Source: an uncultured Actinomycetes bacterium
GTDB taxonomy: Bacteria; Actinomycetota; Actinomycetes; Nanopelagicales; Nanopelagicaceae
NCBI GenBank assembly: GCA_903933585.1
Contig: CAIZKO010000058.1
Span: 1-47,155, forward strand
Reading direction: 5' to 3'
Length of the DNA stretch: 47,155 bases
Below the pieces are notes generated by a model. It was not told the origin of the DNA and ran no database searches. It saw only the letters and a program-made list of their open reading frames with translations. Shown here piece after piece: positions 1 to 47,155 of this stretch. The translations under genes and the position numbers were made by a program. The first letter of the stretch is position 1. Each line of letters starts with the position of its first letter.

Positions 1-521
1 GGCAGATTAACGAGAAAGATCCAGTGCCAAGAGGCGTGCGCAATGAGAAAGCCGCCGAGAACAGGTGCTACAACAGGCGCTGCCAACGCTGGCCAGACGG
101 AATATGAGATCACTCGAATAACCTCTGACTTATCAACTGAGCGCATCAAGATCAGGCGCCCCACCGGAACCATCGTCGCAGCACCGATCCCCTGCAAGAT
201 TCGCATTGAGGTGAGCTCCAATAGATTTGTGCTCAACGCACATAAGAGGGAGCCCACCATAAATATTGCGATACTGGAGAAGAGCACGATTCGAACACCA
301 TATTTATCCGCTAACCACGCCGATATGGGAATGAGAACAACTATCGTCACCATGTAGGTAGTTACGCAGATACCCACTTGGGCGGAGAGAATATGAAAAG
401 TTCGAGCGATTGTTGGAGCAGCGGTGGGCAAGATTGCCCCGTCAAGAAACTCCATGAACATTAGCCCGGCTATAAGAAATGCAACCGGGCCAATCTCTAG
501 GCGGTCACTCGATTTTGCCAA
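1..521 (-). CDS. MFS transporter, N-terminal part (runs off left edge; apparent TTG start)
   Basis: Minus-strand reading from TTG at 521 gives LAKSSDRLEIGPVAFLIAGLMFMEFLDGAILPTAAPTIARTFHILSAQVGICVTTYMVT..., closely similar to the complete MFS protein at 16219-17616. The listed + ORF 43..357 is its antisense shadow. Confidence 0.8.
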   Translation of the reverse strand, partial: MAKSSDRLEIGPVAFLIAGLMFMEFLDGAILPTAAPTIARTFHILSAQVGICVTTYMVTIVVLIPISAWLADKYGVRIVLFSSIAIFMVGSLLCALSTNLLELTSMRILQGIGAATMVPVGRLILMRSVDKSEVIRVISYSVWPALAAPVVAPVLGGFLIAHASWHWIFLVNL

Positions 522-560
522 TGCCCGCCCTAACTAATTGTTATTTTAATCAGAAATCTA

Positions 561-1994
561 TTAGAGAATCTGCTCCAATTCGCCGAGAGCGGCCAAACGT
601 TCTTCCTTTGTTGGAATATTGAAGTAGATGTGACCTTTAGACCAGTAATAAGCCATTGGAATTATACCCAAGCCAATGCTTCCGAGACCGATCCACCTTG
701 TGGTCGTGTTTAATGTAGGTATAACTTTGTAAAACATGATCGACATAAATATCGCACCAATTAATGGCCAAAGCCCCATTAATAGGAAGTTCTTTGGACT
801 CTTCCAAATTTCTTGACGAAAGAGCACCACAACTGAGTACCCGGCCAGTGCGTAATACACCGCAATTTGCAGACCAATGGCCGCAATTGCATCCGTCATA
901 ATCGTCCCGATTGAACCAATAAATTGGGATCCGACGAAGAGGCCAATACCAACAACCGTGATAGTTATTGTTGCGACCATTGGAGTCTTATACTTCTTAT
1001 GAACGGTACCGAAGGCCTTTAATAGGGTGCCGTCGCGGCCCATAGCGAACATGGTTCGAGTGACTTGAATGAGCTGGGTCTCGAGAGTAGCAACGGTGGA
1101 CAGTAAAACAGCCACAACCAGGAGTTTACCGCCGTTACCCTTCCAGACTTCCTGGCCAAGAACTCCCAAGACATTTCCAGAATTATCTGAAACCTGCTTG
1201 CTAGAGAGAACCATATTTGAACCAACGGTGAAGATCTCAAAGAGTGCGAAGGTGACGATCATTCCGATGATTGCGCCTTGCCCTGGGGTCTTTCGTGAAC
1301 CCTTAGTCTCTTCATTTAGATTTGCAGTTACGTCCCAGCCCCAATAGTAGAAAGCGGCAAGAAGGGCTCCGGCAAAGAAGACCGAATTCTTTCCAAATGG
1401 ATTGGACCAAGCAAACCAGCTCCAACTAAATGGATGCACAGGATGAGAGTGCAGGATTGCAAGAATTCCAAAGAGCAGAAGCAAGCCAACTTCGATGGCT
1501 GACATGATTACTTGAACTCGAGCTGTAATCGTTACACCAAACGCTACTGCTGCAACCATGAGCAAGAAGAAGACGGTTCCAAAGATAGTTACCCAGCCCT
1601 TGCTATTGGAGAGGGTCGTAGAGAAGAGTCCTAAGAATGAAGATCCGGCCGGAAAGGTTGCGGCAACCATAAAGATGGAAGAACACATGAGAAGCGACCA
1701 ACCTGCGAGATAACCTAGGGCTGGGTGAAGTCCACGGCGAACCCATGCATACGTTGCACCTGCATTCGATTCGGTCCGACCTAAATAGTTGAATGCAAAG
1801 ACAATTCCAAACATTGCGATACCGCAATAGAGAAGGGATGCGGGACCAGCTAGGCCTACCGCTGCGATAAGGCCCGCGGTAGTTGCCGCGATCGAATAAG
1901 CGGGTGCAGACCCTGCAACTCCCATAACTGCTGACTCAAATAGTCCTAGGACGTTTGGTGCGAGTTTATGTGAGTGGTGTGAGATGTTGGACAT
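561..1994 (-). CDS. APC-family amino acid/polyamine permease
   Basis: 477 aa, about 12 hydrophobic segments; N-terminal 'LGLFESAVMGVAGSAPAYSIAATTAGLIAAVGLAGPASLLYCGIAMFGIVFAF' is APC-superfamily-like. Confidence 0.85.
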   Translation of the reverse strand: MSNISHHSHKLAPNVLGLFESAVMGVAGSAPAYSIAATTAGLIAAVGLAGPASLLYCGIAMFGIVFAFNYLGRTESNAGATYAWVRRGLHPALGYLAGWSLLMCSSIFMVAATFPAGSSFLGLFSTTLSNSKGWVTIFGTVFFLLMVAAVAFGVTITARVQVIMSAIEVGLLLLFGILAILHSHPVHPFSWSWFAWSNPFGKNSVFFAGALLAAFYYWGWDVTANLNEETKGSRKTPGQGAIIGMIVTFALFEIFTVGSNMVLSSKQVSDNSGNVLGVLGQEVWKGNGGKLLVVAVLLSTVATLETQLIQVTRTMFAMGRDGTLLKAFGTVHKKYKTPMVATITITVVGIGLFVGSQFIGSIGTIMTDAIAAIGLQIAVYYALAGYSVVVLFRQEIWKSPKNFLLMGLWPLIGAIFMSIMFYKVIPTLNTTTRWIGLGSIGLGIIPMAYYWSKGHIYFNIPTKEERLAALGELEQIL

Positions 1995-2130
1995 GCATAA
2001 ACCTCCGGTTTTAAGAGGGCATCTAGCGATGCACGGGCGAGATATCGGCTGACCTTACAGGCTAAAACAGGCTGAATGCGAGAGTTTTGCCCACAAAATC
2101 CCGGCTTTCACGAGCCGGTTACCGCCGGAA

Positions 2131-4098
2131 TTACTCGGTTGCGGCGGAGGCAAATTGGCTGGCATAAAGGTCAAAATAGAATCCCTTTGCGGCCATCAAC
2201 CCGTCATGATTCCCTTGTTCGATCAGACTTCCCTTGTCCATAACCAAGATGGTGTCAGCATCCCGAATCGTCGAGAGTCGGTGTGCAATGACAAAACTAG
2301 TTCTGCCCAATCGCAACCTTGCCATTGCGCGCTGTACCAATACCTCGGTGCGAGTGTCGACCGATGAGGTGGCTTCATCGAGGATGAGTATCGCCGGATC
2401 GGCCATAAAGGCTCGGGCGATAGTAAGTAGTTGGCGCTCTCCGTTGGAAACCGTCGCATCTTCATCTGTTAAAAGCGAACCGTACCCGCCTGGCAAGCCA
2501 CGAATAAAGTGATCGATGTTCGCTGCTTTCGCCGCACCTGCTACCGCTTCAAGAGATGGGTTGACGGAACCGAAGGCAATATTCTCTTGAATCGTGCCGG
2601 AGAAGAGCCAGGTATCTTGCAAGACCATGCCGAACTGGCGACGTAAATCGTCGCGAGTGATGTCGCGGGTATCGATACCATCCAAAGTAATTTGGCCGCC
2701 ATCGATTTCATAAAAGCGCATGATCAAATTCACCAAAGTGGTTTTACCTGCGCCCGTTGGACCTACGATGGCAACGGTCTGACCCGGAGCTACATCGAGA
2801 TTAAAGTGTTCGATGAGGGGTTGGTCCTCTTTATATCGGAACGAGACATCTTTAAATGAGATCGCACCAGTCGCACGCGCGACAAGCACACTCGGATCGC
2901 GATCGGCTTCTTCCTCCGGGGCGTCCAATAATTCGAAGAGGCGCTCGGCAGATGCGACACCAGATTGCACAGTATTCATCAATCCAGCGATCTGAGCCAA
3001 AGGCATTCCAAATTGGCGAGAGTATTGAATGAATGCTTGTACATCGCCGAGTGACATGGTGCCAGTTGCCACGCGATACCCACCCAGTACTGAGATGCCT
3101 ACGTATATGAGATTAGAGATAAAGGTCGTTGCAGGCATGATGATGCCAGACATGAATTGCGCATTAAACGAACTCTTGTTGAGATTCTCGTTGAGCTCCC
3201 CAAAATCTTTGATCGCTTGTTGGCGGCGGCCAAAGACTTTTACCAGCGCGGCACCGGTGTGCATCTCTTCGACGTGGCCGTTGAGTTTTCCCGTCCAATC
3301 CCATTGCGCGATAAATTGCTTCTGGGAGGCCTTCGCAATGCGGATAGACACAAACATTGAAAGTGGAATCGCAATGAGTGAAACGAGCGCAAGTAATGGG
3401 CTAATCCATACCATCATTGCCAGTACCGAAACGACGGTTAATACTGAGTTCAGAATCTGTGATAAACCTTGCTGCATGGATGTCGAAATATTGTCCACAT
3501 CGTTGGTGACTCTAGAAAGTAAGTCGCCGCGAGATGTGCCATCAAAATAACTGAGTGGCAAGCGCCCGATCTTCTCTTCCGCCAATCGCCGTAATCTAAA
3601 AACGGTCTTCTGGGTAACTCCAGCTAGGAGGTATTGCTGCAACCATAGAAATAGCGATGAGATTATGTACAGACCGATCGCCAGGAAGATCCAATGTGCA
3701 ACTGCGCTGAAATCAATACCCTTGCCGGGTATTACTCCGCTTTTGTTCACCACATCGGCCAAAGTGTTTTGACCCTTGGCGCGCAGGTCGGCAACCACTT
3801 GAGCTTTCGATAGCCCTGCAGGCAATTTGCGACCCAGAAATCCATAGAAAATATCATTGGTCGCGTGGCCCAATATCTTAGGTCCGAGCGAACCAATGGT
3901 TACCGCGGCAGTTATCAGCGCAAAGACCGCGTACAAAGTTTTGCGTTCTTCGCCAACTTCACCAAGTAGGCGGCGCAACGAACCCTTGAAATCCTTAGAT
4001 TTTTGCGGAGGACCGCCCATCATTCCAGCCATTGGGCCGCCTCGACCTACGCCTCCAGCCATGGGTGGGCGCCCACCTTGAGGCGCACGCTGACTCAT
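2131..4098 (-). CDS. ABC exporter half-transporter, ATP-binding/permease (MdlB-like)
   Basis: TM domain plus NBD: Walker A GPTGAGKTT, Walker B ILILDEATSSVD, H-loop IAHRLST; signature region VSNGERQ. Confidence 0.9.
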   Translation of the reverse strand: MSQRAPQGGRPPMAGGVGRGGPMAGMMGGPPQKSKDFKGSLRRLLGEVGEERKTLYAVFALITAAVTIGSLGPKILGHATNDIFYGFLGRKLPAGLSKAQVVADLRAKGQNTLADVVNKSGVIPGKGIDFSAVAHWIFLAIGLYIISSLFLWLQQYLLAGVTQKTVFRLRRLAEEKIGRLPLSYFDGTSRGDLLSRVTNDVDNISTSMQQGLSQILNSVLTVVSVLAMMVWISPLLALVSLIAIPLSMFVSIRIAKASQKQFIAQWDWTGKLNGHVEEMHTGAALVKVFGRRQQAIKDFGELNENLNKSSFNAQFMSGIIMPATTFISNLIYVGISVLGGYRVATGTMSLGDVQAFIQYSRQFGMPLAQIAGLMNTVQSGVASAERLFELLDAPEEEADRDPSVLVARATGAISFKDVSFRYKEDQPLIEHFNLDVAPGQTVAIVGPTGAGKTTLVNLIMRFYEIDGGQITLDGIDTRDITRDDLRRQFGMVLQDTWLFSGTIQENIAFGSVNPSLEAVAGAAKAANIDHFIRGLPGGYGSLLTDEDATVSNGERQLLTIARAFMADPAILILDEATSSVDTRTEVLVQRAMARLRLGRTSFVIAHRLSTIRDADTILVMDKGSLIEQGNHDGLMAAKGFYFDLYASQFASAATE

Positions 4099-5831
4099 GA
4101 AGCCGCCTCCTCTGGACTTAATTGCGAGAGAACAATTTCGCGGTAGGTCTCACTGTTATTCATAAGATCTGTGTGAGTTCCAATTCCAACGACTCTGCCT
4201 TCATCTAATACAACTATTTGATCTGCTTGCAAAATAGTTGATACGCGTTGCGCGACAACGATCATCGTCGTATGACCCATTCCTTCATGCAAGGCGCTCC
4301 GCAATTTCGAATCAGTGGTGTAATCCAAGGCGCTAAATGAGTCATCGAAGATCAAAAGTTGTGGCTTTTTAACGAGAGCTCTTGCTATCGAAAGCCGTTG
4401 CCTCTGTCCGCCGGAGAAATTTGTTCCTCCTTGAGCAACGCGCGCCTCGAGCTTTTCGGGAAGATCGTCAATAAAGTCACGAGCTTGCGCAATTTCTAAA
4501 GCGGCCCACAATTCTTCGTCGCTCGCATCCGCCTTGCCATAGCGCAAGTTCTGCGCCACCGTTCCACCAAAAAGAAATGAACGCTGTGGAACTAAACCGA
4601 TTTCCGACCAGAGTGATTCCAGAGCCTGATCACGCAGATCAATTCCATCTAACTTAACTGCTCCACCAGTGACATCGATAAAGCGGGGAATGAGATTTAG
4701 TAAAGTTGATTTACCGGAACCCGTGGAGCCGATAATTGCGGTGAATTCTCCAGGGTGGGCCACAAATGAAATCCCTGTAAGGATGGGGTGTTCTGCACCC
4801 GGGTAGCGAAATTCAACGTTTTCAAATTCAATAAGACCTAGGCGGCGTTCAGGGTTCTTGGGGGTTAGCGTCTCGACTACTGAGGATTGGGTGTCGAGAA
4901 CCTCTTGAATCCGTTCTGCGCAAGCAGCAGCGCGTGGAATTTGAAGTGACATGAAGATCGCCATCATGACACTGCTTAAAATCATCATGATGTATGTCAA
5001 AAATGCCGTCATATTTCCGATTTGTAAGTTTCCGGAGTTAATTAATTTTCCACCGAACCAGATGACCGCCACCGAGGATAGGTTGAGAATCATCGAAAGT
5101 GATGGAAACATCACAGCAAAGGTGCGGGTTACACGCAGTTGGGTCTCCATCAAATCCAGAGATGCCTCTGCAAACCGACTCTCTTCTTGCCTGGTCTTTA
5201 CAAATGCTCTAATGACTCGGACGCCTGCGATCTGTTCGCGCAATACCAGATTAATTCTGTCGATTTTTACCTGCATAATTCGAAATGCAGGGACGATGCG
5301 GCGTAGCAAGAGAAGGATTAACACTGTCATTATGGGAAGAACAACCAACAAGAGTGATGACAGTTTGAGATTTGAACGCAAGGCCATAACAATGGCGCCG
5401 ATGCCGGTGATTGGCGCGCCGATCATCATTGTGAAACCCATAAAGAGGACTAGTTGGACCTGCTGCACATCGTTGGTATTTCGCGTGATGAGCGATGGCG
5501 CACCAAACTTATTGAGTTCGCGGGCGGAAAACCCTTCAACTGCAACGAATACCGCACTGCGCAGATCTCTACCAAATGCCATGGCAACGCGCGCCGCCAA
5601 GAATGCTAGCCAAATAGATGCCCCGAGCACGAGGGCGCTAGAGGCGAGCATGATCTCTCCGACATGCCAGATATAACCGACATTTCCTTTTGCAATACCG
5701 CTATTGATGAGATCGGCGTTGAGATTGGGCAGGTACAAACTTGCTATTGCTTGAACCAGCAGCATCAGGAGGATCAAATACACCTGGCCCCGATATGGGC
5801 GCAGATATCTCTTAAGTATCGCAGTGAGCAA
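4095..5831 (-). CDS. ABC exporter half-transporter, ATP-binding/permease (MdlA-like)
   Basis: Walker A GSTGSGKST, signature FSGGQRQ, Walker B LLIFDDSFSALD, H-loop position VAQRVST; 4-nt overlap with the downstream partner. Confidence 0.9.
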   Translation of the reverse strand: MLTAILKRYLRPYRGQVYLILLMLLVQAIASLYLPNLNADLINSGIAKGNVGYIWHVGEIMLASSALVLGASIWLAFLAARVAMAFGRDLRSAVFVAVEGFSARELNKFGAPSLITRNTNDVQQVQLVLFMGFTMMIGAPITGIGAIVMALRSNLKLSSLLLVVLPIMTVLILLLLRRIVPAFRIMQVKIDRINLVLREQIAGVRVIRAFVKTRQEESRFAEASLDLMETQLRVTRTFAVMFPSLSMILNLSSVAVIWFGGKLINSGNLQIGNMTAFLTYIMMILSSVMMAIFMSLQIPRAAACAERIQEVLDTQSSVVETLTPKNPERRLGLIEFENVEFRYPGAEHPILTGISFVAHPGEFTAIIGSTGSGKSTLLNLIPRFIDVTGGAVKLDGIDLRDQALESLWSEIGLVPQRSFLFGGTVAQNLRYGKADASDEELWAALEIAQARDFIDDLPEKLEARVAQGGTNFSGGQRQRLSIARALVKKPQLLIFDDSFSALDYTTDSKLRSALHEGMGHTTMIVVAQRVSTILQADQIVVLDEGRVVGIGTHTDLMNNSETYREIVLSQLSPEEAAS

Positions 5832-5891
5832 CAGGACTCCTATTAATTAGATTCCTGAAGCCTACTCCCGACTCTGTAAGATTTTTAGTGG

Positions 5892-7322
5892 TTAAATTTC
5901 TACACCTATATATTTGGTCTCAAGAAATTCGTGAATACCGGCGAAACCACCCTCGCGGCCTAATCCAGATTGCTTAACCCCACCGAATGGAGCGGCCGGA
6001 TCTGAAACGACGCCACGGTTAATAGCGATCATTCCTGCCTCTAGAGCCTCGGCAGTCCTGATCGCACGCTTGAGATCAGATGAGTAAACATAGGCAATTA
6101 ACCCATATTCTGTTGAATTCGCGAGCGCAATCGCTTCGGCATCATTATCGAAAGTGACGATCGGAGCGACTGGTCCAAAGACCTCGTATTGCAGAATTGG
6201 ATTATCTTTCTGCACCGTTAATACGGTGGCTGGGTAGAAAGCGCCATCGCCAGCGGGTGTAACGCCACCTAAACGCACTTGCGCTCCAGCGGCCACCGAG
6301 GAATCCACTAATTCTGCAATCTTGTCGCGCTCCTTACGAGAGACGCTAGCCCCAAGTTGAGCACCAGTCTCTAGGCCATCCGCCATTTTGAGGTCATCCA
6401 TCGCCTGGGTGAACTTCTGAGTGAATTCATCCGCCACAGATTTGGCGACATAGAATCGATTAGCTGCGGTACATGCAGCGCCACCATTGCGCATCTTGGC
6501 AACCATCGCGCCCTTAACCGCTTCATCAATGTCAGCATCATCTAAGACGACGAATGGTGCGTTTCCACCGAGCTCGAGCGATGTGCGTAGAACCAGATCA
6601 GCCGATTCCTTAATGAGAATCCGCCCAACTTCAGTTGAACCAGTGAAAGAGACATTACGTAGGCGTGGATCGTGCATCATGCGAGAGATCATGGCGCCGG
6701 TCTTCTCTGGCATTATGAAATTAACAACACCAGCGGGCACTCCAGCGCGATGCATAATATCTACGATCCAAATCGCTGTAAGGGGAGTTTCGGAGGCCGC
6801 CTTCAAAATAACGGTGCAACCAGCGGCTAGCGCCGGCCCGATCTTCCGCGTTGCCATCGCAGCGGGAAAGTTCCAAGGAGTGATTAATAACGAAACGCCA
6901 ATCGGTTGGTGTGTAACGAGAATGCGCTTATCGCCACTTGGTGAATGACGGAAATCTCCTGGGGTTCGTACCGCTTCTTCAGCAAACCATCGGAAAAATT
7001 CAGCTGCATAGCTCACTTCACCTTTGGCATCGGTGAATGTCTTGCCATTTTCCATTGAGATCAACCGTGCAATCTGGTCAGATTCGGCGGTCATGATTTC
7101 AAATGCCTTGCGCAGGATTTCAGAGCGGACGCGTGATGGGGTCTTCGCCCATGCGGGGAATGCATCGTGAGCGGCAGTTAGCGCGGCATCACACTGCGCC
7201 TGATCCGCAGTAGAAATTTCCGCGATGAGCTCGCCAGTGCTGGGATTCATAACCGGCAGCGAACCTGCACCTTTAACCCATTGGCCATTGATGAATAAAT
7301 CGGTCTTCAATTGCATATCCAC
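5892..7322 (-). CDS. NAD(P)-dependent aldehyde dehydrogenase, succinate-semialdehyde dehydrogenase-like
   Basis: 476 aa; LELGGNAPFVVLDDADIDEAV, GGAACTAANRFYV catalytic Cys region, FGPVAPI, FGGVKQSGLGREGG. Confidence 0.9.
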   Translation of the reverse strand: MDMQLKTDLFINGQWVKGAGSLPVMNPSTGELIAEISTADQAQCDAALTAAHDAFPAWAKTPSRVRSEILRKAFEIMTAESDQIARLISMENGKTFTDAKGEVSYAAEFFRWFAEEAVRTPGDFRHSPSGDKRILVTHQPIGVSLLITPWNFPAAMATRKIGPALAAGCTVILKAASETPLTAIWIVDIMHRAGVPAGVVNFIMPEKTGAMISRMMHDPRLRNVSFTGSTEVGRILIKESADLVLRTSLELGGNAPFVVLDDADIDEAVKGAMVAKMRNGGAACTAANRFYVAKSVADEFTQKFTQAMDDLKMADGLETGAQLGASVSRKERDKIAELVDSSVAAGAQVRLGGVTPAGDGAFYPATVLTVQKDNPILQYEVFGPVAPIVTFDNDAEAIALANSTEYGLIAYVYSSDLKRAIRTAEALEAGMIAINRGVVSDPAAPFGGVKQSGLGREGGFAGIHEFLETKYIGVEI

Positions 7323-7345
7323 GAGATTCCCCTGTCCTAGATTTC

Positions 7346-9544
7346 TTAGTTAACGTTAAATCGTCCGGAATCTTTCAATGCCTGCAATTTACTAACTACT
7401 TCTTCTTTCTTCGCAATCGCGGCACGCTCCAGCACTTTACTGATCGAGGGAGAGGCCTCTCCGCCCGTAACACGCTCAATTGGACCCTTTAGATCTTTGA
7501 AGTATCGCCTCTGAATCTCATCAGCCAACCAACCCCCGTAGGAAGTTCCGATCGCACCTTGTTCGGCAATCAAGACATTGCCGGTCTTCTTTATAGAAGC
7601 TCCGATCGTCTCCCAGTCGATGCTGGCGCGATCTAGCCAACGTAGATCAATTACTTCGGAATCAACGCCCGGATATTCAGCGACCGCTTCCAAAACATAA
7701 TTGGTCATCGCCAAATAAGTCAGAATTGTTAACTCGGAGCCGCTGCGGCGAACCGCTGCCTTGCCAACTTCGATGCAGTAATCGAGATCGCTGACGGGCG
7801 ATGGCCCCGTGGAGTTGTAAAGATCCACATGCTCGAGCACGATAACTGGGTCTTTGCAGAGCAATGCGCTATTCATCAATCCGACATAATCAAAAGGGGT
7901 AGTGGGAGCCACAATTCTCCACCCCGGATTTGTTGCCATAATGCCAGCAGGATCCATGGAATGTTGCGAGCCATAGCCCGTACCCATGGCAACTTTGCTC
8001 CGTAAAACAAAGGGAACCGCGCCGTCGCCACCGAACATATGTCGCATCTTGCCGATCTGATTAAAGAGTTGGTCAGCTGCTACCCACATGAAGTCTGCAT
8101 ACATAAATTCCACAATCGGTTTGAATCGCCCATCGATCGCTATGCCTCCACCAAGCCCAGTAAATGCGTTCTCACTGATCGGGGTACCCAGAATGCGATC
8201 AGCGAAACGATCCTTCAGCCCCTTGGTCGCTCCGTTAGTTCCGCCCGCTAAGCGATGCACATCCTCGCCCATCACAACAACAGAGCTATCTTTCTCCATC
8301 TGACGCCCTAAAACTTTAGCAACGGAATCAATGAACTTTGCTTCCACAATTTCACCTTGATGTGTTGCTAACTCTGAATAGCGCGCTCCGTTAAATTCAC
8401 TCAAATCTCCGCGCACTCCGGTATTAACGAAAGCTGGATCGGGCCATTCGCTATCCCTAATTTTGCGTTTGGGAGGATTGGAATCAGGAATTGGCTCGAG
8501 CAAGATATTCCCGGTCTCTTCCATCAGCTTCTTGCCGCGCGCGATAAGCGCATCAATCTCACCTTGGGTGATCAGCCCGCGGCGGATAAGATGAGATGAG
8601 ACCTGCAAAATGGGATCGCGCGCCTTGTAACTGGCCTCTTCCTCTTTAGTCCGATAACCAAAGGCGCTGCCAGGGAAGGTTCCGCTCTGGTGGAAATAGC
8701 GGTAGACATCGACCTCAATCATGGTTGGTCCATAGCCAGCCCGCATATGTGCGACGGCTTCAGTCATCGCAATATGAACCGCGAGAGGGTTCATACCATC
8801 AACTTTCCAGCTCGGAATATTAAAACCTTGTCCGCGCGCTGAGAGGCGGGGCTCGCCAGTTGACTCCATAACATGCGTTGATACCGCATACATATTATTT
8901 TCAATAAAGAAGCAGATCGGCAATTTCCATGCCGCGGCCAAATTAAAACTTTCCAGCGTTGAACCAATATTTATCGCGCCATCTCCGAAATAGGTCACAG
9001 ATACCGCATCGGTTCCAGCAAACTTATGTGACCAAGCAAATCCAGCCGCCAGCGGAACTCCGCCACCCACGATTGCATTGGTACCCATGGCACCGGCTTC
9101 CTTCATTTGTAAATGCATAGAGCCACCACGGCCATGACTAAATCCACGATCCAAACCTGCGATTTCAGCGAGAGTCCGTAGCACTACATCTCGTACCGCA
9201 GGAGAAAATTCCGCACGCGGATCAAAGCCTTGCGGTTGTAAGTGGGTCAACACCTTTGCTAAGAATTGATGGTGCCCGCGGTGGGATCCATTGACGCTAT
9301 CCGCGCTGCGCAAAGGTAGAGCCGACCCAACAGCTCCACCCTCTTGGCCTATGCTGGAATGGACTGGTCCATGAATCAGCGAGGCTGCCGCCAATTCCAA
9401 TAAATACTCTTCGAAGGTGCGGATAAGAACCATCTCCACGAGCATGTTGTTTAAGAGCGCGGGCTCGGCGTTATCCCAATCCGATGGCATGACTGCGACT
9501 TCCAGCCATGGAGCGGTCGATTTGTGCTTATGATGAAGTGGCAT
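7346..9544 (-). CDS. 2-oxoacid dehydrogenase E1, fused alpha and beta subunits
   Basis: 732 aa; N-terminal half has the TPP motif GDGAINIGSTLESFNLAAAWKLPICFFIENN; C-terminal half is E1-beta-like (VMGEDV...GTPISENAFTGLGGGIA). Confidence 0.88.
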   Translation of the reverse strand: MPLHHKHKSTAPWLEVAVMPSDWDNAEPALLNNMLVEMVLIRTFEEYLLELAAASLIHGPVHSSIGQEGGAVGSALPLRSADSVNGSHRGHHQFLAKVLTHLQPQGFDPRAEFSPAVRDVVLRTLAEIAGLDRGFSHGRGGSMHLQMKEAGAMGTNAIVGGGVPLAAGFAWSHKFAGTDAVSVTYFGDGAINIGSTLESFNLAAAWKLPICFFIENNMYAVSTHVMESTGEPRLSARGQGFNIPSWKVDGMNPLAVHIAMTEAVAHMRAGYGPTMIEVDVYRYFHQSGTFPGSAFGYRTKEEEASYKARDPILQVSSHLIRRGLITQGEIDALIARGKKLMEETGNILLEPIPDSNPPKRKIRDSEWPDPAFVNTGVRGDLSEFNGARYSELATHQGEIVEAKFIDSVAKVLGRQMEKDSSVVVMGEDVHRLAGGTNGATKGLKDRFADRILGTPISENAFTGLGGGIAIDGRFKPIVEFMYADFMWVAADQLFNQIGKMRHMFGGDGAVPFVLRSKVAMGTGYGSQHSMDPAGIMATNPGWRIVAPTTPFDYVGLMNSALLCKDPVIVLEHVDLYNSTGPSPVSDLDYCIEVGKAAVRRSGSELTILTYLAMTNYVLEAVAEYPGVDSEVIDLRWLDRASIDWETIGASIKKTGNVLIAEQGAIGTSYGGWLADEIQRRYFKDLKGPIERVTGGEASPSISKVLERAAIAKKEEVVSKLQALKDSGRFNVN

Positions 9545-10066
9545 TTATTCCTTTACCTTCTTAACAAATTTTTCGGGGTGATGGTCAAAAGCTTTTCCAT
9601 GCGGATAGGTAACCAATTCGAATTGCATCCCCCATGGAGATAGGAAGTAAACCCAGTGCTGACCTTCGCTGGGGCCTTTGCTTGCGGTTGGTTCACCCAG
9701 AATTTCAATGTTGTGGGCTTTAAGATGAGTAAGCGCAGCCCCCATGTCATCAACATAGAGAGCGACATGATGTCCACCGATATCACTATTTCTCGGCACT
9801 TCGAGAATTTGCTCTGGCGCGGAATATTCAAATACTTCGAAGATTGCGGCGCCATTTAATCGAAAGAAATGTAGTTCTTTCATGATCGCCCGAGGATCTA
9901 CATTTAAATGTTCCTTCATCCAGTTTTCATCACTGTGGAAGGGGCCGAGCGTGTACATATATTCGCAGCCCAACACATCAATAAAGAATCGTGTTGCCTC
10001 TTCTAAATTGGGAACGGTAATTCCGACATGGTCTACTCGCTGTAGGCCAGGTATTCCCTTTGACAT
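9545..10066 (-). CDS. VOC-family (glyoxalase/dioxygenase fold) protein
   Basis: MSKGIPGLQRVDHVGITVPNLEEATRFFIDVLGCEYMY...GMQFELVTYP. Starts at 10066, 10072 or 10096 are all in frame; 10066/10072 avoids a long overlap with the upstream CDS. Confidence 0.8.
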   Translation of the reverse strand: MSKGIPGLQRVDHVGITVPNLEEATRFFIDVLGCEYMYTLGPFHSDENWMKEHLNVDPRAIMKELHFFRLNGAAIFEVFEYSAPEQILEVPRNSDIGGHHVALYVDDMGAALTHLKAHNIEILGEPTASKGPSEGQHWVYFLSPWGMQFELVTYPHGKAFDHHPEKFVKKVKE

Positions 10067-10076
10067 AACCATGATG

Positions 10077-11321
10077 TTAGTAAGGATTTGCCACAAAGAG
10101 CTCTTGTGCAGGGAATTTGGTCAAGATGTGTACGCCACTATCTGTGACAACCACCTCTTCCTCGATACGAGCGGCGGAAACTCCATCAGACGCTGGGCAG
10201 TAGGTTTCCAGCGCGAAGACCATTCCGGGACGGATCTCAATTGGATTTTCCAGACTATTCAGCCGTGAAATGATCGGACGCTCGTGCAGCCCCAGCCCAA
10301 GGCCGTGACCGAATTGCAGACCAAAGGCTGCCAGTTCGCTATCGAATCCAAATTCCTCCGCCTTAGGCCAAACCTTTGCGATCGCGGCAGTGTCGGTACC
10401 GACCTTGACCGCATTGATTGCAGCATCCATCCATTCGCGCGCCTTTGTGTACGCATCGCGTTGAGATGGCGTACTGCTTCCAACTGCAAAGGTACGGTAA
10501 TAGCAAGTGCGATATCCATTAAAGGAATGAATGATGTCAAAGAACGCTTGATCCCCTGGGCGGATAATACGATCGGTGAAATTATGTGGGTGTGGATTGC
10601 AACGCTCTCCTGAAATTGCATTGATCGCTTCTACCTGATCAGAACCCATTTCGTAGAGTCGCTTATTTGCAAGCGCCACGATCTCATTTTCACGGATACC
10701 GGGCTTTAGTACATCGACAATATTTTGATAAACGCCATCAACCATCGCTGCTGCTTGATTGAGCAGCATAATCTCATCTTGATTTTTGATCAGGCGGGCA
10801 TCGAGCATCTCTTGCTGACAATCCACGACGGTTAAGCCCTGGCGTTGCATCTCAAAGAGAAAAGCAGGTTCGACAATATCTATCCCGACTGGGAGATGAG
10901 CGACACCAGCATCTTCTAACAATCCCTTAATCTCTTTGACGGCGGATTCCATCAACCCCGCCGATGGAGCAACTGCGCCGCGCATTCCCAACATTCCGGG
11001 ACGATTGTTTTCGACTTTAAGCCAGGGGGAGTACAACTTGTGATGTCGCACAGCTGAACCAAAATCCCAGAGCATAGGTTCGCCATCGCGTGTCAAAAGC
11101 GCATAGCGAGTCATCTTGTCGCCCAGCGCACCACCGACCCACGATTGCGTGGTGTAACGAATGTTGTAGAAATCAAAGAGTAAGAAGGCGCCACAGTCAC
11201 TTGCGGATAGCGATTCTTTGGCGCGGCCAATTCGATACTTGCGCAGTCGATCAAAATCAACGCGCATCTCATAATCGACTCCCATATGCCCCGGAGCTTG
11301 TAGTGGTGTGTTATTAGCCAT
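10077..11321 (-). CDS. M24-family (creatinase/aminopeptidase/DddP-like fold) protein
   Basis: 414 aa; N-terminal DRLRKYRIGRAKESLSASDCGAFLLFDFYNIRYTT and C-terminal HGLGLGLHE, GMVFALETY, ARIEEEVVVTDSG. Confidence 0.85.
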   Translation of the reverse strand: MANNTPLQAPGHMGVDYEMRVDFDRLRKYRIGRAKESLSASDCGAFLLFDFYNIRYTTQSWVGGALGDKMTRYALLTRDGEPMLWDFGSAVRHHKLYSPWLKVENNRPGMLGMRGAVAPSAGLMESAVKEIKGLLEDAGVAHLPVGIDIVEPAFLFEMQRQGLTVVDCQQEMLDARLIKNQDEIMLLNQAAAMVDGVYQNIVDVLKPGIRENEIVALANKRLYEMGSDQVEAINAISGERCNPHPHNFTDRIIRPGDQAFFDIIHSFNGYRTCYYRTFAVGSSTPSQRDAYTKAREWMDAAINAVKVGTDTAAIAKVWPKAEEFGFDSELAAFGLQFGHGLGLGLHERPIISRLNSLENPIEIRPGMVFALETYCPASDGVSAARIEEEVVVTDSGVHILTKFPAQELFVANPY

Positions 11322-12261
11322 TACTTTCTACCTCAAGTCCACTCAATACTTTTTTATTTTCTGATACAAGAGTCATACCGGCACGACGGGCCTGCTCAAT
11401 CAAGAGGATCATGAAATCTTCGTCAACATGCCCCGCGCCACGTGCCGACGCTGTGATCTGTTGTGCTGCAGCGGTAATTGGCATTGGAACTTCCAATTCA
11501 TATGCCGCCTCCAAACCTAGATCGAAATCTTTAAGGAGTAAGGGGATAGTAAATGTCGGCGTGAAATCTAAATTTACAATAGATGGGGATTTGTATTTGG
11601 TGAATGTAGATCCCATGACAGAGTCGTTGAGGAATTCTAGGAAAGCAGAACGCTCGACCCCAGCCTTCTCTGTCAATGTAACAATTTCGGCAAGTGTCTG
11701 AGCGACGACTCCTAACATGATGTTGTGAGCAATCTTTACTAAGCGGGCAACTTCACCCTCGCCGACATATGTAACTTTACGTCCAAAGAGATTGATGAGT
11801 CCGGCAACTTCTTCATAAACATCCTTAGGGCCAGAGACCGCAACCGTTAACTTTCCGGCTGCGATGACGGAAGGGTTTCCACTTACGGGTGCCGCCAGGA
11901 GCTCTGTCCCTTTCGTCTTGGCGAAGGAGCGAACTTTCTCTGAAACCTCTGTTGAAACCGTGGACGAATCGATAATGACCTTAGGGGATTCTCCTTCGAC
12001 CGTTAGAACTCCATGTTCACCCATCGTTACCTCTTCGAGGTCCTTCGGGGCAGAGACCATAATGAAGACAACGTCTAAACCAGCGAGATCACTCGGGCGA
12101 TCGACGACCTTCGCGCCGAGGGCAACAAGTGGCTCCGCCTTGGAGCGTGTTCTGTTGTAAACAGTGACGTCGTGACCCGCCTCAAGCAAGCGTGTGGCCA
12201 GCTGGAAACCCATACGACCAGCTCCGATCCAACCAATCGTTGGTTTTGGGCTGATGCTCAT
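11314..12261 (-). CDS. NAD(P)-dependent oxidoreductase, 3-hydroxyisobutyrate dehydrogenase family
   Basis: Rossmann IGWIGAGRMGFQLATRLLEAGHDVTVYNR; catalytic-Lys region KIAHNIMLG. Confidence 0.88.
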   Translation of the reverse strand: MSISPKPTIGWIGAGRMGFQLATRLLEAGHDVTVYNRTRSKAEPLVALGAKVVDRPSDLAGLDVVFIMVSAPKDLEEVTMGEHGVLTVEGESPKVIIDSSTVSTEVSEKVRSFAKTKGTELLAAPVSGNPSVIAAGKLTVAVSGPKDVYEEVAGLINLFGRKVTYVGEGEVARLVKIAHNIMLGVVAQTLAEIVTLTEKAGVERSAFLEFLNDSVMGSTFTKYKSPSIVNLDFTPTFTIPLLLKDFDLGLEAAYELEVPMPITAAAQQITASARGAGHVDEDFMILLIEQARRAGMTLVSENKKVLSGLEVESNG

Positions 12262-12292
12262 AGCGACTCCTTAGGTCATCCTGATAAATTCG

Positions 12293-12306
12293 TGCAATCG
12301 ATTGCA
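12293..12306. promoter_or_regulatory. Putative LacI-family operator O1 (perfect 14-bp palindrome TGCAATCGATTGCA)
   Basis: Between the divergent 11314-12261 and LacI genes. On the minus strand it follows TTGACG (12336-12341)-N17-GATAAT (12313-12318). Confidence 0.8.
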
Positions 12307-12369
12307 GGCTTTATTATCAACGGTTTCAGGGCACTCGTCAAGGCATAATTTGAACTATAAGGTTACTTC

Positions 12370-13389
12370 ATGCGATCGCGAACCACCCTGGCTGATGTGG
12401 CGAAGCGGGCTGGGGTCAATGTCAGCACGGTCTCGCGCTCACTTAACCAGGAGACTGAGGGACAGGTCAGCAAAGCTACTGTTAAGAAGATCCGCAAAAT
12501 TGCGGATGAGATGGCCTACTCCCCAAATACCGTTGCGCGCGGGTTGCGAACGCGCAAATCCATGACGATCGGAGTTATCGTCCCTGATCTCACTAACCCG
12601 ATCTTCCCGCCGATTGTCCGCGGGGTCGACAGCATCCTATTTTCACGTGGGTACTCTGCCTTGGTAGTTAATACCGACAATAATGCTGAGATCGAAAATG
12701 CTCTCTTTGATTCCCTCATGGAGCGTCAGGTCGATGGTCTCATCATTGCAACTGGCCACACTGAGCGGAGCATGATTGCCAAATATCACAACCAAGGAGT
12801 CAAGGCTGTACTCGTAAATCGCGAAGCTTCCGGGGTTCCCTACCCCTCTGTCATTGGGGATGACGCTGCAGGTATTGCCGCCGCTCTAGAACATTTGGCT
12901 GCTCTCGGTCACAAGAAGGTTCTCCACCTCGCTGGGCCAACCGTCCTCTCCACCGCAAGCGTACGAAGCAACGCTTTTACAAATTCCGCCAAGCGTTTAG
13001 GACTCATCACGAAGGTGGTTAAAGCCACCGCACTTTCTGTCTCGGCGGGCGAGATCGCGATGAACAAATTTTTGGATGCTAACCCAAAGGGCGTAACAGC
13101 AGTCCTTGCTGGCAACGATCTGCTCGCGCTGGGGGTTTTTCATGCCCTGCGCAAACATGGTCTGCGCACCCCACAGGATATTTCGGTTATTGGTTTTAAC
13201 AATATGCCATTCTCGGAAGATTTTAACCCCTCGCTTACAACAGTCAGTGCGCCACACTTTGAGATGGGCGTGGAATCCGCTCGGTTGCTCATAAATCAGA
13301 TCGAAGGCAAGGTAACAAGCCCGAGAAAGATAACTCTCCCCGTAACTCTTGTGATACGAGAATCGTCAGGTCCGGTTCCCAAGAGATAG
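12370..13389 (+). CDS. LacI-family transcriptional regulator
   Basis: N-terminal HTH TTLADVAKRAGVNVSTVSRSLNQE, hinge SPNTVARGLRTRKS, periplasmic-binding-like domain IGVIVPDLTNPIFPPIVRGVD. Confidence 0.95.
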   Translation: MRSRTTLADVAKRAGVNVSTVSRSLNQETEGQVSKATVKKIRKIADEMAYSPNTVARGLRTRKSMTIGVIVPDLTNPIFPPIVRGVDSILFSRGYSALVVNTDNNAEIENALFDSLMERQVDGLIIATGHTERSMIAKYHNQGVKAVLVNREASGVPYPSVIGDDAAGIAAALEHLAALGHKKVLHLAGPTVLSTASVRSNAFTNSAKRLGLITKVVKATALSVSAGEIAMNKFLDANPKGVTAVLAGNDLLALGVFHALRKHGLRTPQDISVIGFNNMPFSEDFNPSLTTVSAPHFEMGVESARLLINQIEGKVTSPRKITLPVTLVIRESSGPVPKR

Positions 13390-13423
13390 TGACTTGTCCG
13401 CAAATACAGATTACTGTTTTGCG

Positions 13424-14476
13424 ATGAGAGATTCAGATATTCAATCGGCCATTGACCATTGGGCTCCTCGATTCACAACTCAGGGTGTTGACCCGAATGA
13501 CTTCCAACGCGTCACCTCAGCGCTAGAAAATTGGTCGCAATGGCTAGATGCCTGGGTCGCTAACGGTGATATGCATGCCGATCTAGCCGCGGAAGCAGAG
13601 CGGGCAGGACACAAAATAAGTGCGGGTAACGCTTGGAACCGCGCGGCCCTGAGCTACCACTTCGCAAAATTTGTCTGGGTTTTAGATATGTCAAAACATA
13701 AGTTTGCAACCGAGAAATCCATCGCAGCGTTGCTTCGTGCTCATAAGAACCTTGATCCCTCTGCCCGTCGTATTGAAATTCCTTTCGAAGGAGACCAATT
13801 AGTTGGAAATCTTCGGAGACCACAAGGAATTATTAATCCACCAGTGGTCATCTTGCTTCCTGGTTTAGATTCCACAAAAGAAGAATTTTTCAATTGGGAG
13901 AATGTCTTCTTAACTCGGGGCTTAGCGACTTTCTCGTTAGATGGGCCCGGTCAAGGAGAATCTGGATTCCATTTTTCACTTCGCCCTAATTACGAAAGCG
14001 CTATCAAGGTCGCTATCGATGAACTATTAACAATTAAAGAGATTGATGCAAGTCGTTTGGGTATTGTTGGTGTCAGCATGGGTGGCTACTACGCAGCACG
14101 CAGTGCGGCACACGATGCGCGCATCAAAGTTGCGGTAACGGTAGGTGGTTCGTACGACACAGGAAGTCGTTACGATGGGCGGCCGCCAATAAGTCGTGCC
14201 GCCTTTTATCAATATTCTGGCGCAAAGAGTGAAGATGAGGCACGAGCGATCGCAGACAGCATCACACTCGAGGGTTGTCTGCACAATCTTAAACAACCGC
14301 TCTTGGTTATCTTTGGGAAGAAAGATCGCCTGGTTCCGTATCAACATGCGGAGCGAGTAGTCGCGGAAGCCGGCAATGCAAAATTAGTCATGATCGAAGA
14401 TGGCAACCACGTTTGCAACAACTACCCATATCTGTACCATCCCTTAGCCGGTGACTGGATGGTCGATCATCTCTAG
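13424..14476 (+). CDS. alpha/beta hydrolase, DHPON-hydrolase/Ayg1-like (paralog 1)
   Basis: MRDSDIQSAIDHWAPRF... with nucleophile GVSMGG, acid GKKDRLVP, DGNH histidine. Start at ATG 13424 chosen by alignment to the paralog at 33323; the listed ORF starts with TTG at 13394. Confidence 0.85.
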   Translation: MRDSDIQSAIDHWAPRFTTQGVDPNDFQRVTSALENWSQWLDAWVANGDMHADLAAEAERAGHKISAGNAWNRAALSYHFAKFVWVLDMSKHKFATEKSIAALLRAHKNLDPSARRIEIPFEGDQLVGNLRRPQGIINPPVVILLPGLDSTKEEFFNWENVFLTRGLATFSLDGPGQGESGFHFSLRPNYESAIKVAIDELLTIKEIDASRLGIVGVSMGGYYAARSAAHDARIKVAVTVGGSYDTGSRYDGRPPISRAAFYQYSGAKSEDEARAIADSITLEGCLHNLKQPLLVIFGKKDRLVPYQHAERVVAEAGNAKLVMIEDGNHVCNNYPYLYHPLAGDWMVDHL

Positions 14477-14479
14477 ATT

Positions 14480-16222
14480 TTAGGAAGGAATTATTGGCAA
14501 TAAGATCGAAGATGGGAAGTCATTTCCCGTATAGAGAGTGACTCTATTTGCGAAGATTTCTGCGGGTCGGTCTAATTGATGATCATGTCTAAAAGGGCCA
14601 CTTCCCTTCATGATCCGCCCACCCATTTCTACAGGTTCTAAACCATGATCAAAATCGCACCCTTTTACAGTGAGCGCCAGTCGATAACCGGCTGGTAAAA
14701 GCAAACATGTCGCCCAGATTTCAATATCTAACTCGTAAATCTCCCCCGGAAGCAACGGTTCTTTCTTCATATGTGGATGAAAAGGAGCCCAAGGTTTTGT
14801 CTTTGCAGCATCTAGCGCGCGATGCGAAGCACGTAGCCAACCCTGAGACATAGGCGTCTTTGGATCGTTGGCTCCTTCGAAGAGAATCTCATCTCCTTCG
14901 GGGTTAAAAGCGCGCAAGGTAAGGAATAGATCAGCATCGGAGGTTGATGAAGAAATCCAGAGCTTTGCACTCACCGGGCCGGTAATTTCAGTCGCCTGGG
15001 GCATTGAAGCGCTATAAAAAGTTACACCTTCTCCCATCGCATCGTATGTGAAGCTCTGTTGCTGCTGCGGCACGGAATTATTAATAGATAAATTACTGAG
15101 TTCTAGGTACTGCCGACTCCACGCGGTGCGAGCGAGTGGCCATTCATTTTCACCGCGTAGTTTTACGGTTCCGTCCACCTGACGAATATTGAGTGAAACC
15201 GGTGGTTGCGTCTCCCAATCTCCCTCGCCTTTAAGAAAGTAATCGAAGAATCGTTTCTGCAATGAACGCCCGTACTCCGTATAGAACCCAGACCAATGAG
15301 TTCCATTATGTACCTCTAACCACTTCTTCGGTAAGCCAGTTGCGGCCCAGGCGTATAGATTCCCACGCTGATGATTTCCTAGACCGCCCCAATTCGCGGC
15401 CGAGAGAGTTGGAACTCGAATCTTCTCCGGTTGGCTGGAGTGTGAAAAATGCCATTCATCATCAAAGGGGTGTTCGATTATTTCTCGAGCGAGGTCGCAC
15501 CTATTGGCGAATAATTCTTCATCGGTTAAATCTTCGTCACCACAAGCCAGTAAACCACTCTCGGGATTGCGAAATCCCCGAGATCCCAGGCCATGCTGAA
15601 TTGTTGACATACGTTGATACCAATCGGGAAGGAAGGCGTTATGTATCCCGCCATGATGTGTCATGTCGCGGTAGTAGTCGTTTGCCCCTTCCCAGGGACA
15701 AATTGCCATCAAATGTGGGGGGTTAAGCTCCGCGACTTGCCACTGATTCTTTGCATAGTAAGAGATTCCGGCCAATCCGACTTTCTGGTTCGACCATTCC
15801 TGAGCGGCGATCCACTCGATACAATCGTAATAATCTTGCGCTTCTCGCTTGCTCCAGACATCAACGATGCCCGGTGATCTACCTGCCCCGCGTGAGTCCA
15901 CGCGAACGGTGGCATAGCCAAATGCGGTCCAATGCTCTGGGTCAACTAACTCCCAAGCCGCATATTTTCCGCTACTTCCGACCAAATCCTTGGGGAAGCG
16001 CGCGTTAAGGCGCTCCCATTGACGTGGATAACCTGCGGCGAAAGTTAGCCCTTTGGCGTAAGGGCCGTAGCTTGCGATAACAGGAAGTTTCTCTCCGTGA
16101 AGCGGGCGATAGACATCGGCACGCAGAATAAGACCATCATCCATCGTGATGGGTACATCCCAGTCGATGAACATGCCATCGCGTTCCTCTGATTTGAGCG
16201 CCCCAATAATTGGTTTCATCAC
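14480..16222 (-). CDS. CocE/NonD-family (X-Pro dipeptidyl-peptidase S15-like) hydrolase
   Basis: 580 aa; IDWDVPITMDDGLILRADVYRP, TVRVDSRGAGRSPG, GLAGISYYA nucleophile, C-terminal jelly-roll-like region. Confidence 0.88.
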   Translation of the reverse strand: MMKPIIGALKSEERDGMFIDWDVPITMDDGLILRADVYRPLHGEKLPVIASYGPYAKGLTFAAGYPRQWERLNARFPKDLVGSSGKYAAWELVDPEHWTAFGYATVRVDSRGAGRSPGIVDVWSKREAQDYYDCIEWIAAQEWSNQKVGLAGISYYAKNQWQVAELNPPHLMAICPWEGANDYYRDMTHHGGIHNAFLPDWYQRMSTIQHGLGSRGFRNPESGLLACGDEDLTDEELFANRCDLAREIIEHPFDDEWHFSHSSQPEKIRVPTLSAANWGGLGNHQRGNLYAWAATGLPKKWLEVHNGTHWSGFYTEYGRSLQKRFFDYFLKGEGDWETQPPVSLNIRQVDGTVKLRGENEWPLARTAWSRQYLELSNLSINNSVPQQQQSFTYDAMGEGVTFYSASMPQATEITGPVSAKLWISSSTSDADLFLTLRAFNPEGDEILFEGANDPKTPMSQGWLRASHRALDAAKTKPWAPFHPHMKKEPLLPGEIYELDIEIWATCLLLPAGYRLALTVKGCDFDHGLEPVEMGGRIMKGSGPFRHDHQLDRPAEIFANRVTLYTGNDFPSSILLPIIPS

Positions 16223-17616
16223 AGACCGCTCCCTTTGACTCGAATTGAGTCTCCCGCCTTCTGCGGGAGCCGCGCCGAACCTACAAATGCCATGAAGACT
16301 AGAAAAGCGAGAACGATGAATGCAAAGGTAAATTGATCGGCGTTGCCAAAGAGAGCTACACCCAACTTAAGGGCCAATACAGCAATCGCGACAGCAAAGA
16401 CCTGAGTGAGCTGCTGAATCATCGACGCCAAACTATTCGCTTGTTGCATTTTGGGTTGATCGATATCTGCAAAGGTGATCGTGTTGTAACAGGTATAGCC
16501 AAGAGATCGAACTGAGCCACTGAACAATAAGAGAATCCAGATGAGAATCAGTGGAGTTGACACTTTAAGAGCTGATATCAAAAGAATACTTACTCCGGAG
16601 AGGCTCGTGGCAATCATCAAAATGTGACGAAATGGCAGAATCTTGAGTAGTGGAGTTGTCAGGGGCTTAAAAAAGAAGTTGCCAAGAAAGAGGAAGAGAA
16701 CGGTGCTGCCAGCTCGCACCGGAGACCAACCAAATTTATCCTGAAACATTAATGGCATTAAAAAAGGAACCGCATTGATTCCGACTCTAAATGCAGCACC
16801 CGCAGTATTTGCAAATCTAAAGGTTCGTACATGTAACGCATCTAAACCAACCAAGGGGATTGGTACTTTAAACATATGGCGCACAGTGGGTATTCCAAGT
16901 CCTATGCCGGTAACAAGAAGCAGAGATGTTGCCAGAGTATTTACCTTTGGATTGCCAAGAGCGGCGGCACCAAAAACTAGACAGCCGAGCGAGATAGAAG
17001 CGCCTACAAACCCGGCCCAGTCAAGCTTTTGCGCGGTCGTGAGCGCGCCTTGAGGAATCAATTTAATTGCAAGAATTAGTTCGATCATCCCTATCGGAAG
17101 ATTAACGGCGAAGATCCAGGGCCAGGAAAGATGAGCGATGATTAGACCAGAGAGAGCAGGCGCGATAATCGGAGCTGTGAGCGCGGGCCAGGTTAGATAT
17201 GAAATTGCTCTTATCATGTGGGCTTTGTCAGTCGCTCGCAGAACTACCAATCGACCCACCGGGACCATCATCGCGCCACCAGCTCCTTGGATAACTCGCA
17301 TAAAAGTGAGTTCGGTCAGTGTTGTACTAATTGCGCACAGGAGTGATGCACCGGTAAAGATGATGATGCTAGTGAAGAGAACAGGTCTTGCTCCCCATTT
17401 TTCAACAAACCATGCGCTGACTGGAATCAGGACAACGACCGCCATTAAGTAGGCCGTCGCGCAGATACCTACCTGACCGGAGAGGATATGGAATTGGCGC
17501 GCAATTGTTGGGGCGGCCGTCGGAATAACTGCTGCATCCAAATTCTCCATAAAGAGCAGACCTGCAATTAAAAATGCTATTGGGCCAACTTCCCAGCGCT
17601 CGGAGCTTTTCTTCAC
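16219..17616 (-). CDS. MFS transporter (DHA2/EmrB-like)
   Basis: 465 aa; multiple TM; DAAVIPTAAPTIARQFHI, WPWIFAVNLPIG. 4-nt overlap with CocE-like CDS. Confidence 0.88.
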   Translation of the reverse strand: MKKSSERWEVGPIAFLIAGLLFMENLDAAVIPTAAPTIARQFHILSGQVGICATAYLMAVVVLIPVSAWFVEKWGARPVLFTSIIIFTGASLLCAISTTLTELTFMRVIQGAGGAMMVPVGRLVVLRATDKAHMIRAISYLTWPALTAPIIAPALSGLIIAHLSWPWIFAVNLPIGMIELILAIKLIPQGALTTAQKLDWAGFVGASISLGCLVFGAAALGNPKVNTLATSLLLVTGIGLGIPTVRHMFKVPIPLVGLDALHVRTFRFANTAGAAFRVGINAVPFLMPLMFQDKFGWSPVRAGSTVLFLFLGNFFFKPLTTPLLKILPFRHILMIATSLSGVSILLISALKVSTPLILIWILLLFSGSVRSLGYTCYNTITFADIDQPKMQQANSLASMIQQLTQVFAVAIAVLALKLGVALFGNADQFTFAFIVLAFLVFMAFVGSARLPQKAGDSIRVKGSGL

Positions 17617-18002
17617 AGCCCTGCCTTCGCCAATGCGCCCTGCAGAGAACGGCTATATGCGCTACTGGTAACGCTAGCTCCAGAGACAGCCTGGATCGAG
17701 GCCGAGTTCTCGCTAATGGCCTCTTTCCGCAGAATTGGCACGGAGACTCGAGCTAGAGTAATTGAACGCGTATCGGAATTCGGGAGCACTAAAGGAATAA
17801 CATCAATAATGCGGTGGTTCTTTACGACAACTTCGACCTGCAAACTACTGTAAATGGTCTTTATGACTGGACCTTTAAAAATTTGTACCCCGGTTATTGC
17901 AGACTTGGTCTTAGGGCTCTGCATCAGTCGGGCAAAGGCGAACCCAACCAGTGAAAATATGATGAGGCCGAAGAGTACAAATACCCCATATTTTCGCCGC
18001 AT
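17613..18002 (-). CDS. Membrane-anchored FMN-binding-domain protein
   Basis: N-terminal TM then GPVIKTIYSSLQVEVVVKNHRIIDVIPL...VSGASVTSSAYSRSLQGALAKAGL; SGASVT resembles the ApbE flavinylation motif. Confidence 0.8.
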   Translation of the reverse strand: MRRKYGVFVLFGLIIFSLVGFAFARLMQSPKTKSAITGVQIFKGPVIKTIYSSLQVEVVVKNHRIIDVIPLVLPNSDTRSITLARVSVPILRKEAISENSASIQAVSGASVTSSAYSRSLQGALAKAGL

Positions 18003-18974
18003 TTAAACCGCCAAGATAAATTTGCCAACGGCAGAACGTTGCTCAAAAATTTCATGCGCTTTTGACGCCTGTGCCAACGGAAAGACCTCGGTCACATCAA
18101 TTTTTATAGTTCCATCTTGAACTAATTCCACGGCGCGACGCAGACTCTCCGCCAGAATTTCAGGGCTGTGTTCAGAGAGTGAGCCATTGGAAATACCTAC
18201 AAATCCAATGCACCTGCTTCTCATCCAGAGCGCTGATGGCAACTCCTGCGGCGCTCGAGAGATATTGCTATACGAAACTAATCGACCAAATGGGGCGACG
18301 ATCTCGAGGGAACGTTTCTGCACAGATCCACCCACTGGATCTAACACAACACCTACTCCGCGGCCGTCGGTCAATTCCAACGCTCGTTCAGCAAAATTTT
18401 CATAGCTCATAAGTTCGTCATACCCATGTGCTTTTGCGTAACTCTCTTTAGATATGTCGCTGATAGTCCCGAAGAGGCGAGTGTCTGGAATCTTCTTGAT
18501 TAATTGTCCGACAATAGATCCCACCCCGCCAGATGCGGCGTGAAGCAAAATGGTCTCTCCGTGTCGCACCCGAGCCGCCCTTTCGACAACATTGAGGGCA
18601 AGAGGAACAGTCACAAGAACTCCAGCGGACTCCGGTTTTTGTGCAAAGCTCTCGGAGATCTTTTCGGTAAAGCGCTCGAGCGCAGTGACGTATTCGGCAT
18701 AGGCATGGCCACGAGTAAATGACGTTACAAAATCTCCCACCTTGAATTTGGTGCACTCAGCACCGACATCAACAACTTGGCCGCTTGCCTCTACGCCAAT
18801 GATCATGGGAACTTTCCCATCACCATCACCAACGCGATTTCGAATATCGGTGAAATTGACCCCAATAAAGGCGGTCTTAATCAAGATTTCATTGGCTTCC
18901 GGTTTTGGCATCGGGGCATCGGCGTACTCCAAGCACTCCGGACCACCGTAATTACTAATCACAACTGCCTTCAT
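18003..18974 (-). CDS. MDR-family NADPH:quinone oxidoreductase-like protein
   Basis: MKAVVISNYGGPECLEYADAPMPKPEANEILIKT, HAASGGVGSIVGQLIK. AAGGAGG-type RBS (minus-strand AAGGAGG) upstream. Confidence 0.88.
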   Translation of the reverse strand: MKAVVISNYGGPECLEYADAPMPKPEANEILIKTAFIGVNFTDIRNRVGDGDGKVPMIIGVEASGQVVDVGAECTKFKVGDFVTSFTRGHAYAEYVTALERFTEKISESFAQKPESAGVLVTVPLALNVVERAARVRHGETILLHAASGGVGSIVGQLIKKIPDTRLFGTISDISKESYAKAHGYDELMSYENFAERALELTDGRGVGVVLDPVGGSVQKRSLEIVAPFGRLVSYSNISRAPQELPSALWMRSRCIGFVGISNGSLSEHSPEILAESLRRAVELVQDGTIKIDVTEVFPLAQASKAHEIFEQRSAVGKFILAV

Positions 18975-19016
18975 GGAGTGCCTCCTTAAATCATTCTTTC
19001 ACTGAAAACCCTTGAA

Positions 19017-19030
19017 TGCAATCGTTTGCT
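19017..19030. promoter_or_regulatory. Putative LacI-family operator O2 (TGCAATCGTTTGCT)
   Basis: 12/14 match to the O1 palindrome; between divergent 18974(-) and 19061(+) genes; lies within TTGAAT-N17-CAAAAT of the + gene. Confidence 0.65.
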
Positions 19031-19060
19031 GTGGCAAAATCTCGCCAAAGGGGTGCATCC

Positions 19061-20629
19061 ATGGAAGCAGATATTGTCGTCGCAGGAGCTGGCCATAACA
19101 GTCTTATTACTGCGTGCTACTTGGCCAAAGCTGGCTTTAGTACCGTGTTGCTTGACGCTCGTTCTATTCCCGGGGGTGGTGCCGCAACCGAAGAATTACT
19201 TGACCCTGGTTTCTTGATCGATACCTGCTCGACTGGCCACACCTTGATTCGTTCAAATCCCTTGTTGCTCAACGATGAACTTGGGCTAATAGGCAAGTAT
19301 GGACTCAAGTACTTTGAGCCAGATCCTGTCGCTCATGTGGCTTTTCCAGATGGAAAGCAGTTCACAATGTATCTCGATTTTGAGAAAACCATTGAAGAGA
19401 TAGCGCGGTTCAGCAAGAAAGATGCTGCTGCGTATCGCCGTATGTCTAAAGAGTACGACACAGTTAAAAGCATATTCACCGCAGCTAATTTTACTCCGGT
19501 TGGTTTTGGACCTTCGCTTGATCAACGTCTAGCTGAACATCCACAAGGAAAGATTTGGGCTCGTCGCCGTGCCATGAGCGCTTGGGACATTATCAAACTC
19601 GAATTCGAAGATAAGCATATTCAAGCCTTCATGCTCTGGATGGCATTCCAAACATTTGTCTGGTACGACCAACCTGGAACTGGAATGTTGGCATACTCCA
19701 TCTTTGCCCGCCAAGCGCGTAGTTGGTCTATCCCTGAAGGCGGTTCGGGACGATTGACTGCGGGACTGGTCGGTTTCCTCGAAGAACATGGTGGAAAAGT
19801 AATTTGCGACAAGGTCGTCTCCAACCTCATTATCGAAGATGGTCGTTGCGTTGGTGTGAAGACATCAGATGGAGATGAGTACCGGGCCAAGAAGGCGGTT
19901 CTATCAACGGTTCATATAAAACACCTCATCGATATGGCTCCAAAGGAGTTGTGGCCGGAAGAGTTCCACTTTGGAGTGGAAACGTACAACGTGGGAATCT
20001 CGGGATTTGCTGCATATTTCACAACGAAGAGCCCGCCGGTCTTTGATACAGAATTAGGCCCGCGCAGTGCAGTATCTGCGGGAGCAGTCGGTTGGCCTGA
20101 AGATATGTTGCAATTGAGCCTCGATATCAAGCTGGGCCGCCACATTACGAATGTACCTTGGATTTTGGTGGCAACCCCAACCCTGGTTGATCCCAACCGG
20201 GCACCTAATGGAGGCCATACGGTTAAATTTTTAAGTGCGCAAAGTTTTGCGCTTCCAGCTGGCTCTGCCGGTTGGGATGTCGTAAAACATGAAGTCGTGG
20301 ACCGTCAGTTGGCATACCTGCGACAATTCATGCCATCGTTTACCGATGACATCATTATTTCGCGCTACGTTAAATCTCCAGAAGATATATGGGCGACCAA
20401 TCGCCACATGATCAATGGGGCTTTCCATGGCGGCGACCGCGGGCCAGCATTCAGTGGTCCGAATCGTCCAGTTCCTGGATGGGCATCGCACCGTATGCCA
20501 ATACCTGGTTTGTATCAAACCGGTGGTACTACTCACCCTGGGGGATCAATTACCGGTGCGCCAGGACGTAACGCCGCGATCGTTATGTTGCAAGATCTGG
20601 GAGTAGATACCGCAGGAATTCTCTCCTAA
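19061..20629 (+). CDS. CrtI/phytoene-desaturase-like NAD(P)/FAD-dependent oxidoreductase
   Basis: MEADIVVAGAGHNSLITACYLAKAGFSTVLLDAR; C-terminal GLYQTGGTTHPGGSITGAPGRNAA. Start at 19061 preferred (AAAGGGG upstream); ORF start 19016 would translate the operator. Confidence 0.85.
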   Translation: MEADIVVAGAGHNSLITACYLAKAGFSTVLLDARSIPGGGAATEELLDPGFLIDTCSTGHTLIRSNPLLLNDELGLIGKYGLKYFEPDPVAHVAFPDGKQFTMYLDFEKTIEEIARFSKKDAAAYRRMSKEYDTVKSIFTAANFTPVGFGPSLDQRLAEHPQGKIWARRRAMSAWDIIKLEFEDKHIQAFMLWMAFQTFVWYDQPGTGMLAYSIFARQARSWSIPEGGSGRLTAGLVGFLEEHGGKVICDKVVSNLIIEDGRCVGVKTSDGDEYRAKKAVLSTVHIKHLIDMAPKELWPEEFHFGVETYNVGISGFAAYFTTKSPPVFDTELGPRSAVSAGAVGWPEDMLQLSLDIKLGRHITNVPWILVATPTLVDPNRAPNGGHTVKFLSAQSFALPAGSAGWDVVKHEVVDRQLAYLRQFMPSFTDDIIISRYVKSPEDIWATNRHMINGAFHGGDRGPAFSGPNRPVPGWASHRMPIPGLYQTGGTTHPGGSITGAPGRNAAIVMLQDLGVDTAGILS

Positions 20630-21588
20630 ATCAGACCAACGCCTTCTAGATCTGCTCTCATCTCGCGCTTTTGCTCATCACTCAAATCAACGAGGGGTGG
20701 GCGTACCCTTCCACCCGACATACCCAAAAGTCCTGACCAATACTTAATGGCAGGAACAGGATTTATGCGATCGCGTTTCCAGCGCCCATGCAGCCACTTT
20801 TCTGTCAAATCCCTAATTGGTTGAATCTCCTGCGAAATTGCCTGCGCTTTTGCGAAGTCACCGGCGAGCGCCGCAGTGGTGTACTCCAACATTGGTTGAC
20901 GGAGCGCTGTTTGAATGAGAAAGGGAGTAGAAGCAGACATATAAACTTTTTGATCATGTCGTTGCATATTCTCCAGCCAATCTGCCTCACTTGGTTCGCA
21001 GACCATGATTCTGTCGCCTACCTTATCAAGCACCTCTAGGTAGCGGTCGTGCCCATGTCCCATCTTTATTCCACAAACGTTTTCTACATCAGCCAGTTCA
21101 TTTATCAGTGAGAGTGGGAGTGAAACACCCGAGTAGTTTGTATCAAAGAGCCAGACTCCGATGTCGACGGCCTCTAGAACCTCCAAAAACCAACGTTTTA
21201 GGCCCTCTTCAGAGGCTTGCGGGTAGACAGGGTTGATCACCACAACGAAGTCTGCCCCGGCATCTTGAGCGTGACGAGTTAACTCAATAGTTTCACGCGC
21301 CGAGGGAGACCCTGTGTGGGCTAGGACGGGAATTCGCCCGCGGGTATTTTCGACAATTACCTCTACCGCGCGTTTGCGTTCTTCCAGGGTTAGGGCCCAG
21401 AACTCACCCATAACACCCGTACAGAAGACTCCATCAATCTTTAAATCATCAACCAAGATATCAATATCGCGCATCAACGCATCTTCATCAAGGAGATCAT
21501 CAATGGTAAAGGGAGTCGTCATAGCCGCCCACAATCCGTGGAATGAAGAGCGTGCAGCTGCTTTGGAATCTTCTCGCGCGTAATTCAT
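20626..21588 (-). CDS. Dihydrodipicolinate synthase/N-acetylneuraminate lyase family aldolase
   Basis: GLWAAMTTPF, VLAHTGSPSARETIELTRHAQDAGAD, NPVYP tyrosine, CGIKMGH Schiff-base lysine. Convergent with the FAD gene (stop codons overlap). Confidence 0.85.
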   Translation of the reverse strand: MNYAREDSKAAARSSFHGLWAAMTTPFTIDDLLDEDALMRDIDILVDDLKIDGVFCTGVMGEFWALTLEERKRAVEVIVENTRGRIPVLAHTGSPSARETIELTRHAQDAGADFVVVINPVYPQASEEGLKRWFLEVLEAVDIGVWLFDTNYSGVSLPLSLINELADVENVCGIKMGHGHDRYLEVLDKVGDRIMVCEPSEADWLENMQRHDQKVYMSASTPFLIQTALRQPMLEYTTAALAGDFAKAQAISQEIQPIRDLTEKWLHGRWKRDRINPVPAIKYWSGLLGMSGGRVRPPLVDLSDEQKREMRADLEGVGLI

Positions 21589-21597
21589 CTTTTCCCC

Positions 21598-22662
21598 TTA
21601 GAAAGCTGAACTTAACCAATCGGCGATCGCTGGACGAGCTTTGTACCAAATATTGTTTACAATGTGAACGCCATCTTCAAAGAGCATTGTCGTGCTTGGG
21701 CCTTGAATCTCTTCTGCTATGAGTTCTGCCTTTGTTGCTGGCGACCATGGGTCGAGCCCACCAAAGACTTGTAGAACCGGAACTCTGACATCCTTTAGAA
21801 CCCCGGAAAGTGTTATGGATTCCATCATGGCAGCAGGATCGGCTCCCAAGTATTGGTATTGCCCTGTACTGGTTAGGCGCTCCATCCCCGCAAAGCGGCC
21901 CGCTGGCGAATACCAACTCGAAACTGAAACCAACGCTTTGATGCGCTTATCAATTGCGGCAGCCCTAAAGGAGAAGAGGCCACCATAAGAAATTCCACAC
22001 ATCGCTAATCGATCTCTATCGATATCAGAGCGTTTAACAAGAGAATCAATCATGGCAACAATCGCCTTTTCATAATCGGGGCGCATCTTCATCGTGAGAC
22101 TGACCTCGCCCTGACCTGGACCATCAAAAGCTGCAATCGCCATACCGCGACGTAAAATGTGTTGGGCTAGATCGTAAAGTTCCTCTTTAGTGGAATCTGC
22201 TCCGGGCACTATGAGAACAATTGGTGGATTATCTACGCCCAGCGGCTTTTGCAGGTAACCATTAAGCGTGGTGCCATCAAAGGGCACCTCCAGAATTTCC
22301 ATCGTGGGCTGCAGCAAAGGCGCTGCCTTTGCCCAGACTGCTCCCATCGCTTTGAGCCCAGCCTTGAATTGAGGTTGATCGTGGGTGAACATGAAAGTAG
22401 CCCAGTGATAAATGAGACCAGCGCGAACATAGGCCTCTCCTGCTGTTATTGAATGACCAGCTAAGAGCGCGCGATCTCCCCGTGCTTCATGTTCTGCTGC
22501 TAGCAGGCTCCACTTTAAACACCATTGTTCGTAATCTGTTATTTCGGCCTTGAGTTTTTCAAACTCCCAAGGCGAGACAGAGTTAGACAAAATCCGCCAG
22601 GTGAATCGCCGATACATCGACTCCAAGCGCTCATCATCAACCGTTGGATCTCCTGGCGTCAT
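21598..22662 (-). CDS. alpha/beta hydrolase, DHPON-hydrolase/Ayg1-like (paralog 2)
   Basis: VPFDGTTLNGYLQKP, VPGADSTKEELYD, GISYGG nucleophile, GGLDPWSP, DGVH. Confidence 0.83.
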   Translation of the reverse strand: MTPGDPTVDDERLESMYRRFTWRILSNSVSPWEFEKLKAEITDYEQWCLKWSLLAAEHEARGDRALLAGHSITAGEAYVRAGLIYHWATFMFTHDQPQFKAGLKAMGAVWAKAAPLLQPTMEILEVPFDGTTLNGYLQKPLGVDNPPIVLIVPGADSTKEELYDLAQHILRRGMAIAAFDGPGQGEVSLTMKMRPDYEKAIVAMIDSLVKRSDIDRDRLAMCGISYGGLFSFRAAAIDKRIKALVSVSSWYSPAGRFAGMERLTSTGQYQYLGADPAAMMESITLSGVLKDVRVPVLQVFGGLDPWSPATKAELIAEEIQGPSTTMLFEDGVHIVNNIWYKARPAIADWLSSAF

Positions 22663-22717
22663 TACACCGCTCCCATCTCAACCGTTGAGCTCTCTTTATT
22701 ATTGAGTTAAATTGAAA

Positions 22718-23437
22718 TTACTCCGTTTGCGTACTGCCACCCAGATAAAGAACCTTCATTTGCGGATTCTCTAAGATCTCTTTTCCAGTGCCTGTAAGTC
22801 TGACTCTTCCCGCTTCCAGCACTACACCGTGAGTGGCAAGGCCAAGACCAGCACGCACATTTTGCTCAACCAGCAACACGGTGCGACCGTGTTCACGCAT
22901 CTGTCGTACATAGCCATACATTGCGGCGGCAGCTTTTGGTTCAAGTCCCATCGACGGTTCATCGAGCACAACTAGCGCGGGATCCAACATCAAAGCGCGC
23001 GCAAATTCAACGGTGCGCTGTTGTCCCCCCGAGAGAGATCCTGCCTTATCCTTCAAGCGATCCTTCACCATGGGGAACTGATCCAAAATTTCATTGAAGC
23101 GCTGTTGCACAATCTTCTGATCGTTTATTAAGAATGCACCGAGTTCAATATTCTCGCGCACTGTCAGGTCAGGGAACAAACTACGTGCCTGCATAACTTG
23201 AACGATTCCACCTTTAAGGATAGCTTGTGGAGATTTTCCGGCGATTGATTCGCCTTGAAAAGTAACGCTACCTAAGCGAGGGACTAGAAGCCCACTCACA
23301 ACCTTCAGAAGCGTTGATTTTCCAGCACCATTAGGTCCAACTACACAGGTGATAGAGCCTTTTTCAACAGTTAGGTCAACGCCACGAAGGATGTCGCCCC
23401 CGCCGTAACCTGCAAAAACTCCACTAAGGGTAAGCAC
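22718..23437 (-). CDS. livF: Branched-chain amino acid-type ABC transporter ATP-binding protein (LivF-like)
   Basis: Walker A GPNGAGKST, LSGGQQR, VVLDEPSMGL. Confidence 0.85.
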   Translation of the reverse strand: MLTLSGVFAGYGGGDILRGVDLTVEKGSITCVVGPNGAGKSTLLKVVSGLLVPRLGSVTFQGESIAGKSPQAILKGGIVQVMQARSLFPDLTVRENIELGAFLINDQKIVQQRFNEILDQFPMVKDRLKDKAGSLSGGQQRTVEFARALMLDPALVVLDEPSMGLEPKAAAAMYGYVRQMREHGRTVLLVEQNVRAGLGLATHGVVLEAGRVRLTGTGKEILENPQMKVLYLGGSTQTE

Positions 23438-23438
23438 C

Positions 23439-24188
23439 TTAATTAACCTCCGTCATATCTGTACCCAAGTACGCCTCAAGAACCGCTGGGTCATTGCGAA
23501 CAATCTCTGGTTTGCCTTCAAGAAGTGCGCTTCCCTGGTGCATAACCGAGACTTGATCGCAGATTCCCATGACGAATTCCATATCGTGTTCAACGATAAT
23601 AAATGTAACTCCGGTCTTGTTTAACTCCTTGATCCGTCCACCCAGGTGTTTTAACAAGGTGGGATTAACTCCACCGGCAGGCTCATCGAGCAACATAACC
23701 TTAGGTTCAGCCACCATGATGAAGGCAAACTCCAACAACTTTTGTTGGCCGTATGACAAGCTACCTGCTGGTTCGCGAGAAAGCTTGGTTAACCCAACGA
23801 AATCTAGACTTTCAAGTGCTCTTGCGCGTTCATCCGGTTGAGACCATTGACGCATCTGAGCAACAAGGCCCTTACGTTGTGCGGCAATATGAACGTTTTC
23901 AATCACGGTCAACCGAGGAAAAATCCTCGTCAACTGAAAGGTACGACCAATACCCGCCGCGAAAACTTCATCCGGTGTGGAGTTCGTTATGTCTTTACCT
24001 CTGAAAGTTACCTTGCCAGAGTCTGGAGTTTCATAACCTGTCATGACATTAAATAACGTGGTTTTGCCCGAACCGTTAGGCCCGATCAAACCATTAATGG
24101 CGCCCTCTTGGAAATTCATGGTGCAGTTCCTAAGAGCCTGAATTCCGCCGTAATTCTTAACTATGCCTTCTACTCCTAGAAGTGTCAT
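23439..24188 (-). CDS. livG: Branched-chain amino acid-type ABC transporter ATP-binding protein (LivG-like)
   Basis: GPNGSGKTT, LSYGQQK, LLDEPAGGVNP; IEHD-type EHDMEFVM. Confidence 0.85.
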   Translation of the reverse strand: MTLLGVEGIVKNYGGIQALRNCTMNFQEGAINGLIGPNGSGKTTLFNVMTGYETPDSGKVTFRGKDITNSTPDEVFAAGIGRTFQLTRIFPRLTVIENVHIAAQRKGLVAQMRQWSQPDERARALESLDFVGLTKLSREPAGSLSYGQQKLLEFAFIMVAEPKVMLLDEPAGGVNPTLLKHLGGRIKELNKTGVTFIIVEHDMEFVMGICDQVSVMHQGSALLEGKPEIVRNDPAVLEAYLGTDMTEVN

Positions 24189-25255
24189 TTGTGAGCACCC
24201 GCCTCTGCTGGACCCTCTAATTCGGAGTCAAGTATTCGTTGTTCCTTACGGACTACATGTGATCGCCATTTATCGGAAATTGCGGGAACCACACCGCCCG
24301 GTAGCAAGCGCAAAATCAGAATGAAGAGAGCTCCATATACGATCAGGAAGACGTTTGCTCCGCCAAATGTGATTAAGAAGTATTGCTGTGCGCCAGAGAT
24401 TATCAACGCTCCCAGCGATGGTCCCAAGATTGTTCCGAGTCCACCTGCGAAGGCCATGATCGAAAGTTCAAGGTCGAAGGCAGGATCGAAGGAGAATTGT
24501 GGGTAAACAGATCCAACAAACATTGCATACATGCAACCCGCGGCACCTAAGAAGATAGCCGAGATAACAAATGCTGTGAGCTTGGAATTTCTGGTGTTGA
24601 TTCCCAGGCTGCGCGCGCGATCTTCATCGTCGCGGATAGCCAACAAACTTAAACCGAACTTCGATCGGCGAATCATAAATGAGGTCACGATCGCGATTAT
24701 TGCCAAGAAGAGCCCCACATAATAGTAAGGAAGATTAAAGATCGATCCATCCCAAGGTGGTTGTGAAACCTCAAGACCCTGTGATCCACCAGTCCAACCC
24801 CGCAGGTTATAAGCGAAGAGTTGGAAGATAAACATCAGCGCGATAGTCAGAACAATAAAGGTGTGCTTACGAACCCGCAGCACAATTAACCCAATGGGGA
24901 TTGCCGCCAGGCCAGCCAGGAACATCGAAACTGGGATAAGAAGGAAGGTCTCCCACCCTGGTGGAATCTGCCAATACGAAGCAAGCATTGCAGTTGCATA
25001 CTGTCCAATGCCGAAGAAGACTGCGTGGCCCAGCGCGATATAGCCGGTATAGCCCGAGAAGATATTCCATCCGGTTACTGCCATTAAGAAAATCATGGCG
25101 AAGACACCAATGGTTGAAATGGTTGGGTTATTGAAAACCAGCGGGAAGATAACTAGCACCAAGAATCCCACGGTGAGCGCTCCATAACGAATCGCTTTTG
25201 GTACCTCGTAGGATGGTGGAGTCGGGCGCTGACTGATCGTCGTATCGGTACTCAC
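24185..25255 (-). CDS. livM: Branched-chain amino acid-type ABC permease (LivM-like)
   Basis: YIALGHAVFFGIGQYATAML, SKFGLSLLAIRDDEDRARSLGINTRNSKLTAFVISA. Confidence 0.85.
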   Translation of the reverse strand: MSTDTTISQRPTPPSYEVPKAIRYGALTVGFLVLVIFPLVFNNPTISTIGVFAMIFLMAVTGWNIFSGYTGYIALGHAVFFGIGQYATAMLASYWQIPPGWETFLLIPVSMFLAGLAAIPIGLIVLRVRKHTFIVLTIALMFIFQLFAYNLRGWTGGSQGLEVSQPPWDGSIFNLPYYYVGLFLAIIAIVTSFMIRRSKFGLSLLAIRDDEDRARSLGINTRNSKLTAFVISAIFLGAAGCMYAMFVGSVYPQFSFDPAFDLELSIMAFAGGLGTILGPSLGALIISGAQQYFLITFGGANVFLIVYGALFILILRLLPGGVVPAISDKWRSHVVRKEQRILDSELEGPAEAGAHK

Positions 25256-26124
25256 TGAGCTCGTACTCCCTTTTTACCAAATAGACCCTGAGGTCTAACC
25301 AATAGGACCAACATCAAAATCATGTAGAAAGCTGTTGAACCCCAGACTGGAGACCAGACAACTGCGACCACATCTTGAATCACCAACATGAAGATGGCCG
25401 CGACTAGTGCACCACCTACGCTGCCAAAGCCGCCCAAAATCACGATCACTAAGAGTCGAGAAATAATGTCGTACGAACTAGATGCATTGAACGCATTGGT
25501 TGTTCCAAAGATCATTCCACCGATTGCAGCAAGACCGATACCTATGCCCAAGGTAATCATGGAGACTCGATCGGTATCGATTCCAACTAGACGAGCAGCA
25601 ACCGGGTTTTGCATTGAAGCGCGCAATGAACGTCCGAATTTGGTGCGATAGGTAACTAAGTATAAACAACTGAGTAAAAATGCACTCAGCAAGAAGGAGA
25701 GGACATAAATCAACGGAAAATTGAGTTTTCCGATACGTAGCGAATTGTTGATGTACGAAGCATGGATCTGTACAAAACCACTGTTATAACAAATATCCAG
25801 TATGCCTTCAATCAAAGTGGCAACTGCAAACATTGTCAGAAGCGACATCACGACTTTATTTGTCTTAATCGGCTTAATGAGGAAAACATAAATGAACATG
25901 CCCAAAGCGGTCATCAAAGGAGTCGTGAAGATCAACGACACAAATGGATCTATATGGAAATGTGTAGTAATTGAGTAGCTGAGATAAGCGCCTAAAACAA
26001 TGAGAGCGCCGATTGCAAAATTCACGATATCCATTACGCCAAAGACCAGGGTAAGTCCTGCCGCCATCAAGGCGTAAAATCCGCCGACGAGCACTCCTTC
26101 AATAATTGCCTGTAAAACTAACAC
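25252..26124 (-). CDS. livH: Branched-chain amino acid-type ABC permease (LivH-like)
   Basis: IEGVLVGGFYALMAAGLTLVFGVMDIVNFAIGALIVLGAY; FGRSLRASMQNPVAARLVGIDT. Confidence 0.87.
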   Translation of the reverse strand: MLVLQAIIEGVLVGGFYALMAAGLTLVFGVMDIVNFAIGALIVLGAYLSYSITTHFHIDPFVSLIFTTPLMTALGMFIYVFLIKPIKTNKVVMSLLTMFAVATLIEGILDICYNSGFVQIHASYINNSLRIGKLNFPLIYVLSFLLSAFLLSCLYLVTYRTKFGRSLRASMQNPVAARLVGIDTDRVSMITLGIGIGLAAIGGMIFGTTNAFNASSSYDIISRLLVIVILGGFGSVGGALVAAIFMLVIQDVVAVVWSPVWGSTAFYMILMLVLLVRPQGLFGKKGVRAQ

Positions 26125-26165
26125 GCTAGTACGCCTCCCAATGTTGGTATCTCGCTATTTAGTAA

Positions 26166-26195
26166 AACAGGGCGGACTTTAGAGCCCGCCCTGTT
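26166..26195 (-). terminator. Intrinsic terminator/attenuator between the solute-binding-protein gene and livH
   Basis: Minus strand AACAGGGCGG-GCTCTAAAGT-CCGCCCTGTT followed by TT: 10-bp perfect stem with 3' TTTTACT tract. Confidence 0.8.
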
Positions 26196-26209
26196 CCGGC
26201 AATTACTAC

Positions 26210-27466
26210 TTACATGCCTGGTGTAGTTCCCCAAGCCGGACGTAGCGTCTCGATTGGTGAAACCTTGTCAGGACCTCCTAGAGGCAATACAGGAACATAT
26301 TGACCCTTCTGCCATTGGAAGACATAAGGAGCGGCACCAGAATTCTCGCCATCTGGCGCGAACTGAACTGGACCTTGAACACTCGTGAACTTAGCTCCAG
26401 AGTGTAAATATGCCTGCAATTTAACATTGCTGGTGGAACCAACCTTGTTAACTGCTTGTGCAAGAACCTGTCCTGCAGCAAATGCCTCTGGCACGTCGGC
26501 ATTAATTGCGTTGATATCTCCACCATAGGTCTTGATATAAAGAGCAACCATGTCCTTGTTACCAGGGTAGTTCGATGTTGGAATCCACGTATTTGGAACC
26601 ATGATTCCTTCAGTGTTAGTAATACCCACGCTCTTGGTGAAATCAGCGCCCTGATCGGGACCTGAAGCCAGGATGAGCTGTTCTGGGTTGTACTTAGCCT
26701 GAATGAAGTTTTGGATCATTGAATAACCATCAGGTGGCATCGTTCCCAAAATCGCGATCTTTGCACCTGAAGCGGCTACAGCCGATGCGATAGGTGAGAA
26801 GTCTGTTGTCTCGGCTGGGTACACCTTGTAGACGGCGTCAGTGAAGCCCTTCTTATCAAGGTATGCCTTTGCGAAGTCCACCATTGGTTGAATAAATGGA
26901 TCATCCATCGTTGCGTATGCAATTGGCTGTGGCTTCTGTGTTGCAGCCAACCACTTTGCATATGTAACAAGCTGATACGTTGCTGATGCAGAAACGTCAA
27001 AGACGTTCTTCAGGCCACGTGAGAAGACGGATGGTCCGCCGCCGATACCTTCGAGCATTACATAGTGATAACGATTTGCAATGTCAGAGGCTGGCTTGGT
27101 CAACTTGGTTGAGTAGGGTCCGAGGACGAAATCAACCTTGTCGGATGTAATAAATTTTTGATAGTTGGTTACAACTTGTGTTGGACTTGAGGCATCTGAC
27201 AAGAACTTCAAGACGACTGGACGTCCCAGAATTCCGCCGTGCGCGTTCTGCCAGGTGGCCCAAATTTTGTAACCTTGCTGGGTTGCTTTTCCGTCACCGG
27301 AGAAGTCGCCAGATAGTGAAACTGAGATACCGATTGTGATCGGCTTTGGAGCGGCCGTCGCGTTAGGGACTGCAAGCCCCGTAACAGCTAATGCCACAGC
27401 GCTAAGAGCCGCGCCGAGTTGAACTTTGTGTCGGCTGGCTACGCTGCCGAACCTAGAAATGTGCAT
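26210..27466 (-). CDS. ABC transporter substrate-binding protein, branched-chain amino acid family (Peripla_BP_6-like)
   Basis: Signal peptide AALSAVALAVTGLAVPNATAA then PITIGISVSLSGDFSGDGKATQQGYKIWATWQNAHGGILGRPV. Confidence 0.88.
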   Translation of the reverse strand: MHISRFGSVASRHKVQLGAALSAVALAVTGLAVPNATAAPKPITIGISVSLSGDFSGDGKATQQGYKIWATWQNAHGGILGRPVVLKFLSDASSPTQVVTNYQKFITSDKVDFVLGPYSTKLTKPASDIANRYHYVMLEGIGGGPSVFSRGLKNVFDVSASATYQLVTYAKWLAATQKPQPIAYATMDDPFIQPMVDFAKAYLDKKGFTDAVYKVYPAETTDFSPIASAVAASGAKIAILGTMPPDGYSMIQNFIQAKYNPEQLILASGPDQGADFTKSVGITNTEGIMVPNTWIPTSNYPGNKDMVALYIKTYGGDINAINADVPEAFAAGQVLAQAVNKVGSTSNVKLQAYLHSGAKFTSVQGPVQFAPDGENSGAAPYVFQWQKGQYVPVLPLGGPDKVSPIETLRPAWGTTPGM

Positions 27467-27509
27467 TCTCTTCCTCTCGGTTAGTCACGATGTGCTTCCG
27501 GGTAATGTC

Positions 27510-27523
27510 CGCAATCGTTTGCA
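27510..27523. promoter_or_regulatory. Putative LacI-family operator O3 (CGCAATCGTTTGCA)
   Basis: 12/14 match to palindrome; about 43 nt upstream of the transporter operon start. Minus-strand promoter TTGACT (27549-27554)-N17-TAACTT (27526-27531) directly precedes it. Confidence 0.75.
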
Positions 27524-27593
27524 GAAAGTTATACCCGTCATCTACCTAAGTCAATGGATTTCTCTCTTTTTAATTACAACGTTTTGGTTGCGC

Positions 27594-28652
27594 TTATAGG
27601 AGGACGATGGGGCGGATTACCTGCTTAGACTCCAGCGCTGCGAAGGCCTCATCGATCTGATCCAGGCTGTATTGGAAGGTGGTGAGGGGTTCGGTCTTTA
27701 TAGCGCCTGAAGCCATCAGCGCAATGGTCGCCGGGTAGCAATTTGGGCTGGATCGGACTCCTAAGAGGTCAATCTCATCCAGTGCGAGCAGGTCGATCGG
27801 TAGCGTCGCTGTTTTCCCCCCGGTCAAACCCAGCATGGCGATCTTGCCGCCGCGGCGAGTTGAGCGGAAAAGTTGTTCGACAACGGCTGGGTTGCCGCTG
27901 CAGTCGAAGACGTAATCAACCCCACGTCCATTGGTCATGCGCCTAATTTCTACTATTGGATCGCTCTTTTCATAATCTACGACCGCATCACAACCGAGTT
28001 CTAACGCTGTTTCGAGCCTGGCCCCACGGCCCACAACGATCACTTGGGTAGCCCCTGCAGCGCGAGCCACCTGCAGCATTAAGAGTCCAAGCAAGCCTGG
28101 GCCAAAAACGGCGACGGTCGAACCTGGACGGATATCTGCTCGTCGTCCAGCGTGCACGGTCAGCGCGGCTTGATTTACCAGCGCCCCTGCAAGGTCGGAG
28201 ACTGAATCGGGAATCTTATGAACGGCTACCGCAGGACGAGCTGCAAATTCTGCAAGTGCACCCGGTGCAGTATGCCCATACAACTTAAATCCAGGATCGC
28301 GGACTCGTTCACAGAGGTTGTAACGCCCCTGGCGACACATCGGACAAGCAGAGCATCCTGCATGGTTCTCTGCAACGACTCTATCCCCGACTGCGAGACC
28401 ACTTTTTTCAGTGCCTGCTCCCAGCTTTACAATGGTCCCGGACCATTCATGCCCCAAGATGAAGGGCATGCTCGGAGGCCACGTTCCCTTGAATCCGCCG
28501 TTGACGATCTTCAAATCGGTGCCACACATTCCACAGGCATTTACCCGGCAAAGAACTTCGCCGTATTCAAGATCCGGAATAGGAACATCCACGACAGAGA
28601 GCGAACCAAAATCGGCTAAAACTGCGGCCCGCATGGTCTTTGCGTCAGTCAT
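27594..28652 (-). CDS. Zinc-dependent MDR alcohol dehydrogenase
   Basis: CGMCGTDLKIV, GHEWSGTI, CSACPMCRQGRYNLCE structural-zinc cysteines. Start at ATG 28652 forms a TAATG overlap with the upstream stop. Confidence 0.88.
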   Translation of the reverse strand: MTDAKTMRAAVLADFGSLSVVDVPIPDLEYGEVLCRVNACGMCGTDLKIVNGGFKGTWPPSMPFILGHEWSGTIVKLGAGTEKSGLAVGDRVVAENHAGCSACPMCRQGRYNLCERVRDPGFKLYGHTAPGALAEFAARPAVAVHKIPDSVSDLAGALVNQAALTVHAGRRADIRPGSTVAVFGPGLLGLLMLQVARAAGATQVIVVGRGARLETALELGCDAVVDYEKSDPIVEIRRMTNGRGVDYVFDCSGNPAVVEQLFRSTRRGGKIAMLGLTGGKTATLPIDLLALDEIDLLGVRSSPNCYPATIALMASGAIKTEPLTTFQYSLDQIDEAFAALESKQVIRPIVLL

Positions 28653-29422
28653 TAGTGTGAAACCTTTCCTAGTGCATCCCAAACTTCCTTTGCCCGGCGG
28701 ACAATGTGATCTGCCACTTCTTCGGCAATCTCTTCAGAACGTGCCACGGTGGCTGTCTCTGGGTGGCCATACCAACCCGTCGGCGCAACATCATGGAAAT
28801 CTCGCATGATTGGATAAACATCGCGGCGGCGGAATAGCTCGTGGGCTTCATCGCCCGCTTCCCGATCACTTGGTTCGGCCAGACTTTCCAGGTGCACCAA
28901 TGAAGCGTCATAAGCAAGCACTGCAGAAGTTTCCATTGCCCCCGAGTGGGTAAATTCCATTTCATCGGGATGGAGCGAATTTGTGATGATATGAGATTCT
29001 CCTACAACAACTTGAACTCCATGAACCATTTGTGCCCGGTCCGCTGCAATACGCATCGTTGCAGAGTTTCCTTCGTGCCAATTGACAACCAAGATCCGAT
29101 GAGCGCCGGCGCCCTTGAGACCTTCACAGATATCAACAAATACATTAATCATGGTTTCAGGCTTTAAAGTCAACGACCCTGCCCAACCGCCGTGATAGTG
29201 CGCTATCCCGACAGAACCCAGTGTTACAACAATTGTGTCTAATCGTTCTGCAACTCGCTCACCGATCGATAGCGCAGCAAAAAGATCTGTCCCTAGCGGA
29301 AGGTGACTTCCATGTTGTTCGATGCTTCCAGCAACAACAACGGCGATCCCACTCTTCTTCATTAGTTCGGCAGCAACCGGCTGCGAAATTCTCTCGAGCT
29401 GACGTTCTGGGTGACGTGGCAT
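28652..29422 (-). CDS. Creatininase-family amidohydrolase
   Basis: VVAGSIEQHGSHLPLGTDLFAA metal-binding signature; NWHEGNSATMR. Confidence 0.87.
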   Translation of the reverse strand: MPRHPERQLERISQPVAAELMKKSGIAVVVAGSIEQHGSHLPLGTDLFAALSIGERVAERLDTIVVTLGSVGIAHYHGGWAGSLTLKPETMINVFVDICEGLKGAGAHRILVVNWHEGNSATMRIAADRAQMVHGVQVVVGESHIITNSLHPDEMEFTHSGAMETSAVLAYDASLVHLESLAEPSDREAGDEAHELFRRRDVYPIMRDFHDVAPTGWYGHPETATVARSEEIAEEVADHIVRRAKEVWDALGKVSH

Positions 29423-29426
29423 TTAT

Positions 29427-31184
29427 TTACCCTCCGTATCCGGTTGACTTCTTATTAGCCAACGCAACTTTGTGACCAGTAACCGGCGTAGTCCATGTTT
29501 CAGTAACTACATCCAGCAAACTAGGTTTAGTACTTGTGAGAACTCGCTTCATTGCCGCGGATAAATCTCCAGGATTTGTGACTCTCTCTGCTTCGAAGCC
29601 AAAGCCTTGAGCAACAGCGCTGAAATTGATGTCGGCAAAATCGCTGCCTTGATCACTAGTGCCGAAGTTCAAATGACCATACCAACGAATCCAGCCCAGG
29701 TCTGCGTTATTTAGGACGATGACGGTTATCGGCAAATTTAACTCAAGGATGCTGGCAAATTCCCCTATGGAATATCCGAGCGCACCATCTCCCGTTAGGA
29801 CAATTGTTCGCTTGCCTGGATTGGCGATAGCTACTCCGATTGCTGCGGGTACTGAATAACCAAGCCCTGCTAGTCCTCTTGGCATAAATACTTTTTTGCC
29901 CGGTAGGACTTGCTCGTAGTACACACCCGCCCAACCACTCGATAAGCTGGCATCGCAAACGATCAAGTCATCTTGGCGAAGTTGTGCTTGAAGTTCACCG
30001 AGTACGCGTTGCGGCAAAATCGGAGTTACATCACTACTTCGTTCAGCAGCGCGCACCGCGCTCCACTCGCTCTTGAATTTCATAATTTCGATTTTCCATT
30101 CAGGGCGTTCCACCTTTGCGGTGGCCTGCGCAAGTGCCCGCAAGCCACTTCGTGCATCGGCAAAAATTCCTGTTACATTCTCAAAGGAACGACCAATTTC
30201 GGCAGGATCGATATCGATCTGAATAATTTTCTGATTTTTTCTGGGAAGAGACCAAGCAAAGGTCGGTCCGCTACCCGCTTTAGTCCCAAGAAATACAACC
30301 ACATCTGCAGACTCAAGAGCAGCGCGTGCTGCTGGAGTTCCCATTTGTCCGACAACGCCAACAGCCATTGAATGATTCTCGGCAATGACTCCTTTACCGG
30401 AGAGCGATGTTGCTATTGCACACACCTGGGTATCGGCAAATTCTGCTATTTCTGCAATTGCACCTGAGATAAGTGCGCCACCGCCAGCGATAATCAACGG
30501 CCGCTTTGCAGCGTTAAAGATTTGAGCAGCCGTTAGTACGTCATCCGGATCAGGTGCCGTACGGAAAGCCGGAAAACTCCCGAAGCGAGAGATCGCTGAC
30601 TTCGGCTGCAAGAGTTCCAACATCTCCGGTGGCAGTTTCGAGTCAAGAATATCTTGCGGTAAAAAGAGAACTGTCGGGCCGGGACGTCCAGTGGTGGCTT
30701 GCTGGAAAGCTTGGCGAACCAGGGCTGGCATTGCTTGCAAACTAGGGACGGTGGCGTACCACTTTGAGACCGGTGCTAAGAGATTTACTTGATCCATAGC
30801 CTGTGATGCGGCCGAACGATATTGATGCAGCGTTAAATTCGCGGGGAGAGCACTCACGAGCGCCACAATAGGAATTGATGCGCCAAGTGCTTCGCCTAAT
30901 CCAGCGGGCAGATTCGCAGCTCCTGGTCCCACGGTTGCATCGCATACCCCGACTTTGCCAGTAGCTCGTGCATATCCATCAGCTGCATATACACCGGTCC
31001 GCTCATCACGAACTAACACGTGGCTTATTTCAGAGCGTTGGTCGATGCCGTCGTAAAGTGCATAGGTTTGACCGCCTGGAAGTCCAAAAACATATTCAAC
31101 GCCGTGCTCAACCAGTAATGCCGTGAGCAGCGCGCCACCATGTGAATGATTAATCTCCACGTTCCGACGCTCCTCGTTATGCAA
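29427..31184 (-). CDS. Thiamine-pyrophosphate-dependent enzyme (acetolactate synthase/benzoylformate decarboxylase superfamily)
   Basis: VEYVFGLPGGQTYALYDGI, DERTGVYAADGYARATGKVGVCDATVGPGAANL, TGDGALGYSIGEFASILELNLPITVIVLNN. Confidence 0.88.
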   Translation of the reverse strand: MHNEERRNVEINHSHGGALLTALLVEHGVEYVFGLPGGQTYALYDGIDQRSEISHVLVRDERTGVYAADGYARATGKVGVCDATVGPGAANLPAGLGEALGASIPIVALVSALPANLTLHQYRSAASQAMDQVNLLAPVSKWYATVPSLQAMPALVRQAFQQATTGRPGPTVLFLPQDILDSKLPPEMLELLQPKSAISRFGSFPAFRTAPDPDDVLTAAQIFNAAKRPLIIAGGGALISGAIAEIAEFADTQVCAIATSLSGKGVIAENHSMAVGVVGQMGTPAARAALESADVVVFLGTKAGSGPTFAWSLPRKNQKIIQIDIDPAEIGRSFENVTGIFADARSGLRALAQATAKVERPEWKIEIMKFKSEWSAVRAAERSSDVTPILPQRVLGELQAQLRQDDLIVCDASLSSGWAGVYYEQVLPGKKVFMPRGLAGLGYSVPAAIGVAIANPGKRTIVLTGDGALGYSIGEFASILELNLPITVIVLNNADLGWIRWYGHLNFGTSDQGSDFADINFSAVAQGFGFEAERVTNPGDLSAAMKRVLTSTKPSLLDVVTETWTTPVTGHKVALANKKSTGYGG

Positions 31185-31193
31185 TCGATTGCG
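31180..31193. promoter_or_regulatory. Putative LacI-family operator O4 (TGCAATCGATTGCG)
   Basis: 13/14 match; minus-strand promoter TTGACT (31219-31224)-N16-TAAACT (31197-31202) immediately precedes it. The listed TPP-enzyme start (31184) overlaps the operator; a downstream start (e.g. the V/M of VEINHSHGG region) may be the real one. Confidence 0.8.
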
Positions 31194-31228
31194 CTTAGTT
31201 TAGAGGGGAATGCACCTAAGTCAAGGTT

Positions 31229-31870
31229 TTACTCAAAATTAACGGTGAGCGGTGGGAAATTTCCCAGCCGATATTCAAGGTGATCACCTGGCTTTAGAGC
31301 GATCGGTGGGACTATCGACCCGACGATAAGGAATTCACCGCTTTTAATGCCTCCCGAGAGTTCGCCCACAACGTCGACCCCGTGAGTCACGATTGTTGGC
31401 AACGCGCCTATCAACTCCTCGAGCTCGGAGACAACAACTTCTCGGCCGTCGGGCATCAGGATTTGAGCCACCAGCCCACGTATATCCCCGCCAGATCGAG
31501 AGCCATCCCGAGCACCCAAGATGTAATTCCGCTGAAAAATATCGCTCGCTAAAATTCGAGTGGGGTCAGTTGGTGTGAAATCAAGATCAGCTAACTCAAT
31601 TGCTGGACCGATTGCGGTCACTGAATCCATTACAAATTTTTCACTTGCTCCCGAAGGAATATTCCGTCCGAAGTAGATCGCAACTTCTGTTTCTCCGACA
31701 GGTCTGACCCACTCCTTGATATCAACAGCTGCTCCGTTTGGAAGGTTGCGCTCCTCGAGTAGATAACCCACCAATGGTGCATCAAGTTCTAAATTGGATA
31801 GTCCAGTTGGAGAGCCAAAACCTAACTTCCAGCCAACTTGTTTATTGCGAGCACCTAAGTCAAGAATCAT
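31229..31870 (-). CDS. Fumarylacetoacetate hydrolase/2-oxopent-4-enoate hydratase family protein (N-terminus uncertain)
   Basis: VGWKLGFGSPTGLSNLELDAPLVGYLLEERNL, EVAIYFGRNIPSG, AIELADLDF. Homologous-looking codons continue upstream of the ATG (NWREDPRLTSGYAALKSK). Confidence 0.8.
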   Translation of the reverse strand: MILDLGARNKQVGWKLGFGSPTGLSNLELDAPLVGYLLEERNLPNGAAVDIKEWVRPVGETEVAIYFGRNIPSGASEKFVMDSVTAIGPAIELADLDFTPTDPTRILASDIFQRNYILGARDGSRSGGDIRGLVAQILMPDGREVVVSELEELIGALPTIVTHGVDVVGELSGGIKSGEFLIVGSIVPPIALKPGDHLEYRLGNFPPLTVNFE

Positions 31871-31922
31871 TTTACTTTTAAGTGCGGCATACCCCGATGT
31901 GAGTCGGGGATCTTCCCGCCAA

Positions 31923-32336
31923 TTACTGGTGATGATTGTCGCGATCCGCTTCGTAGCCGGAATCTTCTAACGAACCAGCACCGCTCCACCCCCACGCAAG
32001 AACGGCGTCGTGTTCGGAGGTATTTTTAAATCCATGCCAGTGACCTCTAGGAATCAAAACAAAGTCACCTTTATGGGCAGGTCTCTCGCCATCATTTGTA
32101 TACATGATGCCTTCACCTTCAACTACGATCCAAAATTCTTCACAATTAGCATGCTTGTGACGATCGTGCATGGCACCCGGGGGCATGACTGTCCAACCAA
32201 CTAGCAAATTATCAGAACCAGCCTTCGCCTTGTCGATAGCAAACTGCACTTGCATATTGACCCAACCTTCATCCCGGCGTAGACCTTCGACAATCGGAAC
32301 ATCCTTGAGGTTTGCAACATATAGATCTGGTTTCAT
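31923..32336 (-). CDS. Cupin-domain protein
   Basis: MPPGAMHDRHKHANCEEFWIVVEGEGIMYTNDGERPAHKGDFVLIPRGHWHGFKNTSE: conserved cupin motifs 1 and 2. Confidence 0.88.
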   Translation of the reverse strand: MKPDLYVANLKDVPIVEGLRRDEGWVNMQVQFAIDKAKAGSDNLLVGWTVMPPGAMHDRHKHANCEEFWIVVEGEGIMYTNDGERPAHKGDFVLIPRGHWHGFKNTSEHDAVLAWGWSGAGSLEDSGYEADRDNHHQ

Positions 32337-33220
32337 GACGTAATTCCTCCCATGCGTAGATAAGCTTTATGTGCAACAACAAAGTCTTGATGGCCTAACC
32401 CCATCCCGCGGCAAATATTCATAATGTCGTTTGCTGACGAAGCAATCGGGAGCGCCATGCTTAATCTACGTCCCTGTTCGAGAACCAAAGTCATATCTTT
32501 CTGCTGAACCGCGACATCCGCTAAAGGTTTAGCAGGCATCTTGCCTTCCAAGATAAATGGCCCTCGATACCCCAAGACCGGTGAAGCAGCAACGCTATTG
32601 AGAATCGCATTCACCATCACCTTTCGATTGACCCCACCTTTCTCTGCAAGAGCAACCGCTTCACCAAATGCAATGACCTCAATCATGAGAAGAGAATTTA
32701 TGGAAAGTTTCGCTTGAGTTGCCAAACCGCTAGTTCCGATATACGTCGCTTTAGCTCCAATATCGAGCAGAACTTTTTCAATCCGGGGAAAAACATCTTC
32801 ATCTCCTCCAACCATGAGGGATGCCTTTCCCTGTTCAATCGTTACTGGACTTCCAGATATTGGCGCATCAACCATCGTCTTGCCTGCAGATTTGAAAGCT
32901 GAGTGAACTTCGCGGCTCACTTCGGGTTCAATGGTGCTCATATCTAAGTAGATCGCTTCGTTTGATATCCCATGAATTACCCCGTCGGTACCCAAGGCGA
33001 TCTCTTTAACGGCAGCGCTGTTAGTAACTATCGAAAATACAAAGTCGGAGTTCCGTGCTACTGACGCGGGGTTCTCCCCGACCTTCATTCCTAGCGCCTT
33101 GAGATCCTGGTCTTTGCCGGGGGATCGATTCCACCCAGTAACTTCATGACCAGCGGCGATTAATCGCGGAATAATTACCTGGCCCATATCGCCAAGTCCT
33201 AGAAATCCAATGTGTGCCAT
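32333..33220 (-). CDS. NAD(P)-dependent oxidoreductase, 3-hydroxyisobutyrate dehydrogenase family (second copy)
   Basis: MAHIGFLGLGDMGQVIIPRLIAAGHEVTGWNRSP; KLSINSLLMIE. ATG at 33220 starts the Rossmann motif; the listed ORF start 33310 would span the operator. Confidence 0.87.
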   Translation of the reverse strand: MAHIGFLGLGDMGQVIIPRLIAAGHEVTGWNRSPGKDQDLKALGMKVGENPASVARNSDFVFSIVTNSAAVKEIALGTDGVIHGISNEAIYLDMSTIEPEVSREVHSAFKSAGKTMVDAPISGSPVTIEQGKASLMVGGDEDVFPRIEKVLLDIGAKATYIGTSGLATQAKLSINSLLMIEVIAFGEAVALAEKGGVNRKVMVNAILNSVAASPVLGYRGPFILEGKMPAKPLADVAVQQKDMTLVLEQGRRLSMALPIASSANDIMNICRGMGLGHQDFVVAHKAYLRMGGITS

Positions 33221-33295
33221 TGCGGGAACATAACAGGGTAATTCCCGGCTGAATAGGTCTTCCCTATTACGAGAAAATCGTATAAATTCCAACTC

Positions 33296-33309
33296 CGCAA
33301 TCGATTGCA
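33296..33309. promoter_or_regulatory. Putative LacI-family operator O5 (CGCAATCGATTGCA)
   Basis: 13/14 match; between divergent 33220(-) and 33323(+) genes. Confidence 0.78.
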
Positions 33310-33322
33310 AGGATGGCTTCTC

Positions 33323-34393
33323 ATGGATGAGTACATAGCTTCAGCGAAAGCCCACTGGGCACCACGTTTTACCGCCAATGGAGTTCCCGCTGTTGATTTT
33401 GAGCGAGTTACCAAAGATCTGCAGTCTTGGGATGAATGGTGTGCTGCCTTCTCTAAAGGGGCAGAACTCTATGAAGAGTTAGGTGCAGCCGCTCTATCAA
33501 AGAAGCACTACAAATCTGCAGGCGCGCACTACAGCACCGCCGCCGCTTTTTATCACTTTGCAAAGTTCGTCTTCGTCCGACATTACGAGGAGATGAAGGT
33601 TGCGCACATGAACGCGGTGCGTTGCCGAAATATCGCCATTAAGTACATTGAATTTCCTGGCGAGCGGGTAGAGATTCCTTTCGAAGGCGCAAAGATGGTC
33701 GGAATTTTACGCAAGCCTCACGGTGAAGGCCCATTTCCGATCGTGATTTTGGTTCCAGGTTTAGATTCAACGAAAGAGGAATTTCTGCCGACCGAAAACT
33801 TATTTCTAGAACGCGGTATGGCAATTTTAAGTATTGACGGCCCGGGTCAGGGTGAAGCGGAGTATGACCTACCGATTCGCGCAGATTGGGAAGTCCCAGG
33901 AAGGGCAATCGTTGATTACCTAGAGACTCGTTCTGATGTCGATCCAGAGAAGATCGCGGTCTGGGGTGTGAGCCTGGGTGGGTATTACGCGCCTCGCTTT
34001 GCTTCTGGAGATCCTCGTATTAAGGCTTGTGTATCGCTCTGCGGTCCGTACAACCTAGGAAAGATTTGGGATCAACTTCCAGATCTCACGCGAGAGACTT
34101 ATACGGTCCGCTCTTTCTCTAAAAATCAGGAAGATGCTCAAAAGCATGCGCTCAACCTCACCAATGAGGGCCGCTTTGATCTCATCAAATGCCCAACCTT
34201 GATCGTCGCTGGAAAGGTTGATCGCCTCTTTCCTTGGGAAGATGCAGTAAAAGTTCACGAAGCGACAAAATCTGTGAGTGAGTTATTGCTTCTAGAGCGC
34301 GGTAATCATGGGTGCGCCAATGTCCCTAATGAACATCGCTACTTCACCGCCGATTGGATGGCAGAGAAGTTAGGGCTGGCGGCAAATCTCTAA
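33323..34393 (+). CDS. alpha/beta hydrolase, DHPON-hydrolase/Ayg1-like (paralog 3)
   Basis: MDEYIASAKAHWAPRFTANGVPAVDFERV...GVSLGGYYAPRFAS, AGKVDRLFPWED, RGNHGCAN. ATG at 33323 preferred over TTG at 33305 inside the operator. Confidence 0.85.
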   Translation: MDEYIASAKAHWAPRFTANGVPAVDFERVTKDLQSWDEWCAAFSKGAELYEELGAAALSKKHYKSAGAHYSTAAAFYHFAKFVFVRHYEEMKVAHMNAVRCRNIAIKYIEFPGERVEIPFEGAKMVGILRKPHGEGPFPIVILVPGLDSTKEEFLPTENLFLERGMAILSIDGPGQGEAEYDLPIRADWEVPGRAIVDYLETRSDVDPEKIAVWGVSLGGYYAPRFASGDPRIKACVSLCGPYNLGKIWDQLPDLTRETYTVRSFSKNQEDAQKHALNLTNEGRFDLIKCPTLIVAGKVDRLFPWEDAVKVHEATKSVSELLLLERGNHGCANVPNEHRYFTADWMAEKLGLAANL

Positions 34394-34397
34394 AGAG

Positions 34398-34967
34398 TTA
34401 TTTATTTACCAGACCTGCAGTTGTCTCACCCATGTAGGTCTGGTGATCAATGTTGAGGATTCTGATCCAACTCTGCTGGCCGAAGGTAAGCGCAATAAAG
34501 CAGCCTAATTCAACGATTTCAGGCTCACTAAAATGAGAATGTAACCGAGTCCAAAAGGCATCATCTAAATCCAACCGCCAAGCGATTGCTTCCGCATAGG
34601 CAAGAGCAGCCTTCTGGCGATCATCGTATCTATCTGATGCTTCAAAGTTAAGTAGGTCGTCGTACTTCATTTCAAGTAAACCCTCGGTTGATGCTTTCTC
34701 GCTCCGTTGGTTTCCACAAAATTCACACTTCACAGTGCGCGAGATGTAAACCCGACACAACTCCTTAATCGAGTGCTCGCAGACCCCATGGTAAAAAATC
34801 TCTTGCCAACTATTTGCAAAAGCCCAAAATGCATTTGGCGCATGGGCTCGTATGGCGCTGCTCTCTGGCCGTGGAGTACCTTCGGTGGCACAGCGATGCA
34901 TCTCTGTCTGCATTGAAGCATCCATCTTTTCATATGGATAAAAAGAGATTCTCTGCTTATTCTCCAT
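34398..34967 (-). CDS. Carboxymuconolactone decarboxylase/AhpD-like protein
   Basis: IKELCRVYISRTVKCEFCGNQRSEKAS (CxxC), all-helical 189 aa, KAALAYAEAIAW. Confidence 0.75.
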   Translation of the reverse strand: MENKQRISFYPYEKMDASMQTEMHRCATEGTPRPESSAIRAHAPNAFWAFANSWQEIFYHGVCEHSIKELCRVYISRTVKCEFCGNQRSEKASTEGLLEMKYDDLLNFEASDRYDDRQKAALAYAEAIAWRLDLDDAFWTRLHSHFSEPEIVELGCFIALTFGQQSWIRILNIDHQTYMGETTAGLVNK

Positions 34968-34976
34968 GGCGCTCTC

Positions 34977-35894
34977 CTATTTTAGATATCGGTCTAAGTA
35001 TGAAATTACACCATTTATAGCTGACTTCTGTAGATCATCTACCTCAATCGTGCCACTTTCACTCTTAACAGGAAAAATATATCCGTGGAGTGGGTGGTCG
35101 AAGGAAACCCATTCAACCTCCTTGCCGGCCTCTTTCAATAACTCGTAACTTACTCTGAAGATACCTTGAAGTGGATCTGCATCTCGACCCATTACAAGCA
35201 TGGGAATATCAATTTTCGCTATTCGACCAGTGGCTACCTCCTCATCAATTCGGGTACGCACATACGCGGGATTACTCATCACCATTTCTTCAATATCTCG
35301 CAAGCCTGATACGGGGTTAATCTTCACGGAACTATCCGTATTGAGAGCTAGGAATTCGTGATTTGCTGGTTCACACGCGACTCCCGCCTTTACGATCCCT
35401 TTATAGTGCGAGGCAATCTTGAAGAGCATCTCTCCCGCATGACTGACACCCACATGCCCACAGCGCTCAGAGTCGATCCTTGGATCCATTTTTACATTTT
35501 CAATTATTGAAACTTCATCTTCGAACTCCAGTGGAGCGCGGTTCATGAGCTGCATGCCCTGTCGAACATCCACTCTCAGGGTTCCGCCGTTCGCATATCC
35601 CAACTCGACTTCGGCTCGGTATCTACCCCAAGCGCAGGCATATCCAGCCGCTAATAGCTCATCCATAATGAAGCTAAAGCGTTCTATGCGGTCTTCTAAC
35701 CATTCAAACCCTACGCCACCATTGCCATAGGCAAGAAAGATAAATGGGAATGGACCATCTCCGTCGGGAACGCGCATTACATATGGTACGTAGAGACCAT
35801 CCATAGTACGAGCTAAAAAATACTCCGCTGGCACCGGAGAGTTTTTTACTTCAAGGACCTTGACTGGCAGCTGGGGGTCGAAAGCATGTGGCAT
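34977..35894 (-). CDS. alpha/beta hydrolase (dienelactone hydrolase/prolyl-oligopeptidase-like)
   Basis: GPFPFIFLAYGNGG, CGHVGVSHAGEML nucleophile, MLVMGRDADPLQG, FDHPLHGYIFP. Confidence 0.78.
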   Translation of the reverse strand: MPHAFDPQLPVKVLEVKNSPVPAEYFLARTMDGLYVPYVMRVPDGDGPFPFIFLAYGNGGVGFEWLEDRIERFSFIMDELLAAGYACAWGRYRAEVELGYANGGTLRVDVRQGMQLMNRAPLEFEDEVSIIENVKMDPRIDSERCGHVGVSHAGEMLFKIASHYKGIVKAGVACEPANHEFLALNTDSSVKINPVSGLRDIEEMVMSNPAYVRTRIDEEVATGRIAKIDIPMLVMGRDADPLQGIFRVSYELLKEAGKEVEWVSFDHPLHGYIFPVKSESGTIEVDDLQKSAINGVISYLDRYLK

Positions 35895-35912
35895 CTCAGA
35901 AGGTTACTTGAT

Positions 35913-36821
35913 TTATTTTGTTCTTACTAGGGCGCCGATATCAGCCATTACTTCGTCAAGTTCGTTCGTCGGTAGATATTTATTGCGCAAATCAATCAAG
36001 GTTTGGAGTGACATCTGATCGATATCCCCTGCTGGTACCAGCCCATGTACTGGATCAATCATTATGCTGTAATGAGCAATCGCGTGCTCATCCGTCAGCG
36101 CCAAATTCTGTTTAGCAATCTCAACGATAAGAGGAGCGTGTCGGCCGCTTAGAATCTCAGTAATCACTTGATTTATGATTTCTTGTAATTGCACAACGAT
36201 CTTTGCCGGTGCACCTACCGTGGAAAATACTGAGCCTATGTAAGGTCCTATCGCAGAAACATCAGCGATCTTTCTCGAGCCCTGAGAAATGGCTTTAATC
36301 TCATTCCCCGCATTGAGGATGGTGGAATCTATATTACTTCCAACCAGTGCAACTCCGCGTTTAGGAGTTGAACCCAGAGCTTCGACTGAATAACTTCCAT
36401 ATTCAATTCCTTGTTGCGCTAAAAGTTCATATCCGACAAAAGCAAAACCTGATGTCGGAACATCGACTCCAAAAGTCATGGGGGCCGAATCCAATGCTGG
36501 CGCATAACAGAGTGATAGTCCGAGTCCGTGATCTATCGCCCCAAGAATTCTTGCATCGAGCTTTCTGCCGAGCGGATTTTGGCGTAAATATCGATAAGCC
36601 AAGACATTATCAGGACTGGTGATTAGCACATCTATTTCCGAGCGCTCCAACATCTCAAAAGCAGAGGGGGATGAGGGCACCAAAATCTCTTCGACCGTAA
36701 TTCCTGACTCTGTTAAGTAGCCCCTACGCTCCGCGATCTCAATCAAAATTGATTTGGTAAAAGTTCCAACAGAAACAGAAACCATAAGGGAGATGGTACC
36801 TAGATTTAGCCCGTAACCCAC
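35913..36821 (-). CDS. NMT1/THI5-like (SsuA-type) substrate-binding-fold protein, no evident signal peptide
   Basis: VSVGTFTKSILIEIAERRGYLTESGITVEEILVPSSPSAFEMLERSEIDVLITSPDNVLAYRY. Start GTG 36821 or ATG 36785. Confidence 0.65.
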   Translation of the reverse strand: MGYGLNLGTISLMVSVSVGTFTKSILIEIAERRGYLTESGITVEEILVPSSPSAFEMLERSEIDVLITSPDNVLAYRYLRQNPLGRKLDARILGAIDHGLGLSLCYAPALDSAPMTFGVDVPTSGFAFVGYELLAQQGIEYGSYSVEALGSTPKRGVALVGSNIDSTILNAGNEIKAISQGSRKIADVSAIGPYIGSVFSTVGAPAKIVVQLQEIINQVITEILSGRHAPLIVEIAKQNLALTDEHAIAHYSIMIDPVHGLVPAGDIDQMSLQTLIDLRNKYLPTNELDEVMADIGALVRTK

Positions 36822-36887
36822 CCAAGCCGCCCAATATTGAAGGCGTTATGGGTACCCCGGCCTCTTGTCCATACGAGATAATCAGCC

Positions 36888-38738
36888 ATGGCGACTTCGG
36901 TAAGCAAAGGGATTCGCCTAGATATTCAGGCCCTGCGTGCAGTGGCTGTTCTCGTGGTGATCGCCTACCACTACGGTTTTGGTGGTTTTAAGGGCGGCTT
37001 TCTAGGGGTCGATGTCTTTTTTGTGATTTCAGGATTTGTGATCACCAACCGCCTAAGGGGATATCAAGGTTCTTTTCGCGAATCCTTGGGCGATTTCTAC
37101 CTGAAGCGTGCCAAGCGGATATTGCCCTCCAGTTTGCTCGTCATTCTTTTAACTGCAATATTTGCACGCTTAGTTCTACCTTCGATCTCGCTGGCAGCAA
37201 TTGCAAAACAATCGCTCGCAGCATCACTATTTCTGCCCAATCTCTACTTTGCGCATGAACAGAACAATTACCTTAATCAAGGGCTCGATCCATCCCCATA
37301 CCTGCATTATTGGTCGCTGGGGGTAGAGGAACAGTTCTACCTGCTGTGGCCGCTGGTACTTCTATTAGTATTTCGCAAGAAGATAATTCCCCTCTTACTC
37401 TTAATTCCTGCAGCAACTATTTTCGCCTTCCTCTTGACCCATCAGAACTCCGTCACCGCCTTTTATCAACCTTGGACTCGAGCCTGGGAGTTCTTAATCG
37501 GGGCAGCGTTAACATTTCTTCCCGTCGTGAAGTCAACGCTCTTTACCCGCATATGCGCGATCTTAGGTTGGACTGGAATCGCTGCATCTGTGTTTTTGAT
37601 CGATACAAGTCATCCCACACCTGGATTCACAACACTGCTTCCGGTGAGTGCGGCTGCACTGGTGATCGCCGCTCACTCATCAATTCCAACTCGTACGGGA
37701 TTGCCTTATATCGGCGATATTTCCTACACGCTCTACCTCGTGCATTGGCCGCTCTTCATTATCCTTACCTCTCGCTACCCGGGTACTAACCTTGCAGAAC
37801 GTCTTCTTATCGCGATTCTCGCTCTCGGTATCGCCGCAACTATTTATAAGTACTTTGAGAATCCATTACGCACCCAGATCCGCATCAAGCGCCTCTGGTA
37901 CTTTGCAATTCCTATTGGTGTTATCGCAATTCTATCTTTCGGTATTTTAGAGTCAGGATCTGCACTTGCTCCTGGAGCTATTCAAATTTCGCGCCAAACA
38001 CCCATTCTCTACAGCGATGGATGCCACCTCCTCTTTGATGTCACCACCCCAAAAGCCAATTGCTTTTTCGGCGATACCAAAAGCTCTACATATGTCATTC
38101 TGGCTGGTGACTCACACGCGGCAATGTACTTTCCTGGCCTCGAGCTTCTCGCGCAGCGGAACCATTGGAAACTACTCACGCTCACAAAATCCAGTTGTCC
38201 CCCTGCTGAATTAACGATCATTCGATCCGCTAAGGTGGATATCTCGTGTGTGCTATGGGAGAGGAATCTGGAAACGGAATTCCTCCGCTACAAGCCAAAA
38301 TATATTTTCTTGGCTGGGGCAACGGAGCAGAGTTACGAATTGGCGAATAAGCAGATTCCCTACGCCAGCGCGTATGGAATTGGTTTCACAAAGACTCTTG
38401 ATGCAGCGATTGCAAGCGGTGCAACTCCGGTATTACTCAGTGATACGCCGTGGCCTGGTAAAGATTCACCCAACTGCATTGTTCGTAACGCAACCCGGCT
38501 ATCAAAGTGCGATTTACCACTGCCGCATTCTGCAACTACCGCCGCAGTGAAAGCGATTGCGAAATCCAAGGGGGCGCTCGTGATTGATCCAGCGCTCGTT
38601 CTCTGCAGTGCCGGAACCTGCCCAGCTGTATTCGCAAATACCAATGTTTATCGGGATTACAGCCATATCAGCGTGGAGACCAGCCTACGTTTGGAGCTAT
38701 ATATCGCGTCCAAGCTTGGAGCCTCGGGCCGGGATTGA
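36888..38738 (+). CDS. Acyltransferase 3 (OafA/YrhL-like) with C-terminal SGNH domain
   Basis: IRLDIQALRAVAVLVVIAYHYGFGGFKGGFLGVDVFFVISGFVITNRL; SGNH motifs ILAGDSHAAM and DYSHIS. Confidence 0.92.
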   Translation: MATSVSKGIRLDIQALRAVAVLVVIAYHYGFGGFKGGFLGVDVFFVISGFVITNRLRGYQGSFRESLGDFYLKRAKRILPSSLLVILLTAIFARLVLPSISLAAIAKQSLAASLFLPNLYFAHEQNNYLNQGLDPSPYLHYWSLGVEEQFYLLWPLVLLLVFRKKIIPLLLLIPAATIFAFLLTHQNSVTAFYQPWTRAWEFLIGAALTFLPVVKSTLFTRICAILGWTGIAASVFLIDTSHPTPGFTTLLPVSAAALVIAAHSSIPTRTGLPYIGDISYTLYLVHWPLFIILTSRYPGTNLAERLLIAILALGIAATIYKYFENPLRTQIRIKRLWYFAIPIGVIAILSFGILESGSALAPGAIQISRQTPILYSDGCHLLFDVTTPKANCFFGDTKSSTYVILAGDSHAAMYFPGLELLAQRNHWKLLTLTKSSCPPAELTIIRSAKVDISCVLWERNLETEFLRYKPKYIFLAGATEQSYELANKQIPYASAYGIGFTKTLDAAIASGATPVLLSDTPWPGKDSPNCIVRNATRLSKCDLPLPHSATTAAVKAIAKSKGALVIDPALVLCSAGTCPAVFANTNVYRDYSHISVETSLRLELYIASKLGASGRD

Positions 38739-38791
38739 ACCGGCGACCTGCCCATTACGAGTGGGCTGCTCTACCACTGAGCCACCGAGGC
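38717..38791 (-). tRNA. tRNA-Thr (anticodon CGT), CCA encoded
   Basis: Minus strand GCCTCGG-TG-GCTC-AGTGGTA-GAGC-A-GCCCA-CTCGTAA-TGGGC-AGGTC-GCCGG-TTCAATC-CCGGC-CCGAGGC-T-CCA; full cloverleaf, anticodon CGT. Confidence 0.96.
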
Positions 38792-38818
38792 GCAATGCGT
38801 AAGAGTACCCTGTGCGTT

Positions 38819-39259
38819 ATGGAACTTTCTGCAATCCTCTGTAATCACGTAGAAACCCCAAATGGCCTCTTATTCATCTCGGGAGGCGGAATTGATCGGG
38901 TTACCGTTCCGGCTGGAGTTCCTGCGCCGTGGGTAATAAATATTGCTATTGCGGTACAGGTAAAGGTCCCCTGGGATATGACGAATCGTGATCACGTATT
39001 ACTCATTCGTTTACAGGATATAGATGGGCAGGATGTGATGCTTCCTACGAGCCCGGATACCTTCGGTCCTTTTCGAGCAGAGATGAATTTCCAGGTTGGA
39101 CGTCCAGAGGAATTAGAGCCGGGTGAATGGCAGGTAATTAACTTAGGTTTTAATCTACCGATGTTGCCGATCCCGCGATTAGGTTCCTATCTATTTACCT
39201 GCGAAATTGATGGCGAAGAATTAGAGCGCGCGCGGTTTAAAGTAAACCAAGCGGTTTAA
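38819..39259 (+). CDS. Conserved actinobacterial hypothetical protein (DUF6941-like)
   Basis: MELSAILCNHVETPNGLLFISGGGIDRVTVP... ELERARFKV. ATG 38819 (or 38795) instead of the ORF start 38735, which lies inside the tRNA antisense. Confidence 0.7.
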   Translation: MELSAILCNHVETPNGLLFISGGGIDRVTVPAGVPAPWVINIAIAVQVKVPWDMTNRDHVLLIRLQDIDGQDVMLPTSPDTFGPFRAEMNFQVGRPEELEPGEWQVINLGFNLPMLPIPRLGSYLFTCEIDGEELERARFKVNQAV

Positions 39260-39900
39260 TCGATACGAATTTCACCAGCAGGTGTTTGTAGATAGACCGC
39301 CACAATTCCGGTTTCACCATCGTTGGCGGCAGGATCAACCCAGACCACTTCGACATCACCAATGGCATCTGACACTTCAGCGCCGGCATATTCTTTAATC
39401 TTCTCTTTGTCGCCTGCAAATTCAACTTTGGTGATAGATGCTGTAGCAACGCCATCTTTAGATGGATGATCGGTCGTTAGCCATTCGATAAAGAAAGGCA
39501 ATTGCTTATCTTGCAAAATATCGTTGACACCGATCTGCTTCCAACGAAGGTCAGTTCCATCTGGCTTCATGCGGTGACCTTCTGCTGCAGGACGACCAAT
39601 TCGCGTTTCAATAGTTTTAATATCATCGGTAGATAAGACCCAAGTCAACCAACCGCCACCTTCATTTGCACGCTTGGAAACTGCGCGACCAAATGCATTG
39701 CTATCCGTAGCAGGGTGATCGAGGGGGCAGACCACTTCAAGATAATGACCGTTGCGGAGTGGGGCGGTGAAGTTGCGGGTGCCAAAGCGAGGGTGAATGC
39801 CACCGTCAACGAAGGTCGTTCCCAACTTGGAGCCTAGACGTTGAACAGTGTCAGAAAGCTGATCGTGACTGGTTACGTATGAAACATGATCGAGGCGCAT
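39256..39900 (-). CDS. VOC-family/glyoxalase-like domain protein
   Basis: MRLDHVSYVTSHDQLSDTVQRLGSKLGTTFVDGGIHPRFGTRNFTAPLRNGHYLEVVCPLDHP. Confidence 0.85.
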   Translation of the reverse strand: MRLDHVSYVTSHDQLSDTVQRLGSKLGTTFVDGGIHPRFGTRNFTAPLRNGHYLEVVCPLDHPATDSNAFGRAVSKRANEGGGWLTWVLSTDDIKTIETRIGRPAAEGHRMKPDGTDLRWKQIGVNDILQDKQLPFFIEWLTTDHPSKDGVATASITKVEFAGDKEKIKEYAGAEVSDAIGDVEVVWVDPAANDGETGIVAVYLQTPAGEIRID

Positions 39901-39949
39901 AGGGAAATACTGCCGTATCTCGAGGGGTGCTTCTTACCAACCGTAGGGG

Positions 39950-41431
39950 TTATGCGGTTACCGCCGCCGAGAGGGCGGCGTCGGTGTCGCAGGTTATGTC
40001 ATGGGCAGGAGGCTTCCCAGTCAGGAGATAGCGGTTCATGGCCTTATCAACGCAGGTGCTGCCCCGATTAGCGCCGGTATGGCCATCCCCGTTCAAGGTG
40101 ATGAGGGTGCTGTTGAGCAAGACTTTGTGCAGACCGATAGCCCACTGGTAAGGCGTCGCAGGATCGCGGGTGGTACCGATAACCAAGAGTGGGTTACTGG
40201 TTAGGTGGGTAAGGGCGGGCGCTACAACGGGCTTTGCCTCCCAGTACAGACACGGTAAACCTGAAAAGGCGAGATACGGACCAAAGGTGGGGGCGGCAGC
40301 GCTGAAGTTCTTCGCATCGCCCTGGATCTGACTGAGGGTGCGCGAGTCTTTGAAATCGAGACAAGAAACGACTTCGGCAATATCTGTTTGATTGGAAACG
40401 TAATGGCCATTTCTATCGCGCTCATTGTACGAATCCGCGAGTAAGAAGAAGCCGTAAGGATTCTTGTTGACAAGCGCTTCCGATAAAGCTTTTGCTAGTA
40501 AAGGCCATCCATTTGTTGGATCATAAAGTGAGGCGGCAATTCCTGTCACAGCTTGAGACTCCGAAAGTTGGCGGTGATTTCGATCCATGAGTGGTTTGGT
40601 CCGAGAGGTCTGCAAAAATGTTTGAATCCTCTTAATTGAGAAGCCCGGGTTGGATGCCACATAGGATTTGAGAGCGGCATCAAAACCTACCGCCTGAGCC
40701 AAATTCTGATCTCTCACTGGAATATTCGGATCCACTGCTCCATCAAGGACCATGCGTCCGGTCGTCTTTGGATAGAGCGCGGCATAGAGGGTTCCTAGAA
40801 AAGTTCCGTATGACTTGCCGATGTAATTGAGCTTCGGCTCTTTTAATAGAATTCTTAGGAGTTCCATATCGCGAGCGGTTTCGAGCGTGGAGTAGTGACC
40901 TAACCTATCGCCGGCTGACATCGCACAGGCGGAGGCCATTAATTTTGAAGAGTTTATTGCAGAGGCTAGATCCGCTGGGCTCTGCACAGAACCATCTCCG
41001 CCAAGGAAATAATCCTCTTGGGGATCGGTTAGACATCGAATAGGTTCCGAGAGATTAACCCCTCGTGGATCAAATCCAATTAAGTCGTAAACATTCTCAA
41101 TGCTCGTTGAAACAATAGAGTCCGCGGCTTCTACATATTGAATCCCCGAACCGCCTGGTCCACCAGGATTCATGATGAGAGAGCCCAAGCGCTTAGCCGG
41201 GGTGTTCGCTACATGCTTGATGACCTGCAGAGTAAAGACATTGCTGTCGATGTGGCTGTAATTCACTGGGACCTTAAATTGAGCGCACTCAAATCCACTG
41301 TTGCACGGTGTCCAGGTCAGCTTTTGAGCCTGCAACGTCGAGAGAGTCCAGCTTTGACTAGCAAAGGTGGGGGTAACAAAACTAGAGAGCGCCAGTGCGG
41401 CGGCGGCAAATACCGCGATTGCGCGTTTCAT
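39950..41431 (-). CDS. Secreted alpha/beta hydrolase, tripeptidyl aminopeptidase-like
   Basis: Signal peptide; NPGGPGGSG oxyanion motif, YIGKSYGTFLG nucleophile, LVIGTTRDPATPYQWA, GDGHTG. Confidence 0.9.
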   Translation of the reverse strand: MKRAIAVFAAAALALSSFVTPTFASQSWTLSTLQAQKLTWTPCNSGFECAQFKVPVNYSHIDSNVFTLQVIKHVANTPAKRLGSLIMNPGGPGGSGIQYVEAADSIVSTSIENVYDLIGFDPRGVNLSEPIRCLTDPQEDYFLGGDGSVQSPADLASAINSSKLMASACAMSAGDRLGHYSTLETARDMELLRILLKEPKLNYIGKSYGTFLGTLYAALYPKTTGRMVLDGAVDPNIPVRDQNLAQAVGFDAALKSYVASNPGFSIKRIQTFLQTSRTKPLMDRNHRQLSESQAVTGIAASLYDPTNGWPLLAKALSEALVNKNPYGFFLLADSYNERDRNGHYVSNQTDIAEVVSCLDFKDSRTLSQIQGDAKNFSAAAPTFGPYLAFSGLPCLYWEAKPVVAPALTHLTSNPLLVIGTTRDPATPYQWAIGLHKVLLNSTLITLNGDGHTGANRGSTCVDKAMNRYLLTGKPPAHDITCDTDAALSAAVTA

Positions 41432-42576
41432 CGTAATTGCACCATGAGCGCCTCCACGGCAAGTAGCGGAGCGGCGTTGCGCGAAAGATTGGTGCGCGTT
41501 TTCATGATTGCCTCTAACTTCCTTAAAGTAATTTCTGACGTGGTATTACTTGCGACTATCTGAATCTCTCGTTGCATATCACCATTGATAAGAGAGTTTT
41601 CAGATGGCATTCCGCTCTGCACAAGCAAGGTATCTCGATAGAAGGTCGCGATATCTAAAAGTGCTCGGTCTAAGTAATCTCGGACCATTCTAGTTTGTCT
41701 GGACTTTTGATCCTTCTCGAGCTCCTTGATCGCCTTGGCACCTCCTTGTACTACTCGGCTGCCCTGCTGGCCCCAGGCCTCCTTCAAAGCAGAAGTCTCT
41801 GCATCGTTACGCTTCTCGGCATCCGCCTCGGCCTCGCGCTTTGCAGCGTCGACCAACAATTGGGCACATTTAAAAGCAGAAGCGATATCGGTGATTGTGA
41901 GGGGGAGTTTGAGAATATCCGTGCGTCGCGTCCGGGCCTGCGGGTCATTAGCTAAGTAGCGCGCCCGACCTATGTGGCCTTGAGAGGCGCGTGCCGCAAG
42001 TTCCGCAATCGCGGGCGAAACCAACTCGCTCTCTAAAAGTTTGGTAACTGCTGCGATCGATGGGGTGCGCAAGATCAGGTTACGGGTGCGGGAGCGAATC
42101 GTCGGAAGCACATCGGTGAGCGTGGGTGCACAGAGCAGCCAAACCGTTCTTAGCCCAGGCTCCTCAATCGCTTTTAGTAGGGCATTTGCCGCCGATTCGG
42201 TTAGTCGATCGGCATCTTCAATAATGACGACGCGATATTGCGCAACGGAGGGGCTCCACGATGCTCGCGTAATGAGATCGCGCACCTCATCGATTTTGAT
42301 TGAAAGTCCTTCGGTCTTGATCAACTCAACATCTGCATGAGTACCTTTAAGGGCGGTCGTGCAGTTCACACAATGGTTGCACCCAGAGTCAGGACAGAGC
42401 AGCGCAGCTGCAAATGCAAGAGCAGTATTGCTCCGACCTGAACCCGGTGGCCCGGTAAAGAGCCAAGCGTGGGTCATGTTTTGAGATTCATCTTCATTGT
42501 TCTTAGCTGCCACAGTTGCATCTTTCAAAATCGCAACCGTTTCATTCTGATCGATAAGTGAATCGAAAACAGACAT
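41428..42576 (-). CDS. holB: DNA polymerase III subunit delta'
   Basis: HAWLFTGPPGSGRSNTALAFAAALLC, zinc-binding CPDSGCNHCVNC, VIIEDADRLTESAANALLKAIEEP. Confidence 0.93.
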   Translation of the reverse strand: MSVFDSLIDQNETVAILKDATVAAKNNEDESQNMTHAWLFTGPPGSGRSNTALAFAAALLCPDSGCNHCVNCTTALKGTHADVELIKTEGLSIKIDEVRDLITRASWSPSVAQYRVVIIEDADRLTESAANALLKAIEEPGLRTVWLLCAPTLTDVLPTIRSRTRNLILRTPSIAAVTKLLESELVSPAIAELAARASQGHIGRARYLANDPQARTRRTDILKLPLTITDIASAFKCAQLLVDAAKREAEADAEKRNDAETSALKEAWGQQGSRVVQGGAKAIKELEKDQKSRQTRMVRDYLDRALLDIATFYRDTLLVQSGMPSENSLINGDMQREIQIVASNTTSEITLRKLEAIMKTRTNLSRNAAPLLAVEALMVQLR

Positions 42577-42578
42577 AA

Positions 42579-44612
42579 CTACTTCTTTGCTTTTTCGCGA
42601 TTTATCTTCAAGAGTGGAATTGTTGATACTCGCTCCTGAATCTGCTGAGAAATGTCGTCGACACTCTGTGTGGCATCGACAACAAAGTATCGCTCTGGGT
42701 CAACGTTGGCCAGATTGAGAAATTCGCGCCGTACCCTTTCATGAAAGGCGAGTGGCTCTTGTTCCAATCGATCCACGCTGTCCAACCTGCTCAATCCGAT
42801 TTCAGCGGGGAGATCCATAATGAAGGTGAGGGTGGGTGTCAGCGACTCGGTGGCCCAACGTGAGATACGAGCTACCTCACTTGGAAGCAAGATCCTTCCA
42901 GCTCCCTGATACGCGATAGATGAATCCAAATATCTATCTGTAATAACGATATCGCCACGTGTAAGGGCGGGCTCAATAAGTGAGAAGACATGGTTTGCGC
43001 GATCGGCGGCATATAAGAGTGCTTCAGCGCGCGGAGATATAGCGCCGGTCTTTGGGTCTAACAAAATCTTGCGCAACTGCTTACCTAGAACTGTTCCACC
43101 CGGCTCTCGAGTGACCACCACGGTTTCACCAACGCTCACCAGATACTCCTTGAGTAACTGCGCTTGCGTGGATTTTCCGGAACCTTCTCCGCCTTCAAAT
43201 GCAATAAATACGCCTTTATGAGCTTGACCGGTGATGCCACCTAATTCCCCACGGAAGGCGGCCATAATGTCTGAGAAGAAGGAAACATTGGGGCGATCCT
43301 TCATGCGTTTATAGGAGAAAATTCCTACTACCAACCCAATGATTCCCGCTCCGAACATCGTAAATGCAGCACCGCTGTAGCGAAGATGAACGTTATTTAC
43401 GGTGAATTGATGGCGGCCAATTGATGCGGCGATCACCGGAGCAATAGCGAGAACCAGAACAAGAGAGACTCGAATAAGTGACTGCACGAAGGCGAAGATG
43501 CGCCCACGCACTTCATCTTCAACTTCCATGCCGAGCATCGTGAATCCAGTAACCCACGATAAGCCTGCAAATGCCCCGAGGAAGATGGTCATCAAGATTG
43601 CAAGAACTAGGTTCGAGACAAGTGATAGAACGATGAGAAATGCCGAAGATATTGTGAGTGAAATTCCGAAGATGCGACGTCTAGAAAATTGCCCAAATAT
43701 TTTGGGGCCGAGCCAAATACCGAGCGCTAATCCGGTGAATACCGAACCGAAGAGAACGCCGTACGCCGCATCGCCCGCGTTAAGGTCTCCAACAAAAGTT
43801 CGTGCCAGGCCGATCACGGCGCCTGCAGCAAAGAAAGCACCGAGCATTCCCAGAATCAATCCGCTGATCACCTTCGATTGCGATACGAATTTAAATCCAT
43901 CGATGAGCGACTTTCCAATATTGTCATTCACTGCGCTCTTAGAAGCGGCGCCTTTAGGGATGCTTTGAAGTTGATAGACCACCCAGCCGGTGTATAAGAA
44001 AGATATGGCATCAATATAAAGGGCGAGATCTGCCGTTGAGGCATAACGTGGGTTTGCAATTGAAGTAAGAGTTGCGGCGATTCCCGCGAGCAGTGCAAAC
44101 ATAAGCGCGGCCACAGGAGCGCTCCCATAGCTTGCTAACAGTGTCATCTGATTTGCGGATTCGAGTTTCTCCTTCGGTACGAGATTAGGTACCGAGGCCT
44201 CTTTCGCGGGTGACCAGAAGAGAGTAATTGCTTCAACGATCACGGTTGCCGTGTAGAGCCAGATGTAGTTGTGAACGATGGGGATGGAGAGGTAGAAACC
44301 GAATCTCAAAACATCGCAGACGATCATCAGGCGGCGGCGATCAAATCGGTCGGCTATCACCCCGGCGATTGGTCCCAGCAGAACAGCCGGCAAGAGTCGG
44401 ACGATAAAGACACCCGCGATAGCAAAGTTAGCCTTCTTGTAGTTTCCGCCTGCTAGCTCCTGGGCGAGGGCTGTAGTGGCGAGCAGACCGAGCCAATCCC
44501 CGAAGGAGGAGAAGGCCATGCTCTTCCAAAGCTTGCGAAAGGCTGGGATAGCCAGAACGCTGCGGGACTCCGATTGAGCGGGGGCCGAAGGGTAGGGCAG
44601 CGCTTGGGACAT
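42579..44612 (-). CDS. tmk: Fused MFS-type membrane protein (N-terminal) and dTMP kinase (C-terminal)
   Basis: N-terminal MFS TM region (GDWLGLLATTALAQELAGG..., IAGVIADRFDRRRLMIVCD); from about 43214 GVFIAFEGGEGSGKSTQAQLLKEYL...REPGGT...DRYLDSSIAYQGAGR = thymidylate kinase. Confidence 0.93.
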   Translation of the reverse strand: MSQALPYPSAPAQSESRSVLAIPAFRKLWKSMAFSSFGDWLGLLATTALAQELAGGNYKKANFAIAGVFIVRLLPAVLLGPIAGVIADRFDRRRLMIVCDVLRFGFYLSIPIVHNYIWLYTATVIVEAITLFWSPAKEASVPNLVPKEKLESANQMTLLASYGSAPVAALMFALLAGIAATLTSIANPRYASTADLALYIDAISFLYTGWVVYQLQSIPKGAASKSAVNDNIGKSLIDGFKFVSQSKVISGLILGMLGAFFAAGAVIGLARTFVGDLNAGDAAYGVLFGSVFTGLALGIWLGPKIFGQFSRRRIFGISLTISSAFLIVLSLVSNLVLAILMTIFLGAFAGLSWVTGFTMLGMEVEDEVRGRIFAFVQSLIRVSLVLVLAIAPVIAASIGRHQFTVNNVHLRYSGAAFTMFGAGIIGLVVGIFSYKRMKDRPNVSFFSDIMAAFRGELGGITGQAHKGVFIAFEGGEGSGKSTQAQLLKEYLVSVGETVVVTREPGGTVLGKQLRKILLDPKTGAISPRAEALLYAADRANHVFSLIEPALTRGDIVITDRYLDSSIAYQGAGRILLPSEVARISRWATESLTPTLTFIMDLPAEIGLSRLDSVDRLEQEPLAFHERVRREFLNLANVDPERYFVVDATQSVDDISQQIQERVSTIPLLKINREKAKK

Positions 44613-44621
44613 GGGTTAAGC

Positions 44622-47155
44622 CTAGAGGCTGGCGCCTGTTGTGGCTTTGCCCTTGCCTGAGGCTGCTTTCTTCTTGGCTTTAGGAGCACCGGTCGCCTTC
44701 ACTGTCTTGGCGGTCAAGGTAGGGGCGCTCTTCTTAGCCCGCGTTGACTTCTTCTTGACGCGAGTTGCTCCACCATTTTCCGCCTCCCAAGCCCGGCGAC
44801 CGGCCAATAACTCCATGCCGCGTTCGAGGGTAAGGAATTCAACGGTATCTCCACGACGCAAGGTCGCGTTGGTCTCGCCATCGGTGACATAAAGTCCAAA
44901 TCGCCCATCTTTAACGAGTACCGGGCGCCCCGATGCCGGATCGACACCCAGATCTTTTACTGGCGGCTTGGCGACACCACGACGTCGTACCTTCGGCTCT
45001 TTGTAAATTGCGATTGCCTCGTCAAGAGTGATATCAAAGAGTTGATCTTCTGAGGTTAGGGTTCGCGAATCACTACCCTTTGTTAGATAGGGGCCGTAGC
45101 GACCGTTCTGTACCGTGATCGGTTCGGACTCGTACTCACCTAAAGTTCTCGGTAACGACATCAACTTAAGCGCATCAGCCATTGTGATTGTGTCGAGGGT
45201 CATTGTAGAAAGTAGCGATGCAGTTTTTGGCTTCGGTGCATCTTTCTTTTTGCGTGGCTTCTTAAGTTCGCCCGTCTTCTTATCAACGACCAATTCTGGC
45301 TCTGGAAATATTTGTGTGACATAAGGACCGAAGCGACCCGACTTTGCAATAAGTGGATACCCGGTCAGCGGTTCGACGCCTAACTCTCTCTCACCGGATG
45401 GTTTCGCAAGTAATTCAATGGCAACGCTCAGTGTGAGTTCATCGGGTGCCATATTCTCTGGAATATTGGCAAACTTTCGATTATCGCCTTCGCCCTGTTG
45501 GATATACGCGCCATAGCGACCAACACGAATTTCAATATCTTGACCCATCTTCATGGTGTTGATCTGTTGCGCATCGATCGCGCCGAGATCAGAGGCCAGC
45601 GCCTCGAGGCCAGGTACATCATCGTGACCGTAGAAGAATCGGGTTAACCACTCGACGCGATCGGCTTCGCCATTTGCGATTTTATCGAGATCCTCTTCCA
45701 TCGAAGCAGTGAATTCATAATCAACTAACTTCGAAAAGTGTTGTTCAAGCAGACCGGTCACGCTAAATGCCAAGAAAGTCGGGACGAGTGCTCGACCACG
45801 TTTAGCAACATAACCGCGATCCTGAATGGTGCTCATGATGGAAGCGAAGGTCGAGGGGCGGCCAATTCCCAGCTCTTCTAATTTCTTAACCAGAGATGGT
45901 TCTGTGTAGCGCGCTGGGGGCTTGGTTTCATGGCCCTCGCAGGAATATTGCTTTACAACTACCTTGTCGCCGATGGCCATTGGAGGAAGACGTTTAGATT
46001 CGTCATCGACCTCGGGTGCCCCTTCTTCAAGGACATCTTCATAAGCGGCCAAGAATCCGGGGAAGGTAAGGACAGAACCATTTGCGCGGAAGTTCGCGGT
46101 AGCGCCGACCTTGGTGGAAACTTCAAAATCTACGCGCATCTGCATCTTCTTGGCGTCGGACATCTGCGATGCAATCGTCCGCTTCCAAATGAGGTCATAA
46201 AGTGCAAACTCATCTCGGCTGAGTTCTGGTGCTAACTCTCCCGGGGTTTTAAATGTATCTCCAGCAGGACGAATCGCTTCGTGCGCCTCTTGTGCATTCT
46301 TTGTCTTACCTTCATAGACCCGGGGGCTGGCTGGAATGTATTCCTTGCCATATAAAGATGCGGCTTGTGCGCGAGCGGTTGCAATAGCCGATTGGGAAAG
46401 GGTTACTGAATCGGTACGCATATAAGTGATGTAACCGTTTTCGTAGAGTCGTTGCGCGATACGCATCGTTATCTGCGCACCCCAACCCAGCCGTGAACCG
46501 GCATCTTGTTGCATCGTTGAAGTTGTAAAAGGCGCCTTAGGGCGCTCGGTCCGAGGGGATTCTTCCGTGCTAATTACAGTGAGTTTTGTTCCGAACAGAC
46601 TCTGCGTTAATTCATTGGCAGAACTTTCATCGAGTAAGAGGATGTTGCCCAGAGATTTCTCTTTGAGTCCTCCAGTTTCATCAAAGTCATTAGTGGTGGC
46701 GGTTCGCTTCCCATCGAGAGAGATAAGGCGGGCGGTGAAGTTCTGGTCGGTCTCTGCTTTGAGATCCCACCAGGAAGAAGAGATAAATGCCATCCGCTCG
46801 CGTTCACGTTCAACTATTAAACGAGTTGCAACAGATTGAACGCGCCCGGCGCTTATGCGCGGCATGACTTTCTTCCAGAGCACCGGCGAGAGGCGATATC
46901 CGTAAAGGCGATCGAGTACACGACGCGTTTCTTGCGCATCTACCAAGCGATAATCTAGATCGCGGGTGTTTTTAGCAGCCTCTTGAATCGCCTCTTTGGT
47001 AATTTCATGAAAGACCATGCGGCTAATAGGGATCTTGGGGCGTAATACTTCTATTAAGTGCCAGGCGATTGCTTCGCCCTCGCGGTCCTCATCGGTAGCC
47101 AGAATGAGTTCATCGGCGTTCTTCATAAGCGCTTTTAGTTCATTGACCTTGGCCC
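44622..47155 (-). CDS. topA: DNA topoisomerase I (partial, runs off right edge)
   Basis: Toprim LATDEDREGEAIAWHL, active-site YITYMRTDS, ARYTEPSLVKKLEELGIGRPSTFASI, Lys/Ala-rich C-terminal tail. In-frame codons continue to the window edge (AKVNELKALMKNADELILATDE). Confidence 0.97.
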   Translation of the reverse strand, partial: AKVNELKALMKNADELILATDEDREGEAIAWHLIEVLRPKIPISRMVFHEITKEAIQEAAKNTRDLDYRLVDAQETRRVLDRLYGYRLSPVLWKKVMPRISAGRVQSVATRLIVERERERMAFISSSWWDLKAETDQNFTARLISLDGKRTATTNDFDETGGLKEKSLGNILLLDESSANELTQSLFGTKLTVISTEESPRTERPKAPFTTSTMQQDAGSRLGWGAQITMRIAQRLYENGYITYMRTDSVTLSQSAIATARAQAASLYGKEYIPASPRVYEGKTKNAQEAHEAIRPAGDTFKTPGELAPELSRDEFALYDLIWKRTIASQMSDAKKMQMRVDFEVSTKVGATANFRANGSVLTFPGFLAAYEDVLEEGAPEVDDESKRLPPMAIGDKVVVKQYSCEGHETKPPARYTEPSLVKKLEELGIGRPSTFASIMSTIQDRGYVAKRGRALVPTFLAFSVTGLLEQHFSKLVDYEFTASMEEDLDKIANGEADRVEWLTRFFYGHDDVPGLEALASDLGAIDAQQINTMKMGQDIEIRVGRYGAYIQQGEGDNRKFANIPENMAPDELTLSVAIELLAKPSGERELGVEPLTGYPLIAKSGRFGPYVTQIFPEPELVVDKKTGELKKPRKKKDAPKPKTASLLSTMTLDTITMADALKLMSLPRTLGEYESEPITVQNGRYGPYLTKGSDSRTLTSEDQLFDITLDEAIAIYKEPKVRRRGVAKPPVKDLGVDPASGRPVLVKDGRFGLYVTDGETNATLRRGDTVEFLTLERGMELLAGRRAWEAENGGATRVKKKSTRAKKSAPTLTAKTVKATGAPKAKKKAASGKGKATTGASL

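Follow-up and report, generated by a model that had tools for sequence, protein, structure and literature searches.

The window, a stretch of 47,155 nt from an uncultured Actinomycetes bacterium, very probably harbors a local regulon of a LacI-family repressor acting at five promoter regions. It represents contig 58 of a 1.53 Mb genome assembled in 135 contigs (92.6% completeness). The regulated set consists of about 26 genes and ends with the hydrolase gene terminating at 34393; operons and their boundaries are predicted from gene spacing and strand (Table 1). A sequence-only reading of the same DNA had proposed about 25 genes, from the SSADH gene at 5892 to the hydrolase gene at 33323; our recount slightly corrects the gene number and places the end of the set at 34393.

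Table 1. Candidate operators, promoters, and genes of the predicted regulon (window coordinates; promoters are inferred).
Feature	Coordinates	Strand	Sequence or domains	Comment
Operator S1	12293..12306		TGCAATCGATTGCA	between LacI and GlxR1 operon
Operator S2	19017..19030		TGCAATCGTTTGCT	between QOR and amine oxidase genes
Operator S3	27510..27523		CGCAATCGTTTGCA	upstream of LivK
Operator S4	31180..31193		TGCAATCGATTGCG	upstream of ThDP enzyme
Operator S5	33296..33309		CGCAATCGATTGCA	between GlxR2 and FrsA3
GlxR1 operon promoter	12313..12341	-	TTGACG-17-GATAAT	by consensus and conservation
Promoter-like, before LivK	27528..27554	-	TTGACT-15-TATAAC	S3 just downstream
Promoter-like	31197..31224	-	TTGACT-16-TAAACT	S4 just downstream
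GlxR1, M24 peptidase-like, VOC, fused E1 alpha-beta, SSADH-like operon	5892..12261	-		S1; order kept in relatives
LacI-family regulator, 339 aa	12370..13389	+	PF00356, PF00532, PF13377
FrsA-like hydrolase (FrsA1)	13394..14476	+		S1, other side; follows LacI in the same direction
QOR, FMN-binding, MFS, CocE-like hydrolase operon	14480..18974	-		S2; order conserved
FAD-dependent amine-oxidase-like gene	19061..20629	+		S2
LivKHMGF importer, FrsA-like hydrolase (FrsA2), DHDPS-family gene	20626..27466	-		S3
ThDP enzyme, creatininase-family, Zn-ADH operon	27594..31160	-		S4
GlxR2, cupin, hydratase-like operon	31229..33220	-		likely S5
FrsA-like hydrolase (FrsA3)	33323..34393	+		S5

All five 14-bp palindromes claimed by the sequence-only reading are present exactly at their claimed positions. 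Operators of the LacI family are even palindromes with a central CG, mostly located 30–140 bp upstream of start codons (PMC4052901), and the consensus observed here, TGCAA(T/A)CGATTGC(A/G), has the same even form with a central CG at the target promoters. The PWM built from the five sites and their orthologues was scanned over the window, yielding scores of 25.6, 23.6, 23.6, 22.1, and 21.0 bits for the five sites, and 11.3 bits for the next-best match, which lies inside an ORF; as this PWM was trained on the same five sites, the gap demonstrates separation rather than independent significance. What makes the sites at 19017 and 33296 appear intragenic is nothing more than alternative start codons further upstream; translation likely begins at 19061 for the amine oxidase, 33220 for GlxR2, and 33323 for the hydrolase. 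The earlier statement that copies occur only at operon heads or in divergent intergenic regions needs a small correction: S4 is situated between two genes of the same strand and thus heads an internal transcription unit.

The genome-wide scans were pattern searches. With at most one mismatch, TGCAATCGATTGCA occurs at three places in the genome, all of them in the window; with at most two mismatches, the count rises to 20, including five in the window, and ten of the 15 outside places were fetched, all falling within ORFs of at least 232 codons. The refined motif HGCAAWCGATTGCD, no mismatches allowed, has six matches, namely the five window promoters and one position (C116:4376) inside a 572-aa ORF. 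If the LacI-upstream site is taken as a fixed seed, four of the 19 other places fall in the 21-kb span (binomial P ~1.2e-4). The copies examined outside the window were rejected as sites, all being located inside ORFs. This bears out the sequence-only reading, which expected the matches to concentrate in this island and named frequent occurrence in unrelated promoters as the observation that would speak against it.

Within the genus, orthologues of the regulator were observed in genomes G029 (95% identity), G001 (94%), G011 (82%), G026 (66%), and G007 (62%); the publicly available close relatives are MAGs labeled “uncultured actinobacterium,” and the organism might, as a guess, belong to the freshwater acI lineage. 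The sites, their positions, their conservation, and their co-inheritance with the regulator are computational findings. In G011 the island is found on one contig, with five out of five sites at matching promoters. G029 and G001 have three sites each, at every assembled orthologous promoter, and the missing sites correspond to contig ends. The expected conservation upstream of orthologous operons was observed. S1 is retained in seven orthologous loci, with two mismatches in the copy from locus L020, and S2 is conserved in G001 and G011. G007 and G026 have a smaller set, in which LacI is accompanied by the GlxR1 operon and a less similar LIV transporter operon (38–54% identical), and both promoters have an operator. 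On a G007 contig (C74, loci L058–L060), the 13.4–38.7 kb island of the window is absent, and a different LIV operon with the same operator follows LacI, so that there seem to be two versions of the regulon, one small and one expanded.

Between the window and G011, the 14-bp sites are identical at 68 of 70 positions (97%), compared to 251 of 417 (60%) in other intergenic DNA (Fisher P 8e-12), and among 32 genomes of the genus, two to five sites were found in the six genomes with the orthologue and zero to two in the 26 genomes without it (Mann–Whitney P 1.5e-5), although, as the genomes are related, these P values overstate independence. The predicted co-occurrence of the sites with the LacI orthologue is therefore seen in the genus, and it extends to homologues across the class.

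In the class survey of 395 genomes, a LacI homologue (E of 1e-75 or better) was found in 18. At least four copies of the core RCAAWCGWTTGY are present in 14 of these 18 and in six of the 377 other genomes (counted by hand; Fisher P 5e-18). In class genomes, mostly GC-rich, the core often adjoins LacI, LivK, GlxR1, a CMD-family gene, or the hyp2 relative, and CAAWCGWTTG, the core of the operator, is repeatedly seen adjacent to LacI, a LIV-type ABC transporter, and a GlxR-M24 operon. G044 has its LacI locus (C50) and its GlxR1-M24 locus (C12) on separate contigs, each with a site. An M24 protein of at least 70% identity is present in nine of 60 relatives, and all nine have the LacI homologue. 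In the tree, where the whole set of close homologues is marked as motif carriers, the motif-carrying regulators group together (support 98/97), with a long-branched regulator from G021, lacking the motif, inside the group. In loci L069 and L071, for instance, the core lies within the locus outside the 500 bp upstream of LacI, and in L080 it is detected upstream of LacI only in its relaxed form. The regulator belongs to a supported clade spanning Actinomycetes, with alphaproteobacterial homologues, and, going further than the sequence-only reading, the unit of regulator, operator, and transporter is conserved far beyond this island. A contig binned as Tardiphaga (L020) encodes LacI and M24 proteins 59% and 83% identical to those of the window and has several operator-like sites; it may reflect transfer or mis-binning.

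A genome search identified the gene at 12370–13389 as the only one encoding a LacI-type HTH in the host genome. Its product combines the N-terminal LacI HTH domain (PF00356) with a periplasmic-binding-protein-like ligand domain (58.7 and 123.5 bits, both above the cut-offs). The hinge, ARGLRT, contains the intercalating Leu and is retained across the clade, so both features that had been said to fit LacI-family recognition, this Leu and the central CpG, are present, as judged by sequence. Compared to CcpA, and also to most other LacI-type proteins in related genomes, regulators of this clade are two residues longer in the stretch that joins the recognition helix to the following one. Identification as RbsR, CytR, CcpA, or UriR was rejected, all scores being under the curated NCBIfam cut-offs (e.g., 250 of 382 bits for RbsR and 186 of 442 for CcpA), and no named LacI equivalog matched in NCBIfam reached its curated cut-off.

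The importer is of the LIV/HAAT type and the enzymes are not typical of sugar use; as a set, the regulated genes do not resemble a sugar-degrading pathway. The nearest solved relative of FrsA3 is a C–C hydrolase, 2,6-dihydroxy-pseudo-oxynicotine hydrolase (2jbw, 1.6e-38), and the ThDP enzyme is acetolactate-synthase-like, below the named cut-offs. Searches of NCBIfam, PDB sequences, annotated plasmid neighborhoods, and papers yielded only loose substrate hints, that is, the DHPON-hydrolase-like C–C hydrolase and sub-cut-off IolM/IolN-like, creatininase-like, and DddP-like matches, and no nameable pathway. Further downstream, the protein encoded at 35913–36821 has a sub-threshold NMT1-like match (E 0.17) and no operator of its own in the window; its relatives adjoin LacI or LivK in many distant actinomycetes. 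At 42579–44612, beside topA and holB, thymidylate kinase carries a fused MFS-transporter-like domain, an arrangement retained in G011, G007, and other relatives.

Repression by LacI-type proteins involves a repressor site over the transcription start. S1 starts 6 nt after the –10 box of the GlxR1 promoter, in which TTGAC and most of the –10 box are conserved in all eight aligned orthologous promoters; at S3 and S4 the operator is 3–4 nt beyond the –10-like hexamer, and at S3 the TTGAC is conserved in seven out of seven aligned regions, the –10 box less so. Location of the operator directly after the TTGAC/–10 pair at these three sites points to repression, the arrangement being, as we infer, the one known for LacI-type repressors. 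S2 falls within the weak –35/–10 spacer of the amine oxidase gene, S5 lies about 10 nt past a TATAAA on the hydrolase side, and both promoters match the consensus poorly. LacI itself and GlxR2 are less certain targets, as their likely promoters lie downstream of the site.

Thus, a dimer of the 12370–13389 protein very probably binds the 14-bp palindrome at the five promoter regions, and the bound dimer would block RNA polymerase, as the operator either spans the start of transcription or sits between the –35 and –10 boxes. Release of the repressor would be brought about by a small molecule, the likeliest candidates being the imported compound and an early product of its breakdown. The derepression would jointly switch on about 26 genes, encoding the LIV-type ABC importer, hydrolases, dehydrogenases, the ThDP enzyme, and the oxoacid-dehydrogenase E1, perhaps together with the regulator itself, and these enzymes may serve a single pathway.

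The same protein could act at the same sites as an activator or a dual regulator. Activation is conceivable at LacI and GlxR2, given the upstream position of the site, but at S1, S3, and S4 the operators are downstream of a good –35/–10 pair, where an activator would obstruct transcription, and we consider this variant improbable. It is still less probable that some other transcription factor recognizes the palindrome, the LacI gene being only a neighbor. Five genomes (G311, G118, G036, G039, G390) do contain four to six copies of the 12-bp core with no detected orthologue of this LacI, hence the motif is not absolutely specific, and another regulator may use a similar operator there. On the other side, the operator adjoins LacI in every orthologue of at least 58% identity, most LacI paralogues with identity below 41% have no such motif alongside, the motif and LacI co-occur in both the genus and the class, and the palindrome has the LacI-type form (PMC4052901).

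Chance palindrome matches, as an explanation of the five near-copies, have a negligible probability. The number of window matches with at most three mismatches, nine compared to 3.65 expected from shuffled sequences, is only a moderate excess, because this threshold is loose; the PWM gap and the genome-wide scarcity speak against chance, and conservation at five orthologous promoters refutes it. Overall, scarcity of the sites, their conservation, and co-occurrence with LacI give good support to a local LacI-family regulon with predicted binding at all five sites, as the sequence-only reading had suggested.

Like the regulons described by Ravcheev et al. 2014 (PMC4052901), the predicted regulon has a LacI regulator of a single domain architecture, an even palindrome with central CG, sites at promoters, and a site beside the regulator gene. 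It differs from them in size and content: 93% of the collected local LacI regulons have 20 or fewer genes, and sugar use is the content of 96% of the catalogued LacI groups (PMC4052901), whereas about 26 genes is unusually large for a local LacI regulon and the content does not look like that of sugar use. RbsR, CytR, UriR, and CcpA share the domain architecture and are the best NCBIfam matches, but the window regulator scores below their cut-offs. IpsA of Corynebacterium is likewise an actinobacterial LacI-type regulator with a palindromic operator; its effector is myo-inositol and its targets are cell-wall lipid genes (PMC3899939).

Plasmid-encoded homologues of the regulator, 41–44% identical, are present in Ensifer adhaerens, Shinella sp. 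HZN7, and Streptomyces sp. YIM 121038. The Ensifer (L123) and Shinella (L125) megaplasmids have TGCAATCGATTGC-type palindromes beside LacI, a LIV-type transporter, and a FrsA-like hydrolase; the Streptomyces plasmid encodes relatives of GlxR, M24, VOC, the E1 fusion, and SSADH, with no core motif near LacI. The gene sets of these plasmids differ from that of the window, and a literature search on their regulators found no experimental work. The operator TGCAATCGATTGCA was found in no paper searched (RegPrecise and most subscription journals being outside the search), and none of the papers containing shorter operator cores is, by title and abstract, about LacI regulation.

The regulon is of a known kind, with an apparently undescribed regulator group and a probably non-sugar substrate. 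On balance, we favor the view that the regulator defines a widespread and so far undescribed orthologous group of LacI-family proteins, spread over Actinomycetes and with homologues in alphaproteobacteria, with a DNA-binding domain longer by two residues and the core CAAWCGWTTG, controlling LIV-type import and breakdown of a probably non-sugar compound via the conserved GlxR-M24-VOC-E1-SSADH and FrsA-hydrolase set. The operator provides a handle on a catabolic pathway recurring in many bacteria, as it indicates that the site-bearing genes belong together, and the purified repressor could be used to screen for the inducer. As predicted regulons go, it is unusually clean, and it comes from a small-genome actinobacterium with environmental MAGs as its near relatives. 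It is also likely to exemplify a LacI-type regulator governing something other than sugar use.
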